Of a stretch of 64,000 nucleotides of DNA, positions 1 to 64,000 are shown piece after piece. The notes below the pieces were generated by a model. The model had not been told where the DNA came from. It did no database searches and saw only the letters and a list, made by a program, of their open reading frames with translations. Position numbers and translations under genes: made by a program. The stretch covers positions 487,311-551,310 of the forward strand of contig NZ_KE557274.1 of NCBI RefSeq assembly GCF_000442255.1, written 5' to 3'. The number at the start of each line of letters is the position of its first letter. Positions within the stretch are counted from its first letter, which is position 1. The stretch is from Salipiger mucosus DSM 16094. Its GTDB lineage: Bacteria > Pseudomonadota > Alphaproteobacteria > Rhodobacterales > Rhodobacteraceae.

Positions 1-257
1 CGAAAACCTGATCCGCCCTATCGCTCTGAACAGAAAAAATGCGTTGTTCGCCGGTCACGACGAGGGCGGCAGGGCCTGGGGCCGCATCGCGTCACTGATC
101 GAAACCGCAAAGATCAACGGCGTCGAACCATTCGCCTATCTCAAGGCCACCCTTGAGGCCATCGCCGCTGGCTATCCGCAAGGTCGGATCGACGATCTCC
201 TGCCGTGGAACTTCCCGCCGTCAAGCTGAACGCGCGTGGGGCGCAGCCAACGCTTAC
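1..257 (+). mobile_element. IS66-family element, right end only
   Basis: The window opens inside an IS66-type element. The transposase stop codon is at 227-229. A terminal-repeat-like end follows, running leftward from about 257 with outermost bases GTAAGCGTTGGCTGCGCC when read on the minus strand, which resembles known IS66 tips. The left end and any tnpA/tnpB partners lie outside the window. From 258 to 350 I see no gene, only short flanking DNA before the stop codon of the next minus-strand gene. The exact IS boundary and target duplication cannot be confirmed without the other end. Confidence 0.75.
2..229 (+). CDS. IS66 family transposase (TnpC), C-terminal fragment
   Basis: The open frame enters from the left edge and encodes about 75 residues ending in PWNFPPSS. 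It contains NRKNALFAGHDEGGRAWG and the IDDLLPWNF tail, which are diagnostic of the IS66 transposase C-terminal domain. The DDE catalytic core and zinc-finger region would lie upstream of the window. Nothing here shows whether the full transposase is intact. The TTG or ATG codons near 39-44 are internal codons, not the real start. Confidence 0.9.
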   Translation, partial: ENLIRPIALNRKNALFAGHDEGGRAWGRIASLIETAKINGVEPFAYLKATLEAIAAGYPQGRIDDLLPWNFPPSS

Positions 258-350
258 AAAGTTGTTGAGAATGGATGGGTTGAACTGATCTGCCGGCTCC
301 TGACTTCAATGTGCGTCTATGCACGGGATCTCTGCGCCGCGCCGTCTGGC

Positions 351-1763
351 TCATCCGCCGCCGTGTTTCTTCATGAGTTCCATGAACGTCTGCTTGCGCT
401 GTTTCCGGCCGAGAAGAGGAATGGTGTCCATGCCCCAGAGGAGGTCACGATTTCCGGTCAAGGTGAACTGCGCGAGCGCCATGGAGCCCACGCCTCCCTG
501 CCAGGGCACCTTGCGGTCATGCGAGAAGAGCCCCTTCGGCAGATCCGACACCTGTGGCAGCAGCCCGAGCGAGAGCCCGTGACGGATGAGATCCGGGATG
601 TCCTCCTCGAGAACAGCGGCGCGCACCCATCCGAGGCCGTAGGAGACCACAGAGTAGCCCTTCTCGGCCAGCTGCATGGCGGTCAGGAACATGTTGGCCT
701 TGTCGGCACCCTTGATCCAGACGCCCTGCCAGCTCGTGTGCGCGCGCTCCTGGCCCTGCACCTTCGACTTCTCCTCGCCCAGCGCGCAGGCGCGCCAAAG
801 CGTCTCGGCGACAACGCCGGCCGACCAGGAGATCTCGGTGTACTTTGATGACAGGAAGTCTTTCACTGGCTCCGGCAGGTTGGGCCCGATCAGATCGTAT
901 TCGGAGCCCATGTAGAGGGACTTCACGTCGATCTCGGTGAAGTGGTCCATGACGACGAGCTCGGGATGCGCCACCCAGCTGCGCGCGATCCGCTTCTCCT
1001 TTTCCATGGCGTTCCCGAAGCCATAGATCGGCGCGATGTCTCCGTCGATCCGGTTGACCGTGACCTCCGCGATGCACGGGTTGTTGTTGTCGAGCACCCA
1101 TTTCATCTTGTCCTTGGCCACAGAGCGGATCTCCGAACGCCCGTAGAACTCGAAGGGCCCGCGCGGGATCGGCGTGTGGAACATCTCCTGCGCGTAGGAA
1201 ACCCGCGGCCGGCGCAGCATGACCCAACGCCCACCGCGTACCGGGCTGACACCGGTCTGCGTGAATTCCTGCCAGGCGTTCCCCGACTTGATGACCGTGG
1301 CGGCCTCCGATTTCGGGTATTCGGCTTCCGGCAGAACGCACCGCAGGTCCTCGCGCAAGAAGCGCCCCACGAAAACATCCTCCATGCGCGAGCGCGGGTC
1401 CACGTCGCGAATGAGCCGGAAGCTCATCTGCATGACCCGCGAGAAGAACTCCGAGATGATTGGCGCGGCCGTCGTCACGTCGGCGTCGGTGGGGTTCATG
1501 CCCCATTCCTTCAGGACGTCCTTCGGGGACACCACGAGGTACTTGTCGTGCCTCAGCCACGGACTGCGCCAGGCATCGGACTTCTTGTAGAAGGCGTCGA
1601 AAGTGATGTTCGTCCACCAGATCACGTCGGTCGGCAGTTCGTAGATGCTGGAAATGCGTTTTGCCGGCTGCCCTGCCACCGAGGCAAAACCGTCCGCCGG
1701 CTCACCCTCGTTGTCGAAGGCGACATAGCCGAACCTGCGCGTGATCCCGTCTTTCTCTGCCAA
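351..1763 (-). CDS. Conserved-looking protein of unknown function next to IcmJ
   Basis: This encodes 470 residues from an apparent TTG start preceded by a purine-rich AAGAGA stretch. It lies 14 bp downstream of the IcmJ/DotN gene, so it is probably cotranscribed. I see no signal peptide, Walker motif or clear transmembrane segment, and I do not recognise a family. In Legionella the gene after icmJ is icmB/dotO, a large ATPase of about 1000 residues. This protein is half that length and lacks P-loop motifs, so it is not that ATPase. Context suggests a role in type IVB transfer. The IS66 end lies just beyond its stop codon. Confidence 0.7.
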   Translation of the reverse strand: MAEKDGITRRFGYVAFDNEGEPADGFASVAGQPAKRISSIYELPTDVIWWTNITFDAFYKKSDAWRSPWLRHDKYLVVSPKDVLKEWGMNPTDADVTTAAPIISEFFSRVMQMSFRLIRDVDPRSRMEDVFVGRFLREDLRCVLPEAEYPKSEAATVIKSGNAWQEFTQTGVSPVRGGRWVMLRRPRVSYAQEMFHTPIPRGPFEFYGRSEIRSVAKDKMKWVLDNNNPCIAEVTVNRIDGDIAPIYGFGNAMEKEKRIARSWVAHPELVVMDHFTEIDVKSLYMGSEYDLIGPNLPEPVKDFLSSKYTEISWSAGVVAETLWRACALGEEKSKVQGQERAHTSWQGVWIKGADKANMFLTAMQLAEKGYSVVSYGLGWVRAAVLEEDIPDLIRHGLSLGLLPQVSDLPKGLFSHDRKVPWQGGVGSMALAQFTLTGNRDLLWGMDTIPLLGRKQRKQTFMELMKKHGGG

Positions 1764-1777
1764 GGTCGTCTCTTTCT

Positions 1778-2506
1778 TCAGCTGCGAAGTGCCGACTTGA
1801 AAATGCCGAGCCAGGTCTGCGGTTTCAGGCTGACGTAGGGCCCGCCCGGCTCCATCCAGCTGTCGACGATCTTCTCCATCGTGTTCTCGTTCTCGTTGGT
1901 GCGCACACCGAGCGGCAGCATCCTGAAACCGTGCAACATCTCGCCGCGGCGCTCATAGACGTCGTCCGGCATGGCCATCATGATATTCGCGATCTCGACC
2001 AGGTCGGTTGTTCCGAGGCGGGCCTCGGCATGGTCTTCGCGCTCCCGCAAGGCGGCCTGGAGTTTCCCGGCGCCGTCCGAGATGTTCTGGGCTGCACGAA
2101 CCGTATCCGGTTTCACGCTACGGACCTGGGAGGCTGTCTCGGCCCAGCGCTGGGCAACCTGAATGGCACGGACGACGTGATGCAGGGTGGCCTGCGGGAT
2201 CTCCGGAAGCCACACCAGGACCGCTTCCTTGTTGCGGCCGGCCAGGCCGATGTGCTGGCACATGTGGCAATACGAGCAGACGGTCAGAAGGTTCTCCTTG
2301 CGGTTATCGGAGTGGTCGTCGTTGACGTGGTGAACCTCCTGCCATTTCTTGGCCTTGAAGCCGCAGAGCTGACAGGTGCTGTCGTCACGCTCGAGGACCT
2401 TCCGGCGCACGAGACCGAACTCGGCATCTGCATCCTCGGAGCCTTCGTCGTTCATCCGCCAGTTCTTCGCCTTTACCGAGAGTCTGAGTCTGGGATCGCC
2501 GCTCAT
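1778..2506 (-). CDS. icmJ: IcmJ/DotN-like type IVB secretion protein (HNH-fold zinc protein)
   Basis: This encodes 242 residues with an HNH-like zinc cluster: CQLCGF (C45, C48), an HH pair near 59-60 and CSYCHMC (C77, C80, C83). It is followed by LVWLPEIPQATLHHVVRAI. This arrangement is characteristic of IcmJ/DotN, a component of the Dot/Icm coupling complex that recruits substrates to the inner-membrane channel. The zinc site is structural in known members, and nuclease activity is not expected. The ATG at 2504-2506 has AGGTGA just upstream. An AraC-type gene abuts the 5' side, which separates icmJ from the other dot genes at 9116-14124. The usual intervening icmC and icmD genes are not visible. 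Confidence 0.82.
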   Translation of the reverse strand: MSGDPRLRLSVKAKNWRMNDEGSEDADAEFGLVRRKVLERDDSTCQLCGFKAKKWQEVHHVNDDHSDNRKENLLTVCSYCHMCQHIGLAGRNKEAVLVWLPEIPQATLHHVVRAIQVAQRWAETASQVRSVKPDTVRAAQNISDGAGKLQAALREREDHAEARLGTTDLVEIANIMMAMPDDVYERRGEMLHGFRMLPLGVRTNENENTMEKIVDSWMEPGGPYVSLKPQTWLGIFKSALRS

Positions 2507-2572
2507 GCGTCACCTGAGATGTTCCTCGTAACAATCTGTTTTCGGTGAGTTCAGAAGTGGTGAAGGCGAGAG

Positions 2573-3604
2573 TCAGACGAGGGCCGGAATTCGCAACTCA
2601 TCCGAAAAATCACCTTCGGCGTGTACACGGCGGAATTCTGTCGGACTTATCCCCATCGCGTCCCGGAAATCCCGGCTCAAATGCGCACTGTCTGAATAGC
2701 CTGCACAGAAGCCGACAGCCGTCACGCTGAGACTGCCAGTTGCGAGAAGGTGGCATGCCTCCTGTAACCGCACCAGGCGGATGAGACGGGAAACCGGAAA
2801 ACCGCAGGCGCCAAGTCGTCGCTGGAGAGTGCGCCTGGAAAGCTGAACTTCGTCGGCAAGATCCTCCAAGCGCCACCGACGAGAGGGATCCTGAGCTATT
2901 AACGCTGCGACCCGGCGAAGTGTCCTGGCATCCGCGGGTGTTTCCACGTTGGTCGGCAAGACGAGAGGCCGGGGGCTTTCGCCTACGTCTGCTGGCGTGC
3001 CTTGGGTACGTGTCCAGCTCAGGCGCCACAAACCGGTGTCCAACTCAGCCAAAGACCTTGGGAAGGTAAACCGGCCCAAACCGCCGAGGCACCACTCACC
3101 TCCGTCAGAACGACGCATGTAGCAGGTCACTTCGCGACAGCCAATACCGTCAAGAAGTGCGACGACCAGACCGCAGATGAACAAGTTCTCCGCGTCGGAT
3201 GGCATGTCGCCAATCACAGCTGTCCGTCGACAGATTGCAGAGTTCTCCGCGTTTTGCGTTATGGAAAGCCGGTTCCTGGAGTGTGCGAAACGCTCGAAGC
3301 GCGCCCACTTGTCGAAGAGCACGCTTGGCGTGGCCGACCGAAGGGCGGCAGCCCAGATCGGATGGTACGCGATATGATCGAGCATTTCGCACACCTTTGT
3401 CGGCGCGAAGGGTCCTGAGACCTGCACGACGCGCGCAAGCAAGTCACGCTTGGCTTGCGGTTCAATCCGCCCCTCGCGCAGCGGATCAATCCGGCGGTTT
3501 CCTGCCGCGTTGTCGGCCTCTTTCTTCACCCAAGCCTGGATCAGTTCGGCAAGACTCGAGGAAGCGAAATCCTGAACATTGGGTGGTCTCTCGCAACGGG
3601 TCAT
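2573..3604 (-). CDS. AraC-family transcriptional regulator
   Basis: This encodes 343 residues with a C-terminal double helix-turn-helix (about residues 240-335) including LEDLADEVQLSRRTLQRRL and the FCAGYSDSAHLSRDFRDAMGISPTEFRR signature region. The N-terminal two thirds resemble the ligand-sensing domain of the OruR/ArgR-like AraC group. It starts a few bases after the stop of the molybdenum-hydroxylase gene on the same strand, so it is probably the last gene of that operon and may regulate it. The ligand is unknown. Its far end marks the left boundary of the accessory cassette inserted among the dot/icm genes. Confidence 0.85.
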   Translation of the reverse strand: MTRCERPPNVQDFASSSLAELIQAWVKKEADNAAGNRRIDPLREGRIEPQAKRDLLARVVQVSGPFAPTKVCEMLDHIAYHPIWAAALRSATPSVLFDKWARFERFAHSRNRLSITQNAENSAICRRTAVIGDMPSDAENLFICGLVVALLDGIGCREVTCYMRRSDGGEWCLGGLGRFTFPRSLAELDTGLWRLSWTRTQGTPADVGESPRPLVLPTNVETPADARTLRRVAALIAQDPSRRWRLEDLADEVQLSRRTLQRRLGACGFPVSRLIRLVRLQEACHLLATGSLSVTAVGFCAGYSDSAHLSRDFRDAMGISPTEFRRVHAEGDFSDELRIPALV

Positions 3605-3607
3605 GGA

Positions 3608-5843
3608 TCAGATGAACACATCTTCGGATCGAATGGGCAAGCGTCGGATGCGATTACCGGTCGCGGCGTGTACGGCATTCGTTATTGCCGGCGCGATGGA
3701 CACGAGTGCGGCTTCTCCAGCTCCTGCCGGCGGTTCCTCGGAGGGGACAAGCTCGATCTCCACATCGGGACAGGCGTCGTTGCGCATGATCTCGTAGGTA
3801 TCGAAGTTATCTTGCCTGACGCTGGTACCATCAAGCGTCAGCTCCTCTTTCAGGGCCATGCCGCACCCCCAGACGATGTTCCCCATGATCATCGCGCGAA
3901 CCTGGTCCGGGTTCACCACGCATCCACAATCCTGAACACACCAGACCTTGCGCACACGTATCTCTCGCTGGGCGTGCAGGGCCTCGATCTGAGCGACGGC
4001 AGCGACGTAGGTCATGCCCTTATATATGCCGCAGGCAACTCCCTGTGCGCCTGTCGACGCTTCCTGCGAGGCACGACCTGCCCATCCTGACAGCTTTGCG
4101 ACACGTTTCAGAACGTGGGCCAGACGGTCGTGGCCACTTGCGAGATTGTGCAAGCGGAAGGCGACCGGATCCATGTCCACGGCCTCTGCCAATTCGTCCA
4201 TGACGCTCTCGGTGACGAAAGTATTGGGGCCGGCACCCAGGCCGCGCCATGGCCCGAACGGCAAATCCGTACGGATATCTGAATAGCGAATCCGCTGGAT
4301 CGCAGCGGAATAAGGGTGCTCTGCTCCGCGCGCGGTACCGGTGTCGGCTGAGAACCAGTCAATCCCTGCTGCGATGAACTGGCTCATCCCGTCGCCGAGC
4401 GCGGAAACAGGCCCGGTGGTGATCGGCGCCGAGACGAAGTCCTGCATCCAGCGTGTCAGAGTTCCGGCCGCGTTGACTTCGGCCGATACGCGATGCGCGA
4501 ACGGTGGCTGCATGTAGCTGTTTCGGAATTCCGCTTCGCGATCCCATTGGACGCGGACTGGCCTGCCGACCATCGCCGATAGTCGCGTGGCCTGTTCCGC
4601 GGCGCCACAGGCCACGCGACCACCGAAGGCGCCGCCCATACGTTGCGGATGGATGACGATATCTGCCCTGCGGCGTCCGAGAAGCGCCGCGATCCGGGCC
4701 CTGACAAAATAAGGGTCCTGCGTACCGCACCAGATTTCTGCCTTGTCGGGCCCCACATCCGCCACGGCCGCGCGTGGCTCCATTGCCGCGTGAGCCGCCA
4801 TAGACGTCCTGAACTCGGCCGAAATTGTCCGGATCTCCTCTTCCGACGAGGTGTTTCCGGAGCCCTCCTCGACGAGTTCATGCTCGAAACTTTCGGTTTG
4901 CTGCAGATGCACGCTGTTCATGAAATCCTGAAGGTCTTCCGCTCCATCTTTCTCGGCGGACCATCTTGGTGCCAATTTCTCCAGCGATGCATCCAGAACA
5001 AACGGGTCTCGCGCGACGATACCTGCAAAATTCGCCTCGGTGTCCACGACGACATCGATCACGCCCGTCACGCTTAGTGCGCCATTTCGATCCGCAGCCA
5101 GCAGGCGGGCGCCCAAATGTGGGGGGTGGGCGGACCGCGCCAAAGAGCATTTTTTTGCATACGACGTCCCGGCTGTATGGAGCGCGTCCGGTGACGATTG
5201 CTTCGAGTTCCGGATGCGCCCAGGAGGCACCAATGGCCTGCGGAGCAGCTTTGCTCCTGTAGTCGATCTGGGACGAGGGGGATACTTCGGCCATACCGGC
5301 GTCCAGCACGACCGGCTTTTCGGAAACCAGCTTTGAGTAGGCAACGTGCGCACCGTCCGGGCGTATGAAGCCACCATTGGCCTCCTGAAGTTCATCGGGA
5401 GAAAGACCCTCGAACACAGCCGCCCGCGTTCGGAGGTGATCACGCAAACACGCGGATGCCTGTGAAAGTGGGCCCACGAAAAGCCGAATGCTGTCGCTGC
5501 CAACCGTAAACATGAACGGAGACACTTGAGAGGTGTTCGGCCGCACCAGGTCCACGGCGTCCTGGCGGAGGTTCAATTCTTCAGCGACGACTTGGGACAG
5601 CCCCAATCCAGCGCCCTGTCCCATCTCCATCCGCGGGCAGAAGATGCGGACACGACCGCCCGGCATCATCTGCACCCAGGCCAGGCCGTCCTGGTAATCG
5701 GGCTTCGACAAGGTCGGCATTGCCGGGATGGCAGAGTTCCCGAACCAACCCGCGGAAACGGCGGCGACACCTGCGGCGGCCCAACCAGTGCACTTCAGGA
5801 AGCGACGACGCTCCGGATCGAGGACAGTACCCCGGTCAGTCAT
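3608..5843 (-). pseudogene. Molybdopterin-binding subunit of a Tat-exported aldehyde/isoquinoline-type oxidoreductase, frameshifted
   Basis: The two halves of one xanthine-dehydrogenase-family large subunit (IorB-like) lie in different frames. The first half starts at ATG 5841-5843, overlapping the [2Fe-2S] gene by 8 bp. It carries a twin-arginine signal (RRRFLKCTG) and reads well to the ARPPHLGAR-type motif. There a run of six G (plus strand, 5121-5126) shifts the frame. The second half continues to the stop at 3608 and keeps FGGR, PWRGLGAGPN and GAGEA-type cofactor motifs. Removing one base of the G run would restore a protein of about 740 residues. It is therefore either a recent pseudogene or a homopolymer sequencing error. 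The substrate cannot be inferred. Confidence 0.85.
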
Positions 5844-6300
5844 GGCCGGCGTCCCTGGCCGCCCGCGCCACGGCGGCACGGATTCGAGGATATGTCCCGC
5901 AGCGGCAGAGATTTCCGCTCATCGTTGCCCGTATGTCGGCATCCGAGGGGGACGGCGAATGCCGAAGGAACGCCACTGCCGTCATAATCTGTCCTGGCTG
6001 GCAATATCCGCACTGCGGCACGCGTTCAGATATCCATGCTTTTTGCACCGGGTGCAGCCGTCCTCCGTCAACCAGACCTTCGATTGTGACGATTGATGAG
6101 CCTGCCACGGACGCCGGCGTCATTTGACACGACCGCGTCGCCAAGCCGTCGACATGAACCGTGCAGGCTCCGCAGAGGCCGCGGCCGCAACCGAACTTTG
6201 TACCCTTGAGGCCGAAATGATCCCGTATGACGTCCAATAGCGATGCGTGCCGCAGCTTCTCCGGAAGCGATACGAGGTCTCCGTTAATCTCGAATTCCAT
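5836..6300 (-). CDS. (2Fe-2S)-binding subunit of molybdenum hydroxylase
   Basis: This encodes about 154 residues from ATG 6298-6300, chosen because GGAGAG lies 7 nt upstream. The frame is open further 5' but loses homology. The plant-type ferredoxin cluster CGRGLCGACTVHVDG is followed by the second cluster CGYCQPGQ...GNLCRCGTYPRI, the two [2Fe-2S] sites of the IorA/CoxS small subunit. It passes electrons from the molybdenum centre of its partner encoded immediately downstream, with an 8-bp overlap. It looks intact, unlike its partner. Confidence 0.92.
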   Translation of the reverse strand: MEFEINGDLVSLPEKLRHASLLDVIRDHFGLKGTKFGCGRGLCGACTVHVDGLATRSCQMTPASVAGSSIVTIEGLVDGGRLHPVQKAWISERVPQCGYCQPGQIMTAVAFLRHSPSPSDADIRATMSGNLCRCGTYPRIRAAVARAARDAGHD

Positions 6301-6470
6301 GAGTCTCTCCATGCTTTGTTGGAGAGACTGCACTCGCGATTGCGGCTTGGCTTTGATGATCGCGCCACTTTCGGCGGCGCTTTTGCAAGCCCTGCGAGAT
6401 ACCGAAGACATCGGACAGCGAACGGTGGATTGCGGGAATCCGACCATTGCGTCCGATGTGATTGTTCCGG

Positions 6471-6839
6471 TCAGGAGTGACTATGGGCGGCTTCGAAGAG
6501 GACCATTTCGACCCGTTCATCGCCAGCGACATAGGCATCGTGGCCCGGCGGAATTTCGAAAAAGTCCCCCTTTGTGATCGGCGTCTCTTCCCCGCTTTCG
6601 ACCATTCTCACGATCAGCCTGCCAGAAAGGCAGTATCCGGTGTGATGCATCGGGCATGTGTCCGGAGAGCCCAGAAGTGGTTTTTCGTCTGCTTCCCAGG
6701 TCCAGCCGGGCTCGAACACGGCATACATGCCCGTGGAACCTTCCGCGGTTTTTACGATGTCGATGCCGCCGTGCTCCTTCATGTCGAGCCGGTCATCCGG
6801 ACGTTCGAAACGGCGGGTTTCAATAGTTGCGGTCATCAT
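6471..6839 (-). CDS. Cupin-domain protein
   Basis: This encodes 122 residues with a single cupin fold: CPMHHTGYCLSGRLIVRMVESGEE followed by the second motif GDFFEIPPGHDAYVAGDE. Metal-binding histidines are plausible in both motifs. AAAGGAG precedes tandem ATG codons at 6839 and 6836, and the second has the better spacing. It sits between the truncated hemoglobin and the [2Fe-2S] subunit on the same strand. It could be a small metal-dependent sensor or enzyme of the same stress or catabolic operon. No substrate can be assigned. Confidence 0.8.
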   Translation of the reverse strand: MMTATIETRRFERPDDRLDMKEHGGIDIVKTAEGSTGMYAVFEPGWTWEADEKPLLGSPDTCPMHHTGYCLSGRLIVRMVESGEETPITKGDFFEIPPGHDAYVAGDERVEMVLFEAAHSHS

Positions 6840-6876
6840 GGACTCCTTTCCGTAAATCGACCAGCGGCCGGCTCGA

Positions 6877-7278
6877 TCATACGTGGGTGATTTCGGGCTT
6901 CAGAGACTCCAGAATCGCTCTGACTTCGGCGCGAGTGGCCGCGTCATAGTTCAGAGCCTCCATTGTATTCAGGATATCGTTGGCCGCGGAATCATATTCC
7001 GCATCTTCGATCTCCATGCCTCGATGGGCCTCGGGCATGCTCCGGCCGTTGTACTGAGCCGGCCCGCCGCTACCGGCGGCAAAGAAATCGCAAGTATGCT
7101 CTTTGATTTCTGCGACCCGGTCGGGCTGGTTCGCGTAGGGATGAAACCGGTGACCGATCAGCGGGTTTTCCATGTGGGCCGCGACGGTCCCGTCGACGAT
7201 CCTGCGGATGCCGGCGGTGCCTCCGAGGCGTTCGAAGAGTGTCACGGTCATAAGGTCTTCTGCGAGTGTCGGGGACAT
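6877..7278 (-). CDS. Group 1-like truncated hemoglobin
   Basis: This encodes 133 residues starting MSPTLAEDLMTVTLFERLGG. The ATG at 7276-7278 was chosen because AAAGGAGG lies directly upstream. Globin features are LFERLGGTAGIRRIVD, the DFFAAGSGGPAQYNGR helix segment and a proximal histidine in PEAHRGM. Truncated hemoglobins bind O2 or NO and usually serve NO detoxification or redox sensing. The same frame is open further upstream only because a decayed tautomerase gene lies there and has lost its stop codon. It is part of the HxlR-linked operon. Confidence 0.88.
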   Translation of the reverse strand: MSPTLAEDLMTVTLFERLGGTAGIRRIVDGTVAAHMENPLIGHRFHPYANQPDRVAEIKEHTCDFFAAGSGGPAQYNGRSMPEAHRGMEIEDAEYDSAANDILNTMEALNYDAATRAEVRAILESLKPEITHV

Positions 7279-7289
7279 GGCTGCCTCCT

Positions 7290-7427
7290 TTCTCGTTATG
7301 GCGTTGCATGCAGGGGCTCCGCCCTGGGCGTCCTTGACGTCGGCCGAGGTCATGGGCTTGCCGCCAATTTCTGTTTCTGGTCCGCGTCAACCACGCTTTC
7401 AATAAGTTGAATGTCTACAAGCGGCAT
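7290..7427 (-). pseudogene. 4-oxalocrotonate tautomerase-family gene with internal deletion
   Basis: ATG 7425-7427, with GAGGAG upstream, begins MPLVDIQLIESVVDADQKQK, a clear N-terminus of the 4-OT family with the catalytic Pro-1. About 20 codons later the reading changes abruptly. In the +1-shifted frame the next residues are IGGKPMTSADVKDAQGG, which matches the typical family C-terminus (GGKPMTSADVKxM). The central part, roughly 30-35 codons in normal members, is missing. The in-frame product ends at once (KLAASP), and the other frame runs on into the hemoglobin gene. This indicates a real deletion, not a point sequencing error. The catalytic proline is retained but the fold would be lost. 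Confidence 0.75.
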
Positions 7428-7470
7428 TTCGTTCTCCTCGAACTCAATCAGTGGACGACACGCCGAAAAT

Positions 7471-7482
7471 ACGACGTCGTAC
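7471..7482. promoter_or_regulatory. 12-bp perfect palindrome in the divergent promoter region
   Basis: TACGACGTCGTA is a perfect palindrome in the interval between the tautomerase/hemoglobin operon (minus) and the HxlR gene (plus). It lies about 44 bp upstream of the tautomerase start. It may be an operator for a dimeric regulator. No protein can be assigned from sequence alone. Confidence 0.4.
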
Positions 7483-7517
7483 TGAAAATCCTGGCATTCG
7501 AAGGGTCCGGCTGGCCA

Positions 7518-7555
7518 GTTCACGAAATGAACCGGTCCCGGTTCAATATCTGAAC
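7518..7555. promoter_or_regulatory. Tandem operator-like dyads GTTCA-N5-TGAAC
   Basis: Two copies of the same dyad lie in the interval between divergent genes: GTTCA CGAAA TGAAC (7518-7532) and GTTCA ATATC TGAAC (7541-7555). Their centres are 23 bp apart, about two helical turns, so both would be on the same DNA face. The second ends 57 bp before the HxlR start. The arrangement fits cooperative binding of a winged-helix dimer, most likely the adjacent HxlR protein, controlling itself and the minus-strand operon. Confidence 0.6.
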
Positions 7556-7612
7556 TAGCTAGACTCGAACGCGACAGGCAGACTTCCCCCCACCAGTCTG
7601 GGAGGTGCACAA

Positions 7613-8311
7613 ATGACCAACGCGAGCTACAAGCAGTTTTGCCCCGTCGCGATGGCGTCTGAAATCATCTGCACTCGGTGGACCGTCGTCCTTTTGCGGG
7701 AGCTGGTTGCCGGGTCGACGCGCTTCAACGAGTTGCGCCGTGGAGTCCCGAGGATGTCACCGGCCTTGTTGGCCAAGCGCCTGCGCGAATTGGAGGCGGC
7801 CGGTGTCGTAACACGTGAACGGGTGCCGGGTCCGACGAATGTGGAAGCCTATTGTCTGACCGACGCCGGCCGTGATCTGCAGCCAGTGGTCGAAGCCATC
7901 GGCATGTGGGGACAGAAGTGGGTGGAAACCGAACCCTCGCTAGAGAACCTCGACCCGGAACTCCTGATGTGGGACATGCGTCGAAACCTCGACACGAGCC
8001 CGGTTCCGGATCAACGCGTGGTGATCGAGTTCATCTATCCGGATCTCCCGGAGACTCAGCGCCGATGGTGGCTGATCGTGGAAGCCGACCGCACCGTGGA
8101 TCTCTGTCACATCGACCCTGGCTTCGATGTCGATCTCTATGCGACTTCGGACTTGCGCACGATGACAGAAATCTGGATGGGCCTGCGTTCGGTCGCTGAC
8201 GCCGTCAAACGGGAGGACTTGGTTCTGGTTGGATCGTCGGACCTTTCCGACTCCATGCAAACATGGCTGGGCCTCAGCCCATTTGCCCGCCAGGAGAAAC
8301 TGGCAAGCTGA
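7613..8311 (+). CDS. HxlR-family transcriptional regulator with C-terminal SCP2-like domain
   Basis: This encodes 232 residues. The N-terminal 100 form an HxlR winged helix: FCPVAMASEIICTRWTVVLLREL, then RFNELRRGVPRMSPALLAKRLRELEAAGVV and YCLTDAGRDL. The C-terminal part (about 130-225) resembles the SCP2/sterol-carrier-like domain of larger family members and may sense a hydrophobic ligand. GGAGG lies 7 nt before the ATG. It is transcribed divergently from the tautomerase-hemoglobin-cupin-hydroxylase operon, and two matching dyads occur in the shared control region. HxlR proteins often respond to reactive electrophiles or quinones, which fits that operon. Confidence 0.9.
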   Translation: MTNASYKQFCPVAMASEIICTRWTVVLLRELVAGSTRFNELRRGVPRMSPALLAKRLRELEAAGVVTRERVPGPTNVEAYCLTDAGRDLQPVVEAIGMWGQKWVETEPSLENLDPELLMWDMRRNLDTSPVPDQRVVIEFIYPDLPETQRRWWLIVEADRTVDLCHIDPGFDVDLYATSDLRTMTEIWMGLRSVADAVKREDLVLVGSSDLSDSMQTWLGLSPFARQEKLAS

Positions 8312-8347
8312 GCCAACTGCCATTTCACCCCGAAATCGGGCCTCTGC

Positions 8348-8965
8348 CTATGCACGTCCGGGTTGCCGGCTGAAGAAAAGGATCAATCCAAAGACGATCA
8401 TGCCAGCGCCAGAAGTGCGTTGAAACCAGTGCAGGCGTGTGTACGCGAACGCGGCCGCGAAATGTCCGGCCGCAGCATATAGGGTGATCGCGCAGGCTTC
8501 GAGCGCGATGAAGATTGCGCCCAAAGTGGCATAGCTTTGCCAATAGGAGGAGGTATCGACGAACTGCGGAAAGAACGCAGCGAAAATCAGGATCGCCTTG
8601 GGGTTGCTGACTGCAATCATCGCCTCGCGCCGCAATGCTTGCCGGATTGTTGGCTTGAGATGGTCTGTCTCGACACCGTCGGGCGCCGGTTTGGTCAATA
8701 TTAGTTTGACGCCCATCCAAATCAGGTAGATTGCGCCAACGATCTTCACCGCGCCGAAAAGAAGTGCCGAGGTCGAGAGCAGGACACCCAAGCCGAGCGC
8801 ACTGGCAGCGATCATCGGAACGAATGCGGCCAAGCGTGCGGTGCTGGCGCTGAGTGCGAAGGCCACGCCATTCTGCGCTCCATGCGTGAGTGCCAGGAGA
8901 TTGTTTGGACCGAATGCCAGGTTCAAGGCAAAGCAAGCAGGTAGGAAAACGAGAAGGTCGGTCAT
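8348..8965 (-). CDS. LysE-family translocator (amino-acid/metabolite exporter)
   Basis: This encodes about 205 residues with the LysE/RhtB fold of about six hydrophobic helices: MTDLLVFLPACFALNLAFGPNNLLALTHGAQNG near the N-terminus, IYLIWMGVKLI, and FQRTSGAGMIVFGLILFF at the C-terminus. The substrate is not predictable; family members export basic or neutral amino acids or homoserine lactones. The start at 8965 is preferred to the upstream in-frame TTG. It converges with the HxlR gene across a 36-bp gap and forms the right edge of the accessory cassette. Confidence 0.88.
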   Translation of the reverse strand: MTDLLVFLPACFALNLAFGPNNLLALTHGAQNGVAFALSASTARLAAFVPMIAASALGLGVLLSTSALLFGAVKIVGAIYLIWMGVKLILTKPAPDGVETDHLKPTIRQALRREAMIAVSNPKAILIFAAFFPQFVDTSSYWQSYATLGAIFIALEACAITLYAAAGHFAAAFAYTRLHWFQRTSGAGMIVFGLILFFSRQPGRA

Positions 8966-9056
8966 GCAGGTGGTCAAGAGTTCACTGATCGGGTGCGCAA
9001 CCTAGAACACATCCCGGCAAAGAGTGCAAAGACCGCCAAGTGAAACTCCTGGAAAG

Positions 9057-9086
9057 ACAGCTCCCGAAGAAATCTCCGGGAGCTGT
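9057..9086 (-). terminator. Hairpin downstream of the dotF-like gene
   Basis: A perfect 10-bp stem, ACAGCTCCCG/CGGGAGCTGT, with a 10-nt loop lies 30 bp after the stop codon of the DotF-like gene. Read on the minus strand it is followed by CTTTCC, so the T-tract is poor. It may be an intrinsic terminator or an mRNA 3'-stabilising hairpin at the end of the dotI-H-G-F operon. The rest of 8966-9115 shows no gene. Confidence 0.5.
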
Positions 9087-9115
9087 TCTGGTACATGTCT
9101 GGTTCCCTGGAAGGA

Positions 9116-10741
9116 TCAGGGAAAGATCACGCCCTTGGTGGTGATGACGGCGAAGTTGCCGTCCATCTCCCGGAACTCGCGGATCCGGCCCGCGCCCGGC
9201 ACGTCCTGTCCGACGCCGAACATGGAGACGCCCGTGGGGGTCTCGATCCATGCCAGGTCGTTCGACATCCCGGCCAGGCGGTAGTCGGTGAACATGTGCG
9301 GCCGTGACGGCGGACTGACCCCGCGCCCCTTCGCATTGATGGCGTCCAGTTCCCGCTTCTTGCTGGCCAGCTGGCGGCGCAGACGCGCGGCTTCCGACTT
9401 TGCCTTCTTGATCTCGGCGCCCTCGGATGAGGTATCGTCTTCCTTCGCCGCGGTTTCATCCTCCGGCTCGTCGGATCCCGTCGATGCCGTGACATCGGGA
9501 AGCTGAAGCGTGGGGTCATCAGCCGATGTCCCGCGCGGTCCGGACCCTTCGTCATCCATGACGGCAATCCGCTCCTCGAGATCCTCGAGGCTGGTGCGCT
9601 GTTTCTCCTCCATGGCCTCGAGGCGCTTGGACATTTCCTCCAGGGTCGTACGAAGGACCTGGACCTCACCGGAGCCTGCTGCATCGTTTCCGGACGTGGT
9701 GGTCTTCGCCTTGGAGACTTCCCGGGCAACGATCTCGCCGACAAGCTCACGCGTGTCCTTCTCGGTCAGGAACTCGTCCTCGAACCCGTCCAGGCGCGTG
9801 ATGACATCATCGAGTTTCGCGACGATGGTTCCCGTGTCCGCGTCGGCCGAGGCATTTTCAGGATCGGCCTCCTGTGCCCCGTCTCCCGGGGTCAGGTCCG
9901 GCATGAGGGAGTTGCCCGGCATATCCGTTGAGGCGTCCGTTTTCTCGGGGCGGTCGCCCGTCCCGCCGGGAAGCTGCATCCCCGGGGAGGTGCCACCATC
10001 CGGTCCATCAAGTTCGAGAGACGGTGTTCCGGATCCTGAATTCCCGCCACCCAGGGACGGCCGCTCATCCAGCGAGGGCTCCTGGCCGCCACCGTTGCCG
10101 GCCGGCCCGGAATTGCCCGGCATCGAAGGAAGGCCTTCCGGGCGCTGGGCCCCGGACCCGTTGCCGGTTTCACCCGGAATGCTGACCGGGTTGCGTTCGG
10201 AATCCGGAGAATACCCGCGGGAGACGTTTGCCGGTTGCTCGTAGGTCGCAGGGGTCCTGGGTTCGGGTTGGGCGTTTCCGCCTGTCAGCATGGGAACCAC
10301 GACAAAGAAGCCGACGGACCCTACGGTCAACGCCAGGGCCGAGACAGCGCCCCAGAAGATCATCTTCCCTTTCTTACCGGCGCCATCCGACTCCTCGGAG
10401 AAGGCGTCGTCATCCTCCTCTTCGTCATCATCGTCGTCTTCCATGAATTCCGACAGTGGATCCTCGTCATCCGGATCCTCGTCCTCGAAATCATCCGCGC
10501 CGTCCTCGTCCGCGAAAAAATCAGGATCTTCGCCGGCCTGATCTTCGGCGAAGTCCTCGTCGTCCGGATCGCCGGCCGGTGGGGGCGGCACGTCATCGTC
10601 CTCCTCCTCGTCCTCGAGGTCAGAGAAGAAATCAGGGTCACCTCCGAAGATATCTTCGTCATCATCGTCCGAGCCGCTTCCCGGGAAGCCGCCCTGAGCC
10701 ATGTCTTTGAGCTCTTTTTCAAATTCTTCGTCGTCGGCCAT
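9116..10741 (-). CDS. DotF/IcmG-like (TraP-like) type IVB inner-membrane protein
   Basis: This encodes 541 residues. The first 125 or so are extremely acidic (D/E-rich) and presumably cytoplasmic. One transmembrane helix follows at about 128-150 (KMIFWGAVSALALTVGSVGFFVVVPML). A Pro/Gly/Ser-rich linker, coiled-coil stretches (about 330-400 and 445-475) and a compact C-terminal domain (LAWIETPTGVSMFGVGQDVPGAGRIREF) come next. Topology and position after dotG match IcmG/DotF and TraP of IncI plasmids. Primary sequence similarity is weak, and this protein is about twice the size of Legionella IcmG. GGAG lies 9 nt before the ATG. The acidic tract makes the DNA repetitive at 10400-10720. Confidence 0.65.
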   Translation of the reverse strand: MADDEEFEKELKDMAQGGFPGSGSDDDDEDIFGGDPDFFSDLEDEEEDDDVPPPPAGDPDDEDFAEDQAGEDPDFFADEDGADDFEDEDPDDEDPLSEFMEDDDDDEEEDDDAFSEESDGAGKKGKMIFWGAVSALALTVGSVGFFVVVPMLTGGNAQPEPRTPATYEQPANVSRGYSPDSERNPVSIPGETGNGSGAQRPEGLPSMPGNSGPAGNGGGQEPSLDERPSLGGGNSGSGTPSLELDGPDGGTSPGMQLPGGTGDRPEKTDASTDMPGNSLMPDLTPGDGAQEADPENASADADTGTIVAKLDDVITRLDGFEDEFLTEKDTRELVGEIVAREVSKAKTTTSGNDAAGSGEVQVLRTTLEEMSKRLEAMEEKQRTSLEDLEERIAVMDDEGSGPRGTSADDPTLQLPDVTASTGSDEPEDETAAKEDDTSSEGAEIKKAKSEAARLRRQLASKKRELDAINAKGRGVSPPSRPHMFTDYRLAGMSNDLAWIETPTGVSMFGVGQDVPGAGRIREFREMDGNFAVITTKGVIFP

Positions 10742-10785
10742 GTGCTAACTCCACTATCCTGAAAACCTTGGAAGGCGCGCTTTCG

Positions 10786-12222
10786 TCACTGTAAAAAGAG
10801 GATCCCGAGCGGGGTGCCGGCTTCGACACGCACCGTGGTGGGGCGTCCGCCGAGATACTCGTCGATGATGGCCCCGGTCTCGCTGGCGGCCTCGCCACCG
10901 GCGATCAGAGCGTTCGTGCGCAGGGACCTTTCCGGCGTTTCCGTTTCACTCTGGCCATCCCCGAGCGAGTTCACGGTCTGGCCGGAAGTCGCGATGGCCG
11001 AGCCGAGCCCGGACAGGAAAGCGGTGCTCGCCTTGACCGCGATCCTGGAAACCAGGTGACGGTCGACGCTGGTGGCAATGCCGGTCCCGACGTGTTCGGT
11101 ATCGACCGCCACCGCCCGGATGCCGTAGGTCTTGTTCACCTGCTTGCCGCTCATGGTCTCGTCGACCGAAAGCGTCGTGAACTCCAGCATCAGTTTCTCG
11201 TTGTTCACCGAGAAGTTCCCCAGAACCCTCGCGCCGGCCAGTTCACCCTGCAGGATTTTCGCTACGACGGGCCCCGGGGCATCGCTGTCTGCACGGGTGA
11301 TCATGGACGCGTAGATGATTTCGCCGGGCATCGGCTTCTGAAACGGCGGTTTCTCCTGCTGCGGAGGTCCCTGGTTGGCCATTTCGGCCTGCGGGCTATC
11401 GGTAACGGACGCCCGGGCGCTGGAGCCGCCGGGACCACCTGCTTGCCCACGTTCGCGCAGGATCGCAGGCGGCATGTCACCGCTCTGAGATCCCCGAGCA
11501 CCGGCCGATGCGGTGGCGTTCGCATTGCCAGGCGCCGAAGTGTCGGGCTGGTAGACATACTGCGTCGAGGGGCTGCCAGGCTGGCTATCCATGCGCTGGG
11601 CAATCCGTGACATCTGCTGGGCATAGAGCGACCGGAGATTATCGTCCGTCTTTGGCTGCGGACGTTCGACCAGCTGTGGCTCCGTCTGGTTGGGCCCGGA
11701 CTGCGACGGCCGGTTGCGTGGCTCCATGGAGCGAGGCTCCTGAACGGTATCGCGAGGCCGGATGATGGGACGCGGATCGGCAGCCTCTTCCTCCTCGGGT
11801 GCAACCTCCTGAGGGATGGCCACCGGTTCGATCTCGCCGGATTCCTGGACATCCGGGCGGATGATTTCCGGTTCCGGGTCCTGTTCGACATTCAGGGAGA
11901 CCTGGTCTTCGTCCTGAACGGAGGATCCCATGATGGAGGGCAGGGCGGATCTGCCCTCATCCCTGGCTTGTTCGATCCGCTGCCGGTCGGATTCCCGGAG
12001 TGCCTGCTCGTAGTTGTCGCTGACGTCGCCCTGGATGATATCGTCGCGCTGGTTCGGAGCCGAGCGCAGTCGGCTTTCGTTACCTTCGGCGGCTTCTCCG
12101 CCCCCGAGGAAGAAGACGATTGTGAAAATGACTAGCACGATACCTCCGATGAAAAAGAGAATGCGCTTGGAGCTCTTGTCTCCGGCGATCCTTTGGAATG
12201 CGTTCTTCTTGTCGTCCGCCAT
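10786..12222 (-). CDS. dotG: DotG/IcmE (TraO-like) type IVB core-complex protein
   Basis: This encodes 478 residues. A single N-terminal transmembrane helix (about 19-41, FFIGGIVLVIFTIVFFLGGG) is followed by a long low-complexity Pro/Gln/Glu-rich periplasmic region. The C-terminal TrbI/VirB10-like domain (about 290-478) contains GEIIYASMITRADSDAPGPVVAKILQGELAGARVLGNF. The C-terminus of DotG forms the outer-membrane channel in Dot/Icm machines. It is shorter than Legionella DotG because it lacks the long pentapeptide-like repeat region, as in IncI TraO. It lies 9 bp after dotH, and AGGACC precedes the ATG. Confidence 0.88.
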   Translation of the reverse strand: MADDKKNAFQRIAGDKSSKRILFFIGGIVLVIFTIVFFLGGGEAAEGNESRLRSAPNQRDDIIQGDVSDNYEQALRESDRQRIEQARDEGRSALPSIMGSSVQDEDQVSLNVEQDPEPEIIRPDVQESGEIEPVAIPQEVAPEEEEAADPRPIIRPRDTVQEPRSMEPRNRPSQSGPNQTEPQLVERPQPKTDDNLRSLYAQQMSRIAQRMDSQPGSPSTQYVYQPDTSAPGNANATASAGARGSQSGDMPPAILRERGQAGGPGGSSARASVTDSPQAEMANQGPPQQEKPPFQKPMPGEIIYASMITRADSDAPGPVVAKILQGELAGARVLGNFSVNNEKLMLEFTTLSVDETMSGKQVNKTYGIRAVAVDTEHVGTGIATSVDRHLVSRIAVKASTAFLSGLGSAIATSGQTVNSLGDGQSETETPERSLRTNALIAGGEAASETGAIIDEYLGGRPTTVRVEAGTPLGILFLQ

Positions 12223-12230
12223 TCTGGTCC

Positions 12231-13391
12231 TCAGTTCCTGCGCGCCGAGACGCTGTTCATTTCCCCGTTCTGCGAAATCAGAAGGATCGGGTTTTCCTGG
12301 AGCACGAAGACGCTGACGCCACTGACGTTCGAGCTCTTCGCGACATAGGCCGGGGACAGAACCTCACCGTGGGTTCGGACGTACATCTTGCCCTGGAACA
12401 TCCAGGCCTCGACGCCGGGGTTCGACGTCTGCATCTTCTCGGCGCCGCGCGGCGGCAGTCCGTCCAGGAAGGACATCATCGTCTTGTCCCCGGTGGGGGA
12501 CAGGCCGCGCTCTTCGGTGATGGCGTAGTTCGAGTTTGGCCCCTTGCCGTCGATCCGGACATCGGTTCGGTAATCCACCGTTTCCTCGTCCCGGGCCTCG
12601 AGGGTCAGCAGAACGGGAACCGGGTTGTCCACGAGGGTCACCACCATGTTCGAGGAGGCGTAGTCCTGCTGCGGGTTGACCACCAGGATGTTCGTATCTC
12701 CCTGCTCGCCGGCCGTTTGAGCCGCGAAGGCGCTGGAGTCGCCGGTGGTCACCGACAGGACCGGCCAGGGGTTTCCATTGCGATCCGAAAAGGTGATCGT
12801 CGACACCCGGCCCGGCTGCATGCGGATCACCGGGATGTCCTCGCCTGGCTTGAGGGAAAGGTCCACCGAGCGGCTGGTCCGTGCCGGGTCCTCGCCCACG
12901 CTCTCACGTTCCGCGCGCTGCGTTTGGTCATAGCGCTGTTTGAACAGCCTGATCTGATCCGGGGTCATCGGAACGACGCCTTGCATGGCCTCGATGAATG
13001 CCCGTTGCTGGGGCGACATCCCGGAAAGCGGATCGTCGGCCTGGATCTCGTCGACGGCATTGCTCTTCTCGATGATCTTGAAGATCTCCGACATGGCCTC
13101 GGCTTCCTCCGGGGTCATCTCGGGCAGATCGGACAGCGAGCTTTCCGGAATGTCGCCACGCGCACCTGTGCTTGTCTGCTGCGCGTTGATGGAGACCTGG
13201 CTCTGGGAAGCCCGCCCCTGCGCCCCGGAGGTGTTCCGGATGGAGATCGGATTTTCAGGATTGGCCTGTTCCGAATAGATGACGATATCACCGTCTCCAC
13301 CCCCGGATTGCGCGAACGCGGGATGTGCGGCGGTCGCCAGCGCACAGGCAGCGACCATGGAAAGGAATCTTTGGTTTCGACTGTACTTCAT
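12231..13391 (-). CDS. dotH: DotH/IcmK (TraN-like) type IVB outer-membrane core protein
   Basis: This encodes 386 residues from ATG 13389-13391, chosen because AGAGG lies just upstream and the next residues form a clean signal peptide (MKYSRNQRFLSMVAACALATAAHPAFAQ, cleaved after AFA). An upstream in-frame ATG lacks a ribosome site. The C-terminal DotH domain includes RMQPGRVSTITFSDRNGNPWPV and NILVVNPQQDYASSNMVVTLVDNPVPVLLTLE. It forms the outer-membrane ring with DotG and DotC/D. It overlaps no neighbour and lies 10 bp after dotI. Confidence 0.9.
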   Translation of the reverse strand: MKYSRNQRFLSMVAACALATAAHPAFAQSGGGDGDIVIYSEQANPENPISIRNTSGAQGRASQSQVSINAQQTSTGARGDIPESSLSDLPEMTPEEAEAMSEIFKIIEKSNAVDEIQADDPLSGMSPQQRAFIEAMQGVVPMTPDQIRLFKQRYDQTQRAERESVGEDPARTSRSVDLSLKPGEDIPVIRMQPGRVSTITFSDRNGNPWPVLSVTTGDSSAFAAQTAGEQGDTNILVVNPQQDYASSNMVVTLVDNPVPVLLTLEARDEETVDYRTDVRIDGKGPNSNYAITEERGLSPTGDKTMMSFLDGLPPRGAEKMQTSNPGVEAWMFQGKMYVRTHGEVLSPAYVAKSSNVSGVSVFVLQENPILLISQNGEMNSVSARRN

Positions 13392-13401
13392 GGGGAGCCT
13401 C

Positions 13402-14124
13402 TTACTGAGCGATGATCTGGGCAATTCCGATGCCCTTCGGATGTTCGAGTTCGGGTCGGCGCACGATGACGGCCTGCACGATCAGATCCTGCGTCGTGCT
13501 CTTGTTGGCGGACTCGTAGGTCACGAGGATCGGGACCTCGATCTTCCAGGCGTAGCGGCCGTTGAGATACCCTTCGCTGACCACGACCGGCGCGCCGCGC
13601 GGCACCGCGGTCGTCACGAAGCGGTTCGCGATCACGGTGCGCAGGTTGCCGCTCTCTTCCAGCGCAGTCTGAAATCCGCTCCAGCCCTCCGTAGTGAAGG
13701 CGTCCCGCGCGTCCTGCAGCTGTTGGCGGTAGTTCGCGAAGGAGAAGGTGTAGGCCTTGGTGATCGCATCGGTGGACCAGCTCAGGACCTCGTTGACCGA
13801 TTGCACCGGTTGGTCGAGAGACGTCAGCGGCAGAAGGCTGCCATTGGTGTCGGTCGCGAAGTACTGGATGTCGGGTTCCCGAAGGGCCAGCATGACGTTC
13901 GCGATGATCGAGAGACACAGTGCCACGGATACGACGAGCAGGACCCTGTTCTGCAGGTAGACCTTCTCGCGAACCGTGGTGTCCCGAAGCATGCGCGTGG
14001 CGACGACGTCCTCCACGGGAGAACGCGGCGCCTCGGTCGACTTCCGCGAGGATGGCGCCTTGTTCTTCGTCGCCTTGCCCCTGGTCCGGCTGCCGTCCTG
14101 GTTGGTTTTCGGGTGCTTCGCCAT
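13402..14124 (-). CDS. dotI: DotI/IcmL (TraM-like) type IVB inner-membrane protein
   Basis: This encodes 240 residues. A basic cytoplasmic N-terminus (about 1-60) is followed by one transmembrane helix (VLLVVSVALCLSIIANVMLAL, about 61-82). A periplasmic DotI domain contains YFATDTNGSLLPLTSLDQPV, NYRQQLQDARDAFTTEGWSGF and GRYAWKIEVPILVTY, all hallmarks of IcmL/DotI/TraM. It is the first gene of the dotI-H-G-F operon. The 164-bp divergent interval to the gene at 14289 must hold both promoters. Confidence 0.92.
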   Translation of the reverse strand: MAKHPKTNQDGSRTRGKATKNKAPSSRKSTEAPRSPVEDVVATRMLRDTTVREKVYLQNRVLLVVSVALCLSIIANVMLALREPDIQYFATDTNGSLLPLTSLDQPVQSVNEVLSWSTDAITKAYTFSFANYRQQLQDARDAFTTEGWSGFQTALEESGNLRTVIANRFVTTAVPRGAPVVVSEGYLNGRYAWKIEVPILVTYESANKSTTQDLIVQAVIVRRPELEHPKGIGIAQIIAQ

Positions 14125-14288
14125 TCAAATATTCCCTGCGCGACCGCCTTCCGACGACGCCTTCACTGCGGCTGATATTCAGAGAAATTCTTAAAGAGGC
14201 GGAAAATGGGGCTTTCAACCGGCTTTTATCCGGCTGGTGTAAATCCAGATTAAGAACAGAAGATCAGTTCCATTTTCAGGATGCACAT

Positions 14289-14858
14289 ATGACGCAAGTA
14301 CAGAGAAAACCCTGGAGCTCGGACGAAACAGAGCGCCTCATCCGCACCTGGGATGAGATCGGGAGCATCGTGATCATCTCGATCCTCCTCGGTCGCAGCC
14401 AGTCCTCCGTGCAGACGCAGGCGAGCCGGATTGCCCTGCCACGTCGGAGCGAACAACTTCACCGTCATCGCCGTCGCTGGTCACGCACCGAAGAGCGTCA
14501 ATTGGAGGCGGCCCTGAAGGACAACACGACAGGCGCAGGGATGATCGATATCTACTCCATCGCGGCTGATCTCAACCGAAGCGTCGATGCGATTGCGGCG
14601 AAGCTGCAGGAACAGTTCGGCAGCGAGGCTGCATTCGCGGAGAAGGTCGACATTCCCGAAGACATCCGGGATATCATGGACAAGGCGCTTGACACGAAGA
14701 GCGGGGAGAAGCCCTACGCGGAACGCGGCACCATCGTGGACAAGCGCTACAAGGAGCGCATGCGCAAGTGCCTCACCTGCGATACCCCGTTCTGGAGCGA
14801 GGGCGCGCACAACCGGATCTGCGACCGCTGCAAGCGTCTCCACGACAGCGACGACTGA
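14289..14858 (+). CDS. GcrA/Myb-like DNA-binding protein with C-terminal zinc ribbon
   Basis: This encodes 189 residues. Residues 8-52 (WSSDETERLIRTWDEIG...ILLGRSQSSVQTQASRI) look like a GcrA- or SANT-type helix-turn-helix. A second copy-like segment follows at about 64-106 (WSRTEERQLEAAL...IAADLNRSVDAIAAKL). The C-terminus carries a zinc ribbon with C161, C164, C178 and C181. No known family covers the whole protein. It is one of the few plus-strand backbone genes and is divergent from dotI, so it is a candidate regulator of transfer genes. A TTTTCAGGAT word lies 7 nt before the ATG at the ribosome-site position. The frame is open upstream to 13920, but that part only shadows dotI. Confidence 0.7.
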   Translation: MTQVQRKPWSSDETERLIRTWDEIGSIVIISILLGRSQSSVQTQASRIALPRRSEQLHRHRRRWSRTEERQLEAALKDNTTGAGMIDIYSIAADLNRSVDAIAAKLQEQFGSEAAFAEKVDIPEDIRDIMDKALDTKSGEKPYAERGTIVDKRYKERMRKCLTCDTPFWSEGAHNRICDRCKRLHDSDD

Positions 14859-14912
14859 CACCGCAGGGTCCTGAGAGATCCAAAATTTCAGGATCCTTTG
14901 GTGATCCCAGTG

Positions 14913-15458
14913 TCAAATGACGTCGGCGTTGGGCTGCTGCTCATTCTCGGAAGCAGATTCGATGTCGCTGATTGTGACCATGTATTCCGTCGCGTGCTTG
15001 CCGCCGAAGTGCACATCCTTTTCGTAGTGCGTCTCGTGGTCCAGTTCCCCATCCATGTTCTCCGCGAAGCTGTTGAACAGGGCCCAGCTCGCCTCGTTGT
15101 CAGCGGTGATCGTGGTCTTGAGCTGCGTGACGTCGGCACAGATGGGTCGGTCGAAGAGCTCGGTCAGCATTTTCTTGGCAACACCTCTGCCGCGCGCGGA
15201 CTCGCCGACAGCAACCTGCCAGACAAAGAGCGTGTCCGGCGCATCAGGCGGGATGAACGCCGAGATCCAGCCGACGATTTCGCCGTCGAGCTCCGCGATC
15301 ACGCAGGTGTCGGCGAAGTGGTCGCACTGCACGAGATTGCAGTACATCGAGTTCTCGTCGAGTGGGCCGCCCTTCTGGATGAGGTCCCACACATCTGAAC
15401 CGTCCTCGGATGTCGGGGCGCGGAAGGTCAGTGGGGCGCGGGCAGGGTCATCGGACAT
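14913..15458 (-). CDS. ectA: L-2,4-diaminobutyrate N-gamma-acetyltransferase (EctA)
   Basis: This encodes 181 residues from ATG 15456-15458 with GGAGA upstream. EctA signatures are strong: PTSEDGSDVWDLIQ, GPLDENSMYCNLVQCDHFADTC, DTLFVWQVAVGESARGRGVAKKML and QLKTTITADNEASWALF. EctA acetylates diaminobutyrate in ectoine synthesis. EctB and EctC genes, normally adjacent, are absent from the window, so it is an orphan here. The product, N-gamma-acetyl-diaminobutyrate, is itself an osmoprotectant in some bacteria. It lies 91 bp downstream of a Na+/H+ antiporter on the same strand, forming a salt-tolerance pair. Confidence 0.93.
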   Translation of the reverse strand: MSDDPARAPLTFRAPTSEDGSDVWDLIQKGGPLDENSMYCNLVQCDHFADTCVIAELDGEIVGWISAFIPPDAPDTLFVWQVAVGESARGRGVAKKMLTELFDRPICADVTQLKTTITADNEASWALFNSFAENMDGELDHETHYEKDVHFGGKHATEYMVTISDIESASENEQQPNADVI

Positions 15459-15549
15459 GATCTGTCTCCATTCGCTGATGTGCTGTGAACATCGTGGTCG
15501 CAACTGTGATGTGCGAAGAAAAATCGGATTGAATCGGAGGGCTTGGACG

Positions 15550-18063
15550 TCATGAGATCGCTGGTCCACGAGGCAGGAGACCGGACGGATCGATCCCGCG
15601 GCGTTCGGCACTTTCTCGGACCGCCTCCCGAAGTGTCTCGCTTCGGTTCAGAAGCCGGAGAAAGCGGGCCTCGTCGAGCACGAGCAGCGTCGAAGGCGTG
15701 AGGGCGCGGACCTCGGCGCGGCGGGGCTTCTTCATGAGGATCGCCATCTGCCCGACCATTTCGCCGCGCCCCATCCTCCAGGTCTGTCCGGCCGCCTTGA
15801 GCTCCACGGCGCCGGAGGCGATGAAGAACACGCTCCTAGCGGGGCTGTCCCGGCGGATGATCACCTCCTCGGCATCGACGTAACGGGTCCTGAGTGCCCG
15901 AGCCAGGCGGTTCAGCCTGTCGTCGTCGAGGCCTGAAAAAAGCGGGAACTGCCGGATGAGTTCAGCTCTCTGAAGAGCGATGTCGAGCCGGGGGCGTTCC
16001 TCGGCAGCGGCGCGACGGGCATCGAGGTCGTGCATGAGGGTGGTGTACACTTCCGACCCGATCAGGCCGTCTTCTCGCATGGTCGTGTATTCGCGTTCCT
16101 CGAGGCGCAGGGCCGTGCGGCGGATGAAACGGCGCTCCAGCTTCTCGGCATAACCCGGGTACTGCACGCGCAGGCCCTTGAGCGCCGTTTCCACCATATC
16201 GACCCGTCGGTTGAGCAGCTCGCGCAAGAGGTCGGCCACGCGTTGCCCGTGAATCCGCCGGATGCGGCCATCAATGAAGGATCCGAGATCCCGAAGGATC
16301 AGGCGTTGCGACAGCAGCAACTCGAACCGGTCCGCGGTCATCCGGGCCAGGGGTCCGGGCACGCCCATTCGGCCATGAATTCTGGCCGCAATCCTAAGAG
16401 CCCGTCCGTGCGCAACACTGCGGCGCGCGGCCTGCTGGTACCCGCTGCGGCCCTGGGACCTGGCTCCCTCGATCAGGCGGTCGGCATCCGACAGGACCTG
16501 GTCCGCCATTCGAGCGGAAATCGTGCGCTCGCGGACCCGGGCAAGGATGGTGTCGCGTTCATGGCCGGCGAGCGCGATCAAACCCAGGGTCACTCGATCT
16601 CTGTCGAGAATGTCTGCGCTGTCCTCGGCGGATTTCACGGCGTCGTTCAAACGATCCCCGAAGCGCTTGGCTTCGGAGCGTACAGTGTCGTGGCTGAGCT
16701 CGTAGTTTTCTGTCGTACGAGAAACGTCTTCCCGCACGGTCTGAAGGACAACGGCAACCACCTGTTTCGAAAGCGCCTCGTCGAGGGGCGAGAGCCTGTC
16801 CAGTTTCAGACGCCCGATCACCCAGCGGAGTGTCGTGCCCTGAACGATCAGGGTGAACAGGGTGAAGCCGGTGGCAAGGATGCCGACCACCCGCTGAATG
16901 TCGTCGGGAACACGGATGCTCTCGGTCACCGCGAGCGCCAGTGCGAGGGTTACGGCGCCACGAAGGCCGCCCCAGAGGATCGCCGTCCGGTACGGTCTTT
17001 CAACGACAGGGGACAAATTGAGGGCCGACAGAAGCGGGAGGAGGCCGAACAGGATCAGCGCCCGGGCGCCTATTGCGGCAAGGATCACGACACCGACCAA
17101 CACGAGGTCATCGACGCGCACCTCTTCCAGAAGCCGGGGGATGAGCAGGGCCGCCAGAATGAAAATCAGGGCCCCGGACCAATGCGCCAGGATATCCCAG
17201 AGCTCGCGGAGGTTGGTCCAGGCCTGGGGCGGAATACGGCCGGGCCCGGTCAGGTTCAGGGTCAGGCCGGCGGCAACGACGGCGATGACACCGGATGCGC
17301 CGACGAGTTGTTCAGCACCGATGTAGGCGAGATAGGGCAGAGCGACCGAGATCGAGAGCTGTGCAAGCTCATGACGCCGGAACAGGGCCATGATCCGGAC
17401 CGCGATCCGCGCCGCCAGCCATCCGGCCACTGCACCACCCGCGATCAGGGCCGGGAACCGGGCGAGGGCGTCACCGAGCTCCGGGTCCGGGACACCGAGC
17501 ATGACGTAGCCCATGAAGAGCCCGAAGAGGGCAATGGCCGCGGCGTCGTTCAGAAGGCTTTCACCTTCGATGATCCTGGCCAGCCTCCGCGGTGCGGAAA
17601 TCGAGCGGAAGATCGAGACAACGGCCGACGGATCCGTTGTCGATACGATGGCACCCAGCAACAAGCAAGCGGCCAGCGGCAGGGAACTGGCAAGGGAGAG
17701 CGCGTAGCCGACACTGAAGGTCGCCACCACCACCGCGACGACGGCAAGCACCAGGATCGGGACCCAGTCGTCCAGCATGCGCCTCAGGTTCATGCCAAGC
17801 GTCACCTGGAACAGGAGCGTCGGCAGGAAGATGTAGAGGAAGACATTGGACCGGATCGGGAGGTCAATGATCGCCTCGGCCACAGGATCTAGCGCGTCGG
17901 TCAGTTCCGTTCGCAGAAAGAAGATTGCCCCGGCGCCTATCAGGATACCGAGGACCGCAAGGATCACGCTGTAGGGAAGGCGGAGGCGCGCGGCCAATGG
18001 CTCGGCCGCGCCGATCAGGAAGAACAGGGACGCGATGATCGCGGTAATGATGACGATATCCAT
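15550..18063 (-). CDS. CPA1-family Na+/H+ antiporter with cyclic-nucleotide-binding domain
   Basis: This encodes 837 residues. Roughly 12 hydrophobic helices fill the first 420, including the ion-binding ND pair in IIEGESLLNDAAAIALFG and the helix RTAILWGGLRGAVTLALALA typical of NhaP/CPA1. A long helical cytoplasmic region follows. A cNMP-binding beta-roll at about 690-805 (FPLFSGLDDDRLNRLARAL...RSVFFIASGAVELKAAGQ) suggests gating by cAMP, cGMP or another small ligand. It exchanges cytosolic Na+ or K+ for H+ under salt or alkaline stress. It starts 12 bp after the kinase-like gene, so it may be cotranscribed with it and with ectA. Confidence 0.9.
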   Translation of the reverse strand: MDIVIITAIIASLFFLIGAAEPLAARLRLPYSVILAVLGILIGAGAIFFLRTELTDALDPVAEAIIDLPIRSNVFLYIFLPTLLFQVTLGMNLRRMLDDWVPILVLAVVAVVVATFSVGYALSLASSLPLAACLLLGAIVSTTDPSAVVSIFRSISAPRRLARIIEGESLLNDAAAIALFGLFMGYVMLGVPDPELGDALARFPALIAGGAVAGWLAARIAVRIMALFRRHELAQLSISVALPYLAYIGAEQLVGASGVIAVVAAGLTLNLTGPGRIPPQAWTNLRELWDILAHWSGALIFILAALLIPRLLEEVRVDDLVLVGVVILAAIGARALILFGLLPLLSALNLSPVVERPYRTAILWGGLRGAVTLALALAVTESIRVPDDIQRVVGILATGFTLFTLIVQGTTLRWVIGRLKLDRLSPLDEALSKQVVAVVLQTVREDVSRTTENYELSHDTVRSEAKRFGDRLNDAVKSAEDSADILDRDRVTLGLIALAGHERDTILARVRERTISARMADQVLSDADRLIEGARSQGRSGYQQAARRSVAHGRALRIAARIHGRMGVPGPLARMTADRFELLLSQRLILRDLGSFIDGRIRRIHGQRVADLLRELLNRRVDMVETALKGLRVQYPGYAEKLERRFIRRTALRLEEREYTTMREDGLIGSEVYTTLMHDLDARRAAAEERPRLDIALQRAELIRQFPLFSGLDDDRLNRLARALRTRYVDAEEVIIRRDSPARSVFFIASGAVELKAAGQTWRMGRGEMVGQMAILMKKPRRAEVRALTPSTLLVLDEARFLRLLNRSETLREAVRESAERRGIDPSGLLPRGPAIS

Positions 18064-18075
18064 CCGGTGAGCATA

Positions 18076-18747
18076 TCAGGCCAGGCGAGAGACAGAAGCC
18101 GGAAAGGAGCTCTCGGCAACCGGAAGGTCGTCACATGTCAGCCGGGCTCCGGCTTCTCTCGCAGCGCCTTCCCAAAGAGCCCGGTCGAGAGCCGCGTGCA
18201 GTTGCCCGATGGTACCATTGTTGCGCAGAACATGGGTGAACTTGCCGTCCTCCATCGGGGTCTCGCTGGGATGGGCTTCGGTGAAATCGAGCTCGTCATG
18301 GTTGGCGGCCTCGATTTTCAGGAACTGCGCGCGATCCTCGAACATGTAGCGCAGGTAGGCGATCTCGTGATCGTACCGGATATCATCGACCACGACTCTC
18401 TTCCCGTCACCGAGCAGGCGGCCGATCTTTTGACAGGCGATGTCGACCCAAACGTCCGAGTAGATCAGGTCACGGAACTCGTTGCCGAGAATTCTCATGA
18501 TATGCCGGCTGGTGGTTCCGCGGAGGTGGGGAACGGGTTCCAGTTTGTCTTCCTGGGATCCTTCGATCAAACGCCAGACATCATCTTTCGGAACGCCGGC
18601 CTCCTCGAGGAGCAGGGCCGTCATCCGTTTCAAGGTGTCGGCCATCTTCACGCGGACGTACCCTTGGTCGATGAAGAACCCGGCCGCCGTGCTTTTGCCG
18701 GCACCGGCCAGTCCGTTGATCGCGACGATTTCCCCGGTCTCGGTCAT
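18076..18747 (-). CDS. P-loop kinase resembling phage deoxynucleoside monophosphate kinases
   Basis: This encodes 223 residues with an N-terminal Walker A (INGLAGAGKSTAAGFF, about 10-25). RHIMRILGNEFRDLIYSDVWVDIA and RVVVDDIRYDHEIAYLR resemble the nucleotide-binding core of T4 gp1-type dNMP kinases. These phosphorylate dNMPs to dNDPs and are rare outside phages and large plasmids. The ATG overlaps the stop of the DsbC/G-like gene by 4 bp (ATGA), indicating translational coupling. Together with nrdJ in this window it suggests the element encodes its own dNTP supply. Substrate specificity is inferred. Confidence 0.7.
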   Translation of the reverse strand: MTETGEIVAINGLAGAGKSTAAGFFIDQGYVRVKMADTLKRMTALLLEEAGVPKDDVWRLIEGSQEDKLEPVPHLRGTTSRHIMRILGNEFRDLIYSDVWVDIACQKIGRLLGDGKRVVVDDIRYDHEIAYLRYMFEDRAQFLKIEAANHDELDFTEAHPSETPMEDGKFTHVLRNNGTIGQLHAALDRALWEGAAREAGARLTCDDLPVAESSFPASVSRLA

Positions 18748-19736
18748 TGGGCCACCTCGCCGAGGAAGACATCCATGTCGCGCGGAAGGCCGCTGGTCTC
18801 GTACAGGGTGCCTTCGCTGTCGTGATAGAACATGGTTGGCGTCGAGGTCAGGTCATGGCGCTCGAAGAGCCGCATGTTGCGGTTCAGGTAGCGCTGGGCC
18901 CGTCCAAAGGCATCGGTGTCTACTGCCGGGGGATCCTGGACGGGCTGCGTCCGTGTCGATCCTTCGCCGGCGAACCAGGCCCTGGAGGGGTTCTCTCGCG
19001 ACAGGAGCGACAGCGACTTGGCCTCACTGCCTTGCAGCCCCGCGATCAGAAGAACACGCAGGGAAATCTCCCCGTTCATCACGCGCGGGCGCAGGTCCTG
19101 CCAGGCCTGATGACAGTAGGGGCAGTTCGGATCCGCGATCATGTAGACCACCGGGGCGTCATCCGAGCCGACCTGGAACCAGGCCGCGCTTTCGAGATCC
19201 TGACGAAGGTTACTGTCCGACCGGTCCGACTGGTATTCCGAAACGTCATGCATGGCCGCATCGCCGTCCTGGATCTCTTCGGAGCTCACTTCATCCAGTC
19301 CGTTGGACACCGTAGGCTCGGGAACCTCGGTCACCGGAACATCGGCCTGGCCGCGGGCGATACGCGCGTTGCGCTGGGCGGCCTTGTACCGGTTCTCCAT
19401 GTCGGACACCTGGACACCGGTGACATTGGTACCGCCGGACCGGAAGAGAACACCTGCGACCACGTGGTTGCCATCCGGCGTCATGTAGAAGGTCTGCACC
19501 TTGCCGGAAGGGCTTTCGCCGAGATATCCCTTCAGCCCGCCGGCATCCCCGAGATAGGTCAGCTTGACGCCGCTATCCATGAGATACTCCAGGACCTCCG
19601 GAGCCTCCTTGCCGCTCAGAGAGTTCATGACGGATTCCGATGGCACCGACGGGATCGCCGGGGCCTGCGCGTTCTGTGAGTTCTGTGCGACGGCCGGGAA
19701 GGCCGCGACCGTGGAAAGCAAAATCAGTTTTTTCAT
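18744..19736 (-). CDS. DsbC/DsbG-like thiol:disulfide isomerase (TrbB-like)
   Basis: This encodes 330 residues from ATG 19734-19736 with GAGG upstream. Residues 1-17 (MKKLILLSTVAAFPAVAQ) form a signal peptide. An N-terminal dimerisation-like domain and a linker are followed by a thioredoxin fold with the CPYC active site (C205, C208 in DPNCPYCH). A STPTMFYHDSEGTLYETSGLP segment with the cis-Pro lies near the end. IncI and other conjugative plasmids carry a comparable periplasmic oxidoreductase (TrbB) that matures transfer proteins. Cysteine-bearing pilins in this window are plausible clients. Confidence 0.85.
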   Translation of the reverse strand: MKKLILLSTVAAFPAVAQNSQNAQAPAIPSVPSESVMNSLSGKEAPEVLEYLMDSGVKLTYLGDAGGLKGYLGESPSGKVQTFYMTPDGNHVVAGVLFRSGGTNVTGVQVSDMENRYKAAQRNARIARGQADVPVTEVPEPTVSNGLDEVSSEEIQDGDAAMHDVSEYQSDRSDSNLRQDLESAAWFQVGSDDAPVVYMIADPNCPYCHQAWQDLRPRVMNGEISLRVLLIAGLQGSEAKSLSLLSRENPSRAWFAGEGSTRTQPVQDPPAVDTDAFGRAQRYLNRNMRLFERHDLTSTPTMFYHDSEGTLYETSGLPRDMDVFLGEVAQ

Positions 19737-19786
19737 GATGACCTCGAAATTTGACGGCACCCTAAGGAGAGCCAGTTTAGAGATGG

Positions 19787-22284
19787 TTAATCGGGCCAGA
19801 CCGCGTTCTTGCACTCCGGGTACTGGTTGCAGGCCAGGAAGGTCTTCCCCTTCTGATCCCCCTTGTGGATCTTCTTGGTCCGCATGGTTCCATTCTTGCA
19901 CTTGGTGCAGGTCTCGCCGTCGCCCTTCATCGGCTTGACCTTGTCCTTCTGGAACTCGACGGCATCACAATTGGGGTAGTTGTTGCACCCCAGGAAGAAG
20001 GTGCCCTTCTTCGACTTGCGGGTTTCCATGATGCCGTCCGAGCATTTTGGGCAGGGCTTTCCGTGGCCCTCGATGGGCTTGGGTTTCGGCCACTGGACGG
20101 AGTCGCACTCCGGGTATTGATCACAGGAGAGGAACTTCTTTCCCTTGTGATCCCCTTTCTGGATCATCCGGGTGACCATCTTTCCCTTCTGGCACTTCGG
20201 GCAGGTTTCGCCGTGACCTTCGATGGGGTCGACTTTCGGCTTGGGCCAGTGGACGGCATCGCAGTCCGGATAGCGGTCGCAACTCAGGAATTTCTTTCCC
20301 TTGTGCTTTCCCTTCTTCACTTCGCGGGTGACCATCTTGCCCTGGCCGCATTTCTGGCAGGTCTCCCCGTGCCCTTCGAGGGGCTGAATAGTCTTGACCC
20401 CCTTGATCTTGACCTCGGCTTCCTTGCCTTCCTGAACGCGTTTCTCGACGTTCTTGGTCTGGCCCTCCATGAATTTTTCGTAGTCGAGATCGCCACGCGA
20501 TACCTTGTCGAGGTAGCCCTCCCAGATCGCTGTGAGAGCCGGGTCGGTCACCTCCTGGGGGAGGGCCTGGACAACCGACTGTCCTGTCAGGGTGGACACC
20601 AGCTTGTTCTTGCCCTTCCGCTGCAGGAATTTCCGGCTGATCAGTTTTTCGATCATATTGGCCCGGGTGGCTTCCGTCCCGAGGCCCTCGTTTTCCTTGA
20701 GCCGCTTCTTGGCTTCGCTGTCGGGGACGAAGCGGTGAACGTTGGACATCGCGGCGATGAGCGTACCGTCGGTGAAGGCCGGCGGCGGCGTCGTGCGCTT
20801 GGATTTCACCTCGCCCTTGTCGGCGGTGACGGGATCGGACTTCTGCATGGTCGGCAGGCTCTGTCCGCCCTCCTCGTCGTCCTCTTCGTCGTCACCCTTC
20901 ACGTCACCGGTGAAGACCACTTTCCAGCCGGCATCGATCTCCTTGCGGCCGGTTGCGCTGAAATGATCCTCCTCGACGGAGATCTTCGCCGTGAGTGCCT
21001 TCCAGCGCTGATCGGGATAGAACTGGGCCACGAAGGTCTTGGCGATGATATCGAAGACGTTCGCCTCTACGCCTTCCAGGTTGGCTATCTTGGCCGCGGT
21101 TGCATCGGATGTCGGGATAATCGCGTGGTGGTCGCTGACCTTGCCGTCGTTCCAGGCGTCGCTTTTCAGTTTCGGGTTGGCATCGTCGGCCGCTTTCCCA
21201 AGGGCACCATCAACGGCCCGCAGCGCCTGCAGGATGCCCGGTGCCTCGTCTTTCAGGATCGCTGTCGGGAGGTAACGGCTGTCCGAGCGGGGGTAGGTGG
21301 TGAGCTTGTGGGTCTCGTAGAGCTTCTGGGCCACATCCAGAGTCTGCTGGGCCGAGAGCCCCAGCTTGGAGGAGCATTCCGTCTGCAAGGCCGAAAGCGA
21401 GAAGGGAAGGAGGGCGGTGACTTCTTGCGGTCCTTGGCCTCGAAGCTGGAGACCGCACCGCGTTTCCCGGCAACCCTGGCGACAACCTCGTCGGCAACGG
21501 CCTTGTCTGTCAGGCGCCCTTCGCTGTCTTGTCCGGGACCATCTTCGGGGAGGATATAGTTGGCCTCGAAGGTCCCGTTCTCGTGGGTGAACGTCAGTTT
21601 CGGCAGGTAGTGGTCGACCGGTTTGAAGTTCTTGATCTCAAGGTCGCGGTCCACGACCAGACGCAGCGTCGGGGTCTGCACGCGGCCGACACTGACCAGC
21701 TGGTCCGCGCCCGCCTGCCGGGCCTTCAGCGTGTAGAGCTGGGTCAGATTGAGACCATGCAGCCAGTCGGCGCGCTGGCGGCAAATGGCGGAAAGATACA
21801 GGCGTTCCTTTTCCGCGTTTGGATGCATGTCGTCCAAGGCCTTGAGAAGGTCCTTCTGGGCGACGGATTTCACCCACAAACGCTTGGTCTTGTCCGAGAA
21901 GGCGTCCCAGCCACTGTCGATGAGGAGCTCATCCACGAGAAGCTGGCCCTCGCGCGCGGCGTCCCCGGCGTTCACCACGACATCCGCGCTCTTCATGCGC
22001 TTCTGGATGGCGGCCACGTGGTCCCGCTTGTCGTCGACCACCTTCAGCTTCCACTTGTCGGGAATGATCGGGAGGTTGTCGAGGGACCATTTCGCGTAGC
22101 GCTCGTCGTATTCACTCGGCGCGCAGAGCTCGTACATGTGCCCGAAGAGCCAGCACACTCGGTCTTCACCGACCTCCCACGCTCCGTTGGACTTCGTGGC
22201 TTTCGCACCGATCTGCTCGGCGCGTGCTTTCGCGATGGCCTCTGCGAGCGAGGGCTTCTCTGCGATGAACAGGTGCTGGGGCAA
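19787..22284 (-). pseudogene. topB: DNA topoisomerase III-like (TopB) with four zinc ribbons, frameshifted
   Basis: The start is a TTG (22282-22284) with AAGGA 6 nt upstream. The first part (about 290 residues) has the Toprim domain (LFIAEKPSLAEAIAKA, NAGDAAREGQLLVDE) and SVGRVQTPTLRLVVDRD. Near 21405-21415 the frame shifts by one base within a C/T-rich stretch. The second frame carries the rest, including LTTYPRSDSRYLP with the catalytic tyrosine. It ends with four CxxC...C-type zinc ribbons of about 45 residues (ETCQKCGQGKM, ETCPKCQKGKM, KPCPKCSDGIM, ETCTKCKNGTM). Because Toprim and tyrosine are in different frames, neither part alone could work. It is either a recent frameshift or a sequencing error. 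Confidence 0.88.
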
Positions 22285-22377
22285 TTTCTATCCTTATGGT
22301 GGCGCCGCATGAAGAAGTGGCGCCGAAACCTGAAAGCAAGGTAACAAGAACAGAACTACACCAGAGAAGAACAGGCG

Positions 22378-25300
22378 TCAAACAGCGCAGGTGTCCGGGG
22401 CCGCCTCTCGCTGCTTTTCCAGTGTCGCTTCGTTGGCGAGACTTCGCCAGAGGCCTGCGAAGTTGAGCGCCATGCCCTTCTCTCCGAGCGCCTCTGCCAG
22501 AGGAGTGAGGTCGTCGGGATCGATCCAGCCCCGCATGCCGCGCCAGTCACCGTTCAGTTTCCCCGTGATGGCTTCGATTTCCGGGGTCTGGTACGGCTTG
22601 GCCAATGACTTCTTGCCGGGGATGGTCACCTTCAGCTTCGGACCGTCGCGTTCGATGATCATGCCCTCGCTGCGGCCGGCCGAGTTGGAGTAGACCTCGC
22701 CTCCCTCGCGCAGGATCTCGAATGCCACGTCGGGGTCAGTGGTCCGGCCGGGAATACGGACGGTGTCCCGCTGCCGGGACACCGGGATCAGGACCGCCGA
22801 ATGCGTCCGCCCGTCCTCCATGGTGATCCTGGTTGTTGTTCCAACCTCGCTCTGGACGCCGAGAATGGTGGCCATGAAGGCGTTGCCATCAAGGATCTTG
22901 CGCTGAATGGTAACCTTGCCGCTCTCGAGGTTCTCGAACTCGGTATAGGGCTCCTGGTAGGTCCCGGCCGGCTTGTGGATCTGGAAGGCCGGATCGTTGC
23001 GCAGCGTCGCGAGCGTCGCCCGGCGCGGCTCTTCGTCCCCAGGCAGGAGGTAGTCTATCAGGTAGGAGCTCGCCTTGTGATAGTCCGCCGGATCCCGAGG
23101 AAACTTCATGCCAAGCAGAACGCCGACGCGGGGTTCGTTGTTGTCGTCGGTTACGGTTGCCTGGATCCCGGGACGCACGGTTTTCAGGGCTCGCTCGATT
23201 CCGGTGAGACGGTCGGCCTCGACCTTAACCATGTTGGTCTTCCGCGAATTCAGAGCATCGACCACCGAGCGATACTCTTTCGGGAGCGAGTTTTTCAGGA
23301 AGTCCTTCCGATTGTCTTTCAGGTGAGCCAGGAAAGCGTCCCGCGTCTCCTCCATTTTCGCATCCCGGGCCTTGCGGTCTTCGAGGATGTTCAGGAGATC
23401 GTCGCGACTGATCGGGTAGACATACTCCTCCCGCTCGATGGTGGTCAGGTAGACTGGCGCCCCGAAGACCGGTCCGTCCTCGGGGGTTCCGGCATCGAAC
23501 AGGGCCCGGTCCACCTCGCGCCAGCGTCCGGGAAGCTCCCGGGGGCGCGTGGGATGGATGCCTTTTGAGGCCAAAGAGCGCTGGGCGTCCTGGTAGGCAT
23601 CCAGGAAGGTCGAATAGATCGCGTCACGCTCGGAGCTGCTGACGAGAGCCAGGCGGGAGAGGATCTTGTTCACGTAGTAGAGGCTTTCCGCGGATTCTTC
23701 TTCCTCGATTTTCAGGGAAATCGACATCTTCGCCGCCACCTGCGGATTTTCCTGCAGAACGCGTCGCGCGATACGGTCGCCCAGCGCGTTGATCGGGTCG
23801 GGCACGTCCAGCTTCACCGCGGCCTCCCCGCTTCCGGACACGTTCGCACTGAGGGCCTCGACCTTCTTGTTCTGGGCCGCGAGACTCCGGAGCTGCAGGG
23901 ACATCCCCGTTGACAAGCAAGCGAATTCCGGCTCGTTCACGCCACCACGGCGCTTAATCCGGCCCCAGAACTGCACCCGGTCGACCGGGTCCTTGGGGAT
24001 CTGGAATTCCAGCATCCGACGAACGCGCTGGTCCTCGATGCCTTCCTTCGCGTGCAGTGACAGGCCAGTCGAGGCTGCCTGGGTCAAAACGATGCCGTCG
24101 AGATGGCCATGCTGGAACTGATTGATCGTCACGTTTCGGTCGGCTTCCTGTGTCGGGATGACCTCCCCGGAGGCGACCTTGATGCCCCGCGCCGATATCT
24201 CTCCCATTGACCAGGGGGTTTCGATCTCTCCGGCCGCGTGCAGCCGGCGCCCCTCGGCTTCGACGCCCTCGATGATTGCGTCCATGGGAGAGATCGGCAT
24301 CCGGGGAAAGAACTCGATCCATTCGTGCAGCTGGCGGGCCCGTTCCTCGAGTTCGGGGTCCTCGATATCGATGGTGACCGGATCATCCTTCCCGCGTCGC
24401 ATCCGGGCCGTCATGGAGCGGTCCACGAGCAATTTCAGAACATCCTTGAATTCCGCAGAACGCTGGCTTCCAGCGTTGTCGGTCAGGTATCCAGCCAGCG
24501 CTCCGTCGGCATCGGTCATGACCTCGCGCAGCACTGCCTCCATCGTGTTTTGCACGACGATCACGGGCTTCTTGTCGTTGCGCAGGCAATCCACTGCCTG
24601 CTCGATGCAGTGTTCCACGCCACAGGCGGAGATGAACTGTTCGATCACGCCCGAAAAACGCACGCCCCAGTGGACGGCGTAGTAGACCTCCTTGCGATCC
24701 TTGGCCTCCGGTTCCTCGGTCTTCTTTTCGAGGTGGGTCGAGATATCCATGCTCAGCCGGCTCAGTTCCGACAGAATCGGCGCGAGCTGGTCGGACAGCG
24801 CCTCGTGGTCTTCCGTGCGCTTCTCGTCAACCACCACCGGGATGGTCATGTCAGAGAGATCGTGTTCGCGGCGGATCAGCCGGCCTGTGCGCGCCAGCAT
24901 CTGCGAAAGCGCCTCCAGAAGGGGCATCCCGCCGGCGCCCAGGACGTCGGTCATGTTTTCCATCCGCGTCACGGACTGCGGCAGGAGCGGCATGTAGGCC
25001 TTGAGATTGGCGGCCCGCTTGGCGTGAGTGGCGGACGAGTAGGAGAAGCTCGTGGCCCGTGCGACCGCCTGGTCGAAGACGATGGAGGTGTTCGACCCCT
25101 CCCCGGCAGCGTTGTGGCTCTCGTCGGCGTGCAGGTGGGCGCCTTCGCAGATCTCGGTGAAGAACTGGGATTTCGGTGATCCCGCCTTGTTGAATTGCGA
25201 ATAGGTCGCCATGACCATCTTCGTGCCCTCGGGGAGCTCCTGGGTCCGGATCACCTCCTTGTTTTTCTTCTGGGACAGGGATCGGAAGAGGACCTCGCCA

Positions 25301-26121
25301 GTGGTCTGATCGAGCACGCGGGCGCCGTCGTTGAGGATGTAGGGCGTTCCGATGATGTCGAGAGAGTCGGTATCCATCACGTCGCGGATGAAGTCGGTGA
25401 AGAGGTTGGCCTTTTCCGTGAGGAAGACGAACCGGCGGTCGTTCAACGCGGCCCAGCGAGCGAGTGCAGCCCCGACGCGGCCCTTGCCGAGACCGGTCTG
25501 GTCCGCGCAGATCGCCCCGGACTCCTCGTAGCACCCATCGATAGACAGGGCGACGGCGTCGATCTGCTCGGGCGAGAGAACCTTGTGCATCGCCTCGAGG
25601 GAGGGGTACTCGAGCTCGCCGCGCACCCAGGCATCGATATCGCCGTGACGATCCCTGACCCTCTGCAGAGCCTCGATGGTTCCCTCCGCGAGGCTGAGGG
25701 GGATGGCAGCAATCGGCTCACCACCGGCGCTGGCCGGCACGTACTTGGCCTGGAAACTGTTGAGCATGGGGAGGCTGTCGCCAGCCCCGGCCACGACTGC
25801 ATCGGCAGAAAGGTGGCCTTCGAGCACTCTCGGGGTCTCATCCTCGAACGCCAGCCGGGTCTCGGTCAGCGGCTGTGCCTGTCTCTTCGCACCAGGGAAT
25901 GCCGCGGTGATTTCGGACATCCTGATTTCGCGACCGGGGCGGAGAAACCAGGATCCGATCCGGGTGAACCCGGAAGATTTCAGGGACTGCATCGTCCGGA
26001 AGTCAGGATGACGGGATGTTTCGATGGCGACGCATTCGAGCCCGGTATCCTGAAAGTAGCTTCGGTACAGGCGACTGTGTCCGTCTCCCAGGTCGACCCA
26101 TTCAATCGTGCGCGCGGTCAT
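22378..26121 (-). CDS. Strawberry-notch-type helicase/ATPase, large
   Basis: This encodes 1247 residues from ATG 26119-26121, preceded by GGAGGG. An upstream TTG would overlap that site. After an N-terminal region of about 200 residues comes the strawberry-notch-like SF2 core: ICADQTGLGKGRVGAAL (Walker A, about 204-220), ADESHNAAGEG (DExH, about 332-342), and the C-terminal helicase part with DGIVLTQAASTGLSLHA and DRVQFWGRIKRRGG (arginine finger). A further 500 residues at the C-terminus are unassigned. Such proteins occur in eukaryotic chromatin regulation and on large bacterial plasmids and phages, where their role is unknown. It lies between the exonuclease/540-aa pair and topB, so a role in plasmid DNA processing is likely. 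Confidence 0.85.
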   Translation of the reverse strand: MTARTIEWVDLGDGHSRLYRSYFQDTGLECVAIETSRHPDFRTMQSLKSSGFTRIGSWFLRPGREIRMSEITAAFPGAKRQAQPLTETRLAFEDETPRVLEGHLSADAVVAGAGDSLPMLNSFQAKYVPASAGGEPIAAIPLSLAEGTIEALQRVRDRHGDIDAWVRGELEYPSLEAMHKVLSPEQIDAVALSIDGCYEESGAICADQTGLGKGRVGAALARWAALNDRRFVFLTEKANLFTDFIRDVMDTDSLDIIGTPYILNDGARVLDQTTGEVLFRSLSQKKNKEVIRTQELPEGTKMVMATYSQFNKAGSPKSQFFTEICEGAHLHADESHNAAGEGSNTSIVFDQAVARATSFSYSSATHAKRAANLKAYMPLLPQSVTRMENMTDVLGAGGMPLLEALSQMLARTGRLIRREHDLSDMTIPVVVDEKRTEDHEALSDQLAPILSELSRLSMDISTHLEKKTEEPEAKDRKEVYYAVHWGVRFSGVIEQFISACGVEHCIEQAVDCLRNDKKPVIVVQNTMEAVLREVMTDADGALAGYLTDNAGSQRSAEFKDVLKLLVDRSMTARMRRGKDDPVTIDIEDPELEERARQLHEWIEFFPRMPISPMDAIIEGVEAEGRRLHAAGEIETPWSMGEISARGIKVASGEVIPTQEADRNVTINQFQHGHLDGIVLTQAASTGLSLHAKEGIEDQRVRRMLEFQIPKDPVDRVQFWGRIKRRGGVNEPEFACLSTGMSLQLRSLAAQNKKVEALSANVSGSGEAAVKLDVPDPINALGDRIARRVLQENPQVAAKMSISLKIEEEESAESLYYVNKILSRLALVSSSERDAIYSTFLDAYQDAQRSLASKGIHPTRPRELPGRWREVDRALFDAGTPEDGPVFGAPVYLTTIEREEYVYPISRDDLLNILEDRKARDAKMEETRDAFLAHLKDNRKDFLKNSLPKEYRSVVDALNSRKTNMVKVEADRLTGIERALKTVRPGIQATVTDDNNEPRVGVLLGMKFPRDPADYHKASSYLIDYLLPGDEEPRRATLATLRNDPAFQIHKPAGTYQEPYTEFENLESGKVTIQRKILDGNAFMATILGVQSEVGTTTRITMEDGRTHSAVLIPVSRQRDTVRIPGRTTDPDVAFEILREGGEVYSNSAGRSEGMIIERDGPKLKVTIPGKKSLAKPYQTPEIEAITGKLNGDWRGMRGWIDPDDLTPLAEALGEKGMALNFAGLWRSLANEATLEKQREAAPDTCAV

Positions 26122-26137
26122 GTTCCCTCCGTCCAAT

Positions 26138-26167
26138 AAAAAAGGGCCCGCACGTGAATGCGGGCCC
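26138..26167 (-). terminator. Intrinsic terminator after the 540-aa gene
   Basis: A perfect 9-bp stem (GGGCCCGCA/TGCGGGCCC at 26144-26152 and 26159-26167) with a 6-nt loop is followed on the minus strand by six T (plus-strand A at 26138-26143). It lies 24 bp beyond the stop of the 26191-27813 gene and 16 bp before the helicase start. It therefore separates the exonuclease pair from the helicase/topB operon, or attenuates read-through into it. Confidence 0.85.
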
Positions 26168-26190
26168 TGGTCTTCTCGTCTGGCCGGACC

Positions 26191-27813
26191 TCAGCCCATT
26201 CCGGGCGAGCGTCCTTCTGCCTCGTACTCGTTCTCCTCGTTGGACGGGCCATCGTTGTCCTTCGAGTTGCTCTTGCCCCAGTTGCGGGAGTCGAACTGCT
26301 TGGCGTACTCCTGACGCGTCTTCTCGAGGTGGGACTTGACCGCGGGGATCTGGTCCGAGTTCGGCGTCGGCAGCATGCTGGGCCGGCCGACCCAGCCGGT
26401 CGCGCGGGTGGGCTTGCCGGGAACACCGAAGGACTGGCTTACCTGCACCTTGGTGACGATGTTGTGGCGTTCGCCTTCCGGCGGAACCACGTCCATGCCG
26501 TCCTCGTCCTTCGAGGTCATCACGCGGGAGGCCACGTGGCCGGTGGAGATGACGGACTCGGTGTAGTGGTTGCCCTCGTTGTCGGTGGCTTCCTTCTGCG
26601 GATGGAAGGGCTCGGCCTCGGCGGCGCTGTTCTGCGCGGTGTCGTTGCCCATGTCCAGGCGCTCGACCGGAATGATCTCGATCAGAACGTTGTTCTGGGC
26701 ATCTTCTTCCATGCAGGAGTTCTGCACGTGATCCAGGATGTCCACGATGCCGACCGGGATGCGGCGGGCGTTGTTGCCGCGCGGGTTCTTCTCCTCGTAG
26801 AGGACTTCGTCGTCATCGGTGTAGGTGGCCTTCTTCTCCATCGCATCGATGACGCCCTTCTCGAGGATCTCGTCGAAGGTGACCCGGTCCTCGTCGGCGT
26901 CCGAGTAGAAGTTCAGGGTGTTCTCCACCGCTTCCGCGAAGTAGCGCGGACGCCAGTTGCCCTCGGCATCCTGGATGTTGCCGCCCTGCAGGACGCCACC
27001 GTACATCTCGATGCCGTCGTCCTCCATGTCGATGGCGCGCAGCGTGCCCGAGAAGCCCTTGGAGGCGTTGTCGGTCAGCTCGCCGGACATCACGTAGATG
27101 TCCCAGATGACAGCCATTTTCTCCAGGCCGTTGAGTTCGTCGAACTTCTCGGCCCGCGTGAGGATATCCAGGGTTTCCTCGTCGAGCTCGTCGCGAACCT
27201 CCGCAAGGTCCTCGACCGCCTGGGCGGCGATGGCGCGAGTGGCGGACAGCGGGTTTTCATCGCCGTTGCCGGCCGGACCGCTGACGCCGAAGGCCATGTC
27301 GGGACGGTGAATGTTCACGTTCCGACCGTACTTCACGGTGCCGTCTTCCTTCTTGCGAGTGAAGCCGCGGCCCAGCTGCACGTACTGGTCGGTGCGGATG
27401 TTGTGGACCGAAACAGGCGTCGGCTTGCCGGTCTCCTCGTTGATGTTCGAGAAGTCCATGACGTTCTTCGGCTCGAGGAACGGGCGCGCGAAGTTGAACC
27501 GGTACCCGTCACCCTCGGCATGGAAGCCTTCCAGGATGACCGTGGTGTTCGGCTGGGCCATGTTCTTGAGCTGCTCCTTGCCCTGCAGGTAGCCCTTCAC
27601 GGCATCGGTCCGCTTGTCGCGCGCCGAAACGGTGACTTCCTGCCCCTCGTTCTTGCCCGACACCAGGGTCCCGGTGAAGTGCACACCGGTGCTGTCGATC
27701 ACGATGTCCTTCTTGGGGTCCGCGACCTTGAGGATCTCGTTCGTCCAGGCGTTGCTGTTTCCGCCGCCGCCGCTGGACTGACGCTTCGCCTCTGTTCTGC
27801 GCTTCATCGCCAT
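26191..27813 (-). CDS. Unknown protein paired with the exonuclease-like gene
   Basis: This encodes 540 residues with no signal peptide, membrane segment or recognisable catalytic motif. The N-terminus is basic and Gly/Ser-rich (MAMKRRTEAKRQSSGGGG), the middle is acidic and well ordered, and the C-terminal 60 residues are hydrophilic and probably disordered. AAGGAG precedes the ATG. It starts 17 bp after the YqaJ/lambda-Exo-like nuclease and ends at a strong terminator, so the two form a bicistron. In phages the partner of such an exonuclease is a single-strand annealing protein or SSB. That role is possible here, but no RecT, Erf, Rad52 or OB-fold signature is visible. Confidence 0.75.
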   Translation of the reverse strand: MAMKRRTEAKRQSSGGGGNSNAWTNEILKVADPKKDIVIDSTGVHFTGTLVSGKNEGQEVTVSARDKRTDAVKGYLQGKEQLKNMAQPNTTVILEGFHAEGDGYRFNFARPFLEPKNVMDFSNINEETGKPTPVSVHNIRTDQYVQLGRGFTRKKEDGTVKYGRNVNIHRPDMAFGVSGPAGNGDENPLSATRAIAAQAVEDLAEVRDELDEETLDILTRAEKFDELNGLEKMAVIWDIYVMSGELTDNASKGFSGTLRAIDMEDDGIEMYGGVLQGGNIQDAEGNWRPRYFAEAVENTLNFYSDADEDRVTFDEILEKGVIDAMEKKATYTDDDEVLYEEKNPRGNNARRIPVGIVDILDHVQNSCMEEDAQNNVLIEIIPVERLDMGNDTAQNSAAEAEPFHPQKEATDNEGNHYTESVISTGHVASRVMTSKDEDGMDVVPPEGERHNIVTKVQVSQSFGVPGKPTRATGWVGRPSMLPTPNSDQIPAVKSHLEKTRQEYAKQFDSRNWGKSNSKDNDGPSNEENEYEAEGRSPGMG

Positions 27814-27830
27814 GGATAATGGTCTCCTTG

Positions 27831-29354
27831 TTAACCGATTGGTGAGGGATCCATCGCCGGTTCCGGCCGGCTGAGGAGATCCTCGATTTCTTCCATTCTA
27901 TCCAGAACCTGATCCTTAAGGAGATCACGCTCTGCATTCTTTCCTCGAGCTTGCTCCGTTTTCAGCTCTTCTTTGAAGAAGCAGTTTGCGTCCTCACCGA
28001 AAGAGAGAAGGGTGTCCCGCAACTTTTTTTCATCGAATGCGCCTTTTTTCTTCTGCGGGACCTTTTCACGGAGTTCACGGATGTTCAGCATCGCGCTCTG
28101 GACGCCGGGCTTGTCCCCGTTCGTGACGCTTTCCTCGAGGATGCCGAACTCCGAGATCAGCTCGTGCCAGAGCTTCTTGACCTTCGTGGTGTCGTAGTTG
28201 CCGGGCTTGCGAAGCTGATCGATCTTTTCTTCGCTCATGCCGAGCTCGAGCAGACGGTTGTAGGCGAGATCCTCATCGGGAACGATGTCCGATTTCACGT
28301 TGGCGCCGGACAGGGACAGGACATTGTCCCCGAGAGAACCGACGCCGGCCAATTCGTCCTCGATCCTGGCCCGCACGGTCGCGGACTTGTCCTTGAATTG
28401 GCTCTCCACGGTCTTGTACTTCACGAAGTTCGCCGCAGCCTCCTTGATCTCGTCGTCGATGTGCTCCGGATCGATGACCTGCTTCTTTTCGGGGGGCGGG
28501 ACCTGGCCCTTGAGCACGAACTCGTTCCAGTAGAACTCGCTTGCCTCGACGATGCCGGCGACGACCTCGGGATCGTACTCGACGTCGAACATGGTCATCG
28601 AAGCGCGCATGTAGTCGAAAACCGCAAGGACCGTACGGTCGACCTCGACGCCCTTGATGTCGGCGTCTTCGCGGTAGTGGTGAAGCTGGTAGATGTAGTC
28701 GTCGAATTCCGGTTCCTTGTCCCAGCCGCAAGCGCGCCGTGTCTCGCCCCGCGGGATGACGTAGCCCAGCTCGGTTTCTGCCTCGGTCTGCTCCATGATC
28801 TTGGTGCAGTCAGAGACGTACTTGGCCATCATGTCCGGGCTCGGACACTTGAAGTCGACGACCCACTTCTCGGTGGTTTTCCCATCGGGGTAGGTAACCC
28901 TGTAGAACTCGTCGAGCGAGGACCGCATCCAGAAATACTTGTCGTTTTCCTTGTTCTCGATGTCCCGTTCCCGCTCTTCGGTCAGGCGCTCGAGCTTGAA
29001 ACCCTTGGCCTCCATCTGGGTCTCGAAAACGTCGCGCACGAGGTCTTCGAGGACCTGTCCGCGACGGGTGTGTTCGTCTCCCTTGCCGGGCGGGATGATG
29101 CAAAGCTTTCCGGCACAGATCTGGTGCGCGGAGGTGAAGTTATTGGCCTCGCCCCGCAGCGATTTGGAAAGGGGACCGACCTCGGACCCACCGGAGCCCT
29201 GGAGGCGAATGCAGTGCCACAGGGCCCGGTCCGGCTCGTTTTCGAGAACACGATCCATCCACCGCTCCACATGGGCCTCCTCCAGGACACTGGCCTGCGG
29301 GGTGCTGTAGATGATTTCGCGCATCTGGTCGCGAATGTCGGTGGTCTTGGTCAT
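27831..29354 (-). CDS. YqaJ/lambda-Exo-like PD-(D/E)XK nuclease
   Basis: This encodes 507 residues from ATG 29352-29354 with AAGGA upstream. The N-terminal 180 residues show the recombinase-nuclease pattern: RRGQVLEDLVRDVFE (E103), RSSLDEFYRV (D148) and WVVDFKCPSPD (D167-x-K169). Together these form a plausible metal site of the lambda-Exo/YqaJ superfamily. The C-terminal 300 residues are helical and charged and not assigned, longer than in phage exonucleases. It probably resects double-strand ends during plasmid recombination or repair. It heads a bicistron with the 540-aa unknown. A TTTCAGGATC word lies 34 bp upstream of the start. Confidence 0.75.
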   Translation of the reverse strand: MTKTTDIRDQMREIIYSTPQASVLEEAHVERWMDRVLENEPDRALWHCIRLQGSGGSEVGPLSKSLRGEANNFTSAHQICAGKLCIIPPGKGDEHTRRGQVLEDLVRDVFETQMEAKGFKLERLTEERERDIENKENDKYFWMRSSLDEFYRVTYPDGKTTEKWVVDFKCPSPDMMAKYVSDCTKIMEQTEAETELGYVIPRGETRRACGWDKEPEFDDYIYQLHHYREDADIKGVEVDRTVLAVFDYMRASMTMFDVEYDPEVVAGIVEASEFYWNEFVLKGQVPPPEKKQVIDPEHIDDEIKEAAANFVKYKTVESQFKDKSATVRARIEDELAGVGSLGDNVLSLSGANVKSDIVPDEDLAYNRLLELGMSEEKIDQLRKPGNYDTTKVKKLWHELISEFGILEESVTNGDKPGVQSAMLNIRELREKVPQKKKGAFDEKKLRDTLLSFGEDANCFFKEELKTEQARGKNAERDLLKDQVLDRMEEIEDLLSRPEPAMDPSPIG

Positions 29355-29488
29355 CAGTCTATCCTTGTGTGCCGGTATCCAGTGAACTTTCAGGATCGGC
29401 GGCAAGCAACAAGGATAGTCGCTACATAAGAATAGATCCCTATGCAAGTAAAAATCAGGAAGTTTTCATGAACAGTTCGGAGGGGCCG

Positions 29489-30049
29489 TCACCACGCGCT
29501 TGCGACGGTCGGGGCGTCATCCATGATGGACCATCCATCGATGTCCTTGGGAAGGGTCACAGACGTACCCTCGGAACCAGCGAGGGTCTGGGATGCCCGG
29601 TCATAGGGGCCGGCGAAGTATCTCTGCCGCGTCGTGGTTACCAGAAAGCGCCGGATGTCGGCCGTTCTCCCGTTGAGAAGAGCCTCTTCATTGTCCCAGG
29701 TCGTGCTGCCAACCTGGGAGGTCGTGGCCATCCCGACCACCATGGTGGTGAAGACGTGTCCGCTGCCGTCCGAAAAGCTGGCAAACTGGTGCTCATCGGA
29801 ATAGCTCCCGCCATTGGAGGCCATCCCGGGAACGTAGGGAAGAAGATCCGCGTTGGCGAGGCGCACCGCGGAGCTGCAGCTTGCCGGATTGTCCCTGCAA
29901 TACTCTTCCGCGGCCTGATGAAGAATGACCATTTGGCCAGCCTCGATGTCTGACTTCTTGGCCTGACCGCCCTGGCCTTCATCAAAGGATCCGAGAACGA
30001 CGAAGGAGATCACCATCATGCACAGGGAAATGATGTAGATGACGTACAT
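29489..30049 (-). CDS. PilM-like thin-pilus membrane protein
   Basis: This encodes 186 residues from ATG 30047-30049 with GGAGAG upstream. One N-terminal transmembrane helix (MYVIYIISLCMMVISFVVLGSF) is followed by a periplasmic domain with two cysteines (YCRDNPASC). Architecture and membership of the pil operon resemble R64 PilM, whose function is unclear. It is the last gene of the pil cluster; 29355-29488 beyond it shows no gene. It lacks the prepilin motif of the genes upstream. Confidence 0.6.
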   Translation of the reverse strand: MYVIYIISLCMMVISFVVLGSFDEGQGGQAKKSDIEAGQMVILHQAAEEYCRDNPASCSSAVRLANADLLPYVPGMASNGGSYSDEHQFASFSDGSGHVFTTMVVGMATTSQVGSTTWDNEEALLNGRTADIRRFLVTTTRQRYFAGPYDRASQTLAGSEGTSVTLPKDIDGWSIMDDAPTVASAW

Positions 30050-30060
30050 GGTCTCTCCTC

Positions 30061-30603
30061 CTAGAACCGTATGAAAACGCGCTTGTCGGTGACGGAACTG
30101 CAGATGCCGATGACGTCGCCTGGCAATTCCACGTAGCCCGCCCCGAGGATCGCAATCATGGTCGCGTTGAAGTCTTGAGCGATCCGGACGGTACGCACAC
30201 ATGCATCAGCGTCGGGGATCCCTGATACGATGAATTGCAGTGTCTGCGGACATTCGCTGGTTGTGCATGACGAACCGGCTTGGATTGCACTCACACTTGT
30301 TGCCCCGCCGAACGGGTTCATGATGCTCCCGTCATTAACCATGCCGTTGGGAAGGAGGCCGGAGTCGATCATCCTGGTTGCCGTCAGGCCGCGATAGTCG
30401 TGCTGACTAGCCGTGACCTGATCGGCAACATCGATAAGCGTCTCGAGATGCGTTCGGAATTGCTCCGCCTGGATCTGAGGCTTTACGGTTCTCATGATCC
30501 AGAGCCCGCCGGCGAAAATCATGGCGGAGACCATGATCACGAGGGCGACCTCGAACGTTCCGAAGCCGCGTTGATCAATGGTCCTGTGGCGCATTTTCAG
30601 CAT
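30061..30603 (-). CDS. Type IV pilin-like protein, array member 6
   Basis: This encodes 180 residues. The N-terminal motif RGFGTFEVALVIMVSAMIFAGGLWIMRT retains a glycine followed by F/G-T-F-E, so the family glutamate at position 5 is kept, in front of the hydrophobic pilin helix. The globular part has DYRGLTATRMIDSGLLPNGM and a cysteine pair (CTTSEC), sharing the YTGL...SGxLP pattern of PilS. The start codon follows the previous stop by only 3 bp, so translation is coupled. It is probably a minor pilin. Confidence 0.7.
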   Translation of the reverse strand: MLKMRHRTIDQRGFGTFEVALVIMVSAMIFAGGLWIMRTVKPQIQAEQFRTHLETLIDVADQVTASQHDYRGLTATRMIDSGLLPNGMVNDGSIMNPFGGATSVSAIQAGSSCTTSECPQTLQFIVSGIPDADACVRTVRIAQDFNATMIAILGAGYVELPGDVIGICSSVTDKRVFIRF

Positions 30604-30606
30604 CTG

Positions 30607-31197
30607 TCACTTCCGATAAAAGAATACCACCGTCGTGGTGTCGTCCGCGTTGGTCGAAGCGCAAAGGTTCACGACCTCCCCTGGAGAGGGGGCGCCTCCG
30701 CCGTTATGGGTGAATGTGTCCCCTGTGATGGGAAATGCCAGCCTTCCGAGGTTGCTGTCGAGCTTCGGTGCAGTCTGCCTGACCAGTTGGACGCAGCTTT
30801 CCGGCTCAAGGCCATCGAGCCGAATGCCCATCTCATTGGGGTTCGACCGATAGACCGTCACGTCACCGCCAAGCCCATGTTTGATGTCGGGAGCCGCCAT
30901 GGCCATCGAGGTCATGGTGAAGCGGTCGGGCAGCATTTCGTTCTGTACAACCCAGTTATTATCGAGATCCGACAAATCCGGTTTGAACTGGAACGCGTCC
31001 TGGATATTACTTGCGAGAACCTGGACGTTGGTTGCGACGGAACTGACCTTCGATTTGTGGCTCATGCTCGAGTACCACATGATGGTCGAGACAAGAATCG
31101 AGGTCACCAGGGTCAGACCGATGGCAAGGCTGAGAAGCGACAGGCCGCGTTCATGTCTCGGCGTGGATTTCCTTGAAATTTGTCCTGTCTTGCTCAC
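30607..31197 (-). CDS. Type IV pilin-like protein, array member 5
   Basis: This encodes about 196 residues from a GTG at 31195-31197, chosen because AGGTAGGA lies just upstream and the longer frame only shadows the previous gene. The prepilin-like N-terminus is HERGLSLLSLAIGLTLVTSILVSTIMWYSSMSHK. DLSDLDNNWVVQNEMLPDRF follows the array pattern with more divergence. It has two cysteines in the C-terminal half (ESCVQLV, NLCAST), as do its neighbours. It is probably a minor pilin of the thin pilus. Confidence 0.65.
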   Translation of the reverse strand: MSKTGQISRKSTPRHERGLSLLSLAIGLTLVTSILVSTIMWYSSMSHKSKVSSVATNVQVLASNIQDAFQFKPDLSDLDNNWVVQNEMLPDRFTMTSMAMAAPDIKHGLGGDVTVYRSNPNEMGIRLDGLEPESCVQLVRQTAPKLDSNLGRLAFPITGDTFTHNGGGAPSPGEVVNLCASTNADDTTTVVFFYRK

Positions 31198-31207
31198 GGC
31201 TGTGTTC

Positions 31208-31777
31208 CTACCTGATGAAGTCGAAGCGGACGTTCGGCTTCCAGTCCGGGTCTTGGCAGACCGAGTCCGTCTGAGACATGGTCGGGCGCTCTTCAAAGAA
31301 GGTACCGTGTCCATGGTTCCATAGACGTATACGGTTTGCCGTGGAGGCAACTGCGGTCCTTGCAATCCTTGCGCACATGGACCGGGGGATGGACCTGACG
31401 TTGACATAGAATGTGTTCTGGCACAGGCCGCAATCGATGCTGATCGGACTGATTTCGTATTTTCCGAATGGAGAGACCAATTCGGTCGTACCGGCAGATG
31501 ACCGGATCATGGACTCGGGTAGGTTCCCATTGACGGCAACGTACTCCGGGGTCACTCCGTCGAAATTCGGACGGTTCGCATACAGGCGGGCGATCTCGTC
31601 ATGGATCGCCATCACCTGGCGATTGACGGTGTCCACGTCCTGATCTTCCTGCATCCTGCTGTACTTCATCATCACGCCCGCGACGATGGACGCAGCAACG
31701 ATCAGGCAGAGCGCAATCTGAAGGAGACCGATGCCTCTCTGGGAAAGCTTGCATGGATGATTACGCCTCGATGCCAT
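31208..31777 (-). CDS. Type IV pilin-like protein, array member 4
   Basis: This encodes 189 residues from ATG 31775-31777 with GGAG 11 nt upstream. The N-terminal helix QRGIGLLQIALCLIVAASIVAGVMMKYSRMQ closely matches those of members 2 and 3. The globular part has NFDGVTPEYVAVNGNLPESMI, then CGLCQNTFYVN and a C-terminal MSQTDSVCQDPDWKPNVRFDFIR. The conserved ends show it arose by duplication of the neighbouring pilins. Confidence 0.7.
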   Translation of the reverse strand: MASRRNHPCKLSQRGIGLLQIALCLIVAASIVAGVMMKYSRMQEDQDVDTVNRQVMAIHDEIARLYANRPNFDGVTPEYVAVNGNLPESMIRSSAGTTELVSPFGKYEISPISIDCGLCQNTFYVNVRSIPRSMCARIARTAVASTANRIRLWNHGHGTFFEERPTMSQTDSVCQDPDWKPNVRFDFIR

Positions 31778-31785
31778 GGTAAAGA

Positions 31786-32352
31786 TCACTCCTCGTATAC
31801 AAATCGTATGTGTGTCGCGGGGCGGTCGTTGAAACAGATGTCCTGAACGTCGCTCAGGAAGGGTTTGGACGTGAAAGTCCGCTGACCGCCATGGTCCCAA
31901 ATATAGATCGTGGCGGCAGACGAGGCGATCCTCGAGGTTGCCAGCGCTGGACAGGCATTGTCGCTCACGAACATCACGTTGAGCTGAAACCGGGTCCCGT
32001 TGCCTCTCACGCGGTAGTTTCCGACGCTCTGGTTGAAGTTGAACTGGCCGTGGATGACGTCGCCGTCGATGAGCCGCTCCGGGAGGTTTCCGTTCGCGAT
32101 CAGGAACTCGTTGTCCAGACCTGTGAAGTCCTGGCGATGGACGAACAGGGTTTCCACCTGATCCTTGATGATACGCATATCCTCTATCGTGGCCGCGATC
32201 TCCTGGTTCTTCCGAAATTCAGAGTACTTCATCATCGTTCCTGCGGCGATGGACGCCGCGACCACAAGGCACAATGCTATCTGAAGGACTCCTATACCAC
32301 GTTCCCGGCGCTCCCGGGCGGCTAGGTGTCGGGTGGGTTGAACAGTCTTCAT
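31786..32352 (-). CDS. Type IV pilin-like protein, array member 3
   Basis: This encodes 188 residues from ATG 32350-32352, which lies just after the previous stop with AGGTGA upstream. The helix ERGIGVLQIALCLVVAASIAAGTMMKYSEF is almost the same as in members 2 and 4. DFTGLDNEFLIANGNLPERL and the ending FTSKPFLSDVQDICFNDRPATHIRF are shared nearly word for word with member 2. It is a recent duplicate that diverges mainly in the middle of the globular domain. Confidence 0.72.
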   Translation of the reverse strand: MKTVQPTRHLAARERRERGIGVLQIALCLVVAASIAAGTMMKYSEFRKNQEIAATIEDMRIIKDQVETLFVHRQDFTGLDNEFLIANGNLPERLIDGDVIHGQFNFNQSVGNYRVRGNGTRFQLNVMFVSDNACPALATSRIASSAATIYIWDHGGQRTFTSKPFLSDVQDICFNDRPATHIRFVYEE

Positions 32353-32356
32353 CAGA

Positions 32357-32902
32357 TCACCTGCCGAACCGGAACCGGATGTGGGTTGCCGGCCGTTCGT
32401 TGAAGCAGATGTCCTGAACATCGCTCAGGGAGGGTTTCGACGTGAATGTTTCCTGCCCGCCCATGTTCCGCAGTTTCACGCTTTGGGCCTCTTCGGCGAG
32501 GGATGACGTCAACAACTTAGGGCAGGCGTTGTCGCTCACATACATGGCTCCGATCTGGAACTGGTCGGCCGTGTGCGGGACCACAATATAGTTTCCGACC
32601 TGATGGTAGAAGTTGAAACGCCCCTGGATCGTTCCGTCTTCGCGATTGAGCATGCTTTCCGGAAGACCAGCATGCTCAATGATGAAGTCGGTGTTCAGGC
32701 CAGTGAAATCACGCTTGTGGGAAAAAAGCCGACGGACACTGTTCTTGATCAGGCGGATATCGTCAATTGCGGAGCTGACTTCTCGTTGTTTCTGGTACTC
32801 GGAGTATTTCAGCATCACGCCAGAGGTGATTGTTGTCGCGACAACGAGGCAAAGGGCTATCTGAAGAAGACCGAGACCTGTCTCGTGCTTTTGCTTCGGC
32901 AT
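32357..32902 (-). CDS. Type IV pilin-like protein, array member 2
   Basis: This encodes 181 residues from ATG 32900-32902. The N-terminal helix is ETGLGLLQIALCLVVATTITSGVMLKYSEYQ, with DFTGLNTDFIIEHAGLPESML in the early globular part and FTSKPSLSDVQDICFNERPATHIRF at the C-terminus. It is separated from pilS by a strong hairpin, so it is likely expressed below the major pilin. The paralogous ends with member 3 suggest a surface-variable central domain held in a constant frame. Confidence 0.72.
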   Translation of the reverse strand: MPKQKHETGLGLLQIALCLVVATTITSGVMLKYSEYQKQREVSSAIDDIRLIKNSVRRLFSHKRDFTGLNTDFIIEHAGLPESMLNREDGTIQGRFNFYHQVGNYIVVPHTADQFQIGAMYVSDNACPKLLTSSLAEEAQSVKLRNMGGQETFTSKPSLSDVQDICFNERPATHIRFRFGR

Positions 32903-32927
32903 TTTTCCCAACCTACCTGGTTGCGGA

Positions 32928-32956
32928 ACAAGGGCCCCGGAGATCGGGGCCCTTGT
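32928..32956 (-). repeat. Perfect 12-bp-stem hairpin between pilS and the pilin array
   Basis: ACAAGGGCCCCG pairs perfectly with CGGGGCCCTTGT around a 5-nt loop, 8 bp after the pilS stop. On the minus strand it is followed by TTCCGC, not a T-tract, so it is not a classic terminator. A processing or stabilising hairpin that raises pilS mRNA over the downstream minor pilins would fit its place. Confidence 0.6.
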
Positions 32957-32964
32957 CGTGGAGA

Positions 32965-33534
32965 TCAGTAGAACTCCCAGATGATGGTAATCACGCCATC
33001 GCCGGGATCGGTGCAATTGGCTTGGGCCTCAGCCGGCGACATGGCGCGCTTGTTCACCGCGTTGCCGGCCACGTCGGTCTGCAGGCGCACAAGGCTGCGG
33101 CCGAGGTCCTTGGTCACGAGCGTGGTGCATGACGCTTCGGGGATGTTGGTGGCCGTGACGACGAAGGTGTCGTTGGTACCACCCGGCGCCACGGTGATGT
33201 CAGCGTTGAACGGGTGCTTGATGGCCGACCCCGAGAGCATCTTCTCCGGCAGGGTTCCGGAATCCGCGAGCGTGGCCGTGTCGAGACCGGTGTACGTCGA
33301 CTGACCATAGTAGAGCGACTGCACGGCCGTCTGGACGGCAGCCAGCTGGGCCATGAAGTCGTTGTTCTTGGCGCTGTTGTTGGCGTTGTTGAAGAACACC
33401 AGGTAGCCGGCGGCAACAACCGCGGAGATGATCAGCGCCATGGCGATGCCCAGAAGGGCGTTGCCGCGCTCGGCCGCACGCTTGGCGCCGCGCATTGGTC
33501 GGGTGTCTTGGTCGTTTTTAATCAGATGGTCCAT
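32965..33534 (-). CDS. pilS: PilS-like prepilin, probable major pilin
   Basis: This encodes 189 residues. A basic leader (about 24 residues) ends in ERGNALLGIAMALIISAVVAAGYLVFFNNAN, the pilin assembly helix of the PilS/type IVb group. STYTGLDTATLADSGTLPEKML and a cysteine pair (ASCTTLV, QANCTDPGDG) follow the R64 PilS pattern. AGGAG lies 9 nt before the ATG. Its place after pilR matches R64. It is the founder-like member of a six-gene array and is followed by a stable hairpin, which fits a highly expressed major subunit. No prepilin peptidase (PilU) is visible in the window. Confidence 0.82.
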   Translation of the reverse strand: MDHLIKNDQDTRPMRGAKRAAERGNALLGIAMALIISAVVAAGYLVFFNNANNSAKNNDFMAQLAAVQTAVQSLYYGQSTYTGLDTATLADSGTLPEKMLSGSAIKHPFNADITVAPGGTNDTFVVTATNIPEASCTTLVTKDLGRSLVRLQTDVAGNAVNKRAMSPAEAQANCTDPGDGVITIIWEFY

Positions 33535-33606
33535 GAAAAAATTCTCCTGTCTGGCAGCATCTCTGTCGAAATGGTTTTGGGCATTAACACTCGTTTTATC
33601 GGCGCC

Positions 33607-34668
33607 TCACTGGAGTGCCTGGGTCACCTGCGTCTGCAGAGAAAAGATACCAGAGGAAATCCATGCGAAGACGGTACCGAGGATGATCATGGAGGCGTTG
33701 CGCATGATCGCGGACTGTTCCTTGATCTTCTCGACACTGTCTTCCATCCATTCCGACCCGAGGGTTTCCAGTGTCTCGTCGAAGCCGTCGAGAAGGGCGT
33801 ATGCCCTGAGGTCGTTGACGGCTTCCTTGTCCGGGAAATCGTGCTTCGATGCGTGCAAGGCGTCACCGAAGTTCTTGCCTTCGAGAAGGTGCCCGAGCGC
33901 CGCGTTGAGGCGGCTCTTGAAATAGGGGCTGGCGTTGCGCCGCATGATCTTCAGAGCCCGCGGCAATGCGACGCCGGCCCGGACCATCGCGGACATGGAC
34001 AACAGGAAGCCGGCGCCGACAGAGAGCCGGTACATCGAGAATGGCGGGATCTTGTCCGCGGTAACTCGGCCGGCTCCCGTCCAGCGGGGCAGGGCCAGAA
34101 TGGCGGTCAGGATCACCACGAACAGGGTGATGCCACTGGGCACCAGGTAGTTGTTCATGAAGTCAGCGACCGCCGCCAGGCTCCCGCCGGAGCCGGTCCA
34201 GTTTTCCTTGGCATAGACGTCATCGAAGGCCGGCACGATCTTCACAGCCACGAGGTAGAGGAAGGCGACCAGAACGGCGATCAGAAGGACCGGGTAGGCC
34301 AGGCCCTCCGCGATGGCTGCCTTGATCTTCTTGCCGCCCTCGCGGATGTAGATCGCGTTCTCCAGGGCCACGTCCAGGCTGCCCGCGGATTCCCCGGAGG
34401 CGATCACCACGGCGTCCTGCTCAGGAACCCATCCTTTCACGGCGCTGCCGAAGGGCGCACCGTCCCGGACCTTTCGACGCCAGGCATCGATCATCTTGGC
34501 CATGGGTCGCTTTGGTTTCTTCCCGTCCGCGGACTCGAACTGCCATATGGTGTCCAGAGCATGGGGAAGGGAGACCCCGTTCCGGAGGAACTTCATGAGC
34601 TTGCGATACATCGCGAGCCGCTTCTTCCCGGATATCTGCCAAATAATAAGTTTGTGCTGGATATTCAT
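33607..34668 (-). CDS. pilR: PilR-like inner-membrane platform protein (T2SS F family)
   Basis: This encodes 353 residues with two T2SSF repeats. Transmembrane segments are YPVLLIAVLVAFLYLVAVKIVPAF, GITLFVVILTAILALPRW and the C-terminal MIILGTVFAWISSGIFSLQTQV. VASGESAGSLDVALENAI is the conserved family loop. It anchors the PilQ ATPase and passes pilins into the growing fibre. It follows pilQ directly and precedes pilS, as in R64. Confidence 0.9.
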   Translation of the reverse strand: MNIQHKLIIWQISGKKRLAMYRKLMKFLRNGVSLPHALDTIWQFESADGKKPKRPMAKMIDAWRRKVRDGAPFGSAVKGWVPEQDAVVIASGESAGSLDVALENAIYIREGGKKIKAAIAEGLAYPVLLIAVLVAFLYLVAVKIVPAFDDVYAKENWTGSGGSLAAVADFMNNYLVPSGITLFVVILTAILALPRWTGAGRVTADKIPPFSMYRLSVGAGFLLSMSAMVRAGVALPRALKIMRRNASPYFKSRLNAALGHLLEGKNFGDALHASKHDFPDKEAVNDLRAYALLDGFDETLETLGSEWMEDSVEKIKEQSAIMRNASMIILGTVFAWISSGIFSLQTQVTQALQ

Positions 34669-34693
34669 TTCAAAACTCCGCTTTCAATCCCAA

Positions 34694-36727
34694 TTATGAC
34701 TCAGTTTCCGCTTCTTCCAGCACGAGCGGAATTCTTTCCTTGTCGACTTCCCTGAGTTCGGCCTCCACCGTGCGGATATCCACGTTGCCCTGGAGTACTT
34801 TCATCATCGTGTGCTCGGCCATGGTCATACCGCCCATGTGATTGAGCCAGTGCTCGTACGCGCCGATCTTGTCGCCTTCCGAGATGTACTGCATGAAATG
34901 GCGATCCGGGGTGATGGTCTCCGAGATCACGGAACGGCCCGATGTGCCGCGCCGGCAGTGTTCGCAGCCGTTGTGGTTCGCCAGGTACAACTGGTCGAGA
35001 TGTTCCTTCCCGATCTTTTCCTTCACCGTTTCGACAGTTTCAGGGTCGATGACGCGAGCATCCTCGTAGGCCATGGCGTCCTGGATCGGGATCTTGCAGT
35101 GCGGGCAAAGCATCCGAACAAGGCGCTGGGCAACGAGGCCGGTCACCAGTGTGTAATCGGAAAGGAGATAGTCCGGCACCTCGATGTCCCGCAGCCTGTT
35201 CAGGATCGAGATCGCGTCGTTGGCGTGGATCGACGTCCAGACCTGGTGGCCGGTCATCGCACCGCGGAAGGCCAGCGTGGCGGACTTCGCGTCGCGGACC
35301 TCGCCGATCATGATAACGTCCGGGTCGGAACGAAGCGCGTCGCGAATGGTCGCCTCGAAGGCTTCCTCGCGGGATCCGCTGTCGTCCGATGCGGTCACCG
35401 GCACCTGGGGCGCGCCGGGAATGTTGTATTCCGGCGGGTCCTCGATGGTGCGCACGGCCAGTTCGCCGCGGGTTTCCCGGATGAGGGCCGTCAGCGCCTT
35501 CTGGAGCGTCGTGGACTTGCCCGAACCGGTCGGGCCCGAAATGATGACGATGCCGTATTTCTTCTTCCGCATCGCCTTGATGTCCCGAATTTGCCGCTGC
35601 GAGTACCCGAGGACATCGATGTCGGAATCCTGGTCCTCGTCTACGTCCTGTTCGGGCAGAATCCGGGCGATCAGCTCCCGGCCGCTGTTGGCCAATGGAT
35701 TGAACTGAAGGCGGATCGACCCGACACCCTCGGGCAGCGTCACGTCGCTCGAGGAAATCCGGGCTTGCTGGGACTTGTACGGCTGGTAGGACGGATCACT
35801 GACGTCCGACATGTAGAAGATCGCAGACAGAAGCTCGTCTGCCTGGGACGCGGGAATGGACTTGAAGTCCTCCATGACACCGTTGCTACGGACGCGAACG
35901 ATGGCCTCGAAGCGTTCCTTCACGAGGTGGATGTCGGTGCCGCCGTTGTTGAAGGCTTCCTCGACGAGGTTGAAGAAATCCCGCCGCATCTTGGCGTCAT
36001 CGGAGCCCCGACGCTCACGCCCCCGCGTCCGGGCGGCTTCCGCGCGCATGTAGATCTTCTGCAAGATTTCGCTCGGAACCCGGAATTCCTGACGGATGCG
36101 GATCGAGCGTTGCTCCGCGCGGTTCCTGATTTCCACGAGCATCGGATCGAGGTAATCCGGTGTCGCGATCAGCAGGATCCCGTCGCTGAACAGCAGCGCC
36201 TTCTTGCGGTGTTCCTCGGACGTGGGGATCCGACCTTCCGAAAGGGTCATGACTTCCCGCTCGCGGTTCGTCAGGAAATCCTTGATCTGGACGTTGTTCG
36301 CATCGACCGCGGTGGCGTGGCGGTATCTCTTGCGCTGTTGCTCTTTCGCGGCGGCCTTTTCCCTGGACGATCCGATGGCCTTTCGGCCGGTCCCCCGGGG
36401 CTCGGGATTACCACCGTCGGCCTTCGCTGACGGACTTTCTGAATTCCTGGAAGCCTGTTTCCGGTTCTTGTTTCCGGAGGAGCCGGACGCGCTTGTCTTC
36501 TTCCCTGATTTTCCACCCTTGGATGCAGCCTTCCCCGAAGGCTTACCAGTCGGCTTCCCGAACATTTTCTCGAGACCGAGCATCCGAAGAATGCCCGGCC
36601 GGGTGGTTTCCTGGTGACGCGAAGAGGCAGCGTTCTCCTGTTTGCGAGGGGAACGGGCTTTTCCTGCGGACTTCTTGGAGGTTCGAAGCCCGATCTTCTC
36701 GAGAATATCGTTCACCAGAGATTTCAT
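34694..36727 (-). CDS. pilQ: PilQ-like thin-pilus assembly ATPase
   Basis: This encodes 677 residues. The first 140 are highly basic, rich in Lys, Ser and Gly, and low-complexity, which is longer than in R64 PilQ. The GspE/PilT-type ATPase core has Walker A (SGPTGSGKSTTLQ, about 397-409), the Asp box and Walker B (DPDVIMIGEVRDAKSATLAF), a His box (GAMTGHQVWTSIHAN) and the zinc site LCPHCK...HNGCEHCRRG. It powers pilus extension. The ATG lies 14 bp after the end hairpin of the IscB/IS110 insertion, with no clear ribosome site except within that hairpin, so the insertion may affect its expression. Confidence 0.9.
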   Translation of the reverse strand: MKSLVNDILEKIGLRTSKKSAGKARSPRKQENAASSRHQETTRPGILRMLGLEKMFGKPTGKPSGKAASKGGKSGKKTSASGSSGNKNRKQASRNSESPSAKADGGNPEPRGTGRKAIGSSREKAAAKEQQRKRYRHATAVDANNVQIKDFLTNREREVMTLSEGRIPTSEEHRKKALLFSDGILLIATPDYLDPMLVEIRNRAEQRSIRIRQEFRVPSEILQKIYMRAEAARTRGRERRGSDDAKMRRDFFNLVEEAFNNGGTDIHLVKERFEAIVRVRSNGVMEDFKSIPASQADELLSAIFYMSDVSDPSYQPYKSQQARISSSDVTLPEGVGSIRLQFNPLANSGRELIARILPEQDVDEDQDSDIDVLGYSQRQIRDIKAMRKKKYGIVIISGPTGSGKSTTLQKALTALIRETRGELAVRTIEDPPEYNIPGAPQVPVTASDDSGSREEAFEATIRDALRSDPDVIMIGEVRDAKSATLAFRGAMTGHQVWTSIHANDAISILNRLRDIEVPDYLLSDYTLVTGLVAQRLVRMLCPHCKIPIQDAMAYEDARVIDPETVETVKEKIGKEHLDQLYLANHNGCEHCRRGTSGRSVISETITPDRHFMQYISEGDKIGAYEHWLNHMGGMTMAEHTMMKVLQGNVDIRTVEAELREVDKERIPLVLEEAETES

Positions 36728-36740
36728 CCGAATAAATTGG

Positions 36741-36780
36741 CGCTCCCTCCCCGGACTAAAGTCCGGGGAGGGAGCGCCTT
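36741..36780. repeat. 40-bp perfect stem-loop at one end of the pilP-pilQ insertion
   Basis: An 18-bp perfect stem (36741-36758 with 36763-36780) closes on a TAAA loop. Its inner 20 bases, CCCCGGACTAAAGTCCGGGG, recur in inverted orientation at 39772-39791 at the other side of the insertion. It probably marks an element end (IS200/IS605-like hairpin end). It could also act as a terminator for transcripts from either side. Confidence 0.7.
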
Positions 36781-36896
36781 ATCAGATGCCGTAATGGGCG
36801 GGCCGCGCCGGTTGGCGGGGTCGGTGGCTGTCCCCCAGTATGAAGCTGTGACGGGGTCCGCAGACGCGGCCCCAAGGGCCACAAAGGGAGACAGCC

Positions 36897-37931
36897 ATGG
36901 AACAGTATGTCGGCATCGACGTGTCGCTGGAAGAGTCGAGCGTCTGTGTGATGGATCGCACGGGCAAGATCCAGCGGGAGGCGAAGGTAGCGAGCGACCC
37001 GGAGGCGCTTCTGTACTTCCTGGGGCGCCTGGACCATCCGGTGACGCTCCTCGGCATGGAAGCCGGGCCGTTGTCGCAGTGGCTCCATGCCGGCTTGACG
37101 GCGGCGGGTGTCGAGGTGGTTCTCATGGAGACCCGGCAGGTGAAGGCGGCACTATCGGCGATGCCGATCAAAACAGACCGGCGCGACGCTCGCGGGATCA
37201 CGCAGCTCTTGCGGATGGGATGGTTCCGACCGGTGCACTGCAAGTCCGCCTCGGCTCAAGAGGTGCGCGCTTTGCTGACGGCGCGCAAGCAGCTCCAGAA
37301 GAAGATGCTCGACATCGAGCTCGGTCTCCGTGGTGTGCTCAGGGGCTTCGGGCTCAGGATCGGCAAGATCAGTAGGGGCCGCTTCGCCCGGCGGGTGCGG
37401 GAGCTGGCGCACGGCAATCCGATGCTCGAACAAGTGTCAGCGGCGATGCTGCGCGCGCGCGACGCGCTGCAGACGGAGATGACGGCGCTCGACAAGCGCG
37501 CACGCGATCTTGCGCGGGATGAAGCGACCTGCCGCCGGCTGATGACGGTGCCGGGAGTGGGCGCGCTGACGGCGCTAACCTTCATGTCCGCGGTGGACGA
37601 TCCTGGCCGCTTTCGCTCATCGAAACGGGTCGGAGCGCATTTCGGTCTGACCCCGAAGAAGCACCAATCCGGCGAGACGGACATCACCGGCGGAATCACC
37701 AAGGCCGGCGACGGAATGGTGCGCTCGATGCTCTACGAGGCGGCGCAGGCGATGCTGACCCGGACGCAGAGCTTCTCGCGGCTCAAGGCGTGGGGCTTGC
37801 GAGTTGCACAGCGGCGAGGGCGAAACCGGGCAATCGTCGCCGTGGCGCGGAAGTTGGCCACCGTTCTCCATCGCATGTGGATCGACGGCTCGACGTTCCG
37901 CTTCGGCAAGGAGGTCGTCCGGACCGGCTGA
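36897..37931 (+). CDS. IS110-family transposase (DEDD)
   Basis: This encodes 344 residues. The N-terminal RuvC-like DEDD domain begins MEQYVGIDVSLEESSVCVMD (first Asp) and contains LLGMEAGPLSQWLHAGL and KTDRRDARGITQLL. The C-terminal Tnp_2 domain has LMTVPGVGALTALTFMSAVDDPGRFRSSKRVGAHFGLTP with the conserved serine region TDITGGITKAGDGMVRSML. GGGAG precedes the ATG. The roughly 110-nt GC-rich, dyad-rich stretch upstream (36785-36896) is where IS110-group elements encode their bridge RNA, though this one would be short. The gene appears intact. Confidence 0.92.
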   Translation: MEQYVGIDVSLEESSVCVMDRTGKIQREAKVASDPEALLYFLGRLDHPVTLLGMEAGPLSQWLHAGLTAAGVEVVLMETRQVKAALSAMPIKTDRRDARGITQLLRMGWFRPVHCKSASAQEVRALLTARKQLQKKMLDIELGLRGVLRGFGLRIGKISRGRFARRVRELAHGNPMLEQVSAAMLRARDALQTEMTALDKRARDLARDEATCRRLMTVPGVGALTALTFMSAVDDPGRFRSSKRVGAHFGLTPKKHQSGETDITGGITKAGDGMVRSMLYEAAQAMLTRTQSFSRLKAWGLRVAQRRGRNRAIVAVARKLATVLHRMWIDGSTFRFGKEVVRTG

Positions 37932-39663
37932 GCCCATCGGAAAAGGTTTGAGCCGGCACTGGGCTGCCGGTTCTTAGAGGTCCCGTCGCCGGGACGCGAA
38001 CCTCGATGACGCCGGCAGGTTGCTCGTGACACGTCCTCGGCCGTGGAGCACGCTTTTCAGATAGGCGCTCGGGGTTCACCTGGATGGCATGATGTGGCGG
38101 CCGCGCGCCGACCACGAACGGAAGCATGAAACCGGCGACGTGTGACACTCGGGACTTGACCAACCAATGCCCATTACGGAAGTTACCTGTTGCAATATGA
38201 TATCCGTACCCGTTGTTGCGCTGAAGTATACGGCAGTGGCGATGCGAAATGCCCTGGACGGTACCCGTCCGGGTCTGGATGTTGAACGACCCACTCCGGC
38301 GGATGGCAACACGGCCAGTATACGTCCCGGCCTTGCGGCCGTTCGGAACGCTCGCCTTGACGATGTCGCCCGTCTGGACACCGTGGATCGACTTTTCCGA
38401 CATGAGATATCCCCGCGGGAAACCATGCCGATCCAGCCGCGTCCGTGCGTGGCTCCCGCGGCCCATGGCGGTGATCCGCAGGACCGGCTGATCCCAGCCG
38501 GTCAGACTGTTGACCTCACCGACGCAGGCCGCGTCGAGACTGTGCGTCTTGGGAATGCCCAGGGCCGCCCGGTTGTATTTCGTGCGGCCACCGGTGGCCG
38601 TCGTCACCGGCAGGCCCGTGGCCCGCAAAGCGTGCCAGGTGGCATTGCGCGTCGCATTGACCGCGGCCGCGTCCCTCAGCGGCCGCTTTGCCTGGGCCCG
38701 GATCCTGGCCAGCCTGGCGGGTTTTCCTGCCAGGAACGCCTCGACCGGCTTGTTGCCCTTGGCCTGGTTGCAGGGCTCGCAGGCCAGCGCCAGGTTGGAC
38801 ACGCGGTTCGATCCGCCGCGCGAGCGCGGGTGGATATGCTCGATCTGCAGCGGCACATGCCGCGCGTTGCAGTAGGCGCAGCGGCGATCCCATTTTTCCA
38901 GAAGATACTCCCGCACCTCGTAGCCAGCGAGGGTGCCCTGTTGGTACTCGGCGCCGGAGACCTCCGGGTTGTCGAGCATCTGCATGTCGAAGCGCACGCG
39001 CTCGACGGCGATGGATGTGACCGGCACCAGCTTGCGGTACCGTGCCGCCCAGCTGGCGACATTGTCGACGCGCGATTGCAGGGATGGCGGCAGCCACCCC
39101 GGGGCCCGGCGCCGGTTGTCGAAGCGCTTCTTACGGTAGCGCAGGTTCGCGGAGCGCCGACGGCGCCGGTGACCACGCCGCTGGTCCATCTTCTTGCGGA
39201 TGGCGCCGCCACGATGGGTCACCTCGGAGAGGTGCAGGACATCATCGGCCGCCTCGTCCTTGCGGACAAGCGCCATGCCGGTGGTCTTCGAGCCAGGGTC
39301 GACCCGCAGTTCGACATCCTGCGTGTCCCCTTCCGCACGATCCTTGAGCCGGATCGTGAAGGGGTAGGTCTTGTGAACGACGGCCCGGCCGTCCTTCAGG
39401 AGCCGGCGGGCCCTTGCGGGCCGCGTCGGCATGAGGGGCTTGCCGTTGCGGGCAAGCACGAATACGCGGCTTACGCCGCTCGCGGAGGAGGGCTGCCCCC
39501 TCCGGTGGCGCCGTCTTTTGACGGTCTCCTCTCGCACATGTTGACCACCCGCACATGCATCCGCCCCGTTTCGTGCCTGACCCGGCTTGTCTACTGACGG
39601 TGCTTCGAGAAGAGGGCCGTGCTGAGGAGGCACACGACCGTCGGTCTTTGACGTATGGTTCAA
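37783..39663 (-). CDS. iscB: IscB RNA-guided nuclease (RuvC/HNH)
   Basis: All IscB parts are present in order. The PLMP domain is RVFVLARNGKPLMPTRPARARRLL (67-90) and RuvC-I is VDPGSKTTG (D122). The arginine-rich bridge helix is at about 160-187 and RuvC-II is IAVERVRF (E221). The HNH domain has C262/C265, H276/H278 and C295/C298, and RuvC-III is THSLDAACVG (H374, D377). IscB is the ancestor-like relative of Cas9 and cuts DNA guided by an omega RNA. The 626-codon frame is longer than usual. The first 42-66 codons are probably not translated (a GTG at 39535-39537 is a better start). The C-terminal 120 or so residues run into IS110 sequence, so the natural end may be lost. Confidence 0.9.
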   Translation of the reverse strand: MNHTSKTDGRVPPQHGPLLEAPSVDKPGQARNGADACAGGQHVREETVKRRRHRRGQPSSASGVSRVFVLARNGKPLMPTRPARARRLLKDGRAVVHKTYPFTIRLKDRAEGDTQDVELRVDPGSKTTGMALVRKDEAADDVLHLSEVTHRGGAIRKKMDQRRGHRRRRRSANLRYRKKRFDNRRRAPGWLPPSLQSRVDNVASWAARYRKLVPVTSIAVERVRFDMQMLDNPEVSGAEYQQGTLAGYEVREYLLEKWDRRCAYCNARHVPLQIEHIHPRSRGGSNRVSNLALACEPCNQAKGNKPVEAFLAGKPARLARIRAQAKRPLRDAAAVNATRNATWHALRATGLPVTTATGGRTKYNRAALGIPKTHSLDAACVGEVNSLTGWDQPVLRITAMGRGSHARTRLDRHGFPRGYLMSEKSIHGVQTGDIVKASVPNGRKAGTYTGRVAIRRSGSFNIQTRTGTVQGISHRHCRILQRNNGYGYHIATGNFRNGHWLVKSRVSHVAGFMLPFVVGARPPHHAIQVNPERLSEKRAPRPRTCHEQPAGVIEVRVPATGPLRTGSPVPAQTFSDGLSRSGRPPCRSGTSSRRSTCDGERWPTSAPRRRLPGFALAAVQLASPTP

Positions 39664-39689
39664 CGTAGATTGAATAAGATAACTCCTTT

Positions 39690-39795
39690 CTTTCTTGTGC
39701 TGGTCAGCATGCGCGTGGATTACGCGCCGAACCTCGATCTAGGACCCGAAGGCAGCACCGCTGCCTTCAAGCCCCGGACTTTAGTCCGGGGTCAC
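39690..39795 (-). ncRNA. Putative omega RNA scaffold of IscB
   Basis: IscB omega RNAs are encoded immediately 5' of the gene. Here 39664-39795 lacks a gene and, read on the minus strand, begins with the CCCCGGAC-TAAA-GTCCGGGG hairpin (39772-39791). A second perfect hairpin follows, GAAGGCAGC/GCTGCCTTC (39748-39768), then further dyad-rich sequence and AAAGGAG. The guide would be the 15 or so nt just upstream of the scaffold, around 39796-39811. Boundaries are inferred. A separate hairpin at 39816-39847 (CCCTAC...GTAGGG) lies between this and pilP. Confidence 0.5.
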
Positions 39796-39894
39796 TGACA
39801 CGCGTATCCTAAATGCCCTACGGCATGAGCAAGCTATGCGCGTAGGGCTAAAGGATTGATAATCGCTCGGAGGCGCCTTGTCGAGCCTCGAGAT

Positions 39895-40929
39895 TCAGGG
39901 ATTGGCGTTATCTGCCGCCTGTCCAAGGAACCCGGGGGCCCCGGCAGGAGCCGCGTTGCGCGTCCGGCTGGATTCCGAGCTCGGCCGGGACGTCTGCTGT
40001 TGCCGGCTTCCGGCATAGGAGCCGCGGTCCAGCATGTAGGAGTTGTCCCCCTGCGAAACCTCCACGCCGGTACGGCCGATGGCAGTGACACGGCTGCCGT
40101 CGCGCAGCTCGTCGTGAAGCGAAACCGTACGCTCCACGCCCCCGGGGTACGACAGCACGGCGGTCGCCCGTCCGCCAATCATGCGGATATCCTGGACGCG
40201 CGGCGCGGAGGCGGTGAAGCCACCGGAAGTCGCCACACCGGGATCAGGCGTGGCCGTGGGTTGCATTGCCGGTCCCTGCTGACGCACCCGGGCCAGTGCA
40301 TCGTCCCGTTCCTGTCGCAACCGCGCGATTTCCTGTTCCGCTTCCGTGAGGTCGGCGGTGGTTTCGGCCAGATCTTCCTCGGCTGTTGCGGCCCGGGTCT
40401 CAAGGGTTTCCAGTTCCTGGGCATGCTCCTGCCGGGCGATTTGCAGCTCTTCCTCGAGAGAGGTGATGGTGCTGCGCATGTCGTCGATGCTTTCCGCGCT
40501 GAGCTCGGTCCAGAGCTCCTTCGCCAGACGGGCCCGTTCCAGTTTCAGCTGGAGAAGGCGGATCTCACGCTGGGATTTCGAGATCTGGTCCAGATCGGAC
40601 TGCGTCCTGGACACGTCGGGACCCTGCAGGGTCTCTTCCTGCTCTTCGTCCTCGGTGACGGACATTTGCCCGAGCCGGTCATCCACTTCGTTCACGAGGC
40701 TGTCGTAGTACTCGTCGAACTGGTCGAGGGAGACATCCTCACCCATGGGCGGCAAGTCCTCGCCGCTGCCCGAACCGCCCTGGCTGGATCGCGAGTCCTG
40801 CTGGAACCGGCTCTCGCTGGCCCCACGATTGCTCGATCCGTCTCCGCCAAGGAAGCCCTGTGCATGGGCGGAGGTGCTGACGATCATGAGAAGCGCGCTC
40901 GCGCTCAGAAGTCTGTTCACTGGTTGCAT
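39895..40929 (-). CDS. pilP: PilP-like thin-pilus periplasmic protein
   Basis: This encodes 344 residues from ATG 40927-40929, 2 bp after the pilO stop, with GAGGAA inside the pilO end. A signal peptide (MQPVNRLLSASALLMIVSTSAHAQ) is followed by a Ser/Gly-rich segment. A long coiled coil (about 95-235) comes next, then a small beta domain (VQDIRMIGGRATAVLSYPGGVERTVSLHDELRDGSRVTAIGRTGVEVSQGDNSYML) of the PilP type, which contacts the secretin. It is larger than R64 PilP (about 150 residues) because of the coiled coil. The insertion with IscB and IS110 follows. Confidence 0.82.
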   Translation of the reverse strand: MQPVNRLLSASALLMIVSTSAHAQGFLGGDGSSNRGASESRFQQDSRSSQGGSGSGEDLPPMGEDVSLDQFDEYYDSLVNEVDDRLGQMSVTEDEEQEETLQGPDVSRTQSDLDQISKSQREIRLLQLKLERARLAKELWTELSAESIDDMRSTITSLEEELQIARQEHAQELETLETRAATAEEDLAETTADLTEAEQEIARLRQERDDALARVRQQGPAMQPTATPDPGVATSGGFTASAPRVQDIRMIGGRATAVLSYPGGVERTVSLHDELRDGSRVTAIGRTGVEVSQGDNSYMLDRGSYAGSRQQQTSRPSSESSRTRNAAPAGAPGFLGQAADNANP

Positions 40930-40931
40930 GC

Positions 40932-42386
40932 TTATTCCTCTGTTTCTTCCACCGGCTTCGGCAGTGGCGTGGCGCGCTTCTCGAAGACGTTTGCGGTCAT
41001 TGACCAGTTGCCGGACTCGGGCTCGAACTCGATGGAATCGATAACCAGGGCAGGGATCTCTTCCAGGATTGGCAGAAACTCGGTCGGCTTGTGTTGCGTC
41101 GTGAAGGAGAAGGATGCGCGCTTGTAGTAACGGTCGAGTTTCACCTGGCGGTTCGCCGTGTGCCGGCTCCATTCGATGGGAAGGCGGAGTTCCTCGAAGT
41201 AGTATAGAAGGTGACGACGGATCTCCTCGAGGGATCTTGTGGTGATCCCTGCACCGTAGTCTGAGACGAACGATCCCGGCCGCACGAAGCGCAGCGTCGA
41301 GGTCATGGCGTTCGCCGAAAAATCGGTCTCGGGATAACCATTCGTCCGGAAATAGTGCTCGGCCCAGGGAACGGTCCCGATGTTCTTTTCCAGGCGCATG
41401 GAGATCGCGGCGTTGCGGCACTGGATTCTGAAGACGTCCCAACCAGGCACGTCGATGGGCGTCTTCAGAATATCATCCACGCAGACGATGATCGTGCCGG
41501 GGCCGGTCTGGTTTCCGAGCCAGGGCGGGTCGGGTGGTGTCTCCTCGACCTGGCGCTCCTCTTCCAGTCGCAGGACAGGGTTTACGCTATCTGAAACGGC
41601 GTCGAGGGCGGACCGGATCTCGTTTTCCCGCGCGATGCGCTCCTGGGTGGCCTCGTACCGGGCCTCTTCCTGCTTCTTGTTGTAGTAGTAGTACCCGCCG
41701 CCAGCGCTCCCGGCGATCACGGCAAGGACGAGTCCGGCAAGGATGATCGTGCCGGTCGGGTTCGTCTGGCGAAGCTTGCATCCCCGACCCGACAGGTTCA
41801 ACTGACGCAGATCGATGGTTTCCGCGTCGTCGACGGGCCAGTTGGCCGGCGCTACGATCCTGTCCCATTCCGACGAATGCATCAGGGACATGAAGCGCTC
41901 GCGCGCATCCTCCTCGTCGTAGTACAGGCGGTCGCAGTCCGTCAGGACCTGGCCATCGCGCGCGGCGGCCAGGTAGTAAGTCTGCCCAAGACGAAACACG
42001 ACAAGCCAGCTGCCCTCGAAGTTGTTGCACAGTCGATCTGCCAGGGCCGGCATGCCGACCTTGTGACCAAGGGCTTTCGAGCCCAAACCGTACTGGACAA
42101 CATCGCCGTTCCGAACGCAGTAGAACTCCGCGGTCATGTCGTAGTTTTCGGATGCGGCGCGGGCCTCCTTCTTTGCGGAGGAAACATCCGACGACGAGTT
42201 CCAAGTCAGGCCGATGGCGTAGGTCTTCTTGCCGATATCCAGGGTGCCGCTTCCCGTGGACCGGGCGACTTCGGTCTCCTCGAAGTCGTCGAAGATACCC
42301 TCGTCATCGGCCGACTCCTCCGGATCCGAGCCGGTATTCCGACCGTCGGTATCAAAGAGCTCGTCGATTTCCTCGTCGGAGTTCAT
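40932..42386 (-). CDS. pilO: PilO-like thin-pilus assembly protein
   Basis: This encodes 484 residues. An acidic N-terminal tail is followed by a cytoplasmic actin-like/PilO2-type domain (KTYAIGLTWNSSSDV...YYLAAARDGQVLTDCDRLYYDEEDARERF). One transmembrane helix lies at about 213-231 (GTIILAGLVLAVIAGSAGG). The periplasmic domain includes WSRHTANRQVKLDRYYKRASFSFTT. This matches PilO of the R64/type IVb systems, which links the ATPase and platform to the secretin. It lies between pilN and pilP with only a few bases on each side. Confidence 0.85.
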   Translation of the reverse strand: MNSDEEIDELFDTDGRNTGSDPEESADDEGIFDDFEETEVARSTGSGTLDIGKKTYAIGLTWNSSSDVSSAKKEARAASENYDMTAEFYCVRNGDVVQYGLGSKALGHKVGMPALADRLCNNFEGSWLVVFRLGQTYYLAAARDGQVLTDCDRLYYDEEDARERFMSLMHSSEWDRIVAPANWPVDDAETIDLRQLNLSGRGCKLRQTNPTGTIILAGLVLAVIAGSAGGGYYYYNKKQEEARYEATQERIARENEIRSALDAVSDSVNPVLRLEEERQVEETPPDPPWLGNQTGPGTIIVCVDDILKTPIDVPGWDVFRIQCRNAAISMRLEKNIGTVPWAEHYFRTNGYPETDFSANAMTSTLRFVRPGSFVSDYGAGITTRSLEEIRRHLLYYFEELRLPIEWSRHTANRQVKLDRYYKRASFSFTTQHKPTEFLPILEEIPALVIDSIEFEPESGNWSMTANVFEKRATPLPKPVEETEE

Positions 42387-42392
42387 AGGCGA

Positions 42393-43955
42393 TCACCTGA
42401 TTTCTTCGATGGCCTTGCCGGTATCCAGGATGACGGGCGTGATCATGATGACCATGACATCGCGCTCGAGGGAGCCGCTGACCCGCCCACCGGTGAGCCA
42501 GTTCTCGGCGCTGCCGACACCCTGCCTGTCGCTGCGCGACGTGGTCTGCTCGAAGCCGCTGAGAACGAGCGTGTTGCCCTGCGGAACCATCACCTGCTGC
42601 GTGAAGCTGCGGTTGTTGATGTTGGGAAGCTGGACCTCGCTGCCGCCGACCGCGAAACGTTCGAAGCCATCTTCGGATCCCACCAGCTCGGAGGTCGAGA
42701 TGTTGTACTGCAACGCGATCTGTCCGTTCGACACCACGCGCGGAAGGACCTGCATGTTGAAACCGGTCTGGACCGAGCTGGTCTCGAAGGTGGTGCTGGT
42801 TTCGTTGGTTTCCTGGTCGGTCTCTTCCGAGATCTCCGACACGTAGCTGCGTTCGTTGCCGACCTGGATCGGAGTTGGCACGTTGTTCAGCGTGGTCGCG
42901 TTGGCAGTCGTGACCACGCTCACGTCGCCTTTTTCCTCGAGCATACGCACGGCACCGGACAGGTTGCCGATGCGCCCGATGGGTTCGAGGATCTGCCATC
43001 CAAGCGAGGACGCGAGATCATTGCTTCCGCCGCTCGACCGGAAATCGAACTCGCCGGACTCCACGTCGGCAAGGGAGAAATCAGTGGCGAGCTCGCCGCT
43101 GTCATCCATGGACACGTTGAAGACCTGGACGCTGACGGCAACCTGCTTGCTCAGACGCTTGTTCTGCTGGGCGATGTAGTCCGCAACCTTGTCATGCACC
43201 GCGTTCGGAGCCGTGATCGACAAGGTGCCCGTTGAACGCGACGCCGTAACCGTTCCGCGCGGCTGGACAATGCCCTGGATGGCCGTGACCAGCTCCTCCC
43301 AGATGTTGATGCTGAAAGTGGAGTTCATGGACTGGCTCGATGACCCCGAAGAGCCCTCGCCACCGCCACCACCGGATCCGCCACCGCCGGAACTCACGCT
43401 CATGTTGCCCGTGCTGCTCGAGGGGAGAAGGCGAACCGCATAGGTCCGGGTCCGGTGGAGAAAGAAATCGATCTCGTCGCCATCGTAGCGCCAGTTGATC
43501 CCGAAATGGTTGCCGACCCGGCCCAGGAACTTGCTCAGCTTCCCTTCGTAGTCCACCGACATTTCTCTCGGGTAGCCAGAACCGCTGTTGCTGACGATGG
43601 ATTCCTCGACACTGACCGGGATACCTGTCGTTTCGTCGAGGAGTGCCGCGATCCCCATGATATCCAGGTCCTGGAACGACACGAGGGTCACGCCCTCGCG
43701 CTCCACGGCGCGGGGCAGGGGTTTGCCATTGCGCAGTTCGCGTGCCTGGCTGCCGAGCCAGATCTTGTCGGAGACTTGCACGTTGGCCGTGTTGCCCTGT
43801 GGCAGGGGCTGCGCAGAAGATACCATCAGGCGCTCGGTTTCCTGCCGGGCATTGTCAGTCACCTTGTCCGCCTCCTGAACGGCCGGCGTCGAACAGGCTG
43901 CGACCGCAAGGAATGTGAGGGCGGAAATGGATTTCAGGATCTGTGCCTTGGTCAT
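42393..43955 (-). CDS. pilN: PilN-like outer-membrane secretin lipoprotein
   Basis: This encodes 520 residues from ATG 43953-43955. A lipoprotein signal with lipobox LAVAACS puts the mature Cys at about residue 20. An N-domain (LVSFQDLDIMGIAALLDETTGIPVSV) and a Gly/Ser-rich linker (about 195-225) come next. The secretin domain includes VVTTANATTLNNVPTPIQVG, GFNMQVLPRVVSNGQIALQYNIS and the closing VPQGNTLVLSGFEQTTSRSDRQGVG. It forms the pilus exit pore. The longer upstream frame only shadows the previous gene. Confidence 0.92.
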   Translation of the reverse strand: MTKAQILKSISALTFLAVAACSTPAVQEADKVTDNARQETERLMVSSAQPLPQGNTANVQVSDKIWLGSQARELRNGKPLPRAVEREGVTLVSFQDLDIMGIAALLDETTGIPVSVEESIVSNSGSGYPREMSVDYEGKLSKFLGRVGNHFGINWRYDGDEIDFFLHRTRTYAVRLLPSSSTGNMSVSSGGGGSGGGGGEGSSGSSSQSMNSTFSINIWEELVTAIQGIVQPRGTVTASRSTGTLSITAPNAVHDKVADYIAQQNKRLSKQVAVSVQVFNVSMDDSGELATDFSLADVESGEFDFRSSGGSNDLASSLGWQILEPIGRIGNLSGAVRMLEEKGDVSVVTTANATTLNNVPTPIQVGNERSYVSEISEETDQETNETSTTFETSSVQTGFNMQVLPRVVSNGQIALQYNISTSELVGSEDGFERFAVGGSEVQLPNINNRSFTQQVMVPQGNTLVLSGFEQTTSRSDRQGVGSAENWLTGGRVSGSLERDVMVIMITPVILDTGKAIEEIR

Positions 43956-43966
43956 GAGATTTCCTT

Positions 43967-44782
43967 TCAGCCGCCCTCGACGGGGTTCGAGACGACGAGA
44001 ACGTTGTTGCCTTTGAAAAGATCGCCCTGGATGGCCGGGGTGATGCTGTCGAAGGCGTTGAAGAGCGCGTTGACGGCGCTGATGAAGTTGCCTTCGAATT
44101 CCGCGGAGGCCTCGATTGGATAGCTGTATTCGCTGTTCCAGTGGATGGTCCAACCGGCGCGATCACCCCAGTCCTTCAAGGTTTCCTCGAGCGAGGACCC
44201 GGCAAAGACGGGCCAGACCTCGTCGTCGGTTGCGATGTTCGTTTCATCCACGCCAACCAGGATCGCGTCCTCGCCGAGATGTTTTGGGCGGAGTTTGGGA
44301 CGCAGGGAGTGATCGAGAACGGCAAGTCCGGGTGTTCCAGGGTCGGCCTTCGATGCGTCTTCTTGGCCGCCGAGCTTCAGGCCCGGGGTTCCCTGGAGAT
44401 CATCCGGGTAGCTGTCCTTGCGTGGCCCGATTTTCGGCCGGCTGTACTCCGAGATCCGCAGGCCGCTGGAAAGCTCCCGGCGCGCCTGCGGGTTCGTGGT
44501 GATCCGGACGCGATCCGTTTCCGTGATGTCGGCGAACAGGCCGACCTCGGAGAGGGTGTCCTCGAGGACCACGTCCCAGGCATCGCCGCCCTTCCAGGAC
44601 ACGCGCTGATCGACGTCGACCCCGGGGCCGAACGTCACCTCGTACTTGTCAGGAAGGATCTGGTCGACGGCGAAGGTCAGCGGAATGCTGTCACCGAACC
44701 CGGTCACCGGCTCTTCGGCATGGACGGGCGCCGCGCCCGCGGCGGCTGCGAGAAACAGCAGGAATGAGGGTCGAAAATTCAT
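43967..44782 (-). CDS. PilL/TcpQ-domain pilus protein
   Basis: This encodes 271 residues. A signal peptide (MNFRPSFLLFLAAAAGAAPVHA) precedes a variable middle. The C-terminal TcpQ-like domain (about 185-271) has FAGSSLEETLKDWGDRAGWTIHWNSEYSYPIEA, FEGNFISAVNALFNAF and GNNVLVVSNP. In R64 the PilL lipoprotein has the same domain and helps secretin assembly; here no lipobox is seen. It is directly upstream of pilN. The start has only a weak ribosome site and follows the previous stop closely. Confidence 0.75.
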   Translation of the reverse strand: MNFRPSFLLFLAAAAGAAPVHAEEPVTGFGDSIPLTFAVDQILPDKYEVTFGPGVDVDQRVSWKGGDAWDVVLEDTLSEVGLFADITETDRVRITTNPQARRELSSGLRISEYSRPKIGPRKDSYPDDLQGTPGLKLGGQEDASKADPGTPGLAVLDHSLRPKLRPKHLGEDAILVGVDETNIATDDEVWPVFAGSSLEETLKDWGDRAGWTIHWNSEYSYPIEASAEFEGNFISAVNALFNAFDSITPAIQGDLFKGNNVLVVSNPVEGG

Positions 44783-44785
44783 GGA

Positions 44786-45181
44786 TCAACTCGCGCGTTT
44801 TGCAGATACATTGCCCGGATCGCTTAAGTGATCCTTTATTTCATAGCCGGGCGCGGCCATGGCCAGCCATCGCGGAAAACTTCCCCGGCTGAACCATTGG
44901 TGGACGGCCTGGCGCTTGTACCCGAAGACCTTGGCGGTCGCCTCGTAGGTATCGAGGCCGTTGCGGATCTGCCAATCCTTCACGGTGGTCACGGTCAGCA
45001 CGAGGGGCTCACAGCCGCACGAAATCGCCCGCGTGGCATGATCCACCCAGAGCGGTGTCCTCCCCTTACCCCGCCAGTTCCGCAGGGTCTGTGCCGAGGT
45101 GCCGAGTTTGTCAGCTGTCTTGGTGTCGAAGCGGAGGCCTTCTTGTCGTCTCCATCTTTCGAAGTCGCAGTATTCCATCAT
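44786..45181 (-). CDS. Small DNA-binding-like protein heading the pil operon
   Basis: This encodes 131 residues. Two helix-turn-helix-like segments are visible: TADKLGTSAQTLRNWRGKGRTPLWVDHATRAI (about 22-55) and ATAKVFGYKRQAVHQWFSRGSFPRWLAMAA (about 81-110). The second looks like a YdaS/Cro-type HTH. GGAG lies 3-6 nt before tandem ATG codons. Being first in the pil operon, 3 bp before pilL, it may autoregulate pilus expression. No match to a named regulator is recognised. Confidence 0.65.
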   Translation of the reverse strand: MMEYCDFERWRRQEGLRFDTKTADKLGTSAQTLRNWRGKGRTPLWVDHATRAISCGCEPLVLTVTTVKDWQIRNGLDTYEATAKVFGYKRQAVHQWFSRGSFPRWLAMAAPGYEIKDHLSDPGNVSAKRAS

Positions 45182-45272
45182 ATTCTCCGATGCTCCGAAG
45201 AATATAAGTGCGGACGCTTACGGCCCGGTAAACAAATTTGGCGCTATGGAGAGCGTTCAGAAGTTCAGAAAT

Positions 45273-45431
45273 TCAGACGTTGTCGAAGCTATTGTCCTTC
45301 AGCAAGCCGGACAGAGCTCCGCCCGTCCGCTGCGAGAGGGCGGCCGAGTAGTTCTTCCAAATTTCGGCACCGGAAAGCATCTCCTCCTTGGAGTAGGCTT
45401 TCACGCCGCTGGATGTCTCGTCTCTGGCCAT
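45273..45431 (-). CDS. Possible small protein (52 residues)
   Basis: A short minus-strand frame from ATG 45429-45431 to TGA 45273-45275 reads MARDETSSGVKAYSKEEM...SGLLKDNSFDNV. It contains an amphipathic KEEMLSGAEIWKNYSAAL stretch and has GC-rich third positions like its neighbours. No ribosome site is obvious. It lies in the leader region of the pil operon between 45182 and 45544, which otherwise holds AT-rich control sequence. It could be a small regulator, or a non-coding frame. Confidence 0.4.
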   Translation of the reverse strand: MARDETSSGVKAYSKEEMLSGAEIWKNYSAALSQRTGGALSGLLKDNSFDNV

Positions 45432-45479
45432 CTTGGTTACCGATCCGGTTTGTCTGCTTTCCTGTAAATTTTATATCGA

Positions 45480-45539
45480 TCCTGAAAGTAAAAACCCTGA
45501 TTTTGGTTAATCGGGAATATTTTTTCAGAAATCCTGAAA
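45480..45539 (-). promoter_or_regulatory. AT-rich control region with two TTTCAGGAT words
   Basis: Two copies of TTTCAGGAT in the same orientation (minus strand; TCCTGAAA at 45480-45487 and 45532-45539) are 52 bp apart, five helical turns. They lie in the only strongly AT-rich interval of this part, upstream of the pil operon. A TATAAAATT follows the left copy on the minus strand and could serve as a -10 region. No -35 hexamer of good quality was found. Confidence 0.4.
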
Positions 45540-45544
45540 TTTCC

Positions 45545-46501
45545 TCATCCGGCCGGACGTCCCCAGCGCTCATCCTGGTAGGCGGAAAGCATCATCGACC
45601 ATCGATCCCGGGCGTGTCGGCCCCGGTCGGTGTCGTGAGTCAGTTCGGCCCGGCTTTCGATTCCGCACCAGATTTTCAGAACGTGTTCCGCGTAGGATTT
45701 CGCATCGACACCCCGCAGGTGCCCAAGGTCGGCCCGGCAGATCGGGTCCTGTACGAAACGCTCCTCGCGGCGCGCCAGCCAGTGCCCGAAGCGTTCGTCG
45801 TTGCACAGGATGTGCGACTGTGCCGTGGGCGACAGGTCATCGAAACTCCGGCGCTTCTTGCGGGCGGAAGGGGCGTCCGGCTGATCTTCATCGTTGAGGG
45901 GCCAGACCACCAGGGACAGGATCTCGCCGTTCTTCTTGCCGTGCGCCATGCCGTCACAGGGGTGGACAGGGCCTGCACCGTCGGGCCCCTCATCGAGCCG
46001 CAGGGTGACCTTCATGCCCTCGGCACAGTCCTCGGCCCACCAGATCAGGAGGCTTTCACCGGCATAGACTTCTTCGCCCGGCGTCTGCGAGAGATGTTCC
46101 GGATGACACACAAAGATGCGGAGGCGTTGCCCCTCGGTCTTGGTGCCGCGCGCGGCACGCAATCCCTTGAAGGGGTGGGACTCGTCCTGATCCGCATCAA
46201 GTAGTTCGAGGGTGAAGGACATGCCGGACGACGAGGTGTGCCCCCACCGGAGCAGTTTGACGTGACCGACATAGCACGGTGGCATGCCCTTGAAGGCTTC
46301 GACCTGTTGCGCGCCATTGATCATCGGTTGTTCACCGATGCCATCGTGATTTTCACTTTCCCGGCTCTCGGGGGCCTCGTCGATCACGTCCTCCGGCGCG
46401 GGGACGGAGGGCGGCGTCCGGCGGACGCGGGCAAGAGATCTCTTGAGACGCGGGGTGCGTGCTGCAAGTGCCATGGTAGGAAACCTGTACGTTTCCTCCA
46501 C
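45545..46501 (-). CDS. Unknown protein upstream of the pil operon
   Basis: The frame holds 318 residues from a GTG, or 309 from ATG 46472-46474 (MALAARTPRLKRSL). The start is uncertain because GGAGGAA lies inside the longer form. The N-terminus is basic. A middle part with GHVKLLRWGHTSSSGMSFTLELLD and RLRIFVCHPEHLS could be an OB-like or beta-rich binding domain. The C-terminus has an acidic-basic segment and RSMMLSAYQ-type helices. No catalytic motif is seen. It follows ruvB by 31 bp on the same strand, so a role in DNA metabolism is possible. Confidence 0.65.
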   Translation of the reverse strand: MEETYRFPTMALAARTPRLKRSLARVRRTPPSVPAPEDVIDEAPESRESENHDGIGEQPMINGAQQVEAFKGMPPCYVGHVKLLRWGHTSSSGMSFTLELLDADQDESHPFKGLRAARGTKTEGQRLRIFVCHPEHLSQTPGEEVYAGESLLIWWAEDCAEGMKVTLRLDEGPDGAGPVHPCDGMAHGKKNGEILSLVVWPLNDEDQPDAPSARKKRRSFDDLSPTAQSHILCNDERFGHWLARREERFVQDPICRADLGHLRGVDAKSYAEHVLKIWCGIESRAELTHDTDRGRHARDRWSMMLSAYQDERWGRPAG

Positions 46502-46532
46502 ATTAGATCAGTGTTGGCAAAGACTCAAGGAT

Positions 46533-47489
46533 CTATTCTTGCGCGTCGACAAGAACGCGTCCCCGGTTCGTTTTCGCGATCAATCCATTCCGGATCAGGA
46601 AGGGCTCGATGGATGTCTCCAGGGTATCCCGACTCTCGGAGAGGGCGATGGACATCGTTTCGATCCCCACCGGTCCGCCGCCAAACATGTCCCGAAGGGC
46701 ATCCAGATAGCGCGTGTCATGTTCATCCAGGCCATCCGGACCAATTCCGAGGCGGTCGAGACAGGCGATGACGAAATCCATGTCGTATTCGACGCCGGCA
46801 TCTTCTCGGAAATCCCGCAGTCGTTTCAGGATCCGGATGGCAATCCGCGGCGTACCGCGTGACCGACGGGCGATTTCTCGGCACTCCTCGTCCCCCGGGA
46901 ACTCCCCCATCTTCCGCGCGGCATTTTTCAGGATCTCCGTCAGCGCCTCGTCATCGTAGTATTCCAATCGTACCGGGATGCCAAACCTGTCCAGGAGTGG
47001 CTGCGAGAGGGATCCCTTGCGGGTTGTGGCGCCAACGAGGGTGAATGGCTGGATCGGGACCTCGATGGGCTCGGGCTGCTGGTAGCCTTCCCCGACGAGG
47101 ATCGTGATCTTGCTGTCCTCCATTGCGGAGTAGAGAACCTCTTCGACGAAAAGCGGCAGGCGGTGGATCTCGTCGACGAAGAGCACGTCGCCACGCTCCA
47201 GGGCGACGAGAAGGGTGGCAATTTCACCGGGCTTCTTGATGGCAGGAGCTGAGACGGATTTGAAACCGGTTCCCATTTCATTCGCGATGATCTGGGACAA
47301 CGTCGTCTTTCCCAACCCGGGTGGACCGTGGAACAGCACGTGGTCGAGCGGATCACCGCGCCGCCGGGCACTGCGGACATAGACGGACAGGTTTTCGAGC
47401 GCATCCGATTGCCCGGTGAAATCTGTAAGCCCGGTCGGTCGGAGGTCGTTCCCCGCGGCCGCCGAATGGTCTCGTACAATATCGTTCAT
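46533..47489 (-). CDS. ruvB: RuvB-like Holliday-junction branch-migration ATPase
   Basis: This encodes 318 residues with the full RuvB pattern: LTDFTGQSDALENLSVYV, HGPPGLGKTTLSQIIANEMG (Walker A), FVDEIHRL (Walker B), TLVGATTRKGSLSQPLLDRFGIPVRLEYY, and the C-terminal wHTH with LDALRDMFGGGPVGIETMSIAL and RNGLIAKTNRGR. Chromosomal ruvB sits with ruvA and ruvC; neither is in the window, so this is an orphan, element-borne copy. It may use the host RuvA or act with the element's own recombination proteins. Confidence 0.93.
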   Translation of the reverse strand: MNDIVRDHSAAAGNDLRPTGLTDFTGQSDALENLSVYVRSARRRGDPLDHVLFHGPPGLGKTTLSQIIANEMGTGFKSVSAPAIKKPGEIATLLVALERGDVLFVDEIHRLPLFVEEVLYSAMEDSKITILVGEGYQQPEPIEVPIQPFTLVGATTRKGSLSQPLLDRFGIPVRLEYYDDEALTEILKNAARKMGEFPGDEECREIARRSRGTPRIAIRILKRLRDFREDAGVEYDMDFVIACLDRLGIGPDGLDEHDTRYLDALRDMFGGGPVGIETMSIALSESRDTLETSIEPFLIRNGLIAKTNRGRVLVDAQE

Positions 47490-47595
47490 GAACTGCCCGC
47501 CCGGGTTCTATCCGAGCTTATCCTTTCGCGTAAATCCTAACTGAATACTTTCGCATTACAAGTGACAAGTGCAGTTACAAAAAAGGAAAGCTTGG

Positions 47596-47874
47596 ATGAA
47601 CAAGGTGGAGATTGAGGCCAAGGTCGCAGAGGAGCTCGGAATGACACGGAAGGATGTGTCCCGGGTCATGTCGGCGGTCACCGAGACCATCGGGGATGCT
47701 ATCGGCAAGGGGCAGGACGTCCGGATCTCCAAGTTCGGCTCCTTCCGGGTCACCACCCGGAAAGCCTGCAAGAGCAAGGACCCGACAACCGGAGAGATCC
47801 GGATGATCCCGGAATCCAAGAGGATCATGTTCCGGCCCGGAAAGGACCTCAAGTCGAAGGTGCGCGACGACTAG
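47596..47874 (+). CDS. HU/IHF-family DNA-bending protein
   Basis: This encodes 92 residues from ATG 47596 with AAGGAAAG upstream. Family features are MNKVEIEAKVAEELGMTRKDVSRVMSAVTETIGDAI, KFGSFRVTTRKA and the DNA-inserting arm region RMIPESKRIMFRPGKDLK. The proline-bearing tip region TTGEIRMIPESK differs from standard RNP (R-N-P) tips of HU. It cannot be assigned as HU or IHF subunit. It is divergent from ruvB. Two perfect inverted repeats lie just downstream. Confidence 0.88.
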   Translation: MNKVEIEAKVAEELGMTRKDVSRVMSAVTETIGDAIGKGQDVRISKFGSFRVTTRKACKSKDPTTGEIRMIPESKRIMFRPGKDLKSKVRDD

Positions 47875-47911
47875 ACCACCATCCGGAGTGCCGTGGTAGA
47901 ACCGCACTCTG

Positions 47912-47940
47912 ACAGTATGCTCAAAAAATGAGCATACTGT
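47912..47940. repeat. Perfect 12-bp inverted repeat after the HU/IHF gene
   Basis: ACAGTATGCTCA and TGAGCATACTGT flank five A. The stem is AT-rich and not followed by a T-tract, so it is unlikely to be a terminator. It resembles an operator for a dimeric protein. It lies 38 bp after the HU/IHF stop in the 273-bp gap before the next start. Confidence 0.6.
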
Positions 47941-47980
47941 ACTTTGCCCTTCAAGGCCTGATGTCCGCGAAGGTCATCCA

Positions 47981-48013
47981 CAGGTTTGTCCCCGTGAACT
48001 GGGGACAAACCTG
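47981..48013. repeat. Perfect 13-bp inverted repeat near a DnaA-box-like site
   Basis: CAGGTTTGTCCCC and GGGGACAAACCTG flank a 7-nt spacer. TCATCCACA, one mismatch from a consensus DnaA box, overlaps the left edge. An 11-bp direct repeat, GAAGCACGCTT, follows at 48054-48064 and 48066-48076. With the other palindrome, the interval 47875-48147 is rich in dyads and could be a replication, partition or regulatory site. No known origin is recognised. Confidence 0.55.
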
Positions 48014-48147
48014 AACCCGGTATCCGAACCCGTTGCGGTACTTCGACCGATGAGAAGCACGCTTCGAAGCACGCTTACACGGCGTCCTGCTTGTGGTGGA
48101 CCGCTCTCGAAGGTAGCGTCCGCCATCAGACTTCGGATGCGGGCGCC

Positions 48148-48543
48148 ATGGATACCAGAGAAATCGCCGACGCCATGTGTGCGCTGCTCGACCGAACGAG
48201 CCGAGAAAAAATGCTTGGAATCAGCGAGTTCGTCTACGGCGAGGACATGAAGGTCTATACGCGCGTTCAGAACCGCTTCCTGCCGCTGATCGATGGCAAA
48301 CGCTATGTTCTGACCATCGCCGCAATCGACGTGTACGACGAGGCGCAGATGGGGAAAGGCCGCATGACCGAGCTGCTCGCTCATCTCGAAGCGAATTGCC
48401 GCGGCCGTGTCGACGGGATCGTCGTGGAATGCGTCAACAACCCCAGGTTGGCGGCCTACCTGCGCCGCCGCGGGTTCGAGGACACCGATCTTGGTGCCTT
48501 CGAGCGAGAGCTCAGCCCGACGCTCTTCAAGGCGCTGGGCTGA
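48148..48543 (+). CDS. GNAT-like acetyltransferase, small
   Basis: This encodes 131 residues from ATG 48148. The central part DVYDEAQMGKGRMTELLAHLEANCRGRVDGIVVECVNNPRLAAYLRRRGFEDTD looks like the acetyl-CoA-binding half of a GNAT fold, with GKGRM as the pyrophosphate loop. The ribosome site is weak, and an in-frame TTG at 48091 is an alternative start. Proteins of this kind occur on phages and plasmids next to DNA-processing genes, with unknown targets. It converges with phoH. Confidence 0.65.
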   Translation: MDTREIADAMCALLDRTSREKMLGISEFVYGEDMKVYTRVQNRFLPLIDGKRYVLTIAAIDVYDEAQMGKGRMTELLAHLEANCRGRVDGIVVECVNNPRLAAYLRRRGFEDTDLGAFERELSPTLFKALG

Positions 48544-48552
48544 GCTCGCCCC

Positions 48553-49251
48553 TCAGATCAGGTGAGCTGTCTTGGACAGGATCGGGTGACGGACAATGTC
48601 TTCCGGGCCCATGCGATGGGTGGCGATGCCCTCCACGTCACCGATCCTGCGCACCATCTCCATCAGGCCCGACTTCTGACCGATGTCGCTCTGATCGGGA
48701 TCACCGACAAAGACGATCTTCGAGCCGTGCCCGAGCCTGGTGTAGATCATCTTGAGTTGCCCATAGGTGCAGTTCTGGGCCTCGTCCACGACAATCATCG
48801 CGTCTGATAGCGTGCTCCCCCGCATGTGAGCGATGGGCCTGAGGAGAATCTGACGCGTGTTCTGCATCCGGTCGACCGTCTTTTTTCCGGCGAAGTCGAC
48901 CGCGCAATCGAGCATGGGCATCATGAAGGGTGCGATCTTGTCGTTCCCGTCCCCTGGCAGAGATCCGAGCTTTTCCCCGGATTCCACGGCCGGCCGCACG
49001 AAGATCACCTTTTCGAAGAAGCCGCGCTGAACACCTTCGACCCCCATGGCGACCGGAACGAATGTCTTGCCAGTCCCGAAGGTGCCCAGCCCGAAGCAGA
49101 CGTCATGCATCCCGATGGCACGGCGGAGGGCTTTCTGGCCGTCGCTGCGCGGCGTGAAACCCTGAATCTTCGGGGAAGGGAAGGTGTCCTGCTCCTCCTC
49201 GAACATCACGGTCACATTGTCAGGGGTGGTCTTCTTCACTGGTTTGCCCAT
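48553..49251 (-). CDS. phoH: PhoH-like ATPase, phage/plasmid type
   Basis: This encodes 232 residues from ATG 49249-49251 with GGAG 7 nt upstream. The TTG further 5' would cover that site. The P-loop VCFGLGTFGTGKTFVPVAMGVEGV, VIFVRPAVESGEKLGSLPGD, Walker B AMIVVDEAQNCTYGQLKMIYTRLG and FVGDPDQSDIG define the PhoH domain. It has no PIN or KH extra domain, as is typical for phage-borne versions, which are proposed RNA-unwinding ATPases. A strong intrinsic terminator sits immediately before the ribosome site, so expression may be attenuated. Confidence 0.92.
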   Translation of the reverse strand: MGKPVKKTTPDNVTVMFEEEQDTFPSPKIQGFTPRSDGQKALRRAIGMHDVCFGLGTFGTGKTFVPVAMGVEGVQRGFFEKVIFVRPAVESGEKLGSLPGDGNDKIAPFMMPMLDCAVDFAGKKTVDRMQNTRQILLRPIAHMRGSTLSDAMIVVDEAQNCTYGQLKMIYTRLGHGSKIVFVGDPDQSDIGQKSGLMEMVRRIGDVEGIATHRMGPEDIVRHPILSKTAHLI

Positions 49252-49261
49252 CGGGATCTCC

Positions 49262-49300
49262 AAAAAAAAAGCCGCGAAACGGGGAAGACCCGTCCGCGGC
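49262..49300 (-). terminator. Terminator-like hairpin directly before phoH
   Basis: On the minus strand GCCGCG...CGCGGC with an inner ACGGG/CCCGT stem is followed by nine T (plus-strand A at 49262-49270). The phoH ribosome site GGAG begins right after the T-tract, 11 nt before the ATG. No minus-strand gene lies within 1.3 kb upstream to need a terminator, so it may be an attenuator in the phoH leader. The interval 49301-49568 shows no gene. Confidence 0.75.
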
Positions 49301-49568
49301 GTAGGTTGAATGTCGCTTCTGCGACCAAGGCAGCATCACAATCGAAAAAAGCACTCATTCCATCGTCTCTTCGATACTTCTGCAGGTACCGCTGAGGACG
49401 AAAGCGACAAAGAAAAGATGCCGACCGGTCACAACCTCTGATGTAGGAAAGAGGTTTTCGGGAAGATGAAGTTTTGGGCAGTGGTCGCGGATGCGCGAGC
49501 TTCCCCTCTTGGGTTTTTCTTGAGGTGGCCGGTTTACACAAGGCTGACAGGGCGCTAGAATTGTTGAC

Positions 49569-50240
49569 ATGATCCAAGAACAGAATTCGCGTGTCGCCAA
49601 CCCTGAAACTGTATCTCCGAAGGAAGAGCCTTCTGAAGGCCGCGTCCAGAAGAAAAGGTGGAAGCCGTTCTGGGAGCGTATCCGCGAAAGGAAGGCGCTC
49701 GGTAAGGACATTCTCTGGTATGCGATCCAGAACTTCGAGAGGCTGACTGAGGACGACCTGCAGGAACTGAGCCCCGAGGAGCGGCATTCGGTCGAGAAAG
49801 CATATTCGGACCCCGCTGAAATGCTGAAGTATAAGACGAAGTCCAAGAAGGAGAGAGCCAGGGAGGCCAAGGAACGAAAGAAAGCGCGCAAAAATCGGGA
49901 AGATCAGCGGGTGCGCGAAATCATTGGCCCGGACTTCGATCTTCCATACGAAAAGAAGCCCTTCCAGCAGAAGATTAGTGAGCTTCGTATCCGCAAAAAG
50001 AATACATTCCAGCTCATCCTGCAGTACAGGGATAGCTTGACGGACGAAGACCTCGCCTGCCTGACCGATCAGGAACGGGAGCGACTGGACCAGTGGTTCA
50101 AACATGCCGCCGAGAAAGAAGCGCGGCAACAACGTGAGCGGGAAGAGGCGGATCGTCGTCATCGCGAGCGGCGGGCCGAGATCAAGCGGTATTGGGACGA
50201 AGAAAAAAACGCATCTGGGAATCTGACGATCCAGCTCTGA
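49569..50240 (+). CDS. Highly charged helical protein of unknown function
   Basis: This encodes 223 residues, rich in Lys, Arg and Glu, with long predicted helices (KSKKERAREAKERKKARKNREDQRVREII and AAEKEARQQREREEADRRHRERRAEIKRYWDEE). A repeated-looking motif is NFERLTEDDLQELSPEERHSVEKAYSD versus YRDSLTDEDLACLTDQERERLDQWFKHA. This suggests two copies of a small DDL-x4-ER helical unit. There is no ribosome site before the ATG. It overlaps the next gene by 49 bp. No family is recognised. Confidence 0.6.
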   Translation: MIQEQNSRVANPETVSPKEEPSEGRVQKKRWKPFWERIRERKALGKDILWYAIQNFERLTEDDLQELSPEERHSVEKAYSDPAEMLKYKTKSKKERAREAKERKKARKNREDQRVREIIGPDFDLPYEKKPFQQKISELRIRKKNTFQLILQYRDSLTDEDLACLTDQERERLDQWFKHAAEKEARQQREREEADRRHRERRAEIKRYWDEEKNASGNLTIQL

Positions 50241-50563
50241 CCGGTGCGCGTTCCATCTACAGCCAGCAAGAACTCCGGTTTTTGGGGTTCAACAAGGATC
50301 AGATCGCCCGGGTCAGCGAATACCGGCGTCCCGGGATGCGCCTGACGGCCGCCGCCGAATACCTCGAGATTCCGAAGGGTCGTCTGGATCGGTGGGAGCG
50401 CGAAGGACTCGTCGAGGCCTCCTTCCATCGGCGCATGCGGGTCACCGGACAGGGCACTGTCGGTGCGCGGCACTTCGTTCCCGATGACCTCGACCGGATC
50501 CGGGCGCGCATGCCGGAAATCGAACGGCAGTCGAAGGCATTGAAAAAGACCCGGCGAGGTTGA
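50192..50563 (+). CDS. MerR-like helix-turn-helix protein
   Basis: This encodes 123 residues from an apparent TTG within the end of the preceding gene. GMRLTAAAEYLEIPKGRLDRWEREGLVEAS is an excisionase/MerR-type HTH at about 48-77, followed by GARHFVPDDLDRIRARMPEIERQSKAL. A basic N-terminus (MGRRKKR) adds DNA-binding character. The 49-bp overlap suggests coupled translation with the charged protein upstream. It could be a local regulator. The true start may be later. Confidence 0.6.
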   Translation: MGRRKKRIWESDDPALTGARSIYSQQELRFLGFNKDQIARVSEYRRPGMRLTAAAEYLEIPKGRLDRWEREGLVEASFHRRMRVTGQGTVGARHFVPDDLDRIRARMPEIERQSKALKKTRRG

Positions 50564-50589
50564 CGCTCGTCATTGCGATTGACGACTGG

Positions 50590-51090
50590 CTATTCCCGGT
50601 CGTCAAGAAGCTCCACGAAGTGGAACTCGAGCGAGTCTCTGGCGACCCTGGTCGGGAAGCGACTTCGAAGGAAGTCCATCACGGCTTCTCTATCCGTTCC
50701 AGGGAGAGGAGCCGTGCTTGGCGTGGAGGCTCTGTTTTTCTCGTCACGTTCGAGCATGTAGGTGACCAGAAGGATGGGCTTGTCGCGCCGCATCTGAACA
50801 AGGTTCGGCGGCAACGGGAAGACCGGGTCGTCGTCTTCTCCGGATCCCGAAAAGAAAATCTCAGGAGGGACCGTCACACCGTGCACATTGGAGATGGCCT
50901 CAAGAACCTCCCGAAACGTCTTCTCTGATCCGGTGTCAGGAACGGCACCGAACTCAAAAATCCCGAGGGCGTCTCCACTGGAAATGGCATGCGCGAGCCT
51001 GTCTGCCGCATCGGTCGGATCCAGCTGGGTCACACGGATCGTGCCCAGTGCAAGGTTGCCAAAGCAGATGTCTCCTAGAGCGAGTAGCAT
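50590..51090 (-). CDS. Unknown protein next to the RND efflux genes
   Basis: This encodes 166 residues from ATG 51088-51090 with AAGGAG upstream. The sequence LLALGDICFGNLALGTIRVTQLDPTDAADRLAHAI and the C-terminal DREAVMDFLRSRFPTRVARDSLEFHFVELL look like a folded cytoplasmic protein. There are no motifs I can name. It lies 58 bp downstream of the RND permease on the same strand, and converges with the HTH gene across 26 bp. Confidence 0.6.
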   Translation of the reverse strand: MLLALGDICFGNLALGTIRVTQLDPTDAADRLAHAISSGDALGIFEFGAVPDTGSEKTFREVLEAISNVHGVTVPPEIFFSGSGEDDDPVFPLPPNLVQMRRDKPILLVTYMLERDEKNRASTPSTAPLPGTDREAVMDFLRSRFPTRVARDSLEFHFVELLDDRE

Positions 51091-51148
51091 TCGGGACTCC
51101 TTGTTTTCGAAGAATGCTATTCCAGGCCGTGCTCGGACGCCAGTCGTC

Positions 51149-54100
51149 CTATGACGCTCGACTCCTGCGAAGATGCCTGCGACCTCCAAGCCGATGCGCA
51201 ACCATCAGCATGGACGGCGTCACGATCAGGGTGAGACCGGTCGCAAAGACCAACCCGCCGGCAATCGCGGAACTGAGCTCCGTCCACCACTGCGTTGACG
51301 GTGCGCCATAGACGATCTCCCGGGTGAAGAAATCTATGTTCACGCCGATGACCATCGGAAGGAGCCCAAGGGCGGTCGTGATGGACGTCAGAAGCACGGG
51401 CCTGAGGCGCTGGGCACCGGTTCTCAGGATCGCTTCGCGGGCATCGATGCCATTCTTCCTGAAATCGTTGTAGGTATCGATGAGGACGATGTTGTTGTTC
51501 ACCACGATGCCGGCCAGGGCGATGACCCCGATGCCGCCCATGACAACCCCGAACGGACGCCCGGTGACGATCAGCCCGAGAAGGACGCCGGCCACCGAGA
51601 AGATGATCGCGCTCATCACGATCATGGCCTGCGAAAAGCTGTTGAACTGCGTCACCAGGATGATCGTCATCATGAGAATGGCGGCAGCGAAGGCGGCGAC
51701 AAGGAAGGTCATGGCGTCCTGTTGGTCCTCGGCCTCGCCGCCGAAGGTCCATTCGACCGTGTCCGGAAGATCCATCTCCTCGAGCGCCGACCGCAGGGCG
51801 ATGACCTGGTCATTGACCAGCAGGCCGGGGGCCACGTTGGCCTCGATGGCGATGACGCGCTGTTGATCGATCCGCTCGATGGCGCCGGACCGGGGAATGG
51901 GCCGGAACTCGACGAAGTTCGATACCGGCACCAGGCCGTTGCTTGTCGGGACCCTCAGGCTCTCGAGCTCTTCCAGGGTACGTTCCTCAGAGGGGAACCG
52001 GACCCGGATGTCGACCGATCCGTCGGTGTCGTCAGGACGGTAGTCGGCAACCGTGATGCCCTGGGTCAGCAGCTGAACAGCCTGCCCCAGCAAGGTCACG
52101 TCGGCGCCGAAGCGGGCGGCCTCGGACCGGTCCACGTCGAGCTCCCATTCCACGCCGGGCAGGGGGCGGGTGTCGGTCACGTCCGTGAAGCCACCTATCC
52201 GGTCCATGGCCGCCCGCGCCTCCTCGACGGCGGTCGCCTGCGCGTCCCGGTCATTGGAGATCACCTTCAGGTTCACCGGTTTTCCGCCCGAGGGGCCATT
52301 GGACTGCACCTGTGCCTGAACATCGATGCCGGCGATATCGGACATGTCCTCGCGGATGTCGGCTGCGATCTCCTTCGCCGGCTTGCGGGTGTCCCACTCG
52401 GTCAGCTCGAGCTGGATCGTACCGATCTCTTCCGCATCGGACCGCTGGCTGCCACCGGTGCGGGCATAGACACTGGCCACGTTGCCGTACTCGAGAAGGC
52501 GCTCTTCGACGTCACGGACGAGGTCGTCCTTTTCATGGATCGAGAAATTGTCGCTCGCGCGGACCTGGACCTGTATGAAATCGGGCTCCACCGAGGGAAA
52601 GAAGCTGACCCCGTTTCCGAGTTCCCCATAAGCCAGGAAGGCACCTACCAGAGAGAGCACGGAAAAAATCAGAGTCCGTACAGGGCGCAGGATGGCCCAC
52701 TCCAATGCCCGGACATAGAGGCCGGACAGTCCCGTCATGTTCCTGGGATCGCCTTTCTCCGCCGCGTGGATCTGCCGGGCCTGTGCCGCGGTCTGCGGCT
52801 GCCGGCGGCCGATGATCCCGCCCAGCACGGGAATGAAGATCAGCGCCATCACCAGCGACGCGAAGAGCGTCAGGAGAACCGTAATCGGCAGGAATTTCAT
52901 GAATTCCCCCACAACACCGGACCAGAAGAGCAGGGGGAAGAACACGCTGAGCGTGGTGGCCGTGGACGCGATGATGGGCCAGGCCATCCGCTTGGAGGCC
53001 TTCGAGTAGGCGTCCCTCGGGGTATCTCCTTCCAGAAGATACCGGTCCGCGAGCTCCACCGTGACGATGGCGCCGTCGACCAGCATGCCGACCACGAGGA
53101 TCAGGCTGAACAGGACCACGATGTTCATGGTGAACCCCATGAAATAGAGGGCCGCGACACCGCTTAGGAAAGCGCCCGGGATCGCCATGCCAACGAGGAT
53201 CGATGAGCGCAGACCCAGGGACCAGACGATCACGATCATCACCAGCAGAACGGCCGCGATGACATTGGCCTCGAGATCGCTGAGCATGGTCTTCACCTGC
53301 TCGGACTCGTCCTGCATGTAGGTAACCCGGACACTGTCGGGCCAATCCGCCTGTGACCGGTCGACAACGTCGCGAACGGCGGCCACCGTTTCGATGATGT
53401 TCGCTCCAACGCGTTTCTTGATCTCCAGCGCGAGGGCCGGCTGCCCGTTGATCCGCGCGAAGCCGGTCGGATCCTCGAATGTCCGGCGCACGGTCGCGAT
53501 GTCGCCGACGGTCAGCACTGTGTCCCCGCGCACCTTCACCGGCAGCTCCATGACATCCTGGAGGTCTTCGATCAGCCCGGGCACCTTGAGCACCATCCGG
53601 CCGGCGCCACCATCGATGGCCCTCGCGGCGATGAGGCGGTTGTTCCGGCTGATCTGGTTGATCAGCTCGTCGAAGCTGAGGTTGTAGGTCTCGAAGACCG
53701 TCGGGTCGATCAGGACCTCGAGCAGCTCGTCGCGCGCGCCCCCGATGTCGACCTCGAGCACACCGGAGACGCCCTCCAGGTCATCCTGGAGATCATTCGC
53801 CAGGTCGTTCAGGGTCCTCTCGGGAACAGGCCCGGACAGGATCGCCGTCAGGATGGGAAACAGGGCAGTGTTAATCTCGGTGACCGTGGGATCGTTCGCA
53901 TCCGCCGGCAAATCCGTCTTCGCGGTGTCGACGGCCTCGCGCACCTTGTCGAGCGCCTCGTCGGCATCGAAGCCGGGATCGAACTCGAGCTGCACGCTCG
54001 CATACCCCTCACCGGCGGTGGCCGTCATCTCCTGCAGCCCGGTGATCCCGCTGAGCTCGGTCTCCAACAGCTCTGCCAACAGGCGCTCTGAATCCTCCGG

Positions 54101-54268
54101 CGCGATCCCCTCCAGGCCGACGTTGACGAAGACCATGGGGATCGGGACCTCGGGCGAGGACTCCTTGGGGATCATCGAATAGGCGAGGGCCCCTGTCGCG
54201 AGCACGATAAGGATGACAATCGCGACCACGCGCGATCTGGAAAACGCGGCATCGATCAGCTGATTCAT
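51149..54268 (-). CDS. RND-family efflux transporter permease
   Basis: This encodes 1039 residues with the AcrB-type plan of 12 transmembrane helices and two large periplasmic loops. Signatures are the N-terminal MNQLIDAAFSRSRVVAIVILIVLATGALAYSMIPKESSPEV and the helix 4-6 region VVLFSLILVVGMLVDGAIVTVE (proton-relay-type aspartate). The second half has VVMGGIGVIALAGIVVNNNIVLIDTYNDFRKNG. The overall sequence is of the HAE1/hydrophobe type seen in marine alphaproteobacteria. It overlaps the adaptor gene by 4 bp (ATGA). The permease looks intact although its adaptor is not. Confidence 0.93.
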   Translation of the reverse strand: MNQLIDAAFSRSRVVAIVILIVLATGALAYSMIPKESSPEVPIPMVFVNVGLEGIAPEDSERLLAELLETELSGITGLQEMTATAGEGYASVQLEFDPGFDADEALDKVREAVDTAKTDLPADANDPTVTEINTALFPILTAILSGPVPERTLNDLANDLQDDLEGVSGVLEVDIGGARDELLEVLIDPTVFETYNLSFDELINQISRNNRLIAARAIDGGAGRMVLKVPGLIEDLQDVMELPVKVRGDTVLTVGDIATVRRTFEDPTGFARINGQPALALEIKKRVGANIIETVAAVRDVVDRSQADWPDSVRVTYMQDESEQVKTMLSDLEANVIAAVLLVMIVIVWSLGLRSSILVGMAIPGAFLSGVAALYFMGFTMNIVVLFSLILVVGMLVDGAIVTVELADRYLLEGDTPRDAYSKASKRMAWPIIASTATTLSVFFPLLFWSGVVGEFMKFLPITVLLTLFASLVMALIFIPVLGGIIGRRQPQTAAQARQIHAAEKGDPRNMTGLSGLYVRALEWAILRPVRTLIFSVLSLVGAFLAYGELGNGVSFFPSVEPDFIQVQVRASDNFSIHEKDDLVRDVEERLLEYGNVASVYARTGGSQRSDAEEIGTIQLELTEWDTRKPAKEIAADIREDMSDIAGIDVQAQVQSNGPSGGKPVNLKVISNDRDAQATAVEEARAAMDRIGGFTDVTDTRPLPGVEWELDVDRSEAARFGADVTLLGQAVQLLTQGITVADYRPDDTDGSVDIRVRFPSEERTLEELESLRVPTSNGLVPVSNFVEFRPIPRSGAIERIDQQRVIAIEANVAPGLLVNDQVIALRSALEEMDLPDTVEWTFGGEAEDQQDAMTFLVAAFAAAILMMTIILVTQFNSFSQAMIVMSAIIFSVAGVLLGLIVTGRPFGVVMGGIGVIALAGIVVNNNIVLIDTYNDFRKNGIDAREAILRTGAQRLRPVLLTSITTALGLLPMVIGVNIDFFTREIVYGAPSTQWWTELSSAIAGGLVFATGLTLIVTPSMLMVAHRLGGRRHLRRSRAS

Positions 54269-55293
54269 TGCTGGCCTCCGGTGCCCTGCTCGGATTCTGA
54301 TTTTTCAGGACTCGGGTCCACGATCTCTCCGTCCCGAACGAACCCCTGACCGATGGTGATGATGTCGGCATTTTCAGGAAGTCCGCTGACCCAGACACCA
54401 TCGACCTGCGTCCTCTCGACACTCACGGGGTGGAATACGACCTCGTCGTCAGGGGTGACGGTCTTCACGCCCAGGGTCCCATCTGTACCGAGCGAAAGCA
54501 CAGCCGGGGAGACGAAGTGGGCCTGCAATGTCCCTGTGGGAATGCGCACCTGCGCCGATAGACCGGACGCCAGATCATTTTCAGGATTGGGCACCCGGAT
54601 CTCGGTCTTGAACGTCCGTGTTTCCGGATCGGCGTCGGCGCCCACGAAGACGACCTCGCCGGTGCGCTGTTCCCCGGTGATGAACGCGACCTGCGCGGCC
54701 TGTCCCTCGGAAATCCGTGCCACGGACTGCTGGGGGACCTGGATGGCGATCTCGAGGGGGTCGGTGTCCAGGACCGTGCCGATTTCCGTGCCAGCCTGGA
54801 CGAACTCGCCTTCATCGAGATCGAGGGCATCGAGACGCCCGGCGAAGGGCGCCCGGATGACGGCATTGTCGAGGTTTTCCTCTGCGCGAGCAACCTGGGC
54901 TTCTGCGCTGGCGAGACCGGCGCGGGCATCGGATACGCGGTCGGCCGTTGCCACGCCGCGGTCGAAGAGAGAGCGCGCGTTGTCGAATTCGCGCTGGGCG
55001 CGGTTGAGCTCTTCGCTCGCCTGCTGAAGCGCGGCCTCGAGATCCCGATCCACGAGGCGGGCGATCTCCTGCCCGGCCGCCAGGTCCGCGCCTTTCCGAA
55101 CGGCAACGTGGGCCACGGTTCCCGACGCCTCGGATCGGAGAGCGGTCCGCCTGTCCGGCTGGGCCTGCCCCTCGGCCCTGAAGACTTGAGGCACGGTATC
55201 GGCCGAGCTCGCCCGCACGGCAACGGAGACACCAAGTTTCGTACACAACAAACGCAACAATTCAGAGAATTGAACCGTTAGTCTTACGTACAT
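54265..55293 (-). CDS. RND periplasmic adaptor (MFP), 5'-truncated by an IS
   Basis: Recognisable adaptor sequence begins at about SVAVRASSADTVPQVFRAEGQAQPDRR and includes the lipoyl halves (EASGTVAHVAVRKGADLAAGQEIARL; APFAGRLDALDLDEGEFVQAGTEIG) around a coiled coil and the beta-barrel region. The first 20 or so codons of the frame (MYVRLTVQFSELLRLL) derive from the end of the IS607-type element. The normal N-terminal signal or membrane anchor is missing. The frame even overlaps the 3' end of tnpB. The pump is therefore probably non-functional unless the adaptor is exported by other means. No adaptor 5' end is visible on the far side of the IS. Confidence 0.85.
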   Translation of the reverse strand: MYVRLTVQFSELLRLLCTKLGVSVAVRASSADTVPQVFRAEGQAQPDRRTALRSEASGTVAHVAVRKGADLAAGQEIARLVDRDLEAALQQASEELNRAQREFDNARSLFDRGVATADRVSDARAGLASAEAQVARAEENLDNAVIRAPFAGRLDALDLDEGEFVQAGTEIGTVLDTDPLEIAIQVPQQSVARISEGQAAQVAFITGEQRTGEVVFVGADADPETRTFKTEIRVPNPENDLASGLSAQVRIPTGTLQAHFVSPAVLSLGTDGTLGVKTVTPDDEVVFHPVSVERTQVDGVWVSGLPENADIITIGQGFVRDGEIVDPSPEKSESEQGTGGQQ

Positions 55294-56420
55294 GGCTCCT
55301 GGTCGCCATATAGCGCTCGCAGCATGATGCCCCGCGCGCCATTTACGTCCCGGTCAACAACGATTGTTCCGTCGCTGATCTTCTTTGCACCACCCAGGTT
55401 GTCGTGGATCACACCATCCCACGAGCGGGTCTTCGAGGTATATGCCTCGTTGACCATCACCAGGCGCTTCCCGTACTTCCGGCACATCCACTCGAGCCTC
55501 TGCCGGAAGCGGTAATGGCCCAAGCCCAGCATGGACCTGACGGTCTTGGTGTTGATCTTTCGTTCCTGCTTTTCGACCATCTGGGACGTTTCGAAGGTCG
55601 GAAGCAGGATCACGTCGAAGGATTTCACGAGATCATGTGCGACCCGCTTGTGCAGGTCGTCCACGAGGTTTCGCACCCGGACCATGGCACGATCAATTTT
55701 CTTCTGGAAGTGCCGTGTCCACTGGCTATTTCGGGATTTCGCCCGTTTGCCGATGAGCTCGTCGAGCTTTTCCAACAACGGCCAGATCCGCGTGATGTAA
55801 AAATCTTCTCCGTAGGTGGTGCATTGGTCCACTGAGTACGCGGTCGCGAAGGTCCGCACACCGGGGTCTATAGCCACGACGGACTGGGCTTGGATTTCGT
55901 CCTGACCGACCGTGGTGATGTGTTTCTGAGCGCAGATGAACCACTGCCCCCGCTCAGAAATGATTCTCGTCTGTGCTCCGAAGGCTTCCTCCGGAAGCGC
56001 TTCGGAGACGTGGAAATTCCGCGTCACGAAGTAGGGCGTGAGCTTCTGGATGATGAAGCCCTGCCGTACCTCCTTGAGGCTTTTGAAGGAATAGTCGCAC
56101 TTCTCGCCGCGCATGCGCTTCTTGATGACGGCATCGCGTGTCTTGAACGCCTCGACGACGGCTTCGTCGCATGCGGCGGAGCCGAAGGTCTCGCCCCGCT
56201 CATGCGCTTCCGCGCGGACAAAGTCCCGGATGATGCGCCTCAGGTTGACCTTCCGCAGGTCGGGATCATTCCGGTCGATATACCCCTCGTCGGCTTCCAC
56301 GAAGCATCCGATGGCCTGGTTGTAGGCCCGGCGATGCTGCCGGCAGAGACCGATGACAAACGCCTCATCCCTTGGGTAAACGCGGATCTTTTCGGTCCCT
56401 TTGATGTGCGCGCTTTCCAT
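55284..56420 (-). CDS. tnpB: IS607-type TnpB RNA-guided nuclease, zinc-ribbon cysteines lost
   Basis: This encodes 378 residues from ATG 56418-56420, overlapping tnpA. RuvC residues are present: VAIDPGVRTFATAY (D185), LLPTFETSQMV (E277) and VDRDVNGARGI (D356/D358). TnpB proteins normally carry CxxC...CxxC between the last two motifs. Here the equivalent segment reads TSKTRSWDG (328-336) and ISDG (348-351), with all four cysteines replaced. The overall form resembles the IS607 TnpBs related to Fanzor. Guide RNA would overlap the gene 3' end and the element edge near 55245. Nuclease activity is uncertain given the lost zinc site. Confidence 0.85.
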   Translation of the reverse strand: MESAHIKGTEKIRVYPRDEAFVIGLCRQHRRAYNQAIGCFVEADEGYIDRNDPDLRKVNLRRIIRDFVRAEAHERGETFGSAACDEAVVEAFKTRDAVIKKRMRGEKCDYSFKSLKEVRQGFIIQKLTPYFVTRNFHVSEALPEEAFGAQTRIISERGQWFICAQKHITTVGQDEIQAQSVVAIDPGVRTFATAYSVDQCTTYGEDFYITRIWPLLEKLDELIGKRAKSRNSQWTRHFQKKIDRAMVRVRNLVDDLHKRVAHDLVKSFDVILLPTFETSQMVEKQERKINTKTVRSMLGLGHYRFRQRLEWMCRKYGKRLVMVNEAYTSKTRSWDGVIHDNLGGAKKISDGTIVVDRDVNGARGIMLRALYGDQEPCT

Positions 56421-56916
56421 GGACGGAGTTGCAGAAGGAAGTGATAAACGCAACGAGTTCGCGCACGTCGAAAGGATCGGCTTGATCTTGCTCTTCCAGA
56501 AGCTCGACTCCACCTCCAGATAGTTCGAGGATGTGTCGGATGAGCGGGAGTCCGGATCGGGTGATACGGTCCGATGTGGTAGCCACCACTCGGACTGGGT
56601 CTCCGCGCAAAGCGCGTTCCAGTATGGCGAGGAAGCCTCGTCGACGGAAATTGAATCCAGAGGCAATGTCACGGGCAATTCGCGCGTCTGGATATCGTTC
56701 CCGAAGAATCTGTACTTGCCTATCGAGGGAAGAAGCTTGACGGGCACTAGAAACCCGGGCGTAGAGGACGGTTTCCGGATCTGCATCGATCCAGACGCGA
56801 TAATGTCCTCCGATGGTACGTTCGTATCTGTGATACCGTTCGTCCTCAATCCAACGCCTGATCGTCTGAGACGTTACCCTTTCTCTGCGCGCAAGCTGCG
56901 TCGTGGATAGCCGCAT
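56365..56916 (-). CDS. tnpA: IS607-family serine recombinase (TnpA)
   Basis: This encodes 183 residues. An N-terminal MerR-like HTH (TTQLARRERVTSQTIRRWIEDERYHRYERTIGGHYRVW) is fused to a small serine-resolvase domain with YARVSSARQASSLDRQ (Ser about 56) and VVATTSDRITRSGLPLI. This domain order is specific to IS607 TnpA. The tail (NSVHGKRAHQRDRKDPRLPKG) overlaps the tnpB start by 56 bp in another frame. It looks intact. Confidence 0.9.
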   Translation of the reverse strand: MRLSTTQLARRERVTSQTIRRWIEDERYHRYERTIGGHYRVWIDADPETVLYARVSSARQASSLDRQVQILRERYPDARIARDIASGFNFRRRGFLAILERALRGDPVRVVATTSDRITRSGLPLIRHILELSGGGVELLEEQDQADPFDVRELVAFITSFCNSVHGKRAHQRDRKDPRLPKG

Positions 56917-56978
56917 GGCATTTATCCAACCATCTCGTCAAGTCCTAATTGATAGATATGACGTGTTGCGATTGTTGT

Positions 56979-57281
56979 CAATTCTACTGGCAGTCTTTTC
57001 TTGGGAGAGATCGCGGATTTTTGGTCGGGAAGGGTGCCGTCAGGCGAAGCAAAATGCAGCCGCAAGGGCAACAAGGCGCAAGCTGCAATGCGCGACTGGA
57101 ACACGTGGCCGGGTAGCAATGTGCAAGTGGCTGGTATTGCCACAGGAGCCCGGGGTTTGCGTTCGTTCGCGCTGTCACGCGGACTAGGTCATAAAGATTG
57201 CTGTCTCGTGCAACCCTTCCCGGACGAAAGCCGGCGTGATCCCGATTTCAGGATCGGTTCCGGCTCCCGTCATCTTGATGT
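56979..57281. other. Gene-free interval beside the IS607 element
   Basis: About 300 bp between the IS607 end and the coiled-coil gene. Short frames exist on both strands but none has a ribosome site or recognisable product. It does not contain the missing start of the RND adaptor. A TTTCAGGATC word occurs at 57246-57255 within a GATCCCGATTTCAGGATCGG dyad, close to the 3' end of the next gene. Confidence 0.5.
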
Positions 57282-57851
57282 TCAGATGACCCCGTGCTGT
57301 TCGAGGACAGACACGGAGGAGGGCGACAGGTCGACCTTGTTCTCGACGTTGATCTCGAGGGCCTGATCCTTCAGGTCCCGGTGTTGCTTCCGAAGGCGCG
57401 TAAGCTCCTGTTCGAGCTCGCCCCGAACTTCCTGGTTCAGGGCGCCGAATGGCACCTTGTGGTTGTATTCGGCGAACATGGTGCTTCGTCCGTCGTCTTC
57501 GAGGATCTTCTGTTTCGTGCCCGAGAGAACATCGTCGCTCGGTCGCGCATCCTTCTCCAGCGCCTTCCTCGTGGCCTTGATCTTCTCGTCGACCATGGCG
57601 GTATCGGCGAGAACGTCATTCAGACCCGACACGTGGTTCGCGGCAGAGACGGTCTTGCGGATCTCAAACAGGACCTCGCGGAGTTTTTCTGCATCCTGGC
57701 GCTTTCCGGACCATTCCTCGGCGACCATCGGGGCCCGCTGCACGGGATCGTCGAAAGCATTCACCTCGAGGACCGGGGGAGTTTCCAGCGCTTCGATCTG
57801 AGCACGGATCTCGTGCTGCAGGGAGTTCAGTTTGCGAAGGGAAAATGCCAT
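57282..57851 (-). CDS. Coiled-coil protein of unknown function
   Basis: This encodes 189 residues. GAGGA precedes the ATG. Two helical stretches are visible: WSGKRQDAEKLREVLFEIRKTVSAAN and GALNQEVRGELEQELTRLRKQHRDLKDQALEI. There is no signal peptide or catalytic motif. A promoter of good geometry lies just upstream (57885-57913), so it is probably transcribed alone. The overall look is that of a small structural or phage-like accessory protein. Confidence 0.65.
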   Translation of the reverse strand: MAFSLRKLNSLQHEIRAQIEALETPPVLEVNAFDDPVQRAPMVAEEWSGKRQDAEKLREVLFEIRKTVSAANHVSGLNDVLADTAMVDEKIKATRKALEKDARPSDDVLSGTKQKILEDDGRSTMFAEYNHKVPFGALNQEVRGELEQELTRLRKQHRDLKDQALEINVENKVDLSPSSVSVLEQHGVI

Positions 57852-57884
57852 GCTGGTCCTCGTGTTCTCAAATGATGGAATGAA

Positions 57885-57913
57885 TAGGTACTATCCTTTG
57901 GCTTCGTGGTCAA
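57885..57913 (-). promoter_or_regulatory. Sigma-70-like promoter for the coiled-coil gene
   Basis: On the minus strand TTGACC (57913-57908) and TACCTA (57890-57885) are separated by exactly 17 bp and lie 34 bp before the ATG at 57851. The match is 5 of 6 at -35 and about 4 of 6 at -10. No operator is evident. Confidence 0.45.
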
Positions 57914-57952
57914 GAATAAAATATATGGCTTGAACAGATCCCAGTGGACGTC

Positions 57953-58543
57953 TCACCGCCGGCGGACAATCACCGCATAGATCGCGTAACGATCCGTTGG
58001 GTTCCGAAAGGTAACAGGAGTAGGCGGGCCGAGCGACATGCAGTCACCAGCCCCGAGAACTTCGGTCTCCGGACCGCAGACAATGGTCAGGTCACCTTCG
58101 AGGACCCAGATTAATTGGTTAATGAACGTGTACGCTTCCGCCGGAAATTCGGCCTCTGCATGGGGCGGGAGTACGACCTTGGTGACATCCATCCCGGTGT
58201 TGGAGCCGTCCGGAGAAACGGTTTCGCGCGAGAGTCGTGTTTCCGGATCGAAGAACGTGGCCCGGTCAGTTTGCCGAGCCACCCGCAGTTCTGCCATCTC
58301 TGGTTGGGCAACGATCTCGGATACCGTCATACCAAAGGCGGCAGAGAGTTTCCCGACCATTTCCATTGTCGGACTGCTTTGCCCACGTTCGAGCTTGTTG
58401 ATCATGCCCTGCGAGACCCCGGCAAGGCCGGCGAGGTGTTGCCGGCTCCAACCCGCGTCCTTTCGCAGCTTCAAGAGCCGTTCCGCAAAACTCTGCGGAA
58501 CGGCGGTAGTCTTGGTTGCCTTGCTGGCGAATGGCTCGTTCAA
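57953..58543 (-). CDS. XRE-family regulator with cupin sensor domain
   Basis: This encodes 196 residues. The HTH_3 domain (about 20-75) is RLLKLRKDAGWSRQHLAGLAGVSQGMINKLERGQSSPTMEMVGKLSAAFG. The cupin domain (about 115-196) has VLPPHAEAEFPAEAYTFINQLIWVLEGDLTIVCG and LGAGDCMSLGPPTPVTFRNPTDRYAIYAVIVRR. This HTH-cupin pair is a common repressor type for amine or amino-acid-derived metabolites. It lies 66 bp downstream of the isochorismatase-like gene on the same strand, which it may control. Confidence 0.9.
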   Translation of the reverse strand: MNEPFASKATKTTAVPQSFAERLLKLRKDAGWSRQHLAGLAGVSQGMINKLERGQSSPTMEMVGKLSAAFGMTVSEIVAQPEMAELRVARQTDRATFFDPETRLSRETVSPDGSNTGMDVTKVVLPPHAEAEFPAEAYTFINQLIWVLEGDLTIVCGPETEVLGAGDCMSLGPPTPVTFRNPTDRYAIYAVIVRRR

Positions 58544-58609
58544 GTCAGCGACCCCTCAGTGCCCTGTTCTTGTAACCGCCACCAAGCGGTTTCGCCACAC
58601 AAAGATTAC

Positions 58610-59404
58610 TCAGGAGACCAGTCGAACGAACTCGTCCGACGAGATCACCGGTGCAAAGAATGCGTTGATCCTGTCCATGGCGGCGGCTTCCTGGTCCGGT
58701 CGGACGCAGCCGCATGCGTCGCCGATGACGATGGGCAGGAAACCGTTGTCTCGCGCGACCCTTGCGTTGCCTTCGATACACCAGTCGAGGTGAATGCCGG
58801 TCAGGACAATCGGCTGCACCTGCTTGCGGGTGAGTTCCAGTGGTAGCGGTGTTCCGAACCACGCGCATTGGAGCGCGACCTCGCTGAACTCGTTGTCGCC
58901 CGGACGTACAAGGGCCTGCAGATCATCGGCTAGGTCGTTGTCCGCCGCAGCCTGCTCTTCGGTCTGGTCCGCGCCGGCAGTCCAGGATGCATACTGAACC
59001 GCGTCAAAATCATTCACCGGGTGCGTCGGCCGATAAACCGGGTATCCGATCCAGTTGAAAGAAACGAAGTTCCCGGCAGCACGGGCCGCCTTTGCCGCCT
59101 TGACGGTTGCGGGAAGACTGCCGCGCTCCCAGTGGCGCTCGGCCGCTTGAACCCCCCAGGGCTCGTAGAGTGATTTTACCTGGCTCACCGACATGAAGGC
59201 TGCTGGCCTCGAAAGGATTTCCCTCAGGTCGAGTTCCTGCCAATGAGGCGCAAGTTCGGGGATTGCGGCCGCACCGCCTTTGAGCCGCTCTTCCGTTGCA
59301 TTCGCGGCCTTTGCGGCCCCGCCGAGTATCGCTGCGCCGCCAGCAGCCATTCCGAACATTGTTCCACGGCGTGTCACGCCCGAACTCTCGTTTTCGTATG
59401 TCAT
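58610..59404 (-). CDS. Tat-exported isochorismatase-like cysteine hydrolase
   Basis: This encodes 264 residues from ATG 59402-59404 with GGAG upstream. The N-terminus has a twin-arginine-like signal (SGVTRRGTMFGMAAGGAAILGG), unusual for this mostly cytosolic family. The hydrolase core ends with VLTGIHLDWCIEGNARVARDNGFLPIVIGDACG, in which the catalytic Cys lies in DWC, and ALVRPGDNEFSEVALQ holds the Lys/Asp-side region. Such enzymes cleave amides or vinyl ethers (nicotinamidase, carbamoylsarcosine or isochorismate type). The substrate is unknown. The divergent 281-bp interval to the next gene (59405-59685) contains ACTATAGT-like dyads but no gene. Confidence 0.8.
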   Translation of the reverse strand: MTYENESSGVTRRGTMFGMAAGGAAILGGAAKAANATEERLKGGAAAIPELAPHWQELDLREILSRPAAFMSVSQVKSLYEPWGVQAAERHWERGSLPATVKAAKAARAAGNFVSFNWIGYPVYRPTHPVNDFDAVQYASWTAGADQTEEQAAADNDLADDLQALVRPGDNEFSEVALQCAWFGTPLPLELTRKQVQPIVLTGIHLDWCIEGNARVARDNGFLPIVIGDACGCVRPDQEAAAMDRINAFFAPVISSDEFVRLVS

Positions 59405-59685
59405 CGTGTTCTCCGTTATCTGACCGTATGCGGTCCCGGACCGAGCTGAACGAGAGATGCTGATTCGTACACTATAGTAGTAAAGCAAGGCCCCTTCTTG
59501 AGAGGAGTGAGTGAATGTTCATCAGTATAGTGAGTGAGCGCCTGTCTTTTCGGCTGATCACGCCTGATTGGGATGATTGAACACGAAATGCCGGCGCAGG
59601 CATCGCGCCGAAGAGTGAAGTTCGGGTACGGCGATGTGCACCATAATGGCAAAATTCTAATGAAAATCAGCAGAGCGAGGGCGAC

Positions 59686-60219
59686 ATGCAGATACGCGAC
59701 GCGGAAGAGAACGACATCGACGCGATCACCGAAATTTACAACGATGCCGTACGCAATACGACGGCGATCTGGAACGACAATGTGGTCGACAGGGACAACA
59801 GGCTCGCCTGGTGGCGGGAGCGCCTGCGGGTTGGGTATCCCGTTCTCGTGGCTCAGTCGGACGAGGGCAAGATCGTCGGGTACGCGACCTTTGGGGATTG
59901 GCGAGCCTTTGACGGTTATCGCTTTTCTGTCGAGCATTCCGTATATGTCTTGAGTAGTGAGCGCGGCGGTGGGATCGGACGAACCCTGATGATCGAACTG
60001 ATGCAGCGAGCACGGGACCTGGACAAACATGTGATGGTCGCCGGCATTGAAGCGGGAAACGTCGCGTCCATACGGCTGCACGAAAAACTGGGGTTCGAGA
60101 AGGTTGGTCAGATTTCCGAGGTGGGAACGAAGTTCGGAAAGTGGCTCGACCTGGCCTTCATGCAGGTGAAGCTGGACGGCAGACTTGCTCCGGCCCCGTC
60201 CGAAGACGTCGCTTCGTAA
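59686..60219 (+). CDS. Phosphinothricin/methionine-sulfoximine-type N-acetyltransferase (GNAT)
   Basis: This encodes 177 residues of the Pat/YncA(MddA) group: MQIRDAEENDIDAITEIYNDAVRNTTAIWN, ATFGDWRAFDGYRFSVEHSVYV, RGGGIGRTLMIELMQRARDLD (acetyl-CoA loop) and AGNVASIRLHEKLGFEKVGQ. It acetylates free amino-acid analogues, giving resistance to glufosinate-like or sulfoximine compounds. The last 10 residues are low-complexity. The purine-rich GAGCGAGGGCGAC before the ATG can serve as a ribosome site. It is probably an independent cargo gene. Confidence 0.88.
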   Translation: MQIRDAEENDIDAITEIYNDAVRNTTAIWNDNVVDRDNRLAWWRERLRVGYPVLVAQSDEGKIVGYATFGDWRAFDGYRFSVEHSVYVLSSERGGGIGRTLMIELMQRARDLDKHVMVAGIEAGNVASIRLHEKLGFEKVGQISEVGTKFGKWLDLAFMQVKLDGRLAPAPSEDVAS

Positions 60220-60389
60220 GGGACGACTTCGGCGCCCGCCTATGTGGATGGGGTGATCGCAAGGCCGCGACCGACCTTCTTCAGCTTGCGCAAAAGCTCG
60301 TCGATCTGAACCCGGCGCTGCTGATCGAGCCGGATGTCGATTAGGGCCGGTTCGTTTGGCAGCTGGAAAAGTGGCAGAGAATCCTTGAA

Positions 60390-60417
60390 ATAAGGGGCGC
60401 CCGCGGGCGCCCCTTAT
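60390..60417 (-). terminator. Palindromic GC-rich terminator after nrdJ
   Basis: A perfect 28-bp palindrome centred between 60403 and 60404 (core GGGGCGCCCG/CGGGCGCCCC) lies 24 bp after the nrdJ stop. It is followed on the minus strand by TTATTTC. It is a strong hairpin that probably ends the nrdJ transcript. The rest of 60220-60389 contains no plus-strand gene; a start-less minus-strand frame ends at 60240. Confidence 0.65.
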
Positions 60418-60441
60418 CGGACCGTGCCTTTCTCTTCCTGC

Positions 60442-63400
60442 TCACGAACAGCCAGTGGTGGACCCGCAAGTGTTGCACTTCATGCAGGTGCCGTTCCGCA
60501 CGAGGGTCATGTTCCCGCATTCACCGCAGGGATCCCCCTCGTAGCCCTTCATCTTGGCCATGGTGCGTTCATCCATGGCCGGAGCGGGGTCGGCTTCCGC
60601 CTCGGCATTGGCCGTTTCGAGAACCTTCTCGACGACGGCCGCCGTTGCCTCGGGAGCCACGGCGCGATCCCGGCTGGCAAAAGCCTCAGGAACGCGCTGT
60701 CGCAGGTATCCGGTCGACGACATCTGGCGGACGGACTGCACGTCCTCTTCCAGCTCCGAGCCTTCTTCGGCATCCTTCGCGACCGAGGCGATGTGATCAC
60801 CTTTCGGCTTGATATGCGCGAGGTCCGTCCTGTCGAGATAGGACACCGCGAGCTCGCGGAAGATGTAGTCGAGCACCGAGGTCGCGTTCTTGATGCTGTC
60901 GTTGCCCTGCACCATGCCGGCGGGCTCGAATTTCGTGAACGTGAAGGCATCCACGAATTCCTCGAGCGGCACCCCGTACTGCAGAGCGACCGAGACCGCG
61001 ATGGCGAAGTTGTTCATCAGGGCCCGGAAGCCTGCACCTTCCTTGTGCATGTCGATGAAGATCTCGCCCAGGCGGCCGTCATCGTACTCGCCCGTGTGCA
61101 GGTAGACCTTCTGACCGTTCAGTACCGCCTTCTGCGTGTAGCCCTTGCGACGGGTCGGCAGCTTGGTGCGTTCGGTCTTCGCGATCACCTTCTCGACGAT
61201 CTTCTCGGCAACGGCCTGCGCCTGTTCGGTCGCGGGCGCCGAGGCCAGCTCGTCCGCCTCGTCGTCATCATCTTCGTCGACCAGGGCGGCAGACAGGGGC
61301 TGGGACAGTTTGGAACCGTCACGGTAGAGCGCGTTCGCCTTCACGCCGCGGGCATGCGACAGGAGGTAGGCATCCAGGCAGTCCTCGATGGTGGCATCCG
61401 AGGTCATGTTGATGGTCTTCGAGATCGCACCGGAGATGAACGACTGCGCGGCCGCCATCATCTCGATGTGCGCCTGGTAGGACAGGCTGCGGGTGCCCTT
61501 CGAGCCGCACGGGTTGGCGCAGTCGAAGATCGGTAGGTGCTCGTCCTTCAGGCCCGGCGCCCCCTCGAGGGTCATGGTCCCGCAGACGTACTCGTTGGCC
61601 GCCTCGATCTCCGCCTTGGAGAACCCGATGCTTTTCAGGATCGAGAAGGCCGGGTCGTTCAGCTGTGCATCCGACAGGCCGAGCACATTGCGGCAGAAGT
61701 CGTCGCCGAGACCGAAACGGTTGAAGACGAACTGGATGTGGAACGCCGAGGCGAGCTTGCTCTCGATATCGCTGATGATCCCGTCCGTGAAGCCGGCCGC
61801 CTTCAGGCTCTCGTGGTTGATCGCCGGGGCGTTCTTCAGCGTGCCGTGACCGACGGCATAGGCGATGATCTCGTCGCTCTGGGCCTGCGTGTAGCCCAGC
61901 TTGCTCAGTGCCGCGGGCACCGACTGGTTGATGATCTTGAAGTAGCCACCGCCGGCCAGCTTCTTGAACTTCACCAGCGCGAAGTCGGGCTCGATGCCGG
62001 TCGTGTCGCAGTCCATCACGAGGCCGATTGTGCCCGTCGGGGCGATCACCGAAACCTGCGCATTGCGAAAACCGTATTCTTGGCCGAACGTCAGGGCTTG
62101 GTTCCAGGCCACGCGGGCCGCCTCGGCGATGTCGTCCTGAGGGCAGCCCGCCGCATCGAGTGCAACAGGGTTCACGTTCACGCCTTCGTACGCGTCCTCC
62201 TTGCCGAAGGCCGCGTTCCTGTGATTGCGAATGACGCGCAGCATGTGCTCGCGGTTGGCCTCGAAGCGACGGAACGGGTCCATAGGCACCGCGAGGGTCG
62301 CCGACATGCGATAGGCCACCCCGGTCATCAGTGCCGTGATGGCGCCGCAGAGCGCGCGACCTTCCTTCGAGTCGTAGCCCAGGCCCATGTTCATCAGCAG
62401 ACCGCCGATGTTGGCGTAGCCGATGCCGAGGGTGCGGAAGTCGTAGGAGCGCTGGGCGATCTCCTTCGAGGGGAACTGGGCCATGGTGACCGAGATCTCG
62501 AGCGTGAGGGTCCAGAGCTCGCAGGAGTGCTCGAAGCCGTCGACGTCGAACCGGCCACCCTGATAGTAGGGCAGGAGGTTGATCGAGGCCAGGTTGCAGG
62601 CCGTGTCATCGAGGAACATGTACTCCGAGCAGGGGTTCGAGCCGCGGATCGGACCGTCCTCGGGGCAGGTGTGCCAGGCGTTGATCGTGTCGTGGTACTG
62701 GATGCCGGGATCGGCCGATGCCCATGCGGCTTCGCCGATCTGTGCCCAGAGATCGCGTGCACGAATTTCCTTGCGGAAGCTCGTGTCCTTGCGCCCCAGA
62801 AGCTCCCAGACATCGTCGTTCGCGACCGCCTTGAGAAAGGCATCGGTGACGCGCACGGAGTTGTTGGAGTTCTGGCCGGACACGGTGTTGTAGGCCTCGG
62901 AGTCCCAGTCGGTATCGAGATCGGGGAACTCGATGCTGGTGAAGCCCTGACGTGCGTACTGCAGAACGCGGTTCACGTAGGTCTCCGGGACATGGGCCCG
63001 CTTGGCCGATTTCACTGCTTTCTTGAGCGCGGGGTTGGCCTTCGGATCGTGGGCCTCGGGGCCCTCCATTTCCGCGATGGCGCCGAAGATCTCGTTAAGC
63101 TTCTCCTGGTGGGTCTTCGAGCCGGCGACGAGGGCGGCCACCTTCTCCTCTTCCTTGACCTTCCAGGAGACGAACTCCTCGACGTCCGGGTGGTCGACAT
63201 CGCAGATGACCATCTTGGCGGCACGGCGCGTGGTGCCGCCCGACTTGATGGCGCCGGCTGCCCGGTCGCCGATTTTCAGGAAGGACATCAGGCCCGACGA
63301 CTTGCCGCCGCCGGACAGGCTTTCGCCCGCGGCACGGATGTCGCTGAAGTTGGTGCCGGTCCCTGAGCCGTACTTGAACAGGCGCGCCTCGCGCTCCCAG

Positions 63401-64000
63401 AGATCCATGATGCCGCCCTCATTGACGAGGTCATCCCCGACAGACTGAATGAAGCAGGCATGCGGTTGCGGATGCTCGTAGGCGGATTGCGATTTCACCA
63501 TCTCGCCGGTGAAGTGGTCGACGTAGTAGTGCCCCTGGCCGGGTCCATCGATGCCGTAGGCCCAGTGCAGGCCGGTGTTGAACCACTGCGGGGAGTTCGG
63601 TGCCGAGCGCTGCGACGCGAGCAGGTAGCGCATTTCGTCGTAGTAGACCCGGGCATCGGCCTCGGTCGCGAAGTACCCGGCTTTCCACCCCCAGTAGGCC
63701 CAGGTCCCGGCGAGGCGGTCGAATACCTGGCGGCTGTCCGTTTCCCCGACAATCCGTTGGTCTTCGGGCAGCTCGCGGAGGGCGTCCTCGTCGGCAACCG
63801 ACCGTTGCAGGAACTCGGGCACGTTGTCTTCCGCAACCTTCATGAGGCGCGCGGGAACGCCGGCCTTCCGGAAATACTTCTGCGCCAGAACATCCGCCGC
63901 CACCTGGCTGAACCCCTTCGGAACAGCGAAGTCGACCATCGAGAAGACCACCTCGCCACTCGGCTGTCGGATTTCCGACGTCCGAGGTTCGAAATCGATG
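60442..64000 (-). CDS. nrdJ: Adenosylcobalamin-dependent (class II) ribonucleotide reductase, 5' end outside window
   Basis: The frame runs off the right edge. Before the first in-window ATG it continues [21 protein letters not shown], the usual NrdJ N-terminal sequence, so about 1186 codons are present and roughly 20 are missing. Features are [19 protein letters not shown], the radical loop around [24 protein letters not shown] and [13 protein letters not shown]. The C-terminal cysteine ribbon is [22 protein letters not shown], used in reducing the active site. It makes all four dNDPs using vitamin B12 without oxygen. A plasmid copy would supply dNTPs during transfer. Any cobalamin riboswitch would be upstream, outside the window. 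Confidence 0.95.

Follow-up and report, generated by a model that had tools for sequence, protein, structure and literature searches.

A run of A/T followed by TCAGGA is more than ten times denser on a megaplasmid backbone than in the remaining host genome, and it occurs there in hundreds of copies. The explanation we favour, tentatively and at slightly less than an even chance, is that TTTCAGGA forms the core of a protein-binding site associated with the replicon, and that selection acting on the DNA itself has spread it across a conjugative megaplasmid backbone. Such selection would have placed the motif in both directions across the backbone, and a DNA-binding protein encoded by the plasmid would read the word and act on the plasmid as a whole in its compaction, segregation or marking as self. 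Dispersed words under selection have been described at the scale of entire genomes (Chi, KOPS and DUS), and a non-polar word concentrated on one large plasmid, distinct from the KOPS of that plasmid, may point to an unrecognised plasmid-wide DNA-binding function. Among the papers listed by literature searches for plasmid-wide over-represented words and alphaproteobacterial Chi words, no title or abstract opening mentions TTTCAGGA.

Occurrence in the window

The window, which is the whole 64-kb stretch analysed, contains 23 copies of TTTCAGGA (Table 1). All of the copies listed in the original prediction were found, one of them starting at 51457 and not at 51458, and a recount gives the same division into 17 copies on the plus and 6 on the minus strand. 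Dinucleotide shuffles of the window yield 1.96 copies, in agreement with the chance value of about 2 proposed earlier, and none of 100 shuffles reached 23. The word is also in excess after Markov correction (4.18 expected at order 3) and is the top 8-mer of the window. The longer extension noticed in many copies is real, as 17 of the 23 reach TTTCAGGAT and 7 reach TTTTCAGGAT. With genes called independently by our own simple caller, 7 of the 23 copies are intergenic, which matches the earlier figure of at least seven. The strand skew is genuine, but it carries no replication or transfer polarity: it tracks gene direction (13 of the 16 genic copies are antisense and 3 sense), and the plasmid-wide set is even.

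Table 1. Copies of the word, its variant and landmark genes in the window
Feature	Position	Strand	Remark
TTTCAGGA	1921..1928	-	
TTTCAGGA	9856..9863	+	
TTTCAGGA	10757..10764	-	intergenic
TTTCAGGA	13253..13260	+	
TTTCAGGA	14274..14281	+	intergenic
TTTCAGGA	14886..14893	+	intergenic
TTTCAGGA	18316..18323	+	
TTTCAGGA	21251..21258	+	
TTTCAGGA	23293..23300	+	
TTTCAGGA	26048..26055	-	
TTTCAGGA	29388..29395	+	intergenic
TTTCAGGA	43932..43939	+	
TTTCAGGA	45480..45487	-	intergenic
TTTCAGGA	45532..45539	-	intergenic
TTTCAGGA	46824..46831	+	
TTTCAGGA	46926..46933	+	
TTTCAGGA	51457..51464	-	
TTTCAGGA	54303..54310	+	
TTTCAGGA	54372..54379	+	
TTTCAGGA	54579..54586	+	
TTTCAGGA	57246..57253	+	intergenic
TTTCAGGA	61633..61640	+	
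TTTCAGGA	63274..63281	+	
AAATCAGGA	8584..8592	+	variant
AAATCAGGA	10518..10526	+	variant
AAATCAGGA	25920..25928	-	variant
AAATCAGGA	29452..29460	+	variant
AAATCAGGA	36124..36132	-	variant
DotG/IcmE-like conjugation protein	10786..12222	-	megaplasmid backbone marker
Strawberry-notch-like helicase	22378..26136	-	backbone marker for finding related megaplasmids
Plasmid RuvB	46533..47489	-	
Six tandem pilin-like genes of a type IVb pilus operon	30061-33534		one gene below family cut-off

Distribution over the replicons

The window lies on contig C2 (702 kb), whose first ~615 kb resemble a megaplasmid equipped with a conjugation system of Dot/Icm type, and we infer that contigs C2, C9 and C18 are parts of one megaplasmid. 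The word tests cover C2 up to 615 kb and so leave out 2 of the 151 copies on the contig. The remaining 149 compare with Markov expectations of 31.6, 43.0 and 69.9 at orders 3, 4 and 5; order 6, at which most of the word is part of the model itself, gives 111.3. The longer form TTTTCAGGAT is concentrated on the plasmid contigs: out of 80 in the genome, 51 are on C2, 18 on C9 and 2 on C18, and the other ~4.7 Mb hold 9.

Site density on C2 follows the plasmid backbone. In 20-kb bins it correlates with the density of a second plasmid word (Spearman 0.71 over the 30 bins below 63.5% GC), its correlation with GC being 0.03, and an 80-kb island at C2:360-440 kb is nearly devoid of sites (2 vs 30.0 expected). 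The plasmid words also separate the backbone from recent cargo. Eleven clusters of at least three sites in 500 bp are present on C2. Inverted pairs of the form TCCTGA-N2-4-TCAGGA number seven on C2, compared with about 0.6 predicted from the measured rate, and C9 has none (about 0.25 by chance); beyond these pairs the core copies show no clear preferred spacing. An apparent strand switch along C2 vanished once full counts were used. The search for related loci returned no matches.

Selection on the DNA itself

Synonymous-codon shuffles of the C2 genes give 20.0 copies of TTTCAGGA against the 124 observed, the largest of 60 shuffles being 32. Codon-preserving shuffles give 2.5 against 40 for TTTTCAGGAT in the same genes and 6.3 against 42 for TTTCAGGA in the C9 genes. 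By codon shuffle (12 shuffles, words with at least 10 copies), TTTCAGGA is the top 8-mer on both contigs. Genic copies on C2 lean to the antisense strand (93, with 31 sense) beyond the shuffle prediction (p=0.0012).

That the word is a by-product of codon or regulatory usage is hardly credible on these numbers. Such an origin would fit the confinement of 121 of 126 genic copies on C2 to four of the six reading frames, and nothing is unusual about the codon strings CTG-AAA and GAT-CCT-GAA. However, of the two frames that are almost empty, one would introduce an in-frame TGA, intergenic copies occur at the expected rate, and the shuffles refute codon usage as the main cause; codon pairs, raised earlier as another source of the enrichment, do not account for it either. 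The suggested selection at the DNA level is thus upheld by the codon shuffles, by the concentration on plasmid contigs and by the spread of the genic set over several frames, which had also been pointed out. The preference for gene starts that the window seemed to show is not found on C2, where 23 of 149 copies are intergenic and 24.1 are expected. A promoter operator or a ribosome-binding site was rejected for this absence of upstream enrichment.

Motif grammar

In the motif, a 4-base A/T tract free of TpA precedes CAGGA, which is mostly followed by T or A. The excess over the Markov expectation is 10.2-fold for AAATCAGGA, 10.0-fold for TTTTCAGGA, 7.6-fold for AATTCAGGA and 6.1-fold for ATTTCAGGA, but only 2.5-fold for TATTCAGGA, and two variants lie below expectation (TAATCAGGA, 0 vs 1.4 expected; ATATCAGGA, 2 vs 4.9). 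The information content is small beyond about 11 positions, so a dispersed repeat (REP, MITE or IS) was rejected. The same holds for a parS, matS or Noc site, as the matrix, which was seeded with the word, is non-palindromic; the seven inverted pairs on C2 bear on this as well.

Alternative explanations

Among the known kinds tested, none matches the pattern of the word, which is suggestive of a protein-binding tag spread over the whole plasmid; of the earlier suggestions, a binding signal is the best. The KOPS, operator and codon readings fail, and the Chi and uptake readings lack support. A KOPS-like polar signal for FtsK has next to no probability. The word and the KOPS GGGNAGGG have an NAGG core in common, as do the SRS octamers read by the gamma domains of FtsK/SpoIIIE; the plasmid is big enough to need such a signal and encodes an orphan gamma domain. 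Around the GC-skew minimum of C2, however, TTTCAGGA has no polarity (57/55 and 43/42, p=1.0), whereas the positive control GGGNAGGG shows strong polarity on this contig (13/39 and 44/13, p=4.7e-8). The word is thus non-polar and coexists with polar KOPS words, and a directional KOPS reading is refuted within the part of the unclosed replicon covered here.

Chi sites are short, dispersed, non-palindromic words, and TTTCAGGA resembles them in this respect, being alike inside and outside genes. As a Chi-like signal it would halt a RecBCD/AddAB-type nuclease and shield broken plasmid ends, and the plasmid does encode two UvrD-like and two RecD2-like helicases. The RecB-family nuclease domain PF12705 was found twice, however, both times on contig C3, which is taken as chromosomal because of its GC, and not on the plasmid contigs, so the Chi-like suggestion lacks a plasmid-borne RecB-type nuclease. 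The reader would be the AddAB of the chromosome, and the enrichment there appears to be only about 2-fold; there is no leading-strand bias, and the conserved 996-aa protein adjoining the helicases, once a candidate for a RecC-like role, was identified as IcmB. A Chi function is distinctly unlikely. A DUS-like tag that a type IV pilin would recognise, allowing plasmid-bearing cells to recapture plasmid DNA, is less plausible still. In its favour are the pilus operon of the window, the inverted pairs on C2 and the rank of TTTCAGGA as the most over-represented word of its replicon, by which DUS and USS are recognised; like Neisseriaceae DUS, it is a dispersed, non-palindromic ~10-mer, both genic and intergenic. 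The only ComP-family match, however, is below the cut-off (E 0.066, 14.5 vs 27.3 bits), leaving the plasmid without a ComP-class receptor above it, C9 lacks inverted pairs, and the plasmid contigs hold most of the copies, at about 6-fold over codon expectation. Neisseria genomes are near 2.2 Mb in size. They carry about 1900 10-mers each according to the accessible part of PMC3630211, and the 0.32 sites per kb on C2 fall below that density. A CTG core, which the same part of that paper describes for the DUS dialects of Neisseriaceae, is also present in the reverse complement ATCCTGAAAA, but this is a weak match.

The word could also be a signal or relic of the host lineage, carried by the plasmid because a present or former host chromosome uses it for Chi, uptake or segregation. 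We consider this unlikely, although several observations fit it. The GC of C2 is ~61%, compared with 67-71% in most chromosome samples. Genes of the chromosome sample hold 5 copies vs 2.0 by codon shuffle (largest of 60 shuffles 5), which is the excess of about 2-fold, and matrix matches number 26 vs 14; this sample leaves out L048, L054 and L059 (GC 58-65%, one copy each) and the C9 and C18 stretches, and L117-L123, which have no copies, were added later, outside the main tests. In a genus-mate the genes show a 3.8-fold excess (21 vs 5.6), in a partly biased sample with 6 of 11 stretches picked near listed copies. Twenty genomes of the genus have 103-305 copies each, and the highest count, 305, compares with 301 in this genome. 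These counts also weigh against the favoured reading, as they show that the word is not strictly specific to the plasmid. One-mismatch neighbours of TTTCAGGAT number 333 vs 170.6 expected, so decay may play a part; about 56 of this excess of 162 belong to two accepted variants. Against a host-lineage origin, the second plasmid word has no neighbour excess (528 vs 549), and this genome has 41 copies of ATTTTCAGGATC, compared with no more than 9 in any of 384 other Alphaproteobacteria, which were sampled sparsely and include no genus-mates. Among 10 genomes followed up in more detail, the densest genus has 51-76 copies of TTTTCAGGAT in 3.7-3.9 Mb, i.e. ~13-20 per Mb vs 83 on C2. The reversed-word control of the genome search is crude, as reversed words can contain rare strings, and densities and codon shuffles were used as the basis.

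Words of related megaplasmids

The related Dot/Icm-type megaplasmid pRlX5 of R. leguminosarum has a word of its own, AAGGATTCG (421 copies), which like TTTCAGGA is replicon-specific, found on both strands and enriched in genes too. Unlike the evenly spread TTTCAGGA, it is mostly intergenic (51 of 81 in a 250-kb sample). In the pRlX5 genes, TTTCAGGA occurs 9 times vs 2.8 by codon shuffle. The idea of dialects across related megaplasmids was attractive in 50-kb samples but did not survive further data: AM1, ANAM02, A. persici and pRlX5 have words that are mostly intergenic, that of RAC05, CTACAAGG, is likely a codon effect (19 sense, 1 antisense), and C2 carries a similar intergenic word of its own, AAGAATAG/AAGGATAG. 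For these reasons we do not claim TTTCAGGA as a dialect.

A candidate reader of the word

The gene for an orphan FtsK_gamma (PF09397) winged-helix protein lies at C2:133363-134502, and its product is a candidate reader of the word, although this link was drawn post hoc and is the weaker part of our interpretation. In its alignment to the E. coli FtsK chain 2j5p, in a numbering that includes N1296, Ala and Ile stand at the places assigned to R1300 and E1306, which were located by the R-E-E spacing. In FtsK these two residues serve KOPS reading, as described in the accessible part of PMC2680272. Three sites are found 145-470 bp upstream of the gamma gene, two of them inside a predicted 92-aa ORF; as this is one of the 11 such clusters on C2, it is weak evidence. 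The gamma domain was found in none of nine other plasmid records, including pRlX5 with its own dispersed word, and four phages that carry a gamma gene have at most two copies of TTTCAGGA each.

The orphan protein might form a plasmid address system, in which its rewritten recognition helix would read TTTCAGGA and not GGGNAGGG at several hundred non-directional sites and mark the plasmid apart from the host KOPS. This is something of a long shot. If true, orphan gamma genes in phages, the role of which is stated to be unknown in the accessible part of PMC8190038, would likewise read private words. The plasmid gives a concrete candidate protein-site pair, the orphan FtsK-gamma protein and TTTCAGGA, and the probe words named for a comparison with this protein are TTTTCAGGATC, TTTACAGGATC, GGGCAGGG and GCGCTGGGC.

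A word selected at the DNA level

TTTCAGGA is a real word at the DNA level, which is concentrated on the plasmid contigs, has a clear grammar and fits no class against which it was tested. The original prediction of 23 copies in the window, 17 on the plus and 6 on the minus strand, is borne out, and so are all the listed positions except 51458, which should read 51457. Dinucleotide shuffles of the window give 1.96 copies, in agreement with the predicted chance level of about 2. An order-3 Markov model expects 4.18, and the octamer is first among all window 8-mers.

Shuffling synonymous codons among genes with the proteins kept (60 shuffles on C2, the contig carrying the window) gave 20.0 copies in C2 genes (largest shuffle 32), where 124 are observed. 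The corresponding values are 42 versus 6.3 in the genes of contig C9, 5 versus 2.0 in a 460-kb chromosome sample and, for the related form TTTTCAGGAT, 40 versus 2.5 in C2 genes. TTTCAGGA ranks first among 8-mers on both C2 and C9 in this test. Hence, the proposed selection at the DNA level is supported, and codon usage fails to reproduce the excess on either contig. A test that needs no codon model compares a word with its one-mismatch neighbours: on C2, 93 copies of TTTCAGGAT stand against 10.5 on average for the neighbours (script ratio ~8), whereas the best chromosomal words reach ~3.7. The neighbours are themselves in excess (333 versus 170.6 expected); two accepted variants explain about one third of this, and the remainder may represent weak or decaying sites.

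The suggested preference for intergenic or gene-start positions is not seen, as 23 of 149 copies are intergenic versus 24.1 expected. Nor does the 17:6 strand split reflect polarity of the DNA: it mirrors the mostly minus-strand genes of the window, 13 of 16 genic copies being antisense. On C2, the genic copies lean antisense (31:93, sense to antisense, where shuffles give 39:61, p=0.0012), and this residual lean is unexplained. By frame, 126 genic copies divide into 3, 55 and 37 antisense and 14, 2 and 15 sense. Since the word would place TGA in frame in the antisense frame holding 3 copies, these are probably gene-call errors.

Motif grammar

A position matrix seeded with TTTCAGGA yields ATTTTCAGGATC. 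The tetrad ahead of CAGGA consists of As followed by Ts, with TpA steps avoided: AAAT (10.2x), TTTT (10.0x), AATT (7.6x) and ATTT (6.1x) are favoured, whereas among TpA-containing tetrads TATT reaches 2.5x, TAAT is found 0 times versus 1.4 expected and ATAT 2 versus 4.9. Rigid A-tract DNA has this shape, and the grammar suggests a protein that would read both grooves. Together, the four enriched forms account for 197 sites on C2 and 81 on C9, a density of 0.32 per kb on either contig. Inverted pairs of the site number seven on C2, six with an A/T centre; a search of C9 found none.

Distribution and replicon

The source genome (5.69 Mb, 30 contigs) holds 301 copies of TTTCAGGA: 151 on C2, 57 on C9 and 9 in the first 40 kb of C18. 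At most 84 are left for the remaining ~4.7 Mb, or 18 per Mb versus ~245 per Mb on the first 615 kb of C2. TTTTCAGGAT follows suit, with 51 of 80 copies on C2, 18 on C9 and 2 on C18. ATTTTCAGGATC occurs 41 times versus a maximum of 9 among 384 other Alphaproteobacteria, a sample in which the source genome alone represents the genus. Across 20 genomes of the genus there are 103-305 copies of TTTCAGGA per genome (305 in G009), and genus-mate G001 has 46 per Mb, ~twice the Markov expectation from sampled stretches. Thus, a weak enrichment exists on the chromosomes of the genus; the strong form is established for the source genome alone.

C2 (702 kb) has a GC content of ~61% to about 615 kb and 65-70% past that point. 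The window encodes DotG-like, PilN-like and strawberry-notch-like helicase proteins, RuvB and a class II ribonucleotide reductase; elsewhere C2 encodes DNA polymerase III alpha subunit, GyrB-like and topoisomerase proteins, UvrD- and RecD2-like helicases, a Rep3 initiator and IcmB. The nearest named relatives by IcmB are the megaplasmids of M. extorquens AM1 (55.0%) and R. leguminosarum (pRlX5, 53.8%), followed by Bosea RAC05 (51.0%) and ANAM02 (49.7%). From the GC content, encoded proteins and IcmB relatives we infer that C2 up to ~615 kb, in a contig that is not closed, is a megaplasmid. The best DNA matches of window 36000-60000 are Salipiger, Alloyangia and Sulfitobacter plasmids (71-77% identity).

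On the four related plasmids the density of TTTCAGGA is 13-46 per Mb, and codon shuffles of 250-kb samples give observed versus expected counts of 2 versus 2.0 (AM1), 8 versus 4.7 (RAC05), 7 versus 3.6 (ANAM02) and 9 versus 2.8 (pRlX5). Related megaplasmids have private words too: pRlX5 carries AAGGATTCG in 421 mostly intergenic copies, versus 8 on another Rhizobium plasmid, pRL12. Private words may therefore be characteristic of these plasmids, though the words are not demonstrably equivalent.

TTTCAGGA marks the plasmid backbone: in 20-kb bins, its density correlates with that of a second plasmid word, GCGCTGGGC (Spearman 0.78, 35 bins; 0.71 in the 30 bins with GC <63.5%), and shows no correlation with GC (0.03). 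C2:360-440 kb holds 2 sites versus 30.0 expected and would be a cargo island that arrived too recently to have acquired the plasmid words.

Features located on C2 and C9
Feature	Position	Remark
Pilin-like genes (Bundlin/PilS), six in tandem	window 30061-33534	in pil operon; one below cut-off
IscB-like gene	window 37783-39459	inside pil operon
TnpB-like gene	window 55284-56849	
GCGCTGGGC	window 777, 2142, 2147, 10142, 11593, 18891, 19371, 23578, 23779, 35123, 48532, 51407, 54991, 62449	
Protein with PF09397, 379 aa	C2:133363-134502	FtsK gamma domain
CAACGAACGCAAC inverted pairs (five)	C2:89101, 350263, 356047, 455243; C9:163503	976-1533 bp apart

Candidate functions

A role as an FtsK-read polar octamer (KOPS) is refuted for the part of the replicon covered by C2. 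The 197 sites show no polarity about the GC skew minimum of C2 at 261 kb (57/55 and 43/42), nor does TTTCAGGA alone with C2 split at 255 kb (42/29 and 40/39, p=0.33), while the positive control, KOPS GGGNAGGG, is polar (13/39 and 44/13, p=4.7e-8). Large extrachromosomal replicons show such KOPS polarity, according to PMC13342612. Ordinary KOPS are thus present on the plasmid, and TTTCAGGA belongs to some other kind. Two observations argue against the suggested Chi-like recombination signal: the chromosome is enriched only ~2-fold, and a search of the plasmid contigs for RecB-type nuclease domains found none. The six tandem pilin-like genes of the window invite the reading of TTTCAGGA as a DUS-like uptake tag read by the pilus system; however, the ComP_DUS match falls below its cut-off. 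A plasmid-wide site for a putative binding protein is the reading to which we would give a little under even chances.

An orphan FtsK gamma protein is a candidate reader of TTTCAGGA, albeit an improbable one, and is a lead, not a result. PF09397 (FtsK gamma domain) has two matches in the genome, one on C2 and one on C1, where we take the protein to be the host FtsK. Aligned to FtsK chain 2j5p, the recognition helix of the C2 protein is ISYARAAAIMEKLI versus IGYNRAARIIEQME; with residues placed by the R-E-E spacing, R1300 is replaced by A and E1306 by I, and E1303 is kept. The host domain retains R and both E. According to PMC2680272, KOPS reading is impaired by R1300A and by E1303A, and a triple mutant (R1300A, E1303A, E1306A) was constructed to be KOPS-blind. 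Three sites lie within 500 bp upstream of the C2 gamma gene, a cluster of a kind that occurs 11 times on C2, and two of the three sites fall within a predicted 92-aa ORF. None of nine other plasmid records searched contained a gamma domain, and copies of TTTCAGGA number at most 2 in each of four gamma-bearing phages.

Other words and irregularities of the contig

GCGCTGGGC occurs 145 times in C2 and C9 genes versus 41.8 by codon shuffle, and 14 times in the window versus 1.26 by dinucleotide shuffle; its one-mismatch neighbours show no excess halo. It has no polarity on C2. On the host chromosome it is below expectation (46 versus 67.7) and polar (31:4; 21 of 27 samples, oriented by KOPS). Rhodobacter phage RcKvothe (40 of 41.4 kb) has 18 copies in genes versus ~2 by shuffle. 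By strand, 18 copies at 15951-34296 are all plus and 4 at 36739-38690 all minus, and an orphan FtsK-gamma gene (34995-36320) sits at the switch. The word is also enriched in 45A6 (10 versus 2.8), but not in RcapMu (0 versus 1.2), 50 kb of pRCB133 (0 versus 5.8) or the gamma-bearing phages of other host groups, YMC (4 versus 2.9) and K478b (0 versus 0.4).

Window 19787-21388 and 21253-22284 are overlapping ORFs, each of which aligns to the same ~2.5-2.7-kb gene of the four related plasmids, annotated as DNA topoisomerase 3 in RAC05; they could reflect an assembly error, or a gene that is split or frameshifted. At about 600-640 kb of C2, GC climbs from 61% to 69% and the orientation of KOPS reverses, as might be seen at a plasmid terminus, an integration junction or a misassembly. 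The CAACGAACGCAAC inverted pairs are probably the ends of an insertion sequence; GATACGCGTATC adjoins an end in four of the five. An intergenic word, AAGAATAG/AAGGATAG, is found on C2 and C9, with some copies near TGTTGACA promoter-like boxes and AAGGAT-like counterparts on related megaplasmids, and is a possible plasmid-wide operator.
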